The position numbers and the translations under genes were made by a program. 64,000 nucleotides of DNA from assembly GCA_000310025.1 (NCBI GenBank), contig FN649757.1, positions 321,005 through 385,004 of the forward strand. Direction: 5' to 3'. Within the stretch, counting starts at the first letter, position 1, and each line of letters starts with the position of its first letter. Shown one piece after another: positions 1 through 64,000 of this stretch. Source of the stretch: Ectocarpus siliculosus. Taxonomy: Eukaryota; Sar; Phaeophyceae; Ectocarpales; Ectocarpaceae. The notes beneath the pieces were generated by a model, which did no database searches, was not told the origin of the DNA, and saw only the letters and a list, made by a program, of their open reading frames with translations.

Positions 1-1410
1 GGAGAAGAGCAGTGCGGTTCATCCGAGGGCACGACGTCTCACGTAACGAATCGTCTTTGTTTTGCTCATCATGTCACGGAGCGGAGTGGTTAATCCGTAT
101 GTGTAGACGTTTTTCTTTCTGACGGATTTAGTTTCCTCCGTGACATGAACCGCGCAAAACGGTGGCCTTGACGACGGTGCACCGTCAAACAAAAAGTGCG
201 CATCATTCCGACATCCGTACAAAATGAGGGAGTATTCCGTGAAATACGTTGGGTGCTGTGCACGGAGGCTATCAGTGACACCGTGCTTGTTCTTGCGGCC
301 AGAACAGCCCAAACGAACGAAAGAGTTGTCAATCTGTCCGTTAGCCTAGATCAAAACAAGGGACCATTGCACACATCGATACCTCCTCGACCTATTCGTT
401 CCTGGAACATGCACAAATCAGCAGCTAACTCCTTTGCCTCCTCTCCTGGTGGAACTGCCAGATCCAGGAAACACCAGGTGTTCTCATGTACCCATTATTC
501 ACCCCGCACTCACTACAAGAGAGCTCTACAGCCCAGCTACAGACGCCCCTACACTCAGGGAGATTCAAACTCGCGAACCAGTTGCCCTCCCGCACGAGGA
601 GCTCGGACGGATTCAGCTTTAGCCTTTCCACGAGATTGAGCCGCAAGCAGTTCCCCCAACTCATATGACGTATGGTCCAACTGTTTGATCTCCGGAGTTT
701 GATCGGGCGTCGAAATCTCAATACGGTCGAAGCCATTGCCTGCCAAACAAGGTTGTACGCGAACCCCAGCCATGAAACAAAATTCTTTCTGAATAGCAAC
801 TATTTATACTGCCGATGCAAAGATCACATAGATATGTCGTACCGGGGGGTACGCAGGTTCGCACGAGGTTCATATGTAAGACTCGCGCAGTGCAAAAGCC
901 GTGGCTCCATGAAAAACCGAGACTGTGTTGTCGTATAACCGTAGATTTCGCGGTTTGAACAGTGGAATCTATGGCGGAGTGTGCATAGCTCAAAATTATT
1001 TTTCCGTAATAAAACGCTTGTACGGACATTTGGGAACCTCAAGGACGTAGGGCAGCCGTATATTCTCCGAGGACACAATGCTACCGGAGCGGAGCGAGTT
1101 GTTGTGCACATATCACAGGGTGGAGGGTTTACAATGTTTCATTTGGAATCTCACGCAGTGGTTGCAACCGCACCGCTTTGCCCCGCTCCGCCGAGAAAAC
1201 AGGTTCGTGAACACCCCTGGTCCAGTTTACAGCAGAGAGATTGTGTAGAGGAACGAAACAAAGGCATCGCCTCCCACTGGACTTGCGACGCCACCTGTCG
1301 TGAATACATGCCTGTATGAACTTCGATGGTTGTTTCTCGTACATCAGCACACTGATGGACTCATTTCTCATATATGACGAACTTTATGGGTCCCTTCTGA
1401 CTCTGGCTCT
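1..1410. repeat. Dispersed repeat, copy A (window-truncated)
   Basis: This 1.4-kb segment is a diverged copy of the sequence at about 37,735-38,837 continued at 45,925-46,345. Shared blocks include the stretch near 150-200 (CTTGACGACGGTGCACCGTC) and the block near 1,010-1,030 (AACGCTTGTACGGACATTT). I see no recognised protein in it; the short ORFs in all frames are not conserved between the two copies. It starts at or before the window edge, so its true left end is unknown. Copy A has no insertion at the point where copy B is split by the Copia element, so it serves as the empty-site reference. Confidence 0.75.
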
Positions 1411-1589
1411 ATTTCCACTTTAATCCAATCTGCAAACAGAAAGCAACCAACCTTCGCGCCGTTGACATATTTTGCGTTCAACTGCCATCAGTATAAGAAA
1501 CCATGAAAAGCTCGGATGGGGCGTACGCGGGAACGAAGTTGAGCGCTCCTCGGTGACCTGTCCTCTCAAACCTCATGGCCATAAGGCAT

Positions 1590-2710
1590 TGATCTACACA
1601 ACTCCTTACACCACTTCGTATGGGAGCATAAACTTGCGGGAGAAGTTAAAGATTGCAATATTTTCTCAACACTTTTCTGATGTGCGCTGTTTTTTGTAGC
1701 AAACAATTGCGCCACATATTTAGAAACTTTTACTTTTGACAATAATCGCGCGTTCTGGAGCAAAACCGATTGCGAGCTTCAACTTTTCTCGCGACAAACG
1801 TGCCGGAACAAAAATCGCGGCGAGACTTCCCGCAATTCACGTCAAGCACGTACCCCTACGACACACGTAGACCCACTCTCCAGCTTCGATTGGAAGGCAC
1901 CGTGTTCACCGACATCTCGACGAATGCTAAATGAGTTTCCTCGTGAATGGTATCAGGAAGGAGGTGATGCCTTGGGCTGTTAGACGATGCCAAGGTTGGC
2001 GCCGTGAGGTGCCGAATGCGCCGGGACATAAAAAAAAGTTTGTGTTGACGAACGAATGTCAATGGCCACGAGAAGATAGTTCAAAGTTTGGTGTTTTTGA
2101 CTGCCACGGGTTTGGTTTTCCACCGAAACATTTTCGAAGGAGAAAGCAACAGGAATGGCAATGCGACTCGGCGAGAGGTCGCTCTCTGCTCTATTTTTCA
2201 TGCTAACGGTTTGGTACCGTGAGATATCGTGCGCGTTGCGGAAAAACGCTCATGTTGACCCTGAATATCCCACGTCAGAGAGCGGTTGGTGCAAATCCGC
2301 CGGGATTGTGTGCTCTGGGTTGGTTTCCAGCTGCAACGTTTTGAAGGAGGAAACAACAGCAATGCCACTCTGATCAGGTAAGCTGCCTTGAAGTATCGTG
2401 AGTGTGGAGGGAAAAAGTTGTAACCACCCTCTCCCGCGCGCCCTGGCCGATTTCTTAGGCATGAACAGCAAAAAATCGAAACATTTAACGCGGAGGGTGT
2501 GCCTGCTTCTCGCCGTCGACAAAAACAAAAAGGATCACACCTCGGCATTCCACCGGCCCCGTGTAGGAAACTTCCTTCCACTCATCATAGTGAGCGTGCA
2601 ACAAAGGTGCTTTCGACGAAAGTTCCCCCCATAAGTTGAAAATATGCTTTAACTTCTCTCGCAACTTTATGCTCCCATAAAAAAGGTGTTGGTGGACGTG
2701 GAGGTCTTCT
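1590..2710. mobile_element. 1.1-kb element with long imperfect terminal inverted repeats
   Basis: The sequence at 1,621-1,650 (begins GGGAGCATAAACTTGCGGGA) is the reverse complement of 2,649-2,678 with about 28 of 30 positions matching. Weaker pairing continues on both sides, so the arms may be about 60-70 bp. Translated outward-in, both arms give nearly the same peptide (YGSIKLREKLK-like), but this may only reflect DNA identity. No transposase was recognised between the arms. The interior also holds an imperfect direct duplication (about 2,104-2,170 and 2,316-2,375, sharing TTTTGAAGGAGGAAACAACA-like sequence). It is probably a non-autonomous DNA transposon; no target duplication was identified. 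Confidence 0.5.
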
Positions 2711-3690
2711 GCACAGTTACTCTTTCCCCACCCCATGGGATGCACCCTTTTCCGTGCCACATCTCAACACTCGGAAACCCGCCCCTGCGAAACCACGTGT
2801 TTCCTGCAGTCCCATCACCGATAATCTTTTTGCTTCGCTGCCTCGTGCAAGACACTGCAGGCTCGCCCGTACCCATTCGCCCCGTTTACAGCCAGAGTCC
2901 GCAAATTCCAGGTGGCTATCCTAAGAAGTCGAACCTGCTGTCGCTTTGGGGGGGCGCGTGCTATTTGGGGACCACCCTATGCTTCGCGCGCCCCGTCCTT
3001 TTGATCCTTCTTCCCCTATTTCATTAAAAATTATTGCCATGCGGACTCTCGGGTTATCGTAGAAGTGGTTGACGTACAAGTCATGCCGGCCGGTGCTTGC
3101 CTTTTATACGAGAGTTGGTCTTGGTCCCGGAGCGGTGTGACCCTCCAGCTGTGGACTATTTATTTTTTTCTCTCTGGTGCATACCCCGACGGCTTGCGGC
3201 TTGCGGTGACTCTGCCACCATCGTGCTCTCTCTGCTGCTGCATGGCCCCGGTGTCCAAACCGGGGCATTAGGATCCAGTCTCATTTTGCAGCTGCCCAAG
3301 CTAGCTAGGTCACGATCTACCGCGATCTTACGACAGCGGTATCTCCCGACCGCGTGTGTGTTCTATTTCGTGATATTACTCAGAAATATCATATTACCGA
3401 ACTTATTTATTGAGCGCCTGCCGTTTTTGTAGGTATTTGTACTTGAGTTAAGACAGGTATGAACTTTATGTTGAAATCAAAGGAGACATGCGGAGTACAC
3501 GCATGGTACAGTACGTATCTTTCGAGCAGCCTCTACCGCCGCCCAGTGCGAGAATCGGCGATTTTTGCGTTTCCCGATGCCTTCCGACTGGTCCTGTGGG
3601 TCTCGTGTGCTTTCTCTGATCCTCTTGCGTTATTTCCGAAATCAGGCAACATCGAAATCGGTTTGTTGTGCCACCTTTCGGTGTGGTGAC
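2711..3690. other. Intergenic, no gene recognised
   Basis: Several open frames of 70-110 codons run through this stretch, but none shows a recognisable domain and none has convincing splice signals. I see no repeat structure here apart from short homopolymer runs. Confidence 0.5.
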
Positions 3691-3693
3691 AGG

Positions 3694-3841
3694 ACCCTAT
3701 ATAAGGGGGGGCCTATGTAGTCTAGAGTCCAGGGGGTGTTATCCACCGTATTCTCCGGACGACTATTGTTCGTCGCAATTGTACAGCAGTAGGAATATTC
3801 TCGAGGTACTGCTGTAGGGTTGCACTACATAGGGCCCCCTT
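3694..3841 (+). promoter_or_regulatory. TATA-like box followed by nested hairpin
   Basis: A TATA-like sequence (CCTATATAAGG) ends at about 3,705. Directly after it, the arm at 3,703-3,721 (AAGGGGGGGCCTATGTAGT) pairs with 3,824-3,841 (ACTACATAGGGCCCCCTT). Inside that loop, TACAGCAGTA (3,782-3,791) pairs perfectly with TACTGCTGTA (3,807-3,816). The hairpin lies about 80 bp upstream of the left end of the DIRS-like element. It could be a small inverted-repeat element, a promoter with a structured leader, or a small-RNA precursor; the sequence alone does not decide. Confidence 0.4.
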
Positions 3842-3922
3842 GGCGAACAGCAACCACCGACGGTGAAAACAAACTTTACCCAACGTTCCTCGCTCACCCT
3901 GTACGAAACTCTGCTACCACTG

Positions 3923-4088
3923 CTGATGGATTCTCAAAAACCAGAAATGAAGAAAGAGGTAACGATTTCAAAATTCTCCAGACATAAAGAACCAGAACAC
4001 AGGAGAAGAAAGTACACCCTCTCACATTCCTTTTATCAAACCTGGGCAAGACAGGAAAACAGAGGAAAAGAGAGCCTCCTTTTGAGAC
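3923..4088 (+). repeat. Split direct repeat A1 of the DIRS-like element
   Basis: These 166 bp match 12,543-12,706 at roughly 92-95 percent by eye, with small indels (for example GAGGTAACGATT here, GAGGTACGATT there). The repeat starts in CTGATGGATTCTCAAAAACC and ends in CTCCTTTTGAGAC. The sequence just upstream (about 3,845-3,922) is flank, because a diverged copy of it occurs at 48,090-48,170 without the element. Confidence 0.85.
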
Positions 4089-4328
4089 GCTCTATCATCC
4101 GCTCGCGCCCCCCCTCTGCTCGAGCGGCGCCCGCGACCGTCCGTCCCGCTGGGATTAGTTCTTTCCCCCTGTTTGTGTCTCTCTTCGTGCGCTTCTTTCT
4201 CTTCATCATGGCAGCGGCGGTACCGCACTTCCGGCTGGAGGACCTTCGCGAGCCCGGGCCCGTGACGGTCATAGAAGACCTTTTATGACCTCTGCGCACC
4301 AGCGAGCGGCGGCGAGGGCAGCGAGCGG

Positions 4329-4892
4329 GTGATGGCTTTGACCCGCTTGGGTGTGCTGCCGCACGGGCGGCAGCTGGAAGCCGCTTCCCTCGACGACGTG
4401 TGTAGGGTGTTTGGCGCGTTGGTCGACGCAGGCTCCGCCAGCGACAAGCCCAGCATGATGGCCGTCGGCCTTCCCGCGCGTGAGAACGCCGGCTCCGCGG
4501 CCGTCGGCGACGCCCGCATGAAGGCGGCCCTCGCCCAAGCGCTGCTGCAGTACCTGTGGCGCTGTGACAACCACGGCGGTTTCCGGATGTCCGCGACCGC
4601 GGTTCTCCTCCCGGCTCTACCCACAATGGCAGCCGCACCTTCAGCAGCTGGCGGAGCCACTTCTTCTCCTCCTCCAGCGGCGAGCGGACCAACCTCTTCC
4701 CCTCCTTCGGCGGCGTCGTCTGGTGCGGCAGCGACCGCTGCCCCTCCCTCTTCCCCCACAGCCACCGCGAGCAAGCGCCTCCTGTCGGAGATCTCGGGCG
4801 CAGCAGCAGCCCTGGACGAGGAGGGCGTGGACGGAGATGGCGAGCCCCGCGAGAAAAAGCGGTCGTTGATATACACCAGCATATCGAGCAAG
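4329..4892 (+). pseudogene. Gag-like protein, N-terminal part (DIRS-like element)
   Basis: The open frame starts MALTRLGVLPHGRQLEAASL and continues through an Ala/Ser/Pro-rich middle to a basic stretch (REKKRSLIYTSISSK). It then meets a strong splice-donor-like site, AGCAAG|GTGAGT, at 4,892/4,893. Position (first ORF after A1) and composition fit a DIRS-type gag. A preceding open frame starting at 4,208 (MAAAVPHFRLEDLREPG) ends at a stop 4 codons into the junction region and may be the true start separated by a frameshift. I could not match the donor to a phase-compatible acceptor, so an intron is possible but unproven. Confidence 0.45.
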
Positions 4893-5399
4893 GTGAGTCG
4901 CTTCCATCCAAATTTTGTGCTTGCTCGCTCTCGGCAGACCCACGCCCCACAGCAGTTGTTTCTCTCCGTCCCTCGGAGTACTGTTGTTATATGTTCGGCG
5001 CTGTGGCTCTAGTTCGTCTATGTCTCCCACTCTCCGCATACTTGTGTTCGTTCTAGGCTCTCACCGCCGTTTTCCGGCGTACACCACGGCTGGCTACCCG
5101 CGTTGTTCCATCGCACGATGCCCACATGACGCGTGGCAACTTTTTGTTTTCAACCTCCTCTCTGTTCCCGCGTCGGGGCACCCGGCTTACGTCGGTGCGC
5201 TTTGTGTATGGCTGGGAGATCCTTAGGTTTGCCTGGTTGCATTGCTCTTACATGACTACGGGCGTGGGTCGCCATTTGGTTTCTGTTATCTTTATGGACC
5301 TCCTGATGGGTGGACATGCGCGTGTCTATTATCTGGCGTTTCGTGAGCGGTACCACGCGCTAGGATTTTATCTTGTTTATTCCTTGCACGACTGCTGTC

Positions 5400-6490
5400 C
5401 AAACCCCGCCACAATTTGCGGCCAACCCACCACCTTGAGACCGCATTCTACACCGCTGCTGCGGGACACGATCGCCTCCGCGCGATAGTTCCCTTCCGTT
5501 TGTCTACCTCCCCTTTCTCTCGCTATGCACCCCATTCCCTTTCCTCATTTATGGACATTTTTCCCTTGTCCCGTTTATGGGAGATTTTTTCTCGGCCCCT
5601 TTTTTCTGTTGTTCTGTACGCGATGGCGGCATTTCAGATTTTGTTCTCGCGCTCCTGCCGCTCGCTCTCCACAGCTCAGTTTCCTTTGCCCGAATCTGGA
5701 GCTGTGTCTTTACACGTGCTCTCGGCGCATCGTTTTTCTTTCTCATACGCTGCCCATCTTCTTTGGGTTGTTTATTTATTATTTTGTTGTATCTTTCCCC
5801 CGCCGTTGTTCACATCGGCTTCTCATGCGTTTCGTCTCCTTTCAAATCCGTCTCGGGGCATTACGTTTCTTTCTCATGCGATACCCATCTCTCTGGGGTG
5901 CTTAATTAATTGTTTAATTTGTTCTTCTTTCTCACGCCAGTGTTCAAACCGGTTTTCTCACAAGTTTTTCTCCGTTATCTCAGGCTCAGGAGTGTGCTGC
6001 CCATGTCTCTGCGGTTTTTCTATCTCGCACCGTTGTTCGACCCGGTTTCTCAAGCTTTTATCTCAAGCTCCGGGGTGCTTTGCCCATCTCTCTAGGGTTT
6101 TCTTTCTCGCGCCGTTTTCACGTCGGTGTCTCAAGCGTTTCTCCGCTATCTCAAGCTCTGCCCATCTCTCCGGGTGCTCTCTTTTCGATCGATCTCTCGA
6201 GCATGTCGCCGCTATCTCATGTTCAACTGCACATCTCCCCGGGAGCTCTCATTGCAGTTCGTTTTCCTCTCGTGTTTCTCCACTCTCTCATGTTCATGGG
6301 TGTTTTTTCCCCGTCTCTCCGGGTGTTCTCATTTCGGTTTTGCGGTCGCATGTATGCTCACGGACCCCTGCGCTCCCACACTTTCAGTGGCTTTCTTTCG
6401 CAGACCGCCTCTCGGTCATTTCTTGCTCACGTTTCTTTCGGAACCATGTCCACGCTCGGCTCTTGCCCTTTCCGCCGCCCTTCTCTCACG
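5400..6490 (+). repeat. Pyrimidine-rich degenerate minisatellite
   Basis: About 1.1 kb of T/C-rich DNA is built from loosely repeated units of roughly 80-95 bp. Each unit contains variants of CCCATCTCTCxGGGTGCT, TTTCTCGCGCCGTT and TCTCAAGCGTTTCTCCGCTA. It separates the two gag-like parts of the DIRS-like element. The 361-codon open frame across it is Ser/Phe/Arg-rich because of the base composition, and I do not regard it as a gene. If gag is spliced, this tract would be the intron, with its pyrimidine run ahead of CAG near 6,509. Confidence 0.6.
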
Positions 6491-6509
6491 TTTTCCTTTA
6501 AGTTCGCAG

Positions 6510-7165
6510 CCCTGTGGACAGGTTTGCTCAGCAGCGTTAGCGGGCTAACCACCTTCGACGCGGCGCTCAAATACCAGCGGGTGCTGGAGATCCATGGAAA
6601 GGTTCGGGAGCTTGCACGGTTAGCCGCAATGGACCCAGCCCTCAACGTTGAGCGGGCCTTTGTAGATATGCTCATCGTTGGCATAGATGCAGCTATGTAG
6701 TGTGGCCGCCCGGACGCGGGTGCCGTCTGGGTCCACGACAAGCTCATGTCGCAGACCGAAGAGGGTAGGCAGATTAACAGGGGCAAGGTAGTAAAGGAAC
6801 TGTCGGCCATCACCAAGTTCTTGGGGGGGTCCAAGCCTGCCCCGGCTCCGGCCGGGGCTTGGGTCCCGCCTCCTGTGCACCCTATGGCCCTCGCCCCGCA
6901 TTTTGGGGGTTACAGCCCTTACAGTATGCCGCCGCAAGGGGGACAGCCCGGCCACGATACCCCCGGGCGCGGATCCGGGGGGAGGCACCGGGCCTATGGG
7001 GGCCGCGGCGGCCGCGGCAGTGGCCGCAAGACCGCTTTGTGCAACACTTGCCGCCGAGCCGGCAAGACCGGGGCCGACACAGAGCACTCGTACCGCGTCT
7101 GTCCCATGGTGCAGAGCCACAAGTGCCACGGTTTCGGGCATGTTAGTCAGAACTGCCCCGACTAG
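6510..7165 (+). pseudogene. Gag-like protein, C-terminal part with zinc knuckle
   Basis: One frame reads through VLEIHGKVRELARLAAMDPA, an in-frame TAG at 6,698-6,700, then MSQTEEGRQINRGKVVKELS, a Pro/Gly-rich linker, an RGG-like basic stretch (YGGRGGRGSGRK) and a cysteine/histidine-rich end. That end includes CNTC and CHGFGHVSQNC (a C-x4-H-x4-C zinc-knuckle half), and the frame stops at 7,163-7,165. Zinc knuckles of this kind bind RNA in retroelement Gag proteins. The internal TAG makes it a probable pseudogene unless the upstream part is not translated. Confidence 0.6.
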
Positions 7166-7910
7166 ATAGTTTCGTGACTTTAATGACGCGGTGCGCGTTG
7201 TTATTTCTCGTTTGCTAGTTTCCGGTTGTTTACGTTCTTTCCCCTTTCGAAGGGCTCACCTGTTGTCTAGCGACACGGGACGGGTTTTTTCTCTCGTTTC
7301 TGTGAGGTTTTTCTGTTCGGTCGGTTTCCTCCCGTGGTTTTCCTTTCGTAGTTGGGCAGAATATCGACCAGTCTCCTCGCCAGGCGGTCCTTCCCCGCGG
7401 GTTTCGTAGACGCTCTCCATGTTCTTTAATCCCTCGGTTCAACCCACATGTCTCTTGATCTCGACTCGAGGTTCACAGCGGCATTCTCGGCACTGTCGGA
7501 CCGCCTTCGTTTTCCAAATACTCGCCCCCACCCATGCCTCGCGCGTGTCGGGGAAGGCGAGGCCCGACCATGTGTTTTCCGGTCTGATGGGCGAAATATA
7601 ATGCCACTAATTTCACAGTGCCAACGGGTATCCTCTGTACGGTTATCCTATATACTCGCATGACCACCAAACCACCTCCCCCGACATTCCTGTTTGCCTA
7701 ACCCGAAATTACTGGTCGTATATATCTTTCTCGAGTAGTTTCCACCGCCTCTGCACCATTCCCTTTCTTTGTTTTGACTTTGGTCGACGGTTGAACGCGC
7801 GGATCGATTCATGTAGGTTAGGGTTTAGATGGGCGAAAACTTGCCCACTTTGTTTGCTACTTTCCCTACACATATGCAGCCTAGGTTACACGTGCGGCTA
7901 AAACACGACG
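7166..7910 (+). other. Gag-RT spacer of the DIRS-like element
   Basis: No coding sequence was recognised between the gag stop and the first RT-proximal frame. The stretch is T/C-rich with a short TAGGTTAGGGTTTAG near 7,815. No internal promoter can be assigned. Confidence 0.4.
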
Positions 7911-7916
7911 TTAGTC

Positions 7917-9347
7917 ATGGCCACAGGCTTGGTCCCGACACCAGAGATTTTCCTCCGCGTACTTCATGCGCGCTACAGGTCGGACCGGGAGCAAACTTAT
8001 TCCTCGCCGAGAGAGCCTCACGTACGGCGCACATTCGTGCGCGGGGACCTACTCAGCGCATCAGCGCAACAGTCAACCGTGGACCTCTCTGACATCGGAC
8101 AACTTCAACAATCTCACTACCTACCCGACCAAGCTCGGATGTGGGTGACGGACGATTTCGTTCCAGCTCACCTACAGACCTCGGTCGAGTTCTGGCGCAA
8201 CGAAATGTTGCAAGACACCCCTGTTGGGGGATCGCAACGCCCTATTGGGGTGGGTGGAAGAAGTCAACGTTCACGACTTCGTAGATAACAAGGCGACAGG
8301 CATTTTTCAAGGTCGATCGTACAACGGCGCTGACCTTACCTCGGTAAATCTGCCGAACCACGTTCCCGACGAACACGTACCATGGGTCACGAGTGAAATA
8401 GCCAAGCTCGCGGCGACTGGCTGCGTTGCAAGGTGGAAAATTGTCGCCGACGTTAGCGTGCACCCCAAACCGCAGATGGTGCTTCCGTTGGGTGTCGAAC
8501 CCAAGAAGCCCGGTTAATATGGGACGCGAGATGGTTGAATCTCATGTGCCATCATCGCCCTTTCGGCATGGATGGCGTAGGCAAAGTGGCTCAGTGCGCT
8601 TGGGCAGGAGCTCACCAAGTCACTATCGATCATAAGACTGGATACCACCACGTTGCCCTAGACAAAGGTTGCTGGCAATATTTCGGTTTCGAATGGGAAG
8701 GTGGGGTATACGTGTTTACAGCGCGAGCATTCGGGTGGTGTTCAGCCCCGTTCATATCCGCTTCCCTTTCCGAAGCAGTCGCTCGGTACCTGAGAGCACG
8801 AGACATCCCCGTGCTTACATGGATCGATGATTTCTATCTGGCCAATTTTCGGTCGACTCGCAGACTTAGCTATGACGAGCAGCGGAAAGCGGCTCAGACG
8901 ACCGCGTATGTCGTTTTCGAAGTTTTCTACAGAGCGGGGTACTTCATTTCGTTGAAGAAGTGTGAGCTCATCCCTACGACGCGCCTAGTTTTCCTTGGGA
9001 TTATCTGTGATTCCGATCAGCAGCGTTTCGAGATCCCAGAGAACAAACTCTCCACGCTCGAGACCATTCTCGTCGACGGTATTACGTCTGAGTCCATCTC
9101 CTTTCCGATGTTAGAGAAGCTCGCAGGCAAATGCACTAGTCTCTCGGTGGCGGTTCCGGTGGAGGCTCTCTATACGCACCATATGTATAAGAGCGTAACA
9201 GCTTTTCAGAGACGCGGCGGTCGCAAGCCCAGCATGGAGATAGAGATCCCGGCGAACAGCAGTCTTATAATCGAGTTGCGACGTTGGCGAGAGGTTCGTA
9301 AGCATTTTAACGGGGGTCGCGGTATCGTGCTGAACATAAGCAACTAG
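7917..9347 (+). pseudogene. Reverse transcriptase of the DIRS-like element (frameshifted)
   Basis: The RT reads in pieces. MATGLVPTPEIFLRVLHARY (7,917 on) is followed by a frame change near 8,224-8,290 to HVPDEHVPWVTSEIAKLAAT, and a second near 8,510 (PLGVEPKKP, then RLIWDARWLNLMCHHRPFG). It then stays open to the stop at 9,345-9,347. Family motifs are clear: GYHHVALDKGCWQYFGF, FGWCSAPFISASL and the catalytic WIDDF (about 8,822), which corresponds to the YxDD box. LVFLGIICD follows in the thumb-proximal part. The domain order and the WIDDF-type box fit DIRS-group RTs. At least two frameshifts disable it. Confidence 0.8.
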
Positions 9348-10782
9348 CTCTTACCGGAGCATCTGATGCTTCCTCCAGCGGGTGGGGGGGGGGGGGTGGG
9401 GGTGGTGGGGGTGTACTCATAGTCGTGCATGCCGTAGTCGTTAGACCATTAACCTCGCATTCCTACAAAGTCGGGACGGAGCACGCCGGGTTCTCACCGG
9501 ACCAGGTTCTCACAGCACCAAGCGCGAAGCGCCGTGAGGTATTTGGCGAGTCGCATGAAGGGTGAGCTGCATCCTGCTAAGGGTGTTCGGCATCTTGTGC
9601 TTATTTCCTTGCGTACGGATGACAGCTGCGTATGACTTAATATATTTTCTGGTGCTTTCACTTCCAGAGACAGTTGTAAGCACTGTGTAACTGCCTCGAG
9701 GATGCTTGACCATTTTAACACAACGTGGTGCAATCATCCCCGTTGCGCGGAGGGAGGGTTCTCCAACCCACACAACATGATCTACTCGACGACCATTATG
9801 GCTACCGCAAAAAACAAAAACCAGAGGTAAAAACAAAACAAAACGGTAACCTGGTTGCCGAGTTCACGAAGTGAATTGGCTTGTTTTACAACGTCGTTGC
9901 CAAGCGACGAAAACCCAGGGCGGGGGGGGGGGCTCATTCGGAGTCCAGGTCAACCCGTTTTCAAAGCGGGTGGAGATTTCCCGCCACAGGTCGCGCAGCA
10001 GCATATCAATGTGCAGGAAGGGTACCTCTTCAGCAGACTCTGCACCATTTTCAAATAGCCAGCCTTCTCAGCTGGCCGGGTCCACGCTCGTTTCCAATGT
10101 AGACAGCAAGGTCTTACACGACGCCTTTAAGAGGGGGCGAGCCTCCAACACTTTCATGCACGAGATTATTACAGATCTGTTCTGGTTGCAAGTGCGACAC
10201 GATTTCACGCTAAAGCTGAAGTGGGTGAGCTCCGAGGCTAACGCTGAGGCCGACGGCATTTCTAGACCAGGGTCGGACGATTTTGTGAGATTAAACGAAC
10301 AGATGTTCGGCGAACTGTGCGCGTGGGCCGGAGAGCATGTTACCATGGATTCAATGGCCACACCTGCCTCGGTTCACAAGAGATGGGTGGATGGGCGCTG
10401 CACTAGCGAAGACTTGCCATTTTACTCTAGATATCAGGGATGTGCCGGGGTTGACGTGCTCACACGCAATGTTCGGTTCATGCCTGGTTCAAAGCCCGAG
10501 GAGTGTTTCGGCTTCTGTTTTCCCCCGACCGGTATGGTCGGCGTGTTTCTTCAACACTTGGAGGAGTGTCAAGCAAGGGCGCTTGTGATCGTCCCGGATC
10601 AGAAGCAGTACTGGTTTCCGAGGATAGCGAACGCAACTACGCGGTCGCGAACGTTGTCAACTAGCAGCGGGGGTGAGTCGCCCTTTTTCCGGGTACATCA
10701 CCAAAAGGGGTCCGAGCGTTTTCGTTTCAAACGGTCGGGAATGCTAGCAGTAGTAGTGGATTTCACGCGACATTTAAAGTAA
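9348..10782 (+). pseudogene. RNase H and downstream block of the DIRS-like element, split by retroposon X
   Basis: RNase H begins in a new frame right after the RT stop (LTGASDASSSGWGG, about 9,350-9,390). A foreign retroposon interrupts it from about 9,412 to 9,921. The domain resumes as GDFPPQVAQQHINVQEGY and, after another frame change, STLVSNVDSKVLHDAFKRG and WVSSEANAEADGISR, the usual end of a DIRS RNase H. The same frame continues into a conserved block (CFGFCFPPTGMVGVFLQHLE and VIVPDQKQYWFPRI) that resembles the region found between RNase H and the recombinase in DIRS-like elements. It stops at 10,780-10,782. Function is lost. Confidence 0.75.
9412..9921 (-). mobile_element. Short retroposon X, copy 1 (inserted in RNase H)
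   Basis: About 510 bp match copies at 54,747-55,289 and 57,672-58,180. On the minus strand it begins near GTTGGGTTTTCGTCGCTTGG-like sequence and ends ...CATGCACGACTATGAGTACA followed by a C-rich tail (the G-run 9,383-9,411 on the plus strand). A second G-run flanks the other end (9,921-9,932). The RNase H codons on the two sides, GW-GG and GG-LIRSPG, join across a G-run, so the target was itself a G-run. No protein is encoded. A box near the middle of the minus strand (GGTCGAGAACC in copy 3) resembles a polymerase III B box, but no convincing A box was found. Confidence 0.75.
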
Positions 10783-10823
10783 TAGACTCCTTATTCGGTT
10801 TCCCTTCCCAACATGTCTCGTTC

Positions 10824-12248
10824 ATGTTCGGTGGCTGTGGGATAACGCATTTTGCCAGGTCTATGTTCACAGCTCTTGGCCTCGTCTTGAGCGTCTTAAG
10901 GGCGATAGTTCGCAAGCGAGGTTGTGTTGACGAGGCGAAGCTTTCTCCTTTTTCGCTCGTAAAAGTGTCGGCGTCAAGGGCACGGGTTTTATGCCCGGAG
11001 TGCTACAGTGAGAACGATGATATGTTTCGGTTCTGTCTATGGTGCGGATACTCGGTGGCTCAACGCCAAGCTCAGGCGACACCTATTCTTCAAGTGGACG
11101 AAGAGGCTATTTCGAAGCGATACCAACAATTTCAAACCGCGTGGGCGGAAAAGGCATCTGCGCGCAGCCGGTCGGCCAGATGGGCTTTGTTCAGCAATTT
11201 CCTAGCGTCTCGAAGCAACGGGTCTGTTTGCATTGAAAATGCACGACCGAAAGATGTGGTAGAGTTTCTATGCTGGTTAGACTCCTGCGGTACTAGAAGA
11301 TGTACGGTTGTGCATGCTCGACACTGCGAAGCCGTGGGCACAAAAGACCTCACGGCCTGTTCGACGGACAAAGGAGACTGTAACCTTAGATATGCCTTTG
11401 ACTCGCTCCGAACAAATCATGTCTCCAAGTTATCCATGGTGTTCGAGAAGGAAATGGGGTTGATGATGCCGTGGAGTAAGACCATGCGGGTCGGTAACCC
11501 GGTGAAGAGCGAACTAGTTGCCCAATATATGGCGTTCACCACGAATGAGCAAAAGCAGGCGGGAGTATTGGTGCAGCAAGCACTGGTGATTCTTCGAAGC
11601 CATGTGGAGAAGATCATTCTTCCAATGCAGATCAGGCTTCAGTACGCCTCGTCGGACGTCGAACGGGTCACGTTAGCTAGGGACATTGCGTTCTTTTCGG
11701 TAGCTTTCAGCACGACCAAGCGAGGGGTGGAGCTTACAAATATCCTCATTCAGCGCATTTTGCGGCTCCCAAATCGGAGTGGTCTCATGTGCAACTTTCA
11801 ATGGGGGAAAACCCAGCGAGATGGAGCAAATCATATCCTAACCGTACCCTACGACGAGGAATACGTTGCGATCTGCCCAGTTCGAGCGGTAGAGCGGTTG
11901 GTCGCAGTGGGAAAACAGGTCGGATGGGACACAACATCAGGGTACCTTTTTCCAGACATTTCGGAGTCTCGGCAAGGTCGAGCGCAGCGAGGCAGTTTGC
12001 CGGTGACTACCAGCAAGATGTCTGAAGCGCTGAGACGATACACTACGGAGGTAGGGGAGACCCAACGGTTCTCTTTACACTCCTTTAGGTCGGGAGAGGC
12101 GGTTTCCAGAGCCCTCGTGGGGGACTCTCTGTCGACCATCATGCAGAAGGCGTATTGGAAAGACCCGAAGACGGCGTGGCGATACATGAGGCTCATGGAG
12201 GTGGTAGCTCCAGGATCGGAGGGTACAGCTATGGTCGACGGAGTTTGA
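10824..12248 (+). CDS. Tyrosine recombinase of the DIRS-like element (intact ORF)
   Basis: This open frame of 474 codons has no interruption. The N-terminal third holds a zinc-ribbon-like motif, CPECYSENDDMFRFCLWCG (C-x2-C ... C-x2-C). The C-terminal half carries the tyrosine-recombinase signature: the first arginine in STTKRGVEL, a lysine in WGKTQ, the H-x-x-R box in LHSFRSGEA (about 12,075) and the probable nucleophile tyrosine in AWRYMRL (about 12,186). In DIRS-like elements this enzyme inserts circular cDNA by site-specific recombination, without a DDE integrase and without target duplication. It is striking that this is the only unbroken gene in a decayed element. The ORF start is the first ATG; an upstream start by frameshift or fusion is possible. 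Confidence 0.88.
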   Translation: MFGGCGITHFARSMFTALGLVLSVLRAIVRKRGCVDEAKLSPFSLVKVSASRARVLCPECYSENDDMFRFCLWCGYSVAQRQAQATPILQVDEEAISKRYQQFQTAWAEKASARSRSARWALFSNFLASRSNGSVCIENARPKDVVEFLCWLDSCGTRRCTVVHARHCEAVGTKDLTACSTDKGDCNLRYAFDSLRTNHVSKLSMVFEKEMGLMMPWSKTMRVGNPVKSELVAQYMAFTTNEQKQAGVLVQQALVILRSHVEKIILPMQIRLQYASSDVERVTLARDIAFFSVAFSTTKRGVELTNILIQRILRLPNRSGLMCNFQWGKTQRDGANHILTVPYDEEYVAICPVRAVERLVAVGKQVGWDTTSGYLFPDISESRQGRAQRGSLPVTTSKMSEALRRYTTEVGETQRFSLHSFRSGEAVSRALVGDSLSTIMQKAYWKDPKTAWRYMRLMEVVAPGSEGTAMVDGV

Positions 12249-12460
12249 GAGGACCCAGCCAGCTGAATGAGTTCGGTTTGAGTGAGCAGAGCCGGTCGTT
12301 GGCAGCGTTTAGCAATAAGCCTCTGCTATAGATGGTCTCATTTGTTATTTTGACTCGCCTTATTTCAGCCATGATCTCAATACCTCCACATTCATCTGTT
12401 AGTTAGTGAAGTATGGGATGAGAAATCTCATCTCGATCGAGTGCGTTTCCTAAGTAAGGG

Positions 12461-12548
12461 AGAAGTGGACACACCGACCGCGGGAGGTGATGCCACTGTT
12501 CGCATCCCATACTATCTGAGGAGAAGAACTGACTCGAACATACTGATG
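12461..12548 (+). repeat. Split direct repeat B1
   Basis: This matches 12,876-12,965. Both contain GGTGATGCCACTGTT(C/T)GCATC and CTGAGGAGAAGAACTGACTC, and both end in ACTGATG. It overlaps the start of A2 by the CTGATG core. Confidence 0.85.
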
Positions 12549-12706
12549 GATTCTCAAAAACCAGAAATGAAGAAAGAGGTACGATTTCAAAATTCTCCAG
12601 ACATATAGAACCAGAACACAGGAGAAGAAAGTACACCCTCTCTCTTCCTTTTCTCAAACCCGTGCAAGACAGGAAAACAGAGGAAAAGAGAGCCTCCTTT
12701 TGAGAC
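12543..12706 (+). repeat. Split direct repeat A2
   Basis: These 164 bp match A1 (3,923-4,088). A2 lies between B1 and B2, as in the replication model proposed for Ngaro-type circles. Confidence 0.85.
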
Positions 12707-12875
12707 ACCACCCACCCGCCCAACGATGATTGGATCTTTCTCCAATTTCTTTCGATTCTATTTTCGGTCAATTCTTCTCCGAAAATACATTCGTCGCGGA
12801 TGGAAATAAATAAATATCGATGTTTGTTTCAGAAAACAATTCTCCTCGCCATATTTATTTATTTTCTTTCGCAAC

Positions 12876-12965
12876 GAAGTGGCAACGCCAACCTCTGCGG
12901 AAGGTGATGCCACTGTTTGCATCCCATACTATCTGAGGAGAAGAACTGACTCGACAATACTGATG
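12876..12965 (+). repeat. Split direct repeat B2, right end of the DIRS-like element
   Basis: This is the second copy of the B repeat. After ACTGATG (12,959-12,965) the sequence diverges from A2 and continues into flank (TATCTACAGTACTACTGG). The 169-bp spacer between A2 and B2 (12,707-12,875) has an A/T-rich centre and no ORF. Confidence 0.8.
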
Positions 12966-13099
12966 TATCTACAGTACTACTGGATGGTGTCCCACTGCTG
13001 TAGCGGGTTGAGGCCGTGTCAACCGATATGGATCCTCTTACATAAGTAGACTGACTATCGTATCCTGCTCTTTACTCACTAGAATGCCCTCTTATATCT

Positions 13100-13430
13100 G
13101 AACCACGACTGCTGCAACCAATAAGGGGGCGTCGGCAAGCGAGCGTTGGACGGTGTTGTGGATCACGAACGGATGAACAGCAGTAAAAGAGCAGTTTTGG
13201 CGATTGCTCCAGCCGGTTGATTCGTGCGTGCTGATGGGGGCTTGAATAGTGGTTGTTTGTTTTGCTGAATGGAGGCCTCATATCTATTTGCTTTCTATTT
13301 ACGCACCTGGGACAGGTTCGCTGTGCCATCTCCTTCGATACAGCAGTACAGCAGTAGTGTCTCTTGCCCCGAAGGAATCAGAGGACCGCTGCGAACCTGT
13401 GGGGGTTTTCTCTCCTGTTTCGATTGAACA
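13100..13430 (+). repeat. Dispersed repeat, copy 1 of a pair
   Basis: This is homologous to about 48,685-49,105. Both copies carry GCGATTGCTCCAGCCGGTTG, a TGTGCGTGCTG block, GGTTCGCTGTGCC, and then GAACCTG next to GGTTTTCTC or GGTTCTCTG sequence. Copy 2 has about 90 extra bases in the middle. No protein recognised. Confidence 0.55.
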
Positions 13431-13717
13431 CGGGTGCCACTGGATCACGTTGCAAGTGTTTGTGGTGCGGTTGCAGCCTCCAACCTTGTGAACGGGGTTG
13501 TAAAATTCCATGCAACCTCGACTTGACGGCCAGCAACGCCATCCACCAACGGGGATTGTTCGAAGTGTTCAACAACCGCACAACTTGCGCAAGCCAAACC
13601 TCAACCAACAGTGCTGCACGGCTGCAAAAAAAAAAAAAAAAGTGGAGGAACTCAACAATTATATCGGTTGGAAGAAGAGCAGGGGCGACCGGCAATCGTT
13701 CACATCATTTGTCAATT

Positions 13718-13822
13718 CCATGGAACTCCATGGGAATATTCCATGGAGGTCCATGGAGGTCTATGGAGCCCCATGGAGCTCCATGGAACGTTCCATGCCA
13801 CACCTTGGAGCTCCATGGCATG
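13718..13822. repeat. CATG-core palindrome island 1 (TCCATGGA type)
   Basis: Nine or more copies of CCATGG or one-base variants occur in about 105 bp, mostly as TCCATGGA. They include nested self-complementary runs such as GGAGCTCCATGG and TCCATGGAACGTTCCATG. The stretch can fold on itself in many registers. Neighbouring sequence (an A-run at 13,626-13,640) shows no gene. Confidence 0.7.
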
Positions 13823-13879
13823 GCGTACATCCCCGAAAGGCTTGGCAGCAGTACAGACAGCAGTAGATTATTCAAAATA

Positions 13880-15020
13880 GCGCTTAAAGGGAACCAGGAC
13901 TTGCCCATATTCCGTCCACTGTAGGCTTCAAACTTGTCGGCGCAACCCGGAGAGCCCTTCCCCCAAAAAGTGAAAAAATGTGCAAAAACGCATCTCTAGC
14001 ACATCTACGCATACGCGGCGCAACCACGGCGCTGTGCACCTGCGGCGAAAACCAAGCACGAGAACGCGCCCGCCACGAGATCAATCGCCGCAAAGATCGA
14101 GGGAAGACGAACTGAGCGCCAGAGAGTATATATTGCACAACAAGTATTCAACTGGATTAGCGCAGATAATCAAGAAGGTAGGCACGGATGAAGTTGAAAC
14201 TTTCGTTCGCATACAGGAACCGTGTTCTATAATGCCCTGCCACGGCGCTGCGCCGGCAACACCAGGCATTCATTGGTCATGCTTCCTGCTGGCCTTGTGG
14301 TTGAACAGCACTTAACTTGAAATTGCCCTGCAATACGAACTATCTATATACAGCTGGGGTACGTTTGATTGGCGTCAGCTAGGTTTGAACTGATTATTAG
14401 TTGCTGTTTGGGTGCCCCTCGCCTGTGCTGCTGTTTGTTGTTGCACTGCCAACGCTTTAGTAGTGCGGACCCTCCACAGGAGTATGTAGTACATGGACAA
14501 ATGGGTAGTCTCTCTGTGCGTGTGTACAAGGGTCTACGAAAAAAAAATCCGGACACACAAGAGTTACCATGAATCGACATTACCATGAGGTTGCATACAG
14601 AAGATGGATATATTAAACATGCCTCAATCTCGTTACTACTGTACCCGTTCTGCATAATCTACGTCCTCGTAATCGATGCGGGCCCACACTCATCACCCAG
14701 TCGTGTACTACAGGAACATACGGAAACAAGCAGCCTAGCTCTCGTACAACAAGAAGTACGAAGAAAGTACATCCAGTAGTTACAGCAGCACAGCAGCAGC
14801 AGCAGTAGTAATATGTAGTACTACTGTAGTATCGATCAAAGGGCTCGAAATCAGTCCATTCAATTGGAACAGGTCATTGACCAGCTTTCACATTGAACCA
14901 CCTGCCTTGCAAACTTGCCCTTGCCGCCTCCTCTATCTATCTATAGAACTGCACAACAGGGAACATAGTCTCGCAAATTTACTCGTAGCCTTGGTCTTCT
15001 TGTAGGGTTGCGTTTGACTT
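13880..15020. other. Intergenic, microsatellites only
   Basis: No gene was recognised. A CAG/GTAGTA-type microsatellite lies at about 14,775-14,832 (CAGCAGCAGCAGCAGTAGTA and inverted GTAGTACTACTGTAGTA). Short open frames show no domain. Confidence 0.5.
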
Positions 15021-15023
15021 GAT

Positions 15024-15387
15024 TTGACCAATCGGCCACACGGACGGGCGACTGGCGGGCTATATATAGCGGCTGCCCCTGGGGTATGTAGGTATGAATG
15101 CGAAGATTGCGATGATGACCCTTTAGTGTGCGGGGTGTCTGCCATCTCTCGGGGGTCTCCACAGCTAGCTCCACAGAGAGAGCCAGCAGCGCCAGCGGTG
15201 ATGCACACCATGCGAGAACGGGACGCCGAAGCACCGACCGACGCGTCGTCAGAAAACCCGGGGATACAAGGGAATATCCCACCGCTCCCGAAGCGCGAGG
15301 TCAATGGTCTAACGACTACGGCATTTGACGGCATGCACGACTCCCCAACTCCCCCCCCGAAGCGCCGACGCCTCGGCGGAAAACCCG
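15024..15387 (+). other. Possible exon, hypothetical basic-tailed protein, cut by assembly gap
   Basis: The frame is open from 15,024 into the gap and reads like coding sequence: YECEDCDDDPLVCG, a Ser/Pro/Ala-rich middle, then PTPPPKRRRLGGKP, which looks like a nuclear localisation signal. No domain was recognised, and the opposite strand is also open, so strand and reality are uncertain. The right end is lost in the gap. Confidence 0.25.
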
Positions 15388-15472
15388 NNNNNNNNNNNNN
15401 NNNNNNNNNNNNNNNNNNNNNNNNNNNNNNNNNNNNNNNNNNNNNNNNNNNNNNNNNNNNNNNNNNNNNNNN
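15388..15472. other. Assembly gap (85 N) with low-quality flank
   Basis: There are 85 undetermined bases. The following 190 bp (15,473-15,665) are made of implausible C and G homopolymers typical of a failed read end, and should not be interpreted as biology. Confidence 0.95.
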
Positions 15473-16397
15473 GGGGGCGCCCCCCCCTTCTGGGGCCCCC
15501 CAAAATCCCCCCGGGCCTTTCCCCTTGGGTATTGGGAGCCCCTGTTCCGGGGAAACCCGGGGGGCCCCCCCCCCGCTTTGGGGGGGGGGGGGGTCAAAGG
15601 TCCAAAGGATTCCGCCACCCCCGCTTAGGGGACCCCCCCCCCCCCCCCCCACCCCCCCCCCCAATTGACCCCGATTTTCGGTTATTAGGCCTGTATGTGT
15701 CTTGAAATGTTTTTCGCACAGACCCGTGGTGTGTAGCAATTTTACCCATCCATGCATAACAACAGTCTCGAGGATTGGAAAAACTGCAATCCTCCGGAGG
15801 ATTGCCGAAAATGGGCGTCCTCTGATTTTGGTAAAACCCAATACTCTCGTACTCTAAGAGGATTCTCTGACCCAAAGCTCTAGAGGATAGTTGTCGGCTT
15901 GTCGATACTCTGGAGGAAACTCCAACCACAAACTCGGAAGGGAAGGACATGGAAAAAATTATCAGCAGGAAGTTGTAATTTTTTCCCCGTGGATTATTTT
16001 GCCAGAGTTCCCCGGGAGGGAATGGGGGACAAAATGTCTCCAGGAGAATGTGGCCGATGCGTTTTTCCAAGGGGAGACTGCTAGGAGCAATGCGCGTGAT
16101 GTTTATCATATCATCTTTTGTCGCTCTCGAATATTGCCCTCTGTGAATATCTTACACGCGTTGAATGTTGTCTATTCGAGAGTTGATCGCTTAGAAGAAA
16201 CATACACCAGGGAAGTATCGACGAATTCACACAGCCTTTGATGTTGAAACAGGGTTGAAACAGGGTGACTTACCATTATCTTTCCCAATTACGAAACATC
16301 TTACGACATACTCCGGAGTGGGTGCATCCCCGTGACGGAAAACAAGGCAAAATTAATGAGAACCGCCGATCATTCGCACGTGGTCACGAGAACTACC

Positions 16398-16752
16398 AAT
16401 AAAACGAAATCTCTACACCAGCGCAAAGCACTACTTCGTTGCGTGTCACACCGTCCAACAGAATGGCGCCAAGTTTAAGACTACTATCCCCATCAACTAT
16501 TGTAACGAACAAACACAAATCGATGTGGATGACAAGTACATCCCCGCAACCGAAAACTGACGAAAAGAGTGAGAACGACGAACAAAAAGAACTGGCTACT
16601 AGTGTGCCCAAGAGGATTTATTTGCCAATGACAACGAAATCCCGCCCCTACTACACCAGGACAAGGCGGTATTTCGCTGCCCGTCACACTGCCATCAGTC
16701 CTGACACAGCCAAGTTGAAAGGCTACCGCCGTCAACTGTTGTGAAAAACGAA
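16398..16752 (+). repeat. Imperfect direct duplication, about 232-bp period
   Basis: Sequence at about 16,398-16,510 recurs in diverged form at about 16,630-16,752. Shared order: ACGAAATC, TACACCAG, (C/T)TTCG(T/C)TGC, GTCACAC, CATCAACTATTGT or CGTCAACTGTTGT, then AACGAAC. An open frame of 101 codons crosses both copies but shows no known domain. Confidence 0.45.
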
Positions 16753-19700
16753 CGGCGAATGTGTTCATTGGAGCAGTACACAGCGTGACTGACAACATCG
16801 CTAGACACGTACGGGCACATTGCTGTGCGCGAAGTCAAATACGCAAGGCAATAGAATACGAAAGAAAGTTCCCAAAGAGAAAACGGCAACAAACGTCAAG
16901 AAATTTCCCAGCCCAATAGCAAGATTTCTGTCTTCGTCAAGAATGTCAAAACATAAAAAACGCGATCAGAACTCTCTAAATCTTGCCGACTGTAAAGGGA
17001 AAATGTATATGTACACGGACCGTGACGCATCATCCGCATTAAAAGCCGTACTCCTCGACCCTTGATAGAATGCTCAATATTGTGCATCCCCTCGCTTAGA
17101 TTGTGGATCTTTCGCTCCGGCTTTGGTAGCGAAGCCGACTCCCCTTGCACGCGCCGGCAGCTCCAAACAACTCAAAACCATGCCCGACGCACCTCGCAGT
17201 GTATCGCACAAGGGATGCACCGGAAGGGCACCATTCTCTTCACCGGTGTGCGTTCGTGCGACACCCCCAAGGTCTCGGGACAACATACGGACGATATGGT
17301 ACCTTCCGACACGCCACGACCACACAACAGAAAAACATTTGCAGGCCACCTCCTACGGTATCTCTTGCGGGAACAGCGGGTGCAGCAGATATTCGACTTG
17401 AGAACGGCCTAACTCATCACACCAATATAATGCAACAGGGGGGACGAAAAGGTAGCAACATACGCAAGGTTGGGAGTCATGCTACGGTAGGGGGGGCACC
17501 TCGAATTACAGCACATTAAAACCAAGTCAATATATTGGGCACAAATCGCTTTCGCACACCGCCGTGTGAACATTTGTCGTTAATCGGCGCGTTGATGATG
17601 CCGCGAATGACTGGAATATGTCTTTCGGTCGAAAATGTCCTCAACATACAACTGAGAAGTGCACCGTGCACTTCTTCCCATTGCAAGAAAAGCATCGCGT
17701 GGGTATCGTGGTGCATCGGCTCCGTCGTCGCTATGCTAGCACAATAGGCGTCTGGGACCCAAGTACTCACATACTTCTATGACGAAGCAACCCGCAAGTT
17801 GCCTGTGGCAGCTGCACTGCCTTCACTCGTCAAAAGCAACACCACAGCGCCCCACTCAACCGCTCATATATTAGCACGACATACCCGAGCCTCTGATTTG
17901 ACCATCTTCCGAGCCTCCGCTCCATTGGTTGCCCACTCCATTCCTTTCCTGTTCCCTTCGTATACACCTCTCCTCGCCACCACCACTGCCTGAAGAAAGG
18001 AAAATACCTCATGGGCTCAAGCTCGACAACGTCCGACGAGGGGGGGGCGAGATAGAGAGACAGAGACAGATAGATTGCACTGTAAGAGATGGTTGCGCGT
18101 GCACCATGAGGAGGCACTTTCATGAAAAGTTGCGTGCGTGTTGCAACAGGTCAGTCGGTCGGAGGGATGGAAAGCTTCCCGATGCAAAACATATACAAAG
18201 CATAACTTTTTCCCATGCGGAAAACATTCGTTTTTCCCTCCCACATCGAGTGCCAGATCTTTCCTAAAACCTAACGCTCGGCGAGCACGTAGCTGCACCC
18301 CAATGACCAAAAATGCAGTCACGTGTCGGTCCCGGTTCTCGCTACTATATTGGGTATGCTGTGAGGATCACAAACGAATATCATCCTACATACACACAGG
18401 CCATCACAATTTTATGCTACAAACCCCTACACAGCACAATACAACACACAACGAAAAAAACAACAACACTCACCTGTCCGTCCCCGTCCTCTCCAGGAGA
18501 GTAGCTCTCCTCGACACTGTTGGCGCTGCCTCGTCTGGTTCTGCTGCCGTTGCCGCTCCGGTTGCCTGCGGCTATCCCTTCTTTGCTGCTGCGACTTCTC
18601 CTGTTGTTGAAAAAAACAACAGGAAAACAAACGACGGAACCTTGGGACGTTAGGGAGGAATTGCCTTGTCGAGTACAGTACAAAACACCCAAAACACCCA
18701 AAACACCCAAAACATGGTGTTCGAAATACTATTGAATTAGGTCAAACCAGTACTTACTCCATTGAATTGCAACAAACACATTCTGGGCAAAACAGAAGAA
18801 AGGAGGACACGGACCTTCCCATCAAAGACACGACACTCTAATCGGCAAAGTAGCGCTTCCAATCAGCAGTGACGCACCAGTCGTGCCCCACCCGAGCGAG
18901 CAGACAATACCGAAAAAACTTTTTCGAAAGAGCTCCAACAACTCCCCTGCACGAACAACACTTTGCCAGACAGGTGCGACCACTGCCGGGGGGCAAAAAA
19001 ACTAAAGAGAGACACCCATCTTTTGCTTTGCCGGTGCGAGGTTTGTCGTGGGCTTTCGTCGGTGGCAGGGTCCACTGCCGCCGCCATCGCGGGCGCCGCC
19101 GCCCCGCCGACCCGTGCTAGCTCCCGGTTCCATCTTTTCAAACGGCGACTCATCGTCGTTGTCGTTGTCGTGGTCGTCGTGCTCCTCGTCGCCGCCCTTG
19201 CCGGTAGTCGCGGGCAGGCTCGACCCTCCCGCCCTAGGGGCGGACAGGTACCGGCTGCTGATACTGCCTCTGCGGTGGGTTGTCGCGTCCAAAGTTTCTT
19301 GACGGCGGTGACGGTCACGGTCACGGATACGGTTATGGAATTGTTGGAGTTGGCAATATTTTGCCGGGGGGAAATTTCTGTGCTGGTGTTCGCCGCGGTA
19401 GGTACACCGACCATCGTGGTTGTGGCACGGATACGGTGTCGGCATCAACAGCGGGGGGAAGGGGGCAAGGATGTTCAATTGCGAACCGTCCCAGCGGGTA
19501 CCGAGCAATACCATTGCTCGCGGTAACGGTGTTGTGCATGAAGGGCGCGTTGCCCGATCTCATGTCTCCTAAACAGCAAGTCGCACGATATACTACATAG
19601 ATATCCTGTTTGCTTCCTGCGCCCGCTTCGCTACTGCTGCTGCTGCGGCGACCATGTAGATATCGATGATAGTGCAAGGTCTACTTTCGCGGAGCAGGTT

Positions 19701-20424
19701 GTGAAAAAGCTGCTGTACACATACCGTGTATCAGTAGCAGTAAGCACAGCCAGTGTCGGTGTTCGTACTACTGTACTGCTGATAGTAGCGCTGTGCGCGT
19801 GACGCACAACAAGTATTCCTCGCCGACATTAGAATATACTCGGAAACCAATTTCGTCCACGGAAAAAGCAACCAGAAGCAAGTCAACAACTCGTCTTGCG
19901 GAGGCAGGGCTCTTCAGCACAAGCAACTGGAAGAGCTTTCTTGCCCCAAAAGACAAACAAGAAATAGGCACTCCCAAAGCAAGCACCTCTATTTCTATTT
20001 TGTTTTCCCCCCCGTGAAAAATACACAAGGTAGCCCAGCTGGACCTATCCATGGTGGTACCGCGCCTGCTGGTGGTTTGGCTGGGATGAATTCAGGACGG
20101 TGCCGGTCTTTCATTTTGGCCAGATAAGCAGACGTTCAGTGCATGCTATAAGCTGTGATGTTGGGCACGTGGGCCCTCGTCACATGATCACTCGACAAAC
20201 TCTGTTGTGTCCCAAACAAGGAGCATGTAACACCCTCCCGCGCCGGGAATGAAGCAAGCCGCCCCGAGCAACGACACGCACAAAATCACCAAACCCTGCC
20301 TCGCACACGGCCTTCTTTGGCCCATTTCATCCCTCTATGCTACTGACCTTCACATTGGGGCACTTACCTTGAACAGGCCGCGGGATCGTAAGGCAATGGA
20401 AGGTAGGGAAGACGATGGCATTGC
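16753..20424. other. Unresolved region with several exon-like frames
   Basis: No gene could be assembled. At 18,681-18,716 there is a 9-bp tandem repeat (AAAACACCC, about 3.5 copies). At 18,960-19,600 frames are open on both strands for 170-190 codons. One plus frame has CDHCRGAKKLKRDTHLLLCRCEVC (C-x2-C, C-x-C-x2-C spacing) followed by a Val-rich stretch from a (GTCGTT)n microsatellite near 19,155-19,185. Another plus frame has GGDGHGHGYGYGIVGVGN. None is convincing without transcript evidence. At 17,060-17,420 three frames overlap with no domain. Confidence 0.3.
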
Positions 20425-21163
20425 TGTTACGGCTACATTATTACGGCTACAGGAGTTGCACCCGGTGGGAATTTAGCGTTGTCCCCATAGGGTGGTTGAG
20501 AGTTGCCTACATTGGCAGGGCACCTTGTCTTGAGCTAGCCCCACCCCACAAGCTCACTCCTATTGTTTGAACTCCTTTTTGTTTGGCCTTCCAGTTCTTA
20601 GCAATAATCAAAGTACAGACCGTATCCACCACCGGAGACCTTCTCCACGTTCCAAAAGCCTCCTTGTAGGCTTTCTCTACCGCAGTTCAAGCGCGTCCAC
20701 CGAACTCGGTACCGATCGAGAGGCTGTTGTCGAATTCTGAGCAATCATACATGCAAATGTTTTGGTCTATCTTCCTTGAATTACTCTCTTGGGGCCATTT
20801 CAGGGTCCTGGAGCGATGTCCTGACACCGCCGTTGCTACATCTCAACTAGTCGCGTGATCCACCCAAAACCGTAGCCTCTCCATCGGTTACACTGCCGCA
20901 GGGTATTGGTTGGATGTGACCCATGCCATGTTGGACACACTCTGAACCGCGTGACAAGAGCATCGTCCCGGAAGCCAAATGGGCTGGTCAGCTCTGGGTA
21001 GGGTAGCCGGAGGAGGGTTTTCTTTTTCTTACCAACGAAACACATTCATTCATTCATATATTCCATCATCGATATCCGTAAGTCGAAATTCCATGGGTAC
21101 TGTGCCACCGGTGAATCAACAGACACGTGTGTGCAGTTGTCGTATGATGTTGATATTCGCGTG
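20425..21163 (+). repeat. Left LTR of the LARD-like element
   Basis: This aligns over its length with 24,239-24,969, including GGGAATTTAGCGTTGTCCCC and TCGGTACCGATCGAGAGGCT. It has small length differences (for example ATTCATTCATTCATAT here, ATTCATTCATAT there). Confidence 0.75.
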
Positions 21164-24100
21164 TTGGTAGTTGTTCCTCCCACCGCCTTGCCCTCTGCCT
21201 GCCACATGCTCTTCCAGGTGTGTCGACTTGCGTCCTTCACGTCTTTCCTTTTGGCTGGAGGACTCGGGGCTTTTACTGGCTTGACCACCGCCGGAGTCGC
21301 ACACATCCTGGACAGACGCTACGACGTGGACAGAGCGGTGGCTGCGCTGGGAGCTGGAGCTGCAGTGCCACCGGAAGATCCACACCCACACCCACCGTGG
21401 TGACTATGCGTCGACTCCCGTTCTCAGCGTTATTCATTTGTGCCCCAGGAGAGCACCCGCTGCCAGATTGACCGCCACTGGAGCCGCGCACATCGAGGAC
21501 CGCCGCTAGGACTGCGAACATGGCGACGGCTGCGCCAGGAGTTGGAGCCACAGTGCCGCCGCGGGGTCTACTTCCCCGCCCGCCATTGTGACTGTGAGTG
21601 AGGCGAGGAACACGCCGGAAGGTGCGTCCGTTGGCTATTGGAATAGCGGGGAGGGTAATGCTTTGTGCGTGGAAGTACCTGGTCGCACGGCCATTCGAAT
21701 GTAAACCAGCGCTTGCGGGCCCAGAACCTGCAAGGCACATGTACCCACCTTGTGCATGACAATCGAATGATCCCGCGGCATGCTAGAGCGATTCCGGTGA
21801 GCTTGCATCCAAACGTTATGCCAATTGGTGGTTGATGAATGCTGCACGCCCTGACAGAATAAACCCGATGTCTCTCTCCAGTAAGAAAACCCGACGTTTC
21901 TCTGCAGTTTCTCCCAGTGCTCATCCATTATGTCACGTAGGGGTGAGATGGTAATATTCCGTTATGCCCATCGCAGTGTACGCGGCCGCCCCAAAGAACA
22001 TTTCCCTACTACTTCAACGCGACGTTACGACCACCTGTTCGCGAACCTAACGCCACTTTTAGCTTGGCCCTCCGGGCTTTGTCTCCCGAGGAGCTTTCAC
22101 CTGTGCAACATACGCTGCGCTACCTGTGGAAACCGCTTTCGATATTGAGACAGGACGTTGCAGAGAGCACGCTCGTACCGGTGGAGACGACCGCGGGAGG
22201 ATGCTTTGACTTCAGCAAGGAGGGATGTCATGCGGCCGTCACAACACAGCTTCCCGTGGACCGCTGGATATTGCTTTCAGCACGGGGGGAGGTGCCACGG
22301 TCACGGGAGCACGGTTGCCTGGAGGCATGGCTGAATACCCAGGCAGGATCGGAGGCCATCGGAATGTCATCGGCACGTCTCCCACAACAACAGCAACGAG
22401 GCGACGCACACAAGGGGCAGGTTTGCACAAGTTTCGTGACAACAGTCGCAGGATTGGGGGGACACAAAGATACAAGGTGTGCGAAGAAGACAAGAAGTTG
22501 CTAGCCACTATCAGTCTATGTCAGCCGACATAGGCGTTCGGCCTTCCACATGCACAACCACGCAGGGATGGAAGTGACCTTGTCTTTCATATGCTACCGT
22601 TGTCACTGGCCCACCTTGGCGAGATGCATTGGCGGTTTGTGGTGGCCATGTTGCAGTGCGGATGTCGAAGGAATAAGAGATCGTTACCCTTTATCCTAAC
22701 CCAACCCTTTTCGAGTGCGGGTAGTGGCCCGTCCCTTGCACGTCCATGAAGGCTCTCTGTCGCGCTGCGCGTTGAGACATCGCCAGTGTCGTGGAGCTTC
22801 GCGAGTATGGCGGGTGTACGAGCATGCGCAGACGTGATCATGCGAGATCTACCGCCGGTGCAGCCATCAAGCAGAGAAGTGGGGTGTCATGCGCTAGTCG
22901 AATGTCTCAGCTACAACGCGTGTCACGAGCTTGCAACACTGTCCTATTATCGTCTATCTCAATAGCGAGTTGTCCGTCTCGCCTCTAGAATGGGATAGTT
23001 TACGAGTACAAAGGGGGATCAGGAGATGGAATAGTATCTGGATGTGTCGTTGGATTACTCCGCCGCGCTGGCATGTGCTCAACCCGCGATTACCCCTTTC
23101 ACCTCCGTCTCAATCAACCCCCATGCTCCGCTGTGTCTTGCCCCGCAAGTCTGTTCCCGGTAGGTATCTCTTTTTGGAAGCAAGGGATTTCCTTCTACCG
23201 CCTTACTGACGCGTGTGCTGCAGTGAGCAGAATTGGAAGGAGTTTATCGCCGCGAGCTGGAGCGAACGACTCTCGAATTGATTGTGGATAGATGGCGATG
23301 CACGGAAAAAGGCGTCGTGTCAGTTGTCCCCGTTTCGGGGAAGCGTGGCTTCATCAGCGTCCAGTGCTGTATTGCATCCTCTCAGAATGAGCTGCTGGCA
23401 TCATTGGCGGTATCGGTAATGCGTAGGGTTTCCAAGTGTGAAACGTGTTGGAGTGCAGCCGTTCTCGCCTGTTTGCAGGCACCCATCCGTTCATTTGCTC
23501 GCCCCTTAGGTTTAGCTGCCGTGAGTCAGGGATGATGCGGTCGTCTTTAGTAGGGTACCCGAGCGATAAGAATTTCTTGATTCTACCTGTTTGCCTTGAG
23601 TTCGCAGCTGTTTCGCAGTTGATCTCAGCCTCTGTGATCTGTCGAGTACTGCCATGGTGCGCGGTTGTGTTGTGTATTGGGATGATAGGGCTGATACCTG
23701 GGAGTTCGGTCTGGCTGAGTACGGTTTTGAGGTGTTCGAGCGCCACTGCAACTACCCTGCGGTCTATCTGCAGTGTAGATTTGGTGTTGGGGCGCTTTGC
23801 GCAATGGGCTCTTACCTGGGTGGCCAGGTTTTTCCCGCGCTGTCCAGGTGATGAGGGCCGGGCGGCAACCACAGTGAATTCGCCACGCGAGGGGCGTTCT
23901 TGTTAAGAGCATTTTTCGTTCGAATGTCACTGGTGTTCGGTTGTTGGTCTAAATTCTTGGGATGGGGAGCAAAGGGTTTCCCCGGACACCGGGTTTACCT
24001 TCGCGCAAGTCGATGTCGGGCCGTGGTTCAACACGCAGTCAGAATGACGAGAGGGGTAGGTTTTATTTGGATTTTACCCACTACTCCCCTCTCATTATTT

Positions 24101-24238
24101 TCGGTTGAACGTGCAGTCCACTCAAAGGCATCGCATCGTAGGTTTCCATAAGGAGGTGCGTCACTTTGTGGTTCCCGCGCTTCCTGCTACCGTTAAGCAT
24201 GTAACAGCTAACAAATAGCTGTTCATGCTGAGGGGGGA
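21164..24238 (+). other. Interior of the LARD-like element
   Basis: Frames of 70-170 codons exist on both strands, but none matches a retroelement protein. There is an imperfect internal duplication (about 21,300-21,375 and 21,485-21,560) around GCTGCGCTGGGAGCTGGAGC or GCTGCGCCAGGAGTTGGAGC. No primer-binding site could be assigned with confidence. Confidence 0.45.
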
Positions 24239-24969
24239 TGTTACGGTTACATTGTTACGACTACAGGAGTTCCACCTGGTGGGAATTTAGCGTTGTCCCC
24301 ATAGGGTGGTTGAGATTTGACTACATTGGCAGGGCACCTTGTCTTGAGCTAGCCCCACCCCACAAGCTCCCTCCTATTGTTTGAACTTCTTTTTGTTTGG
24401 CATTCCAGTTCTTAGCAATAATCAAAGTACAGACCGTATCCACCACCGGAGACCTTCTCCACGTTCCAAAAGCCTCCTTCTAGGCTTTTCTCTACCGCCG
24501 TTCAAGCGCGTCCACCGAACTCGGTACCGATCGAGAGGCTGTTGTCGAATAGGTCTGAGCAATCATAAATCCGATTTTTTTTTGTCTCCCTCCCTTGAAT
24601 TACTCTCTTGGGCCATTTCAGGGTCCTGGAGCGATGTCCTGACACCGCCGTTGCTACATCTCAACTAGTCGCGTGATCCACCCAAAACCGTAGCCTCTCC
24701 ATCGGTTACATTACCGCAGGGTGTTGGTTGGATGTGACCCATGCCATGTTGGATACACTCTGAACGGCGTGACAAGAGCATCGTCCCGGAAGCCAAATGG
24801 GCTGGTCAGCTCTGGGTAGGGTAGCCGGAGGAGGGTTTTATTTTCCTTACCAACGAAACACATTCATTCATATAATCCATCATCGATATCCGTAAGCCGA
24901 AATTCCATGGGTATTGTGCCACCGGTGAATCAATAGACACGTGTGTCGTATGATGTTGGTATTCGCGTG
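24239..24969 (+). repeat. Right LTR of the LARD-like element
   Basis: This is the second copy of the 20,425-21,163 repeat. It follows the polypurine tract immediately. Confidence 0.75.
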
Positions 24970-26690
24970 GAGATGAACACATTGGGACCAGGAACAATAA
25001 CAACATAACTGATACGTACATACAGGCGCAGCGGTTTGCAAGCCTCATGTGCAGATAGCATACAGCATGGTTGGGAGCGACGGGAATCGTGGTAGATGTA
25101 TGGTGGGAGGGCAGCTGGAGAAAACGTTTGAAAACGGCACCGCACGTGTCCATGCGCGACCGTGTCGATGATGCGGTGCGATGTTTCACTACCTGGTTTT
25201 CCCGTGTCGTCCCTAGTCGACGGCGCGGGCCGCTGTTGCAAGTGACGTAGAGAGCGTTCGCAGGAGAGCGTTCGCAGGAGAGCGTTCGCATGAGACGGGT
25301 AGATGGACAGTGGTAGACGTAAAATTCGTCGTGTGCGCCTAGTCGGTGAGGACTTGTTCAACTTGTGCTCCGGATCACGTGGCAACATTCATTATTCACA
25401 TCTAGCTGTGATGTTGGTGGATGTCCTGGATCAGCGGGCAAGTGATCAGTCGAGAGGGGGGGGAGAACAATTGCGAAACAAGGCCTCAATGTCCTGGCCG
25501 AGAGATCTACATACCGCACGACGGTTGGATTCGAAATGCTGGCTACTCCGAAGACCAAGCGTACCTCAAGTACTCCAAAAATTTGTCTGCTGTTGACTCC
25601 CTTCTGGATCTCGCGTACACGTTGTCGCTGGCCTTTTCGAAGGTACATTCATAATCGGTGGAACCCCATGGTATTTGTCGGTATGTAGGGATCTATCAAA
25701 CCGGTTCGACATGGTTGTGGGCAACCAGGGCCAATTGGTGTAGGTTCTTGTCTCTGTTTGTGTTCTCGTTAGGGCTGTCGGGGAAATGAAGTTGAGGAGT
25801 GTTCGGGCGCTGGTACAACGGCAAATTTCTTGCCAACATTTATTTGGCGTTACCAGGCACGTCCCCCTTGACGCTTCACAAAATATTTCGATTGAATGCC
25901 GCCAGCTAGAATCTCACATGGATTTCACCTAGCATTCCTTCACGCACACCTCCCCGCGTAGTGATACACCACCCATGGAGACGAACTTACGTAGGTGAAC
26001 TACTATTTCCTGGACCAATGGAACAGACGTCAAGGCTTCTAGTGAAACACATGGCAACGAGTTACGAGGTCCCTTAGACAACTAGCGAAGAGACAATAGC
26101 TTCTTGTGCTGCACTCTGGCATGGTTTGGCGATTTTGGCGATAGAATACGCAGAAGCCATTTCACCCAAAAGCCGGATACGGGTGTTGAAGGAGACATAT
26201 TTCACGAACAAGAGTCTGCCATGACCTGGAAACGTGGAAGTGACTTTGCTCCAACCTGGTCGTCATATTGTCTTGCGAAATCGACATACTTCATACCAAG
26301 TGAGTCGGTCATTCTCTCGCTTTGGTTCCTCGTAGTAGAGAATGACGTGCAGTGAAGGAAGAGAGTCTTGTACGCTTCTCTCACGACAAAGATCCAAGGC
26401 AACAACCGCAGGAAGGGTTATGTAGGGGGTTTCCGTGTGACCTCATATTGGAGCCCCGCCTACCTGGCAACAATGCTACGAACGCTGATTCTGTCTGCTA
26501 AACAGTTTATTGGTCGCGACCAAATGACTTCACTCCAAATACCCGGGTCCACAATTGGCAACCTAGTCTAACTATTGAGAGTCATTCTAGTCATGGGCAA
26601 GACAGGTTCACCCCATGAAGAGTGGCACATTGAGACGTCGTGATACAGTTTCCTGGGCAGGACGAAATCAACACCTTGCCTTGTCCGAGT
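24970..26690. other. Intergenic, no gene recognised
   Basis: A 15-bp unit (GAGAGCGTTCGCAG-type) is repeated three times at about 25,246-25,290. Open frames of 67-97 codons (for example at 25,303 and 26,104) show no domain or supporting splice sites. Confidence 0.5.
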
Positions 26691-27290
26691 CCATTCACGT
26701 CGCGACCAATCAACGGCCGAAGACCAGACCATGACCACGTCATTTTCAGGCCATGACCGTGCTGACTCCGTCAGGCGTGCCTATTGAGATATCAGATGCA
26801 GTAATCAAGGCGGGCCTATGGGCCGGTGGTAGTATCTCGGTGTTGACCGGGTCATACCGCTAAAACTACCGTACCAGGTCATGAACCATTCATGGGGGTC
26901 GTGACCGAGTTGCTGTTAGCTTGAGTTATCAACGTAGTGACGTCGTAGCGCCGTCGACATGGGCCGTGATTCGCCGATGACCTGCCCATGTCCTGATCAT
27001 GGCCTGGTCATGGCCGAGAGTCACGACCGAGTCATGCCCCGGTCATGAACCAGTCATGACCAAACCATAACCCAGGTCATTGCCGAGTCGTGACCGGTTT
27101 ATGACCCGCCCGTAACCGAGTCATGACTCAGTCACGGCCATGAACGTGTCATGACCTCGACAATGACCGAGGTCATGACTCAGTTTCGTGATCAAGTGAT
27201 GCCTCAGGACTAGGTCATGATCGGTTCATGACCAATTTAATGTAAATATGCCATATGGTCACGACCAACGATCAAACGATCACGAGACAA
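26690..27290. repeat. CATG-core palindrome island 2 (GGTCATGACC type)
   Basis: More than a dozen full or near copies of GGTCATGACC, or its halves GGTCATG and CATGACC, occur in 600 bp, densest at 26,990-27,240. Examples are AGTCATGACC, GGTCATGAACC, AGTCATGACT and TGTCATGACC. Spacing is irregular, so this is not a simple tandem repeat. It lies directly upstream of the protease-exon relic. Confidence 0.75.
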
Positions 27291-27343
27291 TGATTTTAGA
27301 GCAGCGATGTTTGATCCGTGATTCATTGGGAATTTTTCGATAG

Positions 27344-27478
27344 GCTTGGCATTACTTACTTCTTAATTCTATGGGCATCGTTCCTCGCCAAGGATGAAAG
27401 TCCTCGGGGAACTGTGCTGGACCTCCTTGTCCCTCCCAGTGTTGTTCTGACTTCACCCCTGATACGGTTCCCGTCAAG
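27344..27478 (+). pseudogene. Relic exon of a second subtilisin-like protease
   Basis: This segment is homologous to exon 8 of the intact protease (61,369-61,491). Both start after TTCGATAG and share TTC(C/T)TCGCCAAGGATG and CTTCCCAGTGTT or CTCCCAGTGTTG, and both end CCGTCAAG|GTGA with the donor preserved. The relic reads SFLAKDESPRG, then in another frame PSQCCSDFTPDTVPVK, so it carries a frameshift. Similarity continues through the following intron sequence to about 28,020, matching 61,492-62,105. Other exons of this paralogue were not found nearby. Confidence 0.7.
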
Positions 27479-28020
27479 GTGATGTGTGAGACTCAGGAAG
27501 AATTTTGAGGGACGATCCAGGCCGAAACCCTTCTCGGCTGTGGATGGCTGGCCAATAACAGATGTGGAAGTGGTAGCGAAAGAGGGGCCCGGTTGGAAGA
27601 AAATCCGTTCTGTTCAACGAGTGGTGGGAAAAATTGCATGAATCGAGGTCCACCGACAAAACCCCATGGTTGAAGCGTGGATCAGTCAATTGCGCAGAGT
27701 CGGACGTAGTCGAAAGCCATGTTTTTGCCAGAGATGAAGAAGTAGTTAGCCTCTCTCCGCCAGGAACGGGCGATATCTTTCCCACCGATTAGGCAAACTC
27801 CCGCCACACTCGGGAGTGCGAGTAACGTCGTAGAAACCAAATCAGACGCGGCAGGAACAGAATTATACTCAATGCTGTCATCGTAAGCTAGGACCTTCAA
27901 ACTATCCTCACGCGCCCCTACCGTGCCTGGGACACTTCTGGTGGACAGACATTTTTCCAGTGCACTCATTGCCACAGATTCTCACGTGTAGGGGGGCACA
28001 GCTATCGGGACCGCCTATGA

Positions 28021-29504
28021 TGCTGCCTACTTTTTTTCTACAAGTCTGCAGTTTTAGTTCTTGTTGTCTCCTTTCCGGTCTCCGCTAAGTACTTTCTGAT
28101 ACCCGTACTGGTCCAGCTGACACGGACGCCTTCCGTGATCACCAGCCAACGACACAAAGAAGGGTACACCGTAACTTTCTAGAACGAAACCCATAAAATT
28201 GATGGAGACGATAATTCTTCGATTGTAGCATCCGGTACTACGGGCCCGCAGTCTAGAAAAACCAGTCTGTAGCACAAGAAGCGAAAGCCTACAGTAACCG
28301 TGAGATGTGATCAACCCCGGCCAAAAAGGAAACAAAACACCAGAAGACAACGACATACCGGAAACAAATAACGAAAGGGTATCCCAGGAAAAAATGTATG
28401 CATGCATGTGAAACTTGAGTAGAGACAGGCGGTATTCTTGTGCTTCAGTGTACCACCCTTGCCGTGGCTGCGTGAGCGTCACTGAATACCGGTTAGCAGA
28501 ACCAAGGCCGCCGTAGCTCGACAATTTTCCACTACTGTAGACTGTTGTTCTACATACCAACATGCTAAACAGGAGCTCACAGGCACGTCGTACGAACGTC
28601 CAAGAGCAATGCACACCACCCGCATCAAGCGGTTGGTACAAGAAAAAGAAAGACGTGAACATCGAAGCGCCGGATCCTTGTCGTCACCATCCATCGGCGG
28701 CAAAAAAGCCACCGGGACAGATTTAACTTGGCGTCCGCCAATCAGATGTCTCCATTTAACTCGGCGCCTACTTGGTGTCTTGTCTATTTTTGACTAAGTT
28801 TGCAATTACGCCGCTTTCTGTGCCCACCGCATTCGAACCAACCAGTTCGGAGACCCAACGCACATCAGCCGAGAGGCTGGGCGCTGCAACTGGCGCAAAC
28901 CACACATTGCAGGATAGAACCAGTATAGACCACTCTGGTCTCTGTGTTTACGAAGGTTCGCAACATCAATCCACACTGAGTGTCGATGCCGAGCACGCAG
29001 CAGCAGCCAGAAGAGCTAGCCCTAAAAAAACAGCGAGGAGAGGGAGATCGCACACACAATATCACGCGACAAATAATGTCGAGCTACAGCAGCACAGCAT
29101 GCAGCAGTAGTACCTACAACCCAGGGATCTGGATGCGTATATATCGTCTGCACGCCCGTCCTCTCGCGAGACCACTTCAAGTAACGTGATGCTGATACTC
29201 TGGCACCTCTTCATCATTCTGTTGATTGCCTGCCTTGTTCTTCGCTCTCTTGACTTCATCTGATCTGTACCGGTAGTGTAGTCTAGGTTCTTTGGAATGA
29301 ACGCCCCAAAGCAGTCACCATCAATCATCAATCCCGACGCGTTTGTACGTTGACAACAAGCATGGCAGTACATCGGCACGGTGATTTCTTTGCTGTCTCC
29401 GTGACGACACCTCTGCCCTGGTGTCTCCTGTCCTTCATTATTGGTTCAAAGAGGTGCAACGTTATTATTTTGATTGAAAGTGTGCGGGCCGCAGAAACAT
29501 TGCT
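28021..29504. other. Intergenic, 3' side of the Zn2Cys6 gene
   Basis: A 202-codon minus-strand frame (28,662-28,054) has no recognisable domain. A CAG-type microsatellite lies at about 29,085-29,112. Nothing else stands out. Confidence 0.45.
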
Positions 29505-32500
29505 TTAGATGAGTTTTACACATGTATTCGCGGGTTTCGCCCGCGTAATTAAACTAAAAAACCTCTGTCCCGGCACATTGAAACATTCATCATGGCCAGA
29601 GAAGTATCCACAGCCAGTCCCCTCGGCAATAGAATCATCCCCGTGCGTGGTTCCGTCCACCTCGCTCAACCCAGACGATATCACGGGCATATCGGACACT
29701 TGGGGCACCAAGCCAGCAATGATACCACAACTACCAAATCCCTCGCCAACACGTAAGTATCATCACTTACTTGTGCCTCCCCTGACCGAATCGAAGTGGA
29801 GATCCGAAGGAGACAAGCTCGGTCCGACAGGTGGACACACTTCTGGCGCAGGCCCTTGGTGCGATTCACACGAGCTAGTGCATGCCATAGGTTTGTCTGC
29901 GTTGCTGCATGAGGCAGACATCGAGCCGGTAGCATCCCCGGGAGTGACACCGGCCGACACGATGCTGCCACGGTCTTCTTCCTTATCGACAGCCTGCAGA
30001 TTATCTTCCGTGCGCTGAGTCCTTTGTGAACCGGCGCAGTCGCTAGCCCAGAGGGGCGGGGTGGAGAAAACAGTCAATGCTTGACTCGTGATGATACACT
30101 CGTATATCCTGCAACGAGAGCATTGACGAACCAGTGGGAGCCAGCACGGGCGAGGGTCGAATCATGTACATCCACATTATTCATCACCATAGACTCAACA
30201 GCAGTGAACCTAAGTAGTGATGTTTGTGTCGAAAAAAATGTCATGATCACGGAGGACAGGACGTGATTTTTTGTTGCGAAAGTCCTCATGCCGGTGTGCA
30301 GCAATGGCGCCCTGCAGGCAACACGTCGCGCGGAACCTCTAGGCCGGCCCGACACCAGATGCTGGTGTGCACTACAGAACAGCAGTAGTTCGGAGGAGTG
30401 TAGAAAGATGTAGGATCTGCTCCTTTTGGTTGAGGGATTGGTAGTGTACAGCAGCAGGAACAATACAGACCGTGGTGCAAAATATCAAGAACAGGCGTAA
30501 TATTGCCGGCATTTCCTCACAGCAGCGCGGCTGATTCACATTGGACAGACCATCTACATGTGAACGCGGGTGACCGGGGGCACCTGGTATACGCGTTGCA
30601 TGGTATTAGATCAAACGTGTTAAGTTGTGGCGAGTCTAGCCTTTGCACTATCTGCAAGGTGACATATTTTCTTTGGTCTGGTTTTCGTTACGTCTACCGC
30701 GCGCAGCAGCCAGCACAATCTCCCACACTACTGAAAGTTTTGTTAAAAGGCCCATGGGCGGCCCATGGACTCCCAACGAAGTGCCTACCGTGGGCACCTC
30801 AACCTAGTGCTCGCCACCGGCATATCAACCTAGAACTTAGCCATCGGCACATAAACCTAGGAGTTGGCCACCCAGCGCCAACGTAGAACGTATCGTGTGG
30901 GCTTGGGGTTAGGGTTAGGGTTAGCGTTGGGGGTATTAACCGTTATACTGCTCGTCCCAGAGCAGAAAACCTATTGCTTAGGAGTACACAGATTCCGGTT
31001 GAAGGGCTTTCAGTGGCCGCCCATGGGCTTGCCCATGGGTCACCCATGGACCGCAATGGGTACCACGTGGTGCCCATGGGTGTGACCCTTGGGTGACCCG
31101 TGGGTGGTTGAGCAAAACCGTAAAAAGTGTGGGAAACCCAGCCAGCACGACTTCGCCACAACGCCAAAACCATACGTGCACTGTCGACAAGTGTACTCAT
31201 GGCAGGGTGTGACGACAGCACGAAAAGCTTCAGTACACGTCATTGTAGAAGCTCCAAACGTCGTCAGACACGTGTGGACCACAACGTTTGGCATTCCGTC
31301 GCAACACATGCTGTCGCAAAGTGTGGCCTGAAAACAAAAACGGCCCCAATTATTTGGTGCACTTACATGAATCAAGTCTAATGTCACACGGCGACGACAT
31401 CCTATGAGTATATAGATATCATGATAACATGATAAATAACATAACTCCATGTAACATGATTTTGGGAATTGAACGAAAAAGAAAGCCACACTGCGGAGCT
31501 GTTCGAGTCCTCGGAAACCCGTGCCACTCCAAAGCCAAACCCTTTTCGGTTGCGCGACGACGAAGAGGCAAGCACTCAAAGCCGAAACAAGGCCAACGTC
31601 TAGTGTTGCGCCTGTAGACTAGACAATGTGTCAAGATTTGTTCGTGAGAAATCCGACAAAGACGGCTTTCCCGCACAGCAGTGTGCGTTGGTGTTGATGA
31701 AAAGGTGGACCCCCAGCGCATGTATCATTGTAGGAAATCAACCCTTCGACGCACCTGCACTGGAAATCATCGCAGAATGCAGATATCCCACGCCACTCCT
31801 CCAAAGGTGGCGCTGGCAGAGAGTAAGACGGGCGGGATGGATTGTAGACCTCCCGCAACCGAGCATACAGCCCCCGAGCTCTGGAGTCGTCAATCGCTGC
31901 TAGGGCCCCGAGGACGCATTGTGCAAGGTGACACCTATATTGTACACAATGGGAGGAACGGTGGGGAGCAGAAGCAGAAGATGAGAATGTCAATGTCGTG
32001 TACCACATACGGTTCAGCACACGGTTGCCATCCCTTTAACATGAACGCCAGAACTGCCTATGGGTTATATCCCATACTGTAGTGGTCGAGCTCCTACGCA
32101 GGAAGCCACAGAAATCATTTTGAACAACGAATGCTGGCACTAGGAGTACTCTTCTTGCCCTGTAGACTCACGGCGCAGCTTGTCCCATAGCTGGTCACGA
32201 TCACGGATCGAAGACATCAAGACGATCAATGTCAGATATGGGGACATGAATGAGGTCGGCTGTCGGCTTACCATTGCATCATGGAGCCACACATGCCAGG
32301 GTACCGCTCGTATACCTCGACGCAACGCCCGAACCTCTCCAGCGCACCAACAGCGTCCCCTTTCGCTACTCTTTGGAATGACAGGATTCTGTCAAACACG
32401 GCACGTGGCAATGTAGATATGAAGAATAATCAGTGAATACGACAGTGTACAACTTCTCCACTACCCGGAGTTGTTCGTATGGCAGTAAAAATAGGTTGTG

Positions 32501-35500
32501 GTGCTCGTAGATCAACCACGCGGAGCCATCGCACGGAAAGAACACAGAACACTCTCGCTGTTTCTAGCAGTCGGGACCATGTTGTCGGGATTACTTACAT
32601 GTTGATGAGGAGACCGCCGATGCCCGTGCGAATGTTCGGTCTGCTCGCCATGTCGGTGAAGGTCGGCCACGAGGAGCAAGGGAACCAAGGGTACGTGTAA
32701 GAATTCTAAACACATATTTGCGCTGATACCAAAACGTGCGGAAACAGGGGTTGACCAACAGAGGAGGTGCTGAAACAAAGGTTTCATGTCATGATTAGGC
32801 ATATGCTGCATGGCATTTGAAAGCAAACCGTCAAGCAGGGTTGAAACTTGCTCACCGATCGGCTATTTCTTGTAGGTGTTCGAAGTCGATCAGGCCATCT
32901 TTGAGCGCAGCCACCATGATAGCAGACACCTCCTCCGCTTGGGGGGCGTTGTCGTGCGGAATAGCACCGCTTCTGTTGTCTTCGCAAGCTTCGTTTTCTC
33001 TCGATTGTCTGCGCGTCGCAGTGTTCTCGCAAGCTCTCTCGAAGACATCTTGCTCGAACGCCGTTAGCGACTGGGCAACGTATCGATATAGGTCCCCTTC
33101 GCATGCCGCTGGCTTGATCTGAGTGGTAAGTAGCGGCGGAATAGGGTGAAGGTGCAGGTCTCGTGGTTGTTCACACTAGCGCAACACCACAATAGACCTT
33201 CGACTCCCTGCCAGGCCGGAGTGATTACGTTGACATGTCGCCAATGAGGCAGGCCTTGTGCCAACGTGCCAAGTGTATGCCGCCTTGAGCTTCCGACGAA
33301 GTCGCACGAAACGTCAAGGATATATGCAGCAACCTTTGCTGCTCAGGCGTCGTGTTGCTGCTCTTGGTGTCTTCACATCAACAGTTTTCTGCCCTTTTAC
33401 CCGGTACGTCACCTTCAGCGCACCCGTCGGACACTAGTTCACGAAGAATTCGATGATGTAAACTGAGAAGCCCGTCAAATGCCCCACACATTGAGAACAA
33501 TAGGACCCTAAACGCCCAACTAGATCAGTGCAGAAGAACTCCTGAAGAAAGAAGGGTCTATCGCTCAGAGTCGGATGACGACTGATGCCATAGTTGAAAT
33601 TCTGTTGCTCAATGTCTTTGCTGGTGTGGTCGACCGCACATGTTGACCTACATGCAAGAGTACGCTCTCATGTCTGTTGCCGACTGCCCAACCACACACT
33701 GGTCCACCTGTTGGCCGTGGCGAATAAGGGACGTTGCGGGAATTGAGGAGCGGCATCCCACACGTTGCAGCCACCAGTACTGTGTGCGCAATTAACCAAG
33801 ACACTGCAAGTGGCTTACTCTTGACGTCTGGGCGTACCAGCCTCAGCCAAGAGGTACAGGACACACCTGAGGAGCATCTTGACGCTGAGCGACCAACGAC
33901 TCGATACCCGTAGCGTCTAAATGTCCAGAATACACCTGGACGTTGTCCTTCTGACGGATAATCTCAGCGAATCCCTGGCCAAGGTACATGCATGCATACG
34001 AGAGTTCAGCGAATGCACAGAACCGCAACCGTACAACACAGCAGTGAAGCATGATCTGAAGGAAACAGCACAAAACATGCTTGCCCCGCTTCACTTCAAG
34101 GCAGTAGTACGGGAGAGGTTGGTCAGACTACACCGGGCCTCATCGCCGCGTCATTCGACCATGAACAACATGGTGCCTTCCGGCTGAGTGGCATGAAGCA
34201 AGAGGAGCAACAGCGCGACGCTAGCGCCGTGATCGGGATACCAACGTCTGTGCAATGCGATGCTACGGCTACCAAGCGCATCAATCCACCTCTGTGAATA
34301 CTACCGTAGGTTCGCAGAGGAGCTGCCGCGATGATCTCTCCCACGATGGCCTTGCACACATCCAACAAGATGTTTTGAGTCAGTGGCTTGGTTCATAGAG
34401 GAAAGTGCTCACCGGACGTAGGACGGCAACGATCTGAATATACTTTTTGGGAAGCGGGCCGTGCTGTCAGTCTACCTCTGTCCGTACAGCGATGTTCCTG
34501 TTACAAACTGTTAAGAGACACGTTGGCCTCTAATATCCAGGGTTCGAATCTCGCCTGGAGCTGTTTTTCCCCGAGGATGTTATTTGCGCCCGATGTGTGG
34601 GAATAACAAGTCTATGAGTCTGAAGAACTAGGCTTCGCAAAATGCCGATGATTCTTTTGTGTACCAAGTGGTCAAGACAGCGCTGATCACAGGGATGACA
34701 GCCCTTGGGGGACTTGTTCGTGTCTTGATCGAAAGTTTGACGGACTTGGGCATAAACGTTTGATAAGAAGCACGATGAAAACTAGACCAGTAGTCAGCCG
34801 CTGACCAGTGGTCTGGTGGCCATCGTGCTGTCAAACACAAACAGCCACAACTTGGTCGACCTCAACCTCTGGCCAACGTGAGAAGCAAGGCAGGAAAGGG
34901 GCTCTAGGCTTTGCTACAGTCGAACAAATGCAACTGCGTCATTCTCACCGCAGGCAGCATGTCAGTTGACCCTTGCTCGATGGAATCCATCAAAAAGGAA
35001 CCCGAAAGCTTCAGGTACTCCACATAATTCGCCTGAAGCACAGGAACACAACGGACATGGTGCCAAAACAAATGCGTGGGTGGGTCAAAAATAGATAACC
35101 TCCAGTGGGAGGAGACAATTTCCAACAAATAATGTATCGTTGGCAATGCGAATCATGCAGTGACGACGCGATCGGCTCTTTCGCCCGGCAAGAGGATACA
35201 CTCCTCGTGTGCACGACGCGGACGCAACGACCAAGGCTGCCGTAACTCCCGCCGAGTTCGAGCTCACCATGTCTCCCATGGAACCGTGGAAGTATCCCAG
35301 GATCGCCCACGCTCTGACGCAGGAAGGGACGACGGGTTGCGGTGCAAGGGGTCGAACAGGAAGGAGCACCGTGTGCCATACAAGATACCACACTCCTTGG
35401 ACTGAGAATGAACGCTGGAGTTCGTCAAGGTAATGAGAGTGTCAATTTCCAAAACGGTGGCAATGAAGTTTGCCGGTTACACCTGTCCAAGGACGCTTCT

Positions 35501-37652
35501 ATCGGTATTGCCCACCTCACTGACAAGAAGAAATCGACCCTTACGGGACCGGCGCAAGGCGTGTGGAATCTTGCGTGGAACTGGGTACTAAGGTTTGACT
35601 GCCTCGCCTCGCCAGGAAAACAGATGACTCGGGACGTGTTTGTGCAATGATACATGGTCTAAACAGCAAAAATCGTAAAAACGAACGCCTCCGACAAACA
35701 CGTCCCACGCGATACATACCACACAATGCGCACGGGTCCCGGTATACATTGCCCTCCGTGCTGCATGCAACTTGTCCGCGTAACTCACTTTGCCACCTCG
35801 GCGTTCACGGGGCCTTTGTAGGCGTCCAGTGCATCTCTCGCCAGTCGGGAGTAGTTCGCAACCTGTCGTGACACATTTGATGGAGGAGTTGCAATTCGCG
35901 GGCGGTGTTTTGACGAGCGTCGTCGGTAGTAGCGAAACATTGGATTGGTCAGCAGCTGCACGCAACAGTCAGCGGTGGCACCAAGCATGGATCAGCGTCC
36001 ACCATGCGACGGGGAACAACGGTCCTTCTACTCGTAAAGCGTTGGCCAAGAAAAATGCTGCATTTTCTCACCGATTCAACAGGGCTTCCCTTCAAAACAG
36101 CCCCAACACCAACTGCACACCAAAATGTGCAACAGGAGGGACCCGTCAAGAGCTGATTTCCCGTGGTGATGCCATCCTCGGAGAAGATGGCGCCGAACTG
36201 GCCTTGCTCGAGGGAGTCGTGCAGAGCGCCCAGCTGTTGTTGGACAGTTGGGCCGGTCATCATCTTCACCATCACTCCACGAATGTGACTGGCGGCAAAA
36301 ATGAATCGCAAAGGAGTCTTGAATTGTACCATTGACTGTTTACGAGTTATCATCGCTCGGACGAGTCGCAGCCACTCCTGGAGAAACTGTTGACATCATA
36401 CGGGAACAACATGGGGTGCTTTCGGTGGCCTTTTGCCGTTCGGTGTACCCCATCAAAGCTAGATCTGCACCTTGGGGTAGTCAGTGGCAGCAACCCGACG
36501 CAGCCGAAGAAGTCACTGAGGAATGCGTTCTCCTGCATACCCACCAGACCTGTCGCCGGAGAAGCGCTCAATCTGAACCTGGTAAAGCAGAAAATGATTT
36601 TAGACACGGTAAGATAATGCAAAACGTTCTCGCCCGATATGACGCGCAAGGCCTTGATGCCTCTTCGGAGCACCCCTTGTCCGTCCTTCAGCTCATACCT
36701 GCGGGTTCGATGTACCCCGTCAAAAATGTGTTTGGAAATGCTGGTTGACGGTGAAGCTCACGCAAGCGCGGGTATGTCAACGGTGATAGGCAGTAACTTC
36801 AATCAACATGGTGTCGCTGTTCTCTTTGCTGCGCTCATTTTTTCTGAACGTTGCTACTATGAAGCTCGGATACGATGTTGCAGACACAGTTTGTGTGATA
36901 CAAGCTGAAGATGACCGTTTGTATTTCTGTTGTAGTTAATGACGACTGACCTCTTCAAAGACAGCATGCCACCGGCCGGGAGTGTGCCGGATGACGGTTT
37001 TATCGACTGCATGCCAGCAGGACCACGTGGATGGGGCTGTTGCTGGTGCCCAGGCGGACGCTGGTGCCACTTCCGCTTGGTGTAGGTGCATCGAACCCGA
37101 GTTTCTAGGCAACGGCTACACAATGCGCAAGTGAGGGGGGTAACGGTCGTACTTTCACTCATGCACTCCGGGCCGTCGAATGTCTACACAGGTGCGTCCG
37201 GTGGGATTTCAGGTAGGTGGGGTACCTTGCAATATCTGGTGAAGAAGTGTGTCAGTTGCGCGACGTGAAGCGCATCAGCGTGGAGATACTGACGGGAAAC
37301 ATCACGCGGGGTTCCGAACTTAGTGATATTCGCCCGATCTCCACGTTGAAAATCACCATCGTTATCGGCACGAGCGATTTGTATCTGTGTGATTGATTAT
37401 CTAGCGCTCCTTCCGGTTGTTTATACCTTCAGAGAAGATCAAGGCCGATTTCATGCAACCCCTTAGAGATGAAACGGAGTATCGTGGCTTCCATCCGCAA
37501 CACGTCCAACGTTCATGTCGGTACAGCACAAACCTGCAAGGCGTCAGGCCATCGCACTTCTTTTTCTTTCGCGCGCATTCCAAGCAGCCCCTTCGCATCC
37601 CAGCATTTTTCACTGCAAGCCCGCTTCCGGCTTTCTTGTTACCAGCACTCAT
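29505..37652 (-). CDS. Zn2Cys6 (fungal-type) transcription factor, 14 exons
   Basis: Minus-strand exons: 37652-37534, 37115-36951, 36698-36471, 36288-36072, 35955-35789, 35313-35268, 35032-34949, 33974-33867, 33118-32856, 32640-32599, 32388-32272, 31934-31755, 30108-29771 and 29698-29505. All junctions are GT-AG and in phase, giving 755 residues. The N-terminus is a binuclear zinc cluster with cysteines at 23, 26, 33, 39, 42 and 49 (C-x2-C-x6-C-x5-C-x2-C-x6-C). CLECARKKKKCDGLTPC comes from exon 1 and SRCLETRVRC from exon 2. Basic residues follow (YTKRKW), suiting DNA contact. The middle is largely helical (SGSFLMDSIEQGSTDML, GDAVGALERFGRCVEVYERY, AIDDSRARGLYARLREVY), and the C-terminus is Ser/Thr/Pro-rich, as in activation regions. 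The start is the first ATG. Exon 3 is the weakest: a 66-bp intron inside it (near 36,640-36,580) combined with a one-base insertion is an alternative. Confidence 0.82.
30745..31110. repeat. CATG-core palindrome island 3 with interstitial TTAGGG (copy 1)
   Basis: Runs of CCCATGGG and variants flank a central block. That block includes CATATCAACCTAGAACTTAG, a CCACCCAGCGCCAAC block, CGTATCGTGTGGGCTT and GGGGTTAGGGTTAGGGTTAG (30,905-30,924). A diverged copy lies at 48,185-48,515. It lies in the intron between exons 12 and 13 of the Zn2Cys6 gene. Both copies keep the same order (palindromes, block, TTAGGG, palindromes), so it is a mobile or duplicated unit rather than chance. Confidence 0.7.
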
Positions 37653-38832
37653 GGTCGAAGTCGCTGCGTCGCGTTACCCTGCGTGCATAGTTGACGGCAG
37701 GGGTGTTGACGGAGTAGAACCGCTCCGCGGAGAGGATATAATTTTTGCGAATTTTTCACGGAGAGGAGCGGGGCGGTTTGTGTCTTTTGTGTAATAGTCA
37801 TGGGTCGGAGTGGTACGGTTGACCCGTACGTGTAGCACGATTTTTTATCAGTGCGGTTTAGTTTGTTTCCTCTGTGGCCTGAACCGCGCGAAATCGTGGC
37901 CTTGACGACGGTGCACCGTCAGACAAAAAGTTCGAACCATTCGGATATCCGTTCAACCTCACGGTGTACCTGCAATTCCGTCAAATCCGTTGGGCTCGGA
38001 CATCGAGAGTTGATTCGCTGCGCGGCGTGCTGTGCATGTAGGCCATCGGTGGCACCGTACTCGTTTTCGCGGCCAGCACAGCCCAAATGAACGAAAGAAC
38101 TGTCAATCTGTCAGTTCGCCTAGATCAAATCGAGGTATGATTGCCCACATCGGTACCTCCTCGACCTATTCGTTCCTGCAACACGCACAATAGAGAAGGA
38201 CATTACCCTTTGCGTCTTCTCCTGTTGGAACTGCCAGAGTCAGGCAACACTATTATAGTTATACGAATGGGCCCATTTTCTTGCCGACTAGCACTTGCTC
38301 TTGAGGCAATTCAAGAGCGAAAAAAAAAACTTGTGTACCGATTATTCATCTCGCACTCACTACAAAAGAGCGCTAAAGCCCGGATACAGACGCCCCTTTG
38401 CGACACTCATTGACATTCGAATTTGTTAACCACTTGTTCTTACACACGAGCAGCTCGGACACATTCAGCTTTAGCTTTACCAGGACTGAGCCGCACGCAG
38501 TTTCCCCAGCTCATATGACGAATGTTCCAACTGCTTGGTCTCCGGAGTTAGATCGGGCTTCGGCATGAAGAACAACACAGCCATCTCAATAATGACGTCG
38601 GGCGTCATTACCTGCCAAATGAGCTTGTACACGAACCCCTGTCATGAAAACCCCCTCTCTCTGAATCGCAACTATTATTTTACTGTCAATGAAAACGTCG
38701 CATATGCAGTATTGGTGGGAACGAAGGTTCGCACGATATTCAGACTTGGCGCCGTGCAATGGCCGTGACTCCGTGGAAAAACCGATTCTGCATTGCCAAC
38801 TAACTGTGGATTTCGCGGGTTCAACAGTGGAA

Positions 38833-38837
38833 TATGT
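38833..38837. repeat. Target-site duplication TATGT, left
   Basis: TATGT here equals 45,925-45,929. Five base pairs is the usual length for Copia integrases. Confidence 0.85.
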
Positions 38838-39168
38838 TATTAGATATACTCGTAGCATAGCATGGTGGGTGATATCTTACGTATTGATGTAGTGACGAGT
38901 GCGGAGGAACAGGAAGTTGCTTCATATTTTCCTTGGGAGTGTGATGCAATGGTGGAGATTCATGGACATTCGTTAGGTACTTTGAGCGTGATGAGCGTGA
39001 CCCGTGACTCCATGCCGTGACCGATTGACGAGCTGAAGCACGCCCCCGATGACCACTATACGTTTTACAACACGTTTTCCTATACGTCCCTACCCTACCA
39101 CGGCCCGTCATGGCCCAGCTGCTCTACACTCCCAACACAAAGAACTGAGCCACCCGAATTATCGATCA
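38838..39168 (+). repeat. Left LTR of the Copia element
   Basis: 331 bp, beginning TATTAGATATACTCG and ending GAATTATCGATCA. It differs from the right LTR only at one base (TTTTCCTATACG here, TTTTCCAATACG there). The ends TA...CA depart from the usual TG...CA. Confidence 0.95.
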
Positions 39169-39258
39169 CGCTGCTAGCTTATGACACGTCGTCAACGATA
39201 TTCGCGTCGAGCTTAGTTTGGAGTTACATCGCTTTGCAGCGATCAGCAGCAGCCACCG

Positions 39259-42210
39259 ATGAGCGACACCGAGCAAGATCGAGTGAGCGCCCGACTAGCA
39301 GAGGAGGACGCCCGGATCAACGACTTGGTCCAGAAGGTAGCAGCAAAACTGGCCGAGATTACAAGGGAACAAGACGAGCAGCAGCAGAGGACAGATCACG
39401 TCTGGAGCGGGAACGACCACGAGACACGCCACCAGCAATATGCGGGGCGACCATCGGCCGGCCCGTCCACAGACGACATCGCCCGCACTCTCGCCGACGC
39501 CCTGACCAGCCGTCTTCAGATGCCACCCAGAGACATGGGTAGAGTACCAAGTAGCGCAGCGACTCTTAGGATGACTGAGGTTAAGCGCCTAGCGCCGTGG
39601 GATGGTGAGATTCGGCAAGGCGGGGATGAGCAAGCAAAGTTTTTGATTTTTCGATCGAATATGACTGCGATGTTTGCGCAAGAAGGAGTCCAGGAAGTGG
39701 TATTGAGTGACTGCAGAATTCCAGTTGGGCTAGAAGGAGTAGACATGGAGGACTTACGTAGGATGCACTCGCCTGAAACGGTAGAAAAGGCGATCACGGC
39801 GTGGAATTTGATCATCACGACAATCACCTACATGCCTGTCTTGACCCAGATTATCGCTGATGGTAGTCCCAGTGGAGGTTGGAAAGTATTTCTAGCATAC
39901 TACGAACCCCAGGCGAGAGCAGAGAAAACACGGTTGACTTCAGAATACCATGCCATCAAAATGCGAGTGGGTGAAACTCCGCACGAATATTTCGGGAGAT
40001 TTGCTGTTTTGCGCAATAGGTTAGCCTCACACGGCGTCACATACCCCGACGATGATGCCAATTTGCACGTTGTGTACAACTTGTCTTCAGAGTATAAGAT
40101 GGAGAAAGCCATGCTGCGTGCCCTTCCGCCCCCCAATTTAACCCGTCAGCACCTTGAAAAGGTCGTGAAAGATGCCCATCAGGATATGGTGACCGCACGG
40201 GAGGGGGAGCCGCAGAATGGCGCGGGGCACGCTTTCGTCGCTGCCGGTGGGAACCGGGGCGACGGACGTGTCCAAAATGGGTCCAGTGGGAACGGCGGGG
40301 GTCAGGACGGCAATGGAGGCGGTCGGAGCAGCAACAACAGGGCGGACGGAGACAAGCGCTGCGACTATCATCCGTACCCGTCGCACACCAACAGCGAGTG
40401 CTACACCCAGCGTCGCCAACGGAAGAAGCAGCAGCCCAAGCAGCAGCAGCCTCAGCAACAGCCTCAGCAACAGCCCCAACAACAGCAGCGGCCTCAGCAG
40501 CAACAGCAACCTCGGGGACCGCCGCCACAGAAGCCGAGCCGCAGTGGGGGGGGCTGGGGGGGTGGGCCCCAGCACGGACCTCACGGCGGCTACGGAGGAC
40601 AGCAGCATCACGGACATCCAGCTCCCCCCCGCCCACTGCAGCAGCAGTGGCGGCCCGCGTACGGGCATGCAAATGTGAGTCAAACGTATGGTGCCGCGCC
40701 CCATGGGGGGCTCGCGTATAGCACCGAGTACGGGGGGTGGGAGCAGCAGCCACAGTATCAGCAACCGTCGCCAGACTACAGCTACCAGCAGCAGCCGTAC
40801 TACCCGCCTCCGACACCGTACTACCAGCAGCAGCAGCCACCGCCGCAGCCTCCGCCACCGCCGTCGTTCCAGCAGCAGCAGCAGCACTCGACCCATGCCC
40901 CGTACCATTCGCCTCCTCCCGACGTAGCCGGATCCCCTGGGCATCTTCACTTCCTCAAGACACATTTTGTGTCACAAGGCGAGATCTTTCCAAGTGTGGT
41001 AGCGCGCGAGAATGGTGGTGGTTTTGCTTTGTCTGTTCAGAGTCGCCCTTCGCAGATTGGTAGAGAGCAAGTTTGGGCCGACAGCGGCGCAAGCAACACG
41101 TTTGTCAGCAGTAGCGAAAACGTGTTCGACATGAAGCCGATCCCAGCAGGAAAAGAGTTCATCCAAGTAGGGAATGGTGCCTATCTGCGCGTGCAATGTG
41201 TTGGTAGCATCAACATGGCATTTCACATGCCTGGCCCTTCGGACGAGACGGATTTTTGCGTGCAGATGTCGGACGTGTATGTAGTGCCCGGCATCACGTT
41301 CAATCTGTTTTCCCTGCACCATACGCAGCGTAGGCCAAAAATTACGTTGGACGAGAATGGCCTGCATCTTTTCAATGGCCAGCTTTCCTTTGCCTGCTCC
41401 GATGTAGGATGTTCTCTTTGGGCCACTCGCTTGCCTCCCACGTATACCGGTAGTGCTGTGACCCTCGGTCCCAATGCCCTCCCTCGTGTGTCTCCCCAAG
41501 CTCCCTCGCCTAGCGTTGGAACAGGCCTTGTTGTGGCGAACCCCTCTTTCCCCCCAAACACAGGAGCGGACACACCTGCGAGTACGAGCTTCCAGTCCGC
41601 CGGTGGTGCCACTGCCGGTGTTGTACCTTCGAGTTCGAGTGCGAGTCCGAGCTTCCCATCCGCCACTTCCGGTGTAGTGCTTCCGCGTTGTGCATTCCCG
41701 CCCATCGACGTAGATGTAGTGCCAACGACTATTGCAGACTTCCAGCCTGTAATTACGGCTGCCTTAGCATCGTCTGAGATTGTTTCTCCCTCTGTCGTTG
41801 ACCCGAGCGATTTTCGTGAAGTTGTGATCAACCCCCTCGTCCCCCAGGACCATTTGCCTCTCATGGATATCAGCATGTTCCTTGATGTTGGCCTGATGGA
41901 TGGAAAAGACTCGGTCCCACAGGGTGATTTTTTTCCGGATGCCCTTGATGTTTGCGATTCCGCAACACCCCCTCCCCCCGCGTTTCCCGTGATGAGTGAT
42001 GACTTGGAGTGCCTGAAAGGTTTTGTTGCTGGATGCAATGAGCAGCAAGCCGTCGTTCCCCCCTCCCTCTCGCATGCCTTGGCGATTATCTCCCCCGGTC
42101 CTTCCCCATTTTCGATAGGAAAATCCACGCCCACCATCGATATTATTTTGTTCCATGCCTCCACCGGGCATGTCAACGAATTTTTGATGCGTGAAACGGC
42201 CAAGCAGTAG
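39259..42210 (+). CDS. Copia Gag, aspartic protease and GAG-pre-integrase region
   Basis: An open frame of 983 codons ends at a TAG at 42,208-42,210. The N-terminal 300 residues resemble Copia Gag (KVFLAYYEPQARAEKTRL, MRVGETPHEYFGRFAVLRNR). A Cys/His motif (CDYHPYPSHTNSEC) replaces the usual zinc knuckle. A long Gln/Pro/Gly/Tyr-rich tract follows (about 40,420-40,930). The protease active site is WADSGASNTFV (about 41,074), and the GAG-pre-integrase box (ASTGHVNEFLMRETAKQ) runs into the stop. The same frame continues after it with CVGCVEAKGRR. The first ATG after the left LTR was taken as the start. The low-complexity tract is longer than usual for Copia. Confidence 0.88.
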   Translation: MSDTEQDRVSARLAEEDARINDLVQKVAAKLAEITREQDEQQQRTDHVWSGNDHETRHQQYAGRPSAGPSTDDIARTLADALTSRLQMPPRDMGRVPSSAATLRMTEVKRLAPWDGEIRQGGDEQAKFLIFRSNMTAMFAQEGVQEVVLSDCRIPVGLEGVDMEDLRRMHSPETVEKAITAWNLIITTITYMPVLTQIIADGSPSGGWKVFLAYYEPQARAEKTRLTSEYHAIKMRVGETPHEYFGRFAVLRNRLASHGVTYPDDDANLHVVYNLSSEYKMEKAMLRALPPPNLTRQHLEKVVKDAHQDMVTAREGEPQNGAGHAFVAAGGNRGDGRVQNGSSGNGGGQDGNGGGRSSNNRADGDKRCDYHPYPSHTNSECYTQRRQRKKQQPKQQQPQQQPQQQPQQQQRPQQQQQPRGPPPQKPSRSGGGWGGGPQHGPHGGYGGQQHHGHPAPPRPLQQQWRPAYGHANVSQTYGAAPHGGLAYSTEYGGWEQQPQYQQPSPDYSYQQQPYYPPPTPYYQQQQPPPQPPPPPSFQQQQQHSTHAPYHSPPPDVAGSPGHLHFLKTHFVSQGEIFPSVVARENGGGFALSVQSRPSQIGREQVWADSGASNTFVSSSENVFDMKPIPAGKEFIQVGNGAYLRVQCVGSINMAFHMPGPSDETDFCVQMSDVYVVPGITFNLFSLHHTQRRPKITLDENGLHLFNGQLSFACSDVGCSLWATRLPPTYTGSAVTLGPNALPRVSPQAPSPSVGTGLVVANPSFPPNTGADTPASTSFQSAGGATAGVVPSSSSASPSFPSATSGVVLPRCAFPPIDVDVVPTTIADFQPVITAALASSEIVSPSVVDPSDFREVVINPLVPQDHLPLMDISMFLDVGLMDGKDSVPQGDFFPDALDVCDSATPPPPAFPVMSDDLECLKGFVAGCNEQQAVVPPSLSHALAIISPGPSPFSIGKSTPTIDIILFHASTGHVNEFLMRETAKQ

Positions 42211-42860
42211 GGCGTACGATTGGTGGGGGAGATGCAGCCGTGTGTGGGCTGCGTGGAAGCGAAGGGTAGGCGGGCCCCGGTGCCGCGGCGTGGCACCCGC
42301 GCGGAGGTACCGTTCGGCAAAATCCACATCGACCTCACGGGCCCGTTCTCTGACGCGTTGGACGGCTCCCGGTACCTGATCATGTTCGTGGACAGCGCAT
42401 CGCGGTGGCAACGGGGGTACGGGATGCGGGCCAAGAGCGACACCCTGAAGTTCGTGCAGCGGTTTCTCGCCGACATGAACGGCATGGGCACTCCGGGTTG
42501 TTTCCGCATGGACAACGGCGGCGAGTTCACCGGCTCCGCGTTCACCTCGTTCTGCGACGCTGCTGGCATTCGGCGCGAGTACACCGCCCCCGACACCCCC
42601 AAGCAAAACGCGGTGGTCGAGAGCGCCATATGGCGCGCCATATAGGGGGGGCACGCCGCGCGCCGCCACATCCTCGCCATGGGCCACGTCGACCTCTCCT
42701 CCATCCCCAACGTCAGCGTCAACGGACACCGCCTGTGGCTCGCGTCGGCGCTGTGGGCATCCGCCTGCTTCAACCGCTCGGCGACGAAGGCCAACCTGGA
42801 CTGGATGTCGCCTTTCGAGGCGTTCTTCGGCCGGAAACCGCCCCTCACCGTCGTCCCTTT
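42211..42860 (+). pseudogene. Copia integrase, interrupted
   Basis: The segment continues the Gag frame after the TAG. CVGC supplies the second half of the zinc-binding region. The catalytic D-D-E residues are visible as HIDLTGPF, FRMDNGGEF and NAVVES (about 42,615). A second TAG follows at 42,643-42,645 (WRAI-stop), then the frame continues as NVSVNGHRLWLASALWASAC and MSPFEAFFGRKPP. A frame change occurs at the T-run near 42,857. The segment is much richer in G+C than the gag and RT parts, especially at third codon positions. Confidence 0.85.
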
Positions 42861-42862
42861 TT

Positions 42863-43906
42863 TTGCAGGAGGGGATGATGCGCGTGAAGCGGGCTACCAA
42901 GGCGGACGTCCAATCCGCGCGGTGCTTCTACCTGCACGGCGCCAACAACCACTCGACGTCTACCGCTGTCGTTCTTCGCGCTGACACCGGTCGCCTCGCC
43001 CTCACCAACATCGTCGTGTGGGTCAACCGCCGGGCAGGAGCGCCGGCCCCGGTGCCGGGCATCGGGGGGGGTCTTCGGTCACCGCGGCGCCCTCGCAGGC
43101 CGCCGCCGTACCTGCGGCCGATGACGCACCGCCGCCGCCCCCGCTATCCAGGACGTACAGGTACACCCCGCCTGCAACAGCGACCACCGCACCGCTCCCG
43201 CCCGCTTCTCCGCCGATCTTCACAGGATCATCAGCCCCGTCGCCGATCTCCGACGCCCCATCATCAGCCCCACCGTCGAGCCACGCCGCCCCGTTCGCCC
43301 CCGGGCCTGCCGCCGCAGCCCGCCAGCGCCGCCGCACCCGCTCCTCCGCACCCGCCGCTCTCGAAACGAGCCGTCAAGGAGTTGGGACGAGAGGACACGA
43401 GGGTCCACGGCCGCACGCGCGGCGATGGAGTGCGGTTCATGGGAGATCAACAACAACCGCCGTCAGGTGGCGGCGCCGCTCTCCACCACCGCCTTGGACT
43501 GTTAGCGATGATGGACAAGGACTCCCTCATCTCGTCGCTGGCCACCCGCGAGGCCGTCGACCAAGGACGGTGTGACCCACCGCCTCCGCCGCCGCCGGAT
43601 CCGAGCTTTGGAGGCCGTGAGAGCGGGGGAGCAGTGGGAGCTGGGGGGCCCGTGGATTCCGGGGGGGGGGGGAGACCGCACATGTTCGCCTCGATGTTCG
43701 CCACCCGCGAGGACGTGGACGCTGCTCTTCGCGCCGAGCGTCCTCCTGACAAGATGCCGGACCTTCCTCACTGCCTCGCCAGCGACCTCCGAGTGCCGAA
43801 AACGTTGAAGGAGGCCATCCGGTCTCAACATTCAGCGTTGTGGGATGATGCAGTCGGTCGAGAGTTTTTCGGTTTGCTGGATGCAGGAACTTTTAGTCCG
43901 GTGTAG
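42863..43906 (+). pseudogene. Copia integrase C-terminus and linker to RT
   Basis: After the frame change the reading resumes with CFYLHGANNHSTSTAVVLRA, a Pro/Arg/His-rich low-complexity linker, and the pre-RT region (FGLLDAGTFSPV). It ends at a TAG at 43,904-43,906. The linker keeps the high G+C of the integrase part until about 43,790. Copia elements usually have a variable proline-rich linker here. Confidence 0.75.
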
Positions 43907-45324
43907 CAACCAGTAGAGAACGCCATCAATGCCAAGTGGGTTTTTAACTGTAAAGCAGACGAGTACGGATGGCCGACAAAATTCAAGGCAAGACTTGTAG
44001 CACGGGGGGACATGCAGAGGGCTTCGATTGATTTTGGAGAATTGTTTGCACCCACCGTATCAGTGTCTAGTGTGCGCTTGTTGGCAGCATTAGCATGTGA
44101 GCAGAATCTTGACTTGTGCCATTTCGATATTCAGCAGGCTTTTGTGCAGTCTGAGCTTGATGAGGATGTTTTCATGCGCTTACCGCAGGGTTGTGGTTTT
44201 CTGGCCTGATCGTGAAGCTGTGCAAGAGTCTGTATGGTTAGAAGCAGGCATCACGACATTGGCATGCGCACCTGACGAGGTGCTTGTTGCTTTTAGGTTT
44301 TCCGCAGTGTCTGGCGGATGCATGTGTTTTTCGATTGATGGAGGAGGGACGTGTGATCATGATCATCGTGGTCCACGTGGATGATATTTTGGCCGTAGGG
44401 CAGAAGGAGAGGTGTGACAAGTTTGGCAAGGATCTCAACGAGATGGTCCCCGTGAAGAACCTTGGAGAGTTGAGGTGGTACTCCGCGTGCTTTTACGAGA
44501 GAGACGTAGAGAGAGGGTTGCTGAAGCTTTCACAACAGAGGTTTGCCGAAGAGTTGGCTGCAGAGTATGGCGTTGAGTGGGGGCAGAGTGTGCCTCTGCC
44601 GGTTAGCGTTAAGCTCACCGACTTTGACGTGAATGAAGCGAGTGCTGACGTCCCGTTTGGCGAGTTGATAGGATCCCTGATGTGGTTGGCCACTCAAACA
44701 AGGCCGGACATCGCGAATGCAGTTCGAGCAGTAGCGCGGTATTGCGCGTCTCCCAAGATGGTGCACTGGAAGGCAGCACTCGGTATTTTAGGGTACGTAC
44801 GCAGGACGAGTTGGATGGGGATTACATTTGAGAGGGGCGTCGTGACAGGTGTGAGCATGCAGGTGTTTGTGGATGCCGACTATGCAAGCAAGGCGGCAGA
44901 CCGGAGGTCTGTATCAGGGGGGCTAGTGATGTGTGGGCGGGGGGGTGTGACTTGGTTTTCCCGAACGCAGAAATGCGTCACCCTTTCCACCACGGAAGCA
45001 GAGTATGTGGCAATTGCCGACGTCTTGAAGGAAGTGTTGTTCTTAAGGCAGGTGTGGTGTTTTATGTTGCCAGATGCGGGTATGCCGTGCATCCCGGTGT
45101 TCGAGGATAATCAGGGAGCGATTCAGATTGCGCACAACCCGATCACGAACTCCAACTCGAAGCACATCGATGTACGGCATCACTTTATCAGGGAGCTGGT
45201 AGAGAGGAAGGAGACTTCAATTACTCATGTGCCGACGCAATTCCAGCATGCAGACTTCTTGACGAAGGCTATTAGCAAGGAGTCTTTTGCGTTGCACCGT
45301 GACTTTGTGATGAACTTGCAGTGA
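43907..45324 (+). pseudogene. Copia reverse transcriptase and RNase H, interrupted
   Basis: RT starts directly after the TAG with NAKWVFNCKADEYG and FKARLVARG, then CHFDIQQAFVQSELDEDVF and MRLPQG. A frame change near 44,205 leads to IVKLCKSLYG, then TAG (44,239) where the family has YGLKQA, then KQASRHWHAHLTR. From 44,284 the frame is open to the stop at 45,322-45,324. It contains the catalytic VVHVDDILAVG (usual YVDD), GSLMWLATQTRPDIANAV, and the RNase H motifs FVDADYASKAADRRSVSG, STTEAEYVAIADV and NSNSKHIDVRHHFIRE. Confidence 0.9.
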
Positions 45325-45593
45325 AGGAAGGGTTTTGGGGTCGATTCGTATTCTGTAGTGGAGGGAGAAAGAGAAAGACGAGATTGGACAAGAGAAAGAG
45401 AGAGTCTGGTGAAGGTCGTAGGAGTTTTGGTTGTGTTGGTATATTTTCCTTGATTATTTTGGAGGAGTATTGGTTGTGTTGGGATTTTTCTTGATTGTCT
45501 TTGAGGAGTTTTTCTCGTTTTGGAGATGGTGGTAACGGTGAGGGTAATATTGATATTTTGCCGGCGCATGACGATGCATACGAGCAGGGGGGC

Positions 45594-45924
45594 TATTAGA
45601 TATACTCGTAGCATAGCATGGTGGGTGATATCTTACGTATTGATGTAGTGACGAGTGCGGAGGAACAGGAAGTTGCTTCATATTTTCCTTGGGAGTGTGA
45701 TGCAATGGTGGAGATTCATGGACATTCGTTAGGTACTTTGAGCGTGATGAGCGTGACCCGTGACTCCATGCCGTGACCGATTGACGAGCTGAAGCACGCC
45801 CCCGATGACCACTATACGTTTTACAACACGTTTTCCAATACGTCCCTACCCTACCACGGCCCGTCATGGCCCAGCTGCTCTACACTCCCAACACAAAGAA
45901 CTGAGCCACCCGAATTATCGATCA
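45594..45924 (+). repeat. Right LTR of the Copia element
   Basis: 331 bp, 330 identical to the left LTR. It is followed by the second TATGT (45,925-45,929). Confidence 0.95.
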
Positions 45925-46076
45925 TATGTGACGGAGTCGCTCAAAACTTCATTATCCGGAAAAACGCTTGTACGGACATTTTGGGTAACCTCACGCACAG
46001 ATCGCAGCCGTTATTTTCCCGAAAACATAATTCGAACGGAGCGAAGCTTTTTTCATGAGAAGGATTGGATGTCTCA

Positions 46077-46115
46077 CGGAGCGGTTGCAATACGGACGGG
46101 GTTGCAACCGCTCCG
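46077..46115. repeat. Perfect 14-bp inverted repeat
   Basis: CGGAGCGGTTGCAA (46,077-46,090) pairs with TTGCAACCGCTCCG (46,102-46,115) across an 11-base loop. It lies inside dispersed repeat copy B; copy A has only a remnant (GGTTGCAACCGCACCG near 1,160). Confidence 0.6.
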
Positions 46116-46747
46116 CCCCGCCGAGAAAAAACGTTCCGTGAACACACCTTGTCAAGTTTACAGCAGTGAGATCGTTTAGAGGAACGATGCAGAGGAATCG
46201 CCCCCCACTGGGCAGTGACGCCACCCGTCATGAATACCTGGTATGAATCTCGATCGGTGTTTCGCGTACATTTAACACACCTGATATTCTCATTCTCATA
46301 TACGGCGAACTTAACCCCTGTGGGTCTAGCTCTTGTTTCTTTTTCGGCAAAAAAAAAAAAAGGAGGAAAGAGTGCGGGGAGATAGACAGAAGTACAGCAG
46401 AAAGAGACGAGTGATTCTGTAGACGCAACAGCTATCTCCACCCATAGGCCATGAGGGCTGCCCGCGACAGGACGATGGGCACAGACAGGGTCATAGAAGG
46501 GTCGATGCGTGGTCGCGGTGCGGCCGCTAGGGCAGGTAAGGCTTGTAGACCTCGACAAGATCAGTCGTCAAGCCACTCAAACTACTCTATTTTCAGTATA
46601 TTCGAATGATCAGTGAAAACTATCAGTGAGAGGGCTTGTAGACCCATGTAGCTGGTTCTTGCTTCTGTACTTCTCTGTCCCCTCCCCGATGTGAGCCCTG
46701 CCGGCTCACTACAGCTCCTGTGATTTTCCCACAATTCCCGCTCGAGT

Positions 46748-47050
46748 GGTGTTTACACATTGATAGTAGATCTTTAGGACTAACGCGTTCTGATTGGTCG
46801 GGCGTTGTTCGGCGTTGGTTCTGGCGGCCGATTCCTCTCCAGCGCCCTCTCCCCGTTCCGCATTCCGAGCACGCGGCGTAGCCGCGTGCCGCCCAGTTCG
46901 CGGCCGCTAGGCTGTGCTTTGGCCGTGGGTGAGGGATAGGGTTACGGTAGATGTGGGGTGAGCAACCTAGCCTTGCTCGCGTGAAGAACGTAGCCTTGCT
47001 ACGTTCATCATCGGTTAGTCCTAAAGAGTTACAAATATCAACGTGTAACC
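46748..47050. mobile_element. 303-bp MITE-like element
   Basis: The left arm at 46,748-46,785 contains TTTACACATTGATA and CTTTAGGACTAAC. The right arm (47,006-47,050) is its reverse complement, with GTTAGTCCTAAAG and TATCAACGTGTAA. The arms are about 40 bp and imperfect. The interior is G+C-rich and non-coding, with small hairpins (CACGCGGCGTAGCCGCGTG; CGTAGCCTTGCTACG). No target duplication was recognised. Confidence 0.55.
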
Positions 47051-48090
47051 AAGGCTCCAATTCTCACAAGCACGCAAGCACACCAGCACACACCTACGTT
47101 TGCATCAGTGGCTCTCTAGGTTCGGGCGAGGGTATGTGTTGGGCTACGATGATAGTGTATGTTATAGTATGTTGGACTGGTCTACATATACTGCTGCTGC
47201 TGGGTAGTACAGCTGCTGACATGATGACTGCTGGATCTTGGGAGTGTACGATTTTTTAATTGGAGGATATGCAGCATACCATGATATCCTGGCCTGGTTG
47301 GGCTTGAATTGCTCCTTTTGCTGTCCCCCTGTCTTTGCGTTGCTTGCTAGATTCGGGCGAAGGCATGTATGTATGTAGAGTTAGTGATGTGTGTCTCTGT
47401 GAAAGGATATGGGGAGAGATTCATGGTGGCATCCTCATTTAGAGCAGCGTGCATTGTACACGAGCCCCCTACAAACAGCACTGAAACGTCTTTCCAGGAC
47501 TGAGCGTGATTTTTTTTTTTTCGAATATTGGCCATTCCAGGGATCTTGATATACCCGCTGGCACTAAGGTCTTTTCATTGGTCATTGGGTACACGGTCGA
47601 TGCGAAAAATACAGACACACCTATACCTATTGACATGCCAACACCTGGCGTGGAGGGATACAGGACGGCAACTCCATGGCATGCCACAACACCAGCATGT
47701 ACAAATGATCAATCAATGATCTGTCAGGACGCCTGTAGACCCAAAATGGAAACGAATCTCTGCAGTCCACCGCGAACAACCCGAGAGGTCCGCCGCTTGC
47801 CGACTGCCAGGTTGCTCTTGTGACGTACTGCAATGACGTGGCCGCACCAAATGGGGAGCTATCGCTCCCGAGAAGCACACACCAACGCGTACATGGCCTC
47901 TGTGCGGTACTGGCACGATGTCTATGCATGTGACACTTTGAATTGACCCTCGTCCGACGGACGGAAAGCCACCAATTCGTCTGTGCATTTGAGGTTCGAC
48001 AATCCACAGGAGATTGCCCCACAGACCAACACATCCCACACACCTTTTTATTTTCGGCGCCAGTGACGTGCAACAACGATGCTCAGTCAC
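47051..48090. other. Intergenic, no gene recognised
   Basis: CTG microsatellite at about 47,205-47,220 and a T-run at 47,511-47,522. A minus-strand frame at 48,090-47,627 has no known domain. Confidence 0.45.
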
Positions 48091-48180
48091 CCCCTGGTGA
48101 ACAACAAACGTAGGTGGAAAACAAACTTTTTTCTCGTTCCTCGCTCATCCTGTACGAAACCCTGCTAATGGCTGTTTTCT
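48090..48180 (+). repeat. Dispersed repeat, homologous to the left flank of the DIRS-like element
   Basis: About 80 bp (GTGGAAAACAAACTTT...CGTTCCTCGCTCATCCTGTA...GAAACCCTGCTA) match 3,845-3,922. In one place the DIRS-like element follows, in the other the palindrome island. Confidence 0.6.
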
Positions 48181-48184
48181 AAAC

Positions 48185-48515
48185 CCGCCATGCAACGCCA
48201 TGGGCACTTCATGGGCTGCCCATGAACCGGCCATGGGGGTCCCATGAAGTGCCCACGAATAGCCCACCGTGGGCACTTCAACCTAGAACCTGCCACCGCA
48301 TATCAACCTAGAACTTAGCCATCGGCACATCAACCTACGGTAGAACGGAGCCACCCAGCGCCAACATATGTAGCACGTATCGTGTGGGCTTAGGGTTAGG
48401 GTTAGGGCACATGGGTTGCCCGTGGGCAGCCCATCTGGGTGCCCCATGGGCAGCGCACAACGTGGTGCCCATCGGTGATTTGGCAAAGCTGCAGAAAGTT
48501 GTGGGATATCCGGTA
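48185..48515. repeat. CATG-core palindrome island 4 with interstitial TTAGGG (copy 2)
   Basis: CCCATGGG, GCCATGGGC and related palindromes flank the same central block as at 30.8 kb, with TAGGGTTAGGGTTAGGG at 48,391-48,407. This copy is shorter between the TTAGGG run and the right-hand palindromes. Confidence 0.7.
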
Positions 48516-48684
48516 CACGTAGCTGGTGCTGGTATCACTGATATAAATCATCAGTGACTCGAAATAAGTCCAGTACCCAGCCGGGTTTCCCCCCACTCAC
48601 TGACAAGACTCCACCACATCCCGTTCGAACGTGGGTATATCTCGAATGGGTAGCCTTTCTGTGTGTGTATATTTTTCCGAAGTA

Positions 48685-49105
48685 GGCGAGGGCGGCGTTG
48701 TGGATGAACGGATGAACAACAAGCGCAGCAAAAAAGTGGGCGATTGCTCCAGCCGGTTGATTTGTGCGTGCTGGTGTCGGGGTTTGAAAAAATGATGTTT
48801 GTTGTGCTAGGTGGAGGGCACATATCAAAATGCTTTCTACGCACCTCAGAGGTTCGCTGTGCCGTGTCCTGCGAATTGGTCGCACGTCGGGAGGACCAGA
48901 AGCAGCGTGTCGCTCCAGCCGTAGAGAAGTTCCTCCTTTCCGGCACCTTTTTGAATAGCCGGTGGAGCAAGGGAGTGAGACGGGACCTGCGCTCCTACCG
49001 TAGTAACCGAAAAGAGCAGTAGACTGCTGTGTACGTACAAAGTTGTAGGTGCCTCTTGAAGGAAGAAATCCGAGAACCGCTGCGAACCTGGAGGTTCTCT
49101 GCTGT
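48685..49105 (+). repeat. Dispersed repeat, copy 2 of a pair
   Basis: Homologous to 13,100-13,430 (see that entry), with extra sequence between GGTTCGCTGTGCC and the GAACCTG block. No protein recognised. Confidence 0.5.
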
Positions 49106-49737
49106 AGAGAGGTAGAGAGTAGAGAGTGACACGTAGAGATAGCAAGCGGCAGCGGGGCGTTGTGTATGTATGTTCGCAAATAATCGTAAAAATGCGGACG
49201 GATGCAGGATGCCGCCCAGCCAGGATGCCGTCCCGCCCCACTCGGTCGTTAACCTTTTTAGGTTCACCATGCTCTCTCTCTCCCTTCCTCCTTCCTCCCT
49301 CCCAACCTCGGCTTGCTCGTTTCAAGACACAAGACACAAACTCTGGAGTAACGGCCAGATATACGTAGCACTTGTATTGTGCGAAGGAGGAGTAGCCACA
49401 CAAAGTTCGACCATACGTATGTAGGGAAATTCGCGAGCAAATCACAGGTACAGTAGTACTTTCACTGACACGGTGGGGATGCAATGCTGCTTGATCCGAG
49501 GCTGAGGAGCTGTTGACAAGAAGTGGATATCGTCTGCCCAAACTCGGAAATCACTGATTCACTTGAGTTTGTATAGATTATTTAAATTCTACACAGTCTT
49601 CTACATACACAGTCCCGTTCACAGTCTCGTTTCCGACCCCAAAATATAACAGGTTCGTTCGTGAACGCGGTGCATTGATTTGCGGTTCGTAGAACCTGCT
49701 GCACGGTAAAGCGCAATGTACGTACAATGTGTACAAC

Positions 49738-50375
49738 GCACACGCGCCCCAGAGTTCTAAGTACTTTCGAACGAATAATTTCCGACCGGCATAACATGTG
49801 AAATTAAGTAAGTAAGACTAAGTGTGGTCCTTCGTGCAATGTACGCACACACCCCGCAGTTCCAACTGCTGTTTTGAACGAATAACTTCCGAGCGGCAGA
49901 ACTTCTCGAACTTTTAATGTTAAAGTGTGATATTCCCCACGAGCTGCAACGCGCAATGTGCCGGCCTCGGGCAGGTAGTCTAGACGTGGCGGGGCGGGTA
50001 CCGTGACGTAGCGGTGGCGGCTGGTCCGACATTATCGAAATCATGGAACAACAGCGCCGTCGGATGGGCTGCCCTTCCCCCGCTCGGCCCACCCCCTCCC
50101 ATTCAGTCACGCAGCATCCTCTCCCCAAATAAAGCACACTCTGCTGCTTCGCCTCTATCTCTTCAAGACACGACGATTGTCTTCGTTATTCCCGAACACG
50201 GTCGTCCTCTTCGACAAGTCGGCCTCCTGCTTCCGACCCTCTCGTGCATCGTCCGCGGTTCATTGTATACCCCCATCGCGACGTTTGCACAATGCACACA
50301 CACGCCCCCGAGTTGAAGTGTTACAGAACGAATAATTTGCGGGCGGTAGAACTTGTCAAATTTTAAAGTTGGAAG
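49738..50375. repeat. Degenerate repeats with GAACGAATAA(T/C)TT core
   Basis: Three diverged units at about 49,738-49,810, 49,846-49,925 and 50,285-50,375 share CACACxCxCCCC, GAACGAATAATTTCCG or GAACGAATAACTTCCG, GCGG(C/T)AGAACTT and TTTTAA(A/T)GTT. A partial unit (CACACACACGCCCCAGAG) begins at about 50,404. No ORF of note. Confidence 0.55.
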
Positions 50376-50399
50376 TGCGTTCCCTTTCGTGCACGGGAC

Positions 50400-51710
50400 A
50401 AGCACACACACGCCCCAGAGGAAGGGAAGTAAGTGTACACCGTGCGGCCGACGTCCGGAACGTATGAGCAACACCGCCGACACACCATGGAGCATGGAGA
50501 GCGTTCGACGAGCGGCTGGCAAGCACACGCCTCAATACAAGACGCCGTTGAAAGCACACTTAGACTGAAGAACCCTATAGTTTTTTTATTGTCTTGCTAT
50601 GCATTCGAAATGTACAGTAGACTTTCAAACGAAAGAGGGCAGTGTCGCAAGTTGGGGTAGCCACAGGGACAAAAAGAGACACCGAACATTCCACAATCTC
50701 ATCCATCTCGTCTGGTGTGTGCACTGTGCACGCAGTTGTTTAGGTTCGTAGAGTCTGCCTTCATCGAGATACCAGGGGCCGTCTGCGAAATTCCCCAACA
50801 AATAGCAGCAGCACTCAGCCTGTGCGCTTTCGGCATCCAGGAGTGTTCCAAGGAACGTTGGTACCGTCACAATCACGGATCTCTTCCAAATCATTGCTGA
50901 GCTGACGATCGAGCTAACGAGCGAGTGTGTTCGATTGTTCAATCGTGTACTGTAGACTGCTCACCGCCTGGGGAGGTCTCGGCAGGATTGATATGGTTGA
51001 GTGTGGCTGGTAAGTTGTGCACCGGCCGCATCTGTCTTCCACGATGTGGTTGTTTGGGTGTTCTGTGTCCCGCTGTGACAATAGCTACAGTAGAGACGTA
51101 GGTGAGTATATACTGACACAGGGTACTTCGCGCATGATGCGGAAAGACTTCAAATTTGATCGGGGGAGAAAGAACCGGAAGAAGGGTGCTTCGTTGTCGT
51201 CTGGCCGAGGATATTTACTGGCAACGGTCGCATCGTTGCACCGAACCGTTTCGCAGAAAATCACGTTTCGGGAATTAGTGACGGATCAAAGAGAGCAGCA
51301 TGTACATGTAGTCTAGTACTTTCGTTGTAGCGAGCGGTATTTGAACTCCCCTTCTGGTGGCACTGCGTACGCCTGCCCATTTCTGCTGAGCGCAGCGGGC
51401 CCGTTGTTTAAGAGTGTCTTTCCCCGCTGAACGCGGCGAATCGGCTCGTTGTTCGTTGCTCTTCTCCGCCACAAAACACGACACTTTTCAACCTGCGCCG
51501 AACGGTTCTGTGGCATTCACCACCTTGAAAATTCACCGTGAAAATCCGCTGAACCTTCCTTATATTAGGCGAGTCGAGGTCGAGTGAGGAGCCCAAAACG
51601 AGAGGTAAATAGAGATCCCCACCACAATCCACAAACAACGGCATCTGCCTTGAACCGATCTCGGTTTCAACCAAGTATCTCGATTCACAGAACCACCAGC
51701 TTCTCTCTAC
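50400..51710. other. Upstream region of the protease gene
   Basis: No gene was recognised. A 99-codon plus frame at 51,017-51,316 is Lys/Arg-rich (RKDFKFDRGRKNRKKG) but lacks a domain. The promoter of the protease gene should lie here, but no clear TATA box or initiator was found close to 51,711. Confidence 0.4.
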
Positions 51711-54700
51711 ATGGGATTGCGTGCTGATCATGTTGCGGCAATTCTGCTGGTCGCATCTCCGTCAGCTGTTATTGGGGTAGATCTCGGCAAGATACAGACA
51801 ATCACGGCATCCTCCGCCTTCGACGATTTCGCACGGAGCCAGTCGGCATACTCAGCGGCGTCAAAGTGGCACACCAAACGTCTTGCGCATGCACCTGAGG
51901 GCTCCAGGGCGCCGTACATCGCCTGTGCCGACTACAAGCAGGGTCGCCACGCCATGACTTCCTTAGAAACTGCTTTCACCGAATCCGCCGTACACCGCGT
52001 CTCAAACACCGAGACTGACGGATCCTGCTTCATCGTGACAGCCTTGCCATCGTCTGCCACCGCCATGATCAGTGCTCCTGAGGACTTCGCTCTACTCAGC
52101 GCGGCCCCGTTTCTGCCCTCCCTGAAGCTTGCCACCAGGCTGCTTGACCACGGCCCCGACACATCACCGCACGTGGGCGCTGCCGATGACTTCAACCTCT
52201 CGGACCTCTCGGCACCCCTGCGATCGACCTACGGCGAAGGTATGACCCTCGACCATGGCTTGAGCGTGAGACTCTCTCCGGGTGTTCTCACTGCTGGTGG
52301 TGGTGAATCCTTCGCTGAGGCCTTTCTTCGCGACTGGCTTGCCGACCTCACGTCTGAAACCTTGAACATGAGGCGGGCGAGCTTCTGGTCTGACTCCGAT
52401 GCAGACCGGAGCCAGTACGATGTAACGCGTGTCCGAGAGTGGAGCAGGGCAGCGGCTGTGGTGGACAGCTTGGCATCGAAGCGCGCTCAGACATTCGGAG
52501 AGATCTGCGGGTTCGGGAAGCTGAGCCTGCGTCATGTTGCGGACGACCTCCTGCTTGTGGAAGGTAAATACGATTGTGATGGGCGGGCTGTTGGGGGCAT
52601 GTTGATGCGGAGAAGACATTTTCGGCTCTGTTGTATGCAAAGACGGTGTTGCTGCATAATTTCAGATGTTTCCGTAAAGCGGTGTTCATGTTCGCGTTGG
52701 TTGTGGGGAACCTACCGTAAATCGGCCCCAACAAGAGTGAAATCACTCTGGTGTGGCCCTTCCCGTACGTGAAGCGACCTTTTGTGGTAGTTTTACTCTA
52801 GGTCGGAGACGATGCACACAAGGGTCATTTCCCTCTTCTACTCTTCTTCACACTCGTTTCAATTTCCCCCCCTCTCGTGTGCTTTTTTGGCGGGTACTTC
52901 CTGGTTCTGGTTTGAAATGCCCGCTGTCTGATGCCAACGATACGTTATCTGTTCAAGTATACTCTACAAGGAAACAAGCCAAGCCGGTTCACTAGCGGTC
53001 GCGCGAGCTTTCTGAAAGCCCCAGAATGTTACCTCATTTTTCCCGACAAACAGGTATGAACCACCTTCTGCCGGGCAAGAAGGCCCCTTCAGAGGCCAGA
53101 ACGGCGTGCTACATGGGGCTGCTTTCACAGCTGGCGGCCAAGCCTGAGGTTCTTCGCGTCTCCCCCCTTCAATCGGCCAGTCTCTACAACGCTGTGGCCA
53201 ATGCGTTGGTGCAGAGCGCTACCACGACCGAGACGCCGCTCCTCGATGCTGGATTGGACGGCACTGGCGAAGTCATCCAGGTAAGGCGTGGTGGGGCTAA
53301 CTGAACTTTCCGAAAAATGTCTACTGCATGCGTAGGTTTGTCTCCATTGGTTTCCAACGATGATGTGTAGTGATAGTGGAACTGTTTCGCTCAGGTACCA
53401 CGGGGCATAGGTGTTCCAGCACGCTTATGTCTCGAACGCCGAGTTGTCCTGCTACCTCGGTGGGACTAGGCGAGACTAGACCATTGTAAAGGCGAGTAGA
53501 TGTCAGCGATGAAACTACATATTCACCCAAAGAATTGTTACTAAGAACAACATTCTGTCGCCAAACAGCCCCCTTTCTGTTGCACGTGCTGTATTTTTCA
53601 TGCTGCCTATACTGTAGGTGGTCGACACTGGATTGGATGAAACATCGTGTTTCTTCGCGGACGATGACGGACTCCAAGTTGAGCACGGCTTCTTGTTCGG
53701 CGGAGTTCGAGTGGAAGGCGATGGCAACGTGTCGACGGTGCTGGGTAACTACTCTTTCCCGTTCGACATGTCGCGCCGTAAGGTGGGAGAGAGTGAAACA
53801 TAAAGAGATGGTGGTGGTAGTGGTGCCCGGAACGTGGTACCTGGGCTGGCAGTAACACGCGTGCTTTTGTGCAGCTCCGCTGACCTTTGGTTTGTATTGG
53901 TGTCTTTCGCGGATACCCTGCAGAGGTTTTAGGGTAAGCACCGTGTAATGGCTGTAGAGATCGATGTTTTATACCCCCCCCCTCGTACGCAGTCGATGTC
54001 TGTAGAGCAACCTCGCTCCGTCCCGTGTAGACCATCCCATTGCCGTCGCCATAAATATCAATAGGACGTACTCTGTGGGAATGCTGGGCACAGTACACCG
54101 TAAGGATGCCAGAGAACTCAGAGGGATGCACTCGATTATTACGTGATTTCATTCTTGCCTCTTTAGCGCGCGGGGGTGCGATATGGCCGGTACAGTACAC
54201 GCGATATCACCGATCCCCGTGTGATAATTGAATTATCCCCATTTGGCCCTGAAACTTTTATCACACGGGGGGGGGGGGGGGTTGTGTACTCTTCATTTAT
54301 TTTGCATGTCGTAGCGGTTAGACCTTTAACCACGCGTCCTCGAGGGGACGGAGCATTGTTCCCACAGGACCGATCACCGATGGCCAATCGTCCCTTCCTA
54401 CTTTGCCAAAGGTGGCTCAAAAATGTCTTCCCTAGGCTATCTATCCTATCAATATCACTTCTCGCTTTTTCAACCCACTTCCTATGCCCCAGTACAGCTA
54501 ACGTCTTCTCCAGGCTATCCCATGCCTCAATCATCTCCCTTTGCCTTCCTTCTATTTTTCCATGTTCAATCATGTGCAGTTCCCTCTCCGTCTTGTACAA
54601 CGAACACTCCGCAACTACATGAACCCGGTCTTCGGACTCGGAGCCGCAATCACATTTGAACTTGTCGTCTTCATCGTCTACCTCCCGCAATCTTGGTTTA

Positions 54701-57700
54701 CGTTGTCGAAGACGGTCCTGAATTTGACCTCCAGCTTTGTCCAGGGTGTACTCATAGTCGTGCATGCCGTAGTCGATAGACCATTAATCTCGCATTCCTA
54801 CAAAGCCGGGACGGAGCACGCCGGGTTCTCACCTTGTCAGGCTCTCACATCATCAAGCGCGAAACACCGTGAGGTATTCGGGGAGTCGCATGAAGGGTGC
54901 GCTGCATCCTCCTAAGGGTGTTCGGCATCATGTGCTCACTTCCTTGAGTACGGATGACAGCGGTGTAGGACATCATTTTGTTTCTGGTGCTTACTTCCAG
55001 AGACTAACCCTATAAGCACCGTGTATCTGACTCGACGGTGCCTGACCAATTTTAACACATCGCGGTGCGATCATCGCCTTTGTGCGGAGTGTGGGCTCTC
55101 GACCCCGCACACATAAGCTACTCGACCACCATTGTGGTTACCGCAAAAAACCAGAACAGAGGCAAAAAAAAGCGGTAACAACCTGGTTGCCGAGCTCACG
55201 AAGTGATCGGCTTGTTTTGTGATCGGCTTGTTTTGTAACGTCTTTGCCAAGCGACCAAAATCCAACCCCAATGGCAAAAGCCGGAGGGGCGTACTCTTAT
55301 ATTCTGCATGCCTTCGCTGTTAGACCATTGACCACGCGTCCTCGAGAGGACGGAGCATTTTTCCCACGGATCACCGAATGCCAATCGTTCCTTCCTACTT
55401 TGCCAAAGGTGGCTCAAAAATGTCTTCCGTAGTCTACATATCCTCTCGATATCACTTCCCGCCTTTTCAACCCACTTCCTATGCCCCAGTACGGCTCTCG
55501 TTTTTTCCTCGCCATTCCGTTCCTCAAACATCTCCCCGTACCTTCCTTCTATGTTTCCCAGCTCAGTCATGTACACTTCCTCTCCTTCTTCTACAACACT
55601 CCGCAACTACATGAACCCGGTCTTCGGGCTCGGCGTCGCAATCAGATTTGAACTTGTCGTCTTCATCGCTTACCTCCCGCAATCTTCGTCTACATTCTCG
55701 AAGGTCAATGTCTCTGGGCCTGAATTTGACCTTCAGCTTTGTCCCTCCATCCATTGGTCCATGTAGGTACTTCTTGATCCCTATTCCTTCTTTCGACATT
55801 CCGTACACTTCTAGACCCTTCCTTGTCCTTGGCTTCTTTCCTTACATTCTGTTCTCCTCTCTCGGCACAAGCAACATATATATAATCTTCCCTCTACACC
55901 TTCCGCTTCCAGCGTTTCACCTTCGTCGAGATTCAAACCCCTTCCATACGTCCTCCACCACCTTGACCCACTCCGTTGATTGTCTACCCCTCTTTTTGGT
56001 TGCCCACTTCGCCTCCCCAGCTATTCTAGGCAACCTCTCCTCTCCGATACCGCACATGTGATGCTGCCATGTCAGCTTGCTTGCGTCTCTTCCCGATCGT
56101 AGGGATTGGATCCCCAGTTCCTTCCCCGATTTATTTGAGCGCTTGGACCATCCTGGTATGACTTTCGCTACTTCCATCTGCGCCGCCTCGAGCTCTTCGA
56201 CCACCTTATTTTCCTTCCCATACGTCTCCGGCGTACTCTGGCGGCGGTACGATTACGCTCTTCTAAAGCGTCAATTTGATGTGTGCATCGAAGTGCTGGT
56301 TTGTGAGTATTGGGTGCAGCTTCCCTGCTCGTCCTTTGCCCTTTTCCGGTAACGCGGACATGTGTGCATCCACGAGCAGTCTATTGTGATCTCTGCCCGA
56401 GGTATGTGACTGGTCCACTACTGCAAGCTCCTCGATCCCGCACTTCCATCTATACACTACTGGTTCCCCCCTGTCCTCGTTGCATACCATACCGTCACTC
56501 CTCTTGGCGTTGGCAGACAATCTCCACTTATCAGTAAACTCCTTCACCGCGTCAATTCGCAGTTGCAGTCCCTCAGGGGTGTCCGACATACCAACAAAAT
56601 CATCCGCAAACAGCATTCCCGACACCGTTGTTTCCGTTTCCCCTATCTTTACTCCTTTCTCGACTGCCTCTACGACTTGCAACAGACGGTTGAACATGTT
56701 GGGGACAACCATGTTGGGGACAACGTGCAACCTTCTGGGACCCCCTGTTCAAAGTGGAATAAGTTCGGCAGTTCTTCGTCTAGCATGACCGCGGTTTCAA
56801 CATCTTCTTCAGCACTCTCCACATTTCCCCCTTGATCCCGTACTTGGACATTTGCTTCCACAACCCATTTCTCCATACTGTATCGTACGCCTTGTGCACG
56901 TCCAGGATTGCACTACGTCGGCTTCCCCCCCTTCTTTCTACCGTGGATGATTCTCACTACCGTGAATGCGTGGTCTACGCACCCCCTCTTCTTTCGAAAA
57001 CCTACCTGGCCTTCACTTATCCTACGCTCCTTCTCTAGTACTCTCACCATCCCATCGTTCAGCAGCTTACAGAACACTTGTCCTACTGTGTTCACCCGGG
57101 TGATCCCCATGTAGTTTCCTGGGTCAGTCTTGTCTCCTTTCTTAAACAAGTTCACAACCCCTCCTTCTCTCCACGTACTTGGAGCATACTCGTTTTCCCA
57201 CACCCTGTTGTACAGCAGTACCATCAGCTGGATCATCCCCTTCCACCCAAACTTCATGAACTCGTTGACTATCCCATCCGCCCCTGCTGCTTTGTGGCAC
57301 TGTAGCTTGTTCACACAAGTCTCCACCTCATCCACAGTGAGCTCCTTCACTAGCTCTACCTTCCCGACGTCTGCGTTCGATGTCTCTTCTTGCTGAGCCC
57401 GTGCGTGCACCTCCTTCTTATTAAACACTTGGTCAAAAGCTTCATTCTCCGACGGCACTCCAAGTCTCTTGTACAGTAGTTTCGTGCTAGAACTTCCCTT
57501 TTGCCTTCTCTGCTGACTAGCCCGCCCTTCACACCTCGCAAGGTTGACACTCCTGTAACCCCCCCCTCGCAGTCTTTTCACCATCCCAGCAATCCCTCGC
57601 AAACACAAGGGGGGGGGGTTGTTTTACAACCTCGTTGCCAAGCGACAAAACCCGACCCCGATGACGGGGGATGTACTCATAGTCGTGCATGTCGCAGTCG

Positions 57701-60700
57701 ATAGACCGTTGACGTCGCATCCCTACAAAGCCGGGACGGAGCACGACGGGGTTCTCACCGGACCAGACTCTCACACCACCAAACACGAAGCGCCGTGAGG
57801 TATTCGGCGAGTCGCATGAAGGGTGCGCTGCATCCGCATCTTGTTCTTACTTCATTTTGTATGAATGACAGCTGCGTATGACATATTTTATTTTCTGGTA
57901 CTTTCACTTCCAGAGACAGTTGTAAGCACTGTGTAACTGCCTCGAGGGTGCCTGACCAGTTGTAGCACAACGTGATGCGATCATCCGCTTTGCGCGGAGT
58001 GAGGGTTCTCGACCACGCAGAGCAGAATCTACTCGACCTCCATTGATGGTTACCGCCAAAAAAGAACAATGAAGGCAAAAAAAGCGGAAACCTGGTTGCC
58101 GAGCTCACAAAGTGATGGGCTTGTTTTACAACATCGCTGCCAAGCGACGAAAACCCAACCCCGATGGCAAACACCGATGGGGGGGGGGGGGGGGGCGAGA
58201 ACTCCGATGCGTACGATACCCAACTTGTCACGGCCGAACGCGAAGCCGCAATACATACGACCTTCTATGGTGCAACCCATTTCACGCGATGAAACCGCGA
58301 GGTACCTCCGGTGCAGTGAGTGCCCCGGAAACACTCGAGAAACTCGATACCTGTGACATCGCACCCCTGTGCGATATTGCCGATCCCCGTGCGACACTCG
58401 AAGTAAATCAATTCGTTAGAAGTTTGTTTTCGCTTGGTGGTGTGATATCACAGGTACGTGCGATACTATCAACGAAACGTGCTTTATTTTGCATCCTCGC
58501 TGTATTTGGCGGTAAAGCTGATAAGGACTCTTGACTGAGACCGTGCGCATGTACCAGCATCCTAGATCATACGCGCCAGAGCCTGTCGACACACGTACCC
58601 AACGCACAACCAGGGTAGTTTTCCTTGCAGCTACACAACAATTCATTGATTGCCTGTCTTTCGCCAAGTGAACGCTTACAACGTGTTCAATAGTGTGTTG
58701 TCGTTCTGATGTTTACTCATCGCGCACTTCGTAATTCGACCCTGCCACGTAACATGTGGGCGCTATAGTTGCACCAACAGAAATTTGGTGAAGCGCGCCG
58801 AAGAAATAGTGTATGAAGTACAGTGTGACGGTAGCTTTTCTGCCCTATTTGTCCCCTTCAAGCCAAATAAGTGAAATATTTCCTTTGCCACGTTTAAGGC
58901 ACCAACACGCACTCTCGAGCGATGAGGTCTGAGGCATTGCGCTTCTGTGCGACTGTTGACTGAGGGTGCTCCATCCATTCCCCTTTCGTACATCCTCAGG
59001 TTAACTCCCAGTCCTCGTACGACGCAAACAAGTAGCTCACCCATGCCCAACGCACATGGTAGTGTCGTGCACGCGTCAAGCAGGGCGCAGTTCTCTGCTA
59101 GAAGAGGCTTCGCTCCGTTCTTCACCATGCCAATCCTAAGATTGCTGAATGTTTGGTTCAATTTTCCACGTCCTATATTGCAATGTTTACAATGCATTGA
59201 CAGATCGTGCAGTACATCCAGATGTTCAAGACGCCTGACCAAGGCAGCACCTCTAGCGGGCAAAACTCTTTCACCTACGCCAGCGACTACATCCGCGACT
59301 ACCTCGGCGACGCCTTCGACGACGATGACAGCGAGTACAACTCGTACGATGACTACAGCGGCGAGTATTCCTCCGATACATGGAGCGAAGAGTCCTTCTG
59401 TGCACAAGTTCTTGACGACTTGTCGTACCACTTTAGCTCCCTTTTTGACGATACTTCGTACTCCCCTTCTTCCGCTTCATCGTCCATCTCGTCCACCGGT
59501 GGGTTCGACAAAGACATTGTTGGCGGCCACGGCACGTGGACTGCCGGATGCGCGGCGGGGGCTATTTCGGCCCAGTCCAGCCTCCAAGAAGAGGCTTGCT
59601 ACGGCGACGAGCTCCCTGGATGTGCCGGTGGCTGCATATCGGCTTCAGACGTCGACGCCATGCTCGACAACGGCTCTTTCGACCTCGACGTCTTCTGCCC
59701 CATGTACAACTGCGACGGGAATACCGACATCCCTTCCTCCGAATGCCTGAGCGACGACCCAGTTGAAAATCTGCATCAACACGGCGGTGTAGCCCCCGGG
59801 GCACAGATCTCCATGCTTGACGCTTCGTACACGGGATCGGATAGTTTTGCCCTTTTCGCGGGAAACATGTTATGGTACTCGGCGATGGAGACGGGTGCAA
59901 AAATTCACTCCAACTCATGGGGTTACGATATGCTCTGCCAACTCACAGAGAACGAGTATTTGTACGACAGCTTTATGTATGAGGTAAGGCCGACCATGCG
60001 CAAACTCACGCACGCACTCATTCCTCATGCTGAACAATGTACACAGTTGCAATTCGAGTGCATGCTAGGTTCAGCCATTGCTACAACGCTCGCTACAAAC
60101 GCGGAGATTTCCAATCGAAATGTCAACATTGACGCGACCGTCACCCCGCCCCTCTCTTGGTTTCATATTCTTGCAGAATCCCGAACACCTGTTGATCTTC
60201 GCTGCGGGAAACCACGGCGGCAATGAAGACATCCCGAACCACGAGGGCTGCACAATTGGATCTCCTGCCCTCGGCAAGAACATCCTAGCTGTGGGAGCCA
60301 CGTCCTCTGGTCCCTCTCGAGGAACCCGAACCGGAGAAGACGGGAACTTGGTATACGAAGAGTTCGGCATGACCGACTATTCTCCAGAGGGATACCCCTG
60401 GATTTGCTTGTCCCCTTCTCTCGGGACGCCGTCCGCATCGATGGAGCCAGCGGGGGTCGATACTGTCGCGTTTTTCAGCTCGCAGGGACCTACCCTAGAT
60501 GGGCGAATCAAGCCTGACGTCGTTGCTCCGGGGGATCAGGTTGGAGCCTAATTCGTGATGGCATTCTGTCTCCGTACATTGATTTGTTTTTTCGCATTGT
60601 CTGCCGGGTATTTGTAACTTCTTCCACAACATACCATAGAGATGGCTTCACAAGACGATGGAATAGTACGCATGATGCAGGAACGAGTTTTTGTTGGCAA

Positions 60701-62884
60701 GAACATTATGGGTGGCGCGCGTGCCAGCACCCCTAAGGCACACGTGTAGCTGATGTCCCCTGTGTGGTTCGTGTTGATGTGGAAGTAAAATAATGAATCA
60801 CATTCTTAGCTTTTACAGTCTTCCTTTCCCTATTTTCGCGCAGGTGGCGTCCGCATCAAGTGACGGAACCGATGGACACAGCTGCCGACTGCGTAAGTCT
60901 AGCACCACCTGGTACCAACTCCAATTGTTGCCGCGATGGTATCCCAAATGCTTCACTTAATAGCGGTTTCATCGCGAGTTGAAATCTTCCGCAGAATAGG
61001 AAGGGTTTGCGAGAAATAACCTATACCCTGGACACCTCCTTCGTACCCGATATTCATACTAAAAACGGTCCTCCTTCATCCGTTTCCCTTTCTCGTCTTG
61101 TCATTGTTCGACTCTTGCACCCACGCATGTTCAGTCGCCAACATGGGGACATCCGCTTCCTGCCCCCTGGTCGCCGGTGCCGCTGCCCTGGTAATTTGCA
61201 CACATGAAGAAAAGTGCAGATATGCGTAGTTGAGATGCTACCGTTGGTAACCGATTGTTCTGCAACGTTGTAGAATATGTACGTTAGACGCCGCATCTGC
61301 ATCTGCTAATGAACAAACTTGTTGTACTGCTGTGGAGTCTCAGCATATTCCGATCTTCTTTTCGATAGGTTCGGCAGTACTTCAAGGACCCATCGTTCTT
61401 CGCCAAGGATGTAACGTCTCGGGGGGGCTGCGCCGAGCATTCCTCGTCTTCCCAGTGTTCCGAGTTCGCCCCTTCTGCGGCGACCGTCAAGGTGAGATAC
61501 AGATTCACGAATAATAGTGAGAGACAATCCAGCCGAAAACCTGTCTCGGTGAGGGTTAGCTAACCTTGGATGCGGTAACAGCGAAAGAATTCCAGTTGAA
61601 CGTCCCACCTCTTTCGACCATTTTTCGTTCCGTTCAACGGCTAGGCCCCAAAACGAAAACAATCGAGGTTTCGCAGACGAATACTCCATGGCAGAAGTTT
61701 GGATGAGTCAAGTGCTCAGAGTCTAACTGCGTGAAAAACGACGTGTGTGCAAGGTAGAGACGTACAGTAGAAATGCAAATCGATAGGCTGAGGTTGAAGA
61801 TTGTATCCTGCCACCGCCGGGAAGTGTCCATCTATTCCCCAACGACCACGCGAACTCCCCCTACACCCGGAAGTGCGAGAAATGCTATTAGAACCCAATC
61901 CAATATCTAGGTACACATCATTACTCATTCCAGAGTGTGTGATGTCCTACAAAGTATGGTAAGTATTATCACGGGTCCCGACCATGCCGGGGAGGTGGCT
62001 AAACCAATCATGCAGAGACTCCTCCTGAAAGGCTTTCAAATAATCAGATTCTCAGGTGTGGGGAGCCACAGGTATCGACGACCGCCCATGATGATTTTGT
62101 TGTACAGTCTTTTAGTCAATGTACATTAGTACCTGAGGATACAAGATCGAAGAACGAAACTTGAGTTTCTGGAGACGAGCGGTCATGTGAGTACCATCTG
62201 TGTACCGCCCTCGTCGAAGCTGTATGAACTCCATTGAGTGTTGATCAAGCGAAGGAGAGCCGACGAAATTCGACTCTGTACTATCCATGGAGGCATTGTT
62301 GGCCAGAATTCGTGACAATATTCTTCCTGTGTAAGTCAGCGCTATGTCTTGAGCTGCATCTTCACCTCTCTGCCCGTCCCCTACTGCTGAATACTTTTCA
62401 GGCCATGATCATCAACAGCGCGCACCTGATGGGTGGCAGCAGTGAACCCAACGGACTTCGTGGTTTTGGCCGAGTACACCTCGAGGCGGGCATGCCCATG
62501 GACGGCGTTGGTGAAACCGGACTTCTCGTTGTCGAAGCAACCATCGGTTCTGACGACGAAATTACCGAGCTGGTCACCGTCGACGGGGATGCTGGAGCGG
62601 AGCTCCGAGCAACGCTCGCCTGGCTAGACCCCCCAACGACGGCCTTGTCGGCCAAGCAGCTTCAGCACGACCTCGATCTACATGTGATAGCCCCAAGCGG
62701 TGCCAAGTACACCATGTGGGAATCGGGCGCAGATGACACGGTCAATGTGGTGGAGCGTGTAATCGTGCCCGTCGAATCGATGGAGAGCGGCGTGTGGAGC
62801 GTAGTCGTGTCGGCCAAGGGGCTGCTTACCGACGAACAGTCGTATTCGTTGGTGGTCACGGGGGCTATCTACAGCTCAAAGTAG
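51711..62884 (+). CDS. Secreted subtilisin-like serine protease (S8), 9 exons
   Basis: Exons: 51711-52563, 53054-53280, 53618-53782, 59204-59983, 60177-60539, 60844-60892, 61135-61190, 61369-61491 and 62402-62884. All introns are GT-AG and in phase, giving 1,032 residues. The first ATG opens a hydrophobic signal-peptide-like stretch (VAAILLVASPSAVIG), followed by a pro-region of about 340 residues. The catalytic triad is Asp363 (QVVDTGLDE), His524 (GGHGTWTAG) and Ser819 (MGTSASCPLVAGAAAL). The oxyanion asparagine is Asn687 (FAAGNHGG). The Asp-His insert is long and acidic (DDDDSEYNSYDDYSGEYSSD). Exon 9 holds the conserved AMIINSAHLMGG helix and a C-terminal beta-rich domain. It would cleave peptide bonds in the secretory path or outside the cell; the substrate is unknown. 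The 5.4-kb third intron carries antisense retroposons. Confidence 0.92.
54267..54746 (-). mobile_element. LINE fragment 1 (5'-truncated 3' end)
   Basis: On the minus strand it encodes the C-terminal zinc-binding part of a LINE ORF2: CDCGSESEDRVHVVAECSLY, then KTLAVLGHRKWVEKARSDID and TFLSHLWQSRKGRLAIGD. Its 3' end is ...GGTCTAACCGCTACGACATG...GAGTACACAAC followed by a C-run (G-run 54,267-54,281 on the plus strand). It matches 55,289-55,760 of LINE 2. Confidence 0.8.
54747..55289 (-). mobile_element. Short retroposon X, copy 2
   Basis: Homologous to copies at 9.41 and 57.67 kb. It lies between the two LINE pieces, directly abutting both, with ends GTACACCC (tail, left) and the GCTTGGCAAAG-type head (right). 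Confidence 0.75.
55290..57612 (-). mobile_element. LINE 2, 5'-truncated and frameshifted
   Basis: Minus-strand reading gives an RT core. KLQCHKAAGADGIVNEFMKF, REGGVVNLFKKGDKTDPGNY and GQVGFRKKRGCVDHAFTV lie in an open frame at 57,608-56,913. HFEQGVPEGCTLSPTW (about 56,730) and the catalytic SGMLFADDFVGMSDTPEGLQ (about 56,580-56,635) are in other frames. The C-terminal zinc-binding segment is DCDAEPEDRVHVVAEC near 55,590-55,640. The 5' end stops at a C-run (G-run 57,611-57,619 on the plus strand) with no endonuclease domain, so the copy is truncated. Several frameshifts and stops show decay. It lies antisense within an intron of the protease gene. Confidence 0.85.
57620..58195 (-). mobile_element. 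Short retroposon X, copy 3, plus an extra head fragment
   Basis: The full copy occupies 57,672-58,180 and ends in a 17-base G-run (to about 58,195). A separate 50-bp head fragment (TTGTTTTACAACCTCGTTGC) lies at 57,620-57,670, between the G-run of LINE 2 and this copy. It suggests a further, severely truncated X insertion. Confidence 0.7.
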
Positions 62885-64000
62885 CGCATGACCCCGCCTC
62901 GTTGGTCGTCGTCTACTGGTCATCTGGGTGTGCGTTTCAGGGTCTTACGGGGTGAGAATACGTCGTTGCTTGCTACTACAGTAGTAGTCGGCGTTGGTGT
63001 TGTTTGTGTCCGCCGGCTGCAAAGAAGCGAAGGCCTTTCTCTCCCCTATAATGTCCTCTCCTCTCGTGTAGCGTCTGTTGGTTGGGAAGAACAACGCGCA
63101 CATGTGCTATTTTTTTATGAAGTTTGTGCCAAAAAGGGGCTCCTTGCCAACCCCGTAGAACCTTTCTCGAGTTGACAATACAATGGTCACTCAAGAACAA
63201 ACGCAAAAAAAACAAAATGGTAGGATACGTTTAGATACATAGATGTCCACGTTCAGTTTTTTCGAAAGAATGTTGATACTTGCTTGAACGATTGAGTTCG
63301 ACGTTTTTTGTTGTCCTGGATGGGTGGTTGTGTAGTCTTCACCTTCTGCTGCTCTTCTGTGTTGCTCTGTCAATGTGCTGAAGGGTGGCTGTGTTAATAC
63401 GACAAGATTTGGACAACGTCTCACACCAAAGGAATGTGCTAGCTAACAGCGCTACACACATACCACTTCGTCTGCACACTGGGCCACACCATGCCGCCAG
63501 TAGTGTGAACGTTTGAGTTGAGCCCCGAAGACTTGCGCCGCGTGCTTTCGCGACCTTGGGTCTAAATAGTAGAACGCGGACTAGGCTACATGCGTCGTGC
63601 GATCAATGTGTTGGGGGCGTAGATGTATTGCTGGATGTTATGCCCAGGGACGGATGCGTAAACTGTTGTCAATGCAGAGCCCACAATGATGAAACTTGGT
63701 ACCTGGTCGATTCTGGCAAAAGAGTTGCATCGCACGGTTGTTTCGACAAAAAACTGTCGCTAGGGAGCGTACCTTGGCATCAGACGCCAAAACCAAATCG
63801 TTGTGCACGTTGTTCTACCAACACGGTAAACACTCATTTTCCAAGGTGGCACTTCTCACATATATTCAAGAGCAGCTGCATCAGTGGTTGGGCACAAGCA
63901 ACCAAGAACGTCGCCAACGTCAAATGCCCGGACTCTTATAGCTAATTTCGTCCAACATAGCATGAGTAGTATCCAGCCAGTCTGCCACGGCAATTGCATC
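62885..64000. other. Downstream region of the protease gene
   Basis: No polyadenylation signal of the AATAAA type was seen close to the stop. A 129-codon plus frame at 63,556-63,945 is Cys-rich (CDQCVGGVDVLLDVMPRDG, CVNCCQC) with no known domain. It may be a hypothetical small protein or a chance frame. Confidence 0.35.

What the first reader, a model, noticed from the sequence alone, without database searches (positions are those of the whole stretch)
13718..48515. Islands of short palindromes sharing a CATG core, each with its own flanks
Four islands (13,718-13,822; 26,690-27,290; 30,745-31,110; 48,185-48,515) consist of dense, irregularly spaced short palindromes. All are centred on CATG, but each island is uniform for different flanks: TC-CATG-GA, GGT-CATG-ACC and CC-CATG-GG (twice). 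They are not tandem repeats of fixed period and encode nothing. Independent islands converging on one core suggest a CATG-directed process, such as a binding or modification site array, hairpin-driven expansion, or palindromic mini-element insertion. I know of no named repeat family with this property; that it is undescribed is inference.
Basis: partly seen in the sequence, partly recalled or inferred. Interest (0 to 1): 0.72.

Follow-up and report, generated by a model that had tools for sequence, protein, structure and literature searches.

The report
CATG repeat arrays in mobile elements
The clusters of short CATG-centred repeats are real and recur in steps of about one DNA helix turn, and in the best-preserved case they sit at the two ends of what looks like a small mobile DNA element, so they seem to be an unusual version of a known kind of transposon end.

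Summary
The islands are real. In a scan of all 256 8-bp palindromes (one mismatch allowed) the three densest clusters are TCCATGGA (13717), CCCATGGG (31020) and GTCATGAC (27007), with 6-8 copies per 120 bp against at most 3 in 10 shuffles of the window. Three details of the finding do not hold. Within runs the units are tandem: 34 of 58 steps between units are 10-13 bp. Islands 3 and 4 are two copies of one dispersed element (82.7% over 179 bp), so there are three families. Island 4 has one perfect CCCATGGG only. Island 3 is bounded by a 10-bp direct repeat, CAGCCAGCAC (30707-30716, 31139-31148), found nowhere else in the window on either strand, just outside inverted ends that match 18 of 27 (0 of 2000 shuffles). 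Best reading: a ~422-bp non-autonomous transposon with short subterminal tandem repeats, as in Mutator-like/Foldback elements. Unusual are the self-complementary unit and the shared CATG core. Only one of the four islands has both ends resolved. The organism is unidentified (brown-alga-like is inference), and no genome or transposase partner was available.

The parts
13715..13822 (.). Island 1: ~10 tandem units of about 10 bp, TRF consensus TCCATGGAGC, with interleaved GGAGCTCC-type dyads; no element boundaries found
   Evidence: no TIR or TSD
26690..27270 (.). Island 2: decayed array of GGTCATGACC-like units, ~11-bp steps in the right part (26985-27235), irregular in the left part; possible outer inverted ends at 26510 and 27268, no TSD beyond the unit itself
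   Evidence: inverted ends reached by 0.5% of 200 shuffles with narrow flanks but 11% with wide flanks
30707..30716 (+). Left 10-bp direct repeat CAGCCAGCAC (putative target site duplication of the island 3 element)
30717..30747 (+). Left terminal inverted repeat of the island 3 element, AATCTCCCACACT...GTTTTG
   Evidence: inner ends alone 0 of 2000 shuffles, 18 of 27 ungapped
30748..30794 (.). Left subterminal CCCATGGG array of island 3 (2 CATG, 1 CGTG unit)
30787..30920 (+). Conserved core: 27-bp tandem repeat (about 3 copies) and TTAGGG repeats; homologous to 48266-48407
31020..31104 (.). Right subterminal CCCATGGG array of island 3
31108..31138 (-). Right terminal inverted repeat of the island 3 element, ends AGTGTGGGAAACC
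31139..31148 (+). Right 10-bp direct repeat CAGCCAGCAC
48187..48275 (.). Left array of island 4: CATG at exact 11-bp steps (48199-48243), mostly not palindromic beyond CATG, arranged as an imperfect inverted repeat (24-nt arms, 88%)
48266..48407 (+). Conserved core of island 4: second copy of the island 3 core, with TTAGGG repeats
48408..48475 (.). Right array of island 4
48476..48510 (-). Right end of the island 4 element, homologous to the right TIR of island 3; left end not resolved
   Evidence: 0 of 2000 shuffles for 31105-31138 vs 48476-48510, while the flanks beyond are unrelated (1004 of 2000)

Best explanation
Islands 3 and 4 are two old copies of one small non-autonomous DNA transposon (about 422 bp in copy 3, inverted ends, 10-bp target site duplication in copy 3). 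It has a conserved core flanked on both sides by subterminal arrays of ~11-bp CATG-centred units whose consensus is self-complementary. Shown: homology of the copies, arrays on both sides of the core, the shared right end that stops where the direct repeat begins, the 10-bp direct repeat with symmetric inverted ends on island 3, and the ~11-bp spacing within runs. Inferred: that a Mutator-like transposase supplied in trans binds the units, about one per helical turn on one face, and that unit number changed by slippage or unequal exchange so that the arrays no longer align between copies. Islands 1 and 2 are inferred to be arrays of other, more decayed families of the same general kind, each with its own flank letters around the shared CATG core.
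For: Copies 30752-30920 and 48231-48407: 82.7% over 179 bp, E 9e-39; the core aligns while the outer arrays do not align colinearly. CAGCCAGCAC occurs exactly twice in the window, both strands searched, at the two flanks of island 3, each copy separated by 5 nt from CCCACACT (30722) and AGTGTGGG (31126). Inner ends of island 3 compared as inverted repeats: 0 of 2000 shuffles reach the score, 18 of 27 ungapped. Right ends of copies 3 and 4 outside the arrays: 0 of 2000 shuffles; the sequence beyond the predicted end is unrelated (1004 of 2000). An exact 10-mer at a random spacing of 300-700 turned up in 2 of 400,000 trials (5e-6). Units step by 10-13 bp in 34 of 58 cases. CATG better conserved than the rest of the unit. 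The three densest palindrome clusters have a CATG core. Published parallels: 8-9 bp TSD and, in 10 of 12 long-TIR families, 9-15 bp subterminal tandem repeats in mosquito MULEs (PMC5225508, passages); 8-10 bp TSD in 45 of 53 Tm1 elements with a variable number of 13-15 bp repeats (PMC3169594, passages).
Against: Only one copy has a clean duplication. Copy 4 has no resolved left end: no inverted partner for its right end (384 of 2000 shuffles), and its best flank repeats, 9 of 10 (48108/48517) and 8 of 9 (48147/48508), come with 20-nt ends matching only 6 and 7 of 20. The best partner for the island 3 left end lies at 48022-48052, is weak (107 of 2000), and overlaps the supposed duplication, which if real would make that part of the element. 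The first TIR alignment (1 of 200 shuffles) ran past the duplication into outside sequence; that outside part alone is not significant (113 of 2000). No transposase in the 23 ORFs given to Pfam, which are not all ORFs of the window. Islands 1 and 2 show no TIR with TSD. Island 4 units are mostly not palindromic beyond CATG. The conservation test uses runs that I anchored on CATG. With three families a shared core could be chance: (1/16)^2 = 0.004 if all cores were equally likely, 0.007 with the 8.6% share of CATG among shuffled palindromes.
Confidence: 0.57

Rival explanations
1. Ordinary decayed minisatellites: 10-11 bp tandem repeats that happen to be self-complementary, amplified by slippage, with no function; two of them were carried along inside an unrelated dispersed repeat.
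For: TRF finds island 1 as period 10. Fold stability is explained by unit content, not unit order. Islands 1 and 2 have no element boundaries. Period-11 arrays with another core are as common elsewhere: GTAC x5 52 stretches vs CATG x5 44 in viral contigs.
Against: The three densest clusters share CATG. CATG is better kept than the rest of the unit. Arrays occupy both sides of a conserved core in two copies. A fully self-complementary unit is rare in period-11 CATG x5 arrays elsewhere: 0 of 44 viral loci and 3 of 120 prokaryotic loci, against 3 of 4 island consensuses here (read by eye; island 1 has 2 of 3 pairs).
Confidence: 0.26
2. Hairpin- or cruciform-driven palindrome arrays (foldback DNA), selected or expanded because they fold.
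For: Six array segments fold better than dinucleotide shuffles, z -3.1 to -6.8, against 0.55 for the island 3 core and -0.49 for a control stretch. Long imperfect inverted arms exist, such as 24 nt at 88% in island 4.
Against: Random reordering of the units folds as well in all five arrays tested. A tandem self-complementary unit gives this for free. It does not explain one shared core.
Confidence: 0.09
3. Host regulatory or modification-site arrays (a dimeric DNA-binding protein, or methylation at CATG), unrelated to transposition.
For: CATG dyads near helical spacing with a conserved core. A Sola-1 transposon of Ectocarpus encodes a protein with ParB-like and DNA methyltransferase domains, so element-directed modification has been proposed in brown algae (PMC12477816, section 5).
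Against: No methylation, binding or expression data here. Islands 3 and 4 are parts of a dispersed repeat. Flanks differ between families.
Confidence: 0.08

Closest known systems
Mutator-like / type-2 Foldback elements with subterminal tandem repeats (Muta1 and other Aedes MULEs, PMC5225508; Tm1 of root-knot nematodes, PMC3169594; abstract and passages of both seen)
   Same: Target site duplication of 8-10 bp; inverted ends; arrays of short (9-15 bp) subterminal tandem repeats whose number varies between ends and between copies; many non-autonomous derivatives
   Different: Here the unit consensus is itself self-complementary with a CATG core, ~11 bp with almost no spacer; the one resolved copy is ~422 bp; no transposase known; one clean duplication only
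CACTA / En-Spm subterminal repeats bound by TnpA (PMC8195511, passages seen)
   Different: The ends here are not CACTA and the flanking duplication is 10 bp, not the 3 bp that I recall for CACTA
Helentron/DINE-1 non-autonomous elements (PMC4067079, passages seen)
   Same: Palindromic sequences near both ends; some copies hold tandem repeats
   Different: That paper finds no target site modification for these elements; island 3 has a 10-bp duplication
Ectocarpus subtelomeric satellite (PMC11541908, passages seen)
   Same: Contains TTAGGG motifs, as the islands 3/4 core does
   Different: The satellite is an array of ~98-bp monomers with TTAGGG at three independent places; here the TTAGGG copies are contiguous and the unit is dispersed. 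The satellite's own sequence was not seen, so homology was not tested

Membership tests
TIR (cut-and-paste) non-autonomous transposon | Terminal inverted repeats | tested here: met
   Island 3 inner ends: 0 of 2000 shuffles, 18 of 27 ungapped. Islands 1 and 4 not significant, island 2 ambiguous
TIR (cut-and-paste) non-autonomous transposon | Flanking target site duplication | tested here: met
   Island 3: CAGCCAGCAC exact, 10 bp, only two occurrences in the window on either strand, symmetric. None fitting for islands 1 and 2, unclear for 4
TIR (cut-and-paste) non-autonomous transposon | Dispersed copies whose homology ends at the TIR | tested here: inconclusive
   Two copies; homology of the right ends stops at the predicted end; left end of copy 4 unresolved
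Mutator-like / Foldback | TSD of about 8-10 bp | tested here: met
   One copy, 10 bp
Mutator-like / Foldback | Subterminal tandem repeats of 9-15 bp, variable number | tested here: met
   10-11 bp units; arrays not colinear between the two copies
Mutator-like / Foldback | MULE transposase in an autonomous partner with the same ends | not testable with these tools
   No genome held; none among the 23 window ORFs given to Pfam
CACTA / En-Spm | CACTA termini and 3-bp TSD (TSD length recalled) | tested here: not met
   Termini AATCTCCC / GGTTTCCC with a 10-bp duplication on island 3
Helentron / DINE-1 | No target site modification | tested here: not met
   10-bp duplication on island 3
One known satellite | All islands copies of one satellite | tested here: not met
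   Only islands 3 and 4 match each other in the blastn self-comparison (E up to 1e-3)

The most novel reading that the evidence does not exclude
Several unrelated families of small transposons in this genome have converged on, or inherited, transposase-binding arrays with a fixed CATG core and family-specific flanks. The flanks would act as a specificity code read by diverging transposases, with sites stacked about one per helical turn.
Probability: 0.15. Interest if true: 0.55.

Novelty: new variant of a known kind. Interest (0 to 1): 0.32.

Why it matters
If the arrays are transposase-binding ends, the flank letters around CATG would show which elements share a transposase. This would help classify the many unassigned elements in such genomes (51 DNA/Unknown and 94 Unknown families in Ectocarpus; PMC12477816 Table 1). 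It would also show how binding arrays keep a core while their flanks change. If they are only minisatellites, the matter is minor.

Tried and rejected
Own-genome search: no genome is held, so genome-wide copy number, empty sites and CATG density could not be measured. A scan of viral contigs for an exact 22-nt piece of the islands 3/4 core gave 0 matches. Pairs of GGTCATGACC or GCCCATGGGC in viral contigs gave 5 and 7 stretches; 11 of the 12 hold two such sites close together and one holds three in a row, so they are not long arrays; dropped. A period-11 CATG x5 scan found 44 viral stretches against 52 for a GTAC control, so these contigs show no CATG-specific excess. Long-range hairpin order: not supported. 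Rfam: 0 matches in the window at gathering thresholds. tRNA genes: 0, with a program run under the bacterial code. tblastx of 58000-64000 against the window gave many short, weak matches and nothing on the islands that I could use. Ten full-text searches listed no title or abstract opening that describes a CATG-cored self-complementary subterminal repeat; most lists were cut short and full texts were not read for this. The organism was not tested directly: brown alga is inferred from TTAGGG repeats, copia and RT/recombinase-like ORFs and 52.7% G+C.
Full report
What is there. The four stretches were read directly. Against 1000 dinucleotide shuffles of each stretch, CATG-centred 8-bp palindromes are in strong excess in islands 1-3 (4, 4 and 4 against 0.2, 0.4 and 0.2; 0 of 1000 shuffles) and not in island 4 (1 vs 0.3, p 0.29; CATG itself 8 vs 4.1, p 0.018). 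Against other segments of the window the excess is less extreme (fractions 0.0008, 0.037, 0.009 and 0.13). A scan of all 256 8-bp palindromes with one mismatch ranks TCCATGGA (8 in 120 bp at 13717), CCCATGGG (6 at 31020) and GTCATGAC (6 at 27007) first. The next, GGAGCTCC (5), is the second dyad of island 1; six G+C-rich palindromes reach 4; 10 shuffles of the window reach at most 3. A separate count of inverted 7-mer pairs in 300-bp windows peaks at the islands (69, 85, 31 and 40 for islands 1-4), at 15.3-15.9 kb (212, around an N gap and a C run), and more weakly at 12.6-13.1 kb (25), with several windows at 14-21 elsewhere.

Spacing. Between units, 34 of 58 steps are 10-13 bp: 9 of 9 in island 1, 12 of 28 in island 2, 6 of 10 in island 3, 7 of 11 in island 4. 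Examples with exact CATG are 26987/26998/27009 and 48199/48210/48221/48232/48243. Best periods are 10.5, 11.2, 10.8 and 11.7, reached by 0, 0.4, 2.4 and 0.8% of 500 jittered controls, though the signal in island 2 is modest (0.34). Three CATG at exact period 11 occur 5 times against 0.02 expected, all in islands 2 and 4. The arrays are thus tandem runs at about one helical turn, broken by indels; the left part of island 2 is irregular.

Relations. Self-BLAST finds islands 3 and 4 homologous (30752-30920 vs 48231-48407, 82.7%, E 9e-39) and no match among islands 1, 2 and 3/4. The core (27-bp tandem repeat and TTAGGG repeats) aligns well; the palindromic flanks do not align colinearly. Flank letters are more alike within than between islands (0 of 2000 permutations), with islands 3 and 4 indistinguishable (3.09 vs 3.10) and island 4 loose within itself (2.29). 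There are three families, not four.

Element boundaries. Island 3 is flanked by CAGCCAGCAC at 30707-30716 and 31139-31148, the only two occurrences in the window on either strand. Inside, each end has 5 nt and then CCCACACT / AGTGTGGG; the inner ends compared as inverted repeats match 18 of 27 and no shuffle of 2000 reaches the score. The first alignment (1 of 200 shuffles) also ran into sequence outside the duplication; that outer part alone is not significant (113 of 2000). An exact 10-mer at a random spacing appeared in 2 of 400,000 trials. The right ends of copies 3 and 4 outside the arrays are homologous (0 of 2000), and the flanks beyond are not (1004 of 2000), which supports the right boundary independently. 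The left end of copy 4 is unresolved: its best partner for the island 3 left end, at 48022-48052, is weak (107 of 2000) and would run into the supposed duplication; the best flank repeats of copy 4 are 9 of 10 and 8 of 9 with no matching inverted ends. For island 2 an inverted pair at 26510 and 27268 is reached by 0.5% of 200 shuffles with narrow flanks and 11% with wide ones, and the only flank repeats are the unit itself or weak. Island 1 shows neither.

Folding and function. Six array segments fold, as single-stranded DNA, better than dinucleotide shuffles (z -3.1 to -6.8), while the island 3 core and a control stretch do not. Reordering the units gives the same stability (p 0.40, 0.10, 0.63, 0.25, 0.31 when cut between dyads; 0.54, 0.71, 0.88, 0.40, 0.73 when cut at dyads), so there is no evidence for selection on long hairpins. 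In seven hand-picked runs anchored on CATG, CATG keeps 97 of 108 majority letters against 127 of 184 for the rest of the unit (Fisher p 3e-5). This favours a constrained site over neutral decay, with the caveat of the anchoring. In the same runs 38 of 81 flank pairs are complementary (about 20 expected by chance), but only 3 of 18 in the left array of island 4 and 3 of 9 in the island 3 run.

Comparison. Mosquito Mutator-like elements have 8-9 bp duplications and, in 10 of 12 long-TIR families, subterminal tandem repeats of 9-15 bp, with variable numbers in non-autonomous derivatives (PMC5225508, abstract and passages). Tm1 has 8-10 bp duplications in 45 of 53 complete elements and a variable number of 13-15 bp units (PMC3169594, abstract and passages). 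Island 3 meets these structural features; the transposase criterion is untestable here. CACTA and Helentron membership are contradicted by the 10-bp duplication. The Ectocarpus TE annotation reports 1 MuDR family and many unclassified ones (PMC12477816, abstract, sections 5 and 15 and passages).

Background control for self-complementarity. Elsewhere, period-11 CATG x5 arrays are seldom fully self-complementary: 0 of 44 viral and 3 of 120 prokaryotic loci; GTAC control 2 of 52. Chance is 1 in 64. Three of the four island consensuses here are (by eye).

Context. Island 2 lies just upstream of 27334-28022, which is 60% identical to 61359-62093; the 27 kb copy has stops in the aligned frames. The ORF 59201-60223 has a sub-threshold Peptidase_S8 match (20.0 bits, cut-off 21.8). 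The window also holds a copia-like element with 99.7% identical LTRs at 38838-39168 and 45594-45924.

Verdict. A real observation with a partly inaccurate description. It is best read as subterminal arrays of small non-autonomous transposons: clear for island 3, likely for 4, open for 1 and 2. The shared CATG core in three families is suggestive but rests on n=3.

Noticed in passing
window 38838-45924: Copia-like LTR retrotransposon with 99.7% identical LTRs (331 bp), lying inside a copy of a repeat also present at 53-1421 (homology on both sides, 68% and 71%). Pol_BBD passes the Pfam cut-off; RVT_2 and gag matches fall below it
   Followed up: partly
window 30909 and 48390: Contiguous TTAGGG repeats inside the conserved core of the islands 3/4 element; why such an element carries telomere-like repeats is unexplained
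   Followed up: partly
window 8457-12248: RVT_1 ORF followed by an ORF with an ALOG_dom Pfam match; reading this as a DIRS/Ngaro-type retroelement with a tyrosine recombinase is inference
   Followed up: no
window 27334-28022 and 61359-62093: Diverged duplicate (60%) next to island 2; the 27 kb copy has stops in the aligned frames, the 61 kb copy lies near a sub-threshold subtilase match
   Followed up: partly
window 12790-12878: Imperfect hairpin, 72% self-complementary, next to a repeat pair (12462-12551, 12876-12968, 87%); possibly another small inverted-repeat element
   Followed up: no
window 20425-21163 and 24239-24969: Direct duplication of about 740 bp at 93% identity
   Followed up: no
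window 13148-13418 and 48690-49105: A diverged repeat (75-77%) lies near island 1 and near island 4, on opposite sides of them; its relation to the islands is unknown
   Followed up: no
islands 2-4: Where the core departs from CATG it is often CACG or CGTG, and CGCG occurs at the edges of island 2; seen by eye, not tested; could reflect CpG loss from an older CGCG core
   Followed up: no
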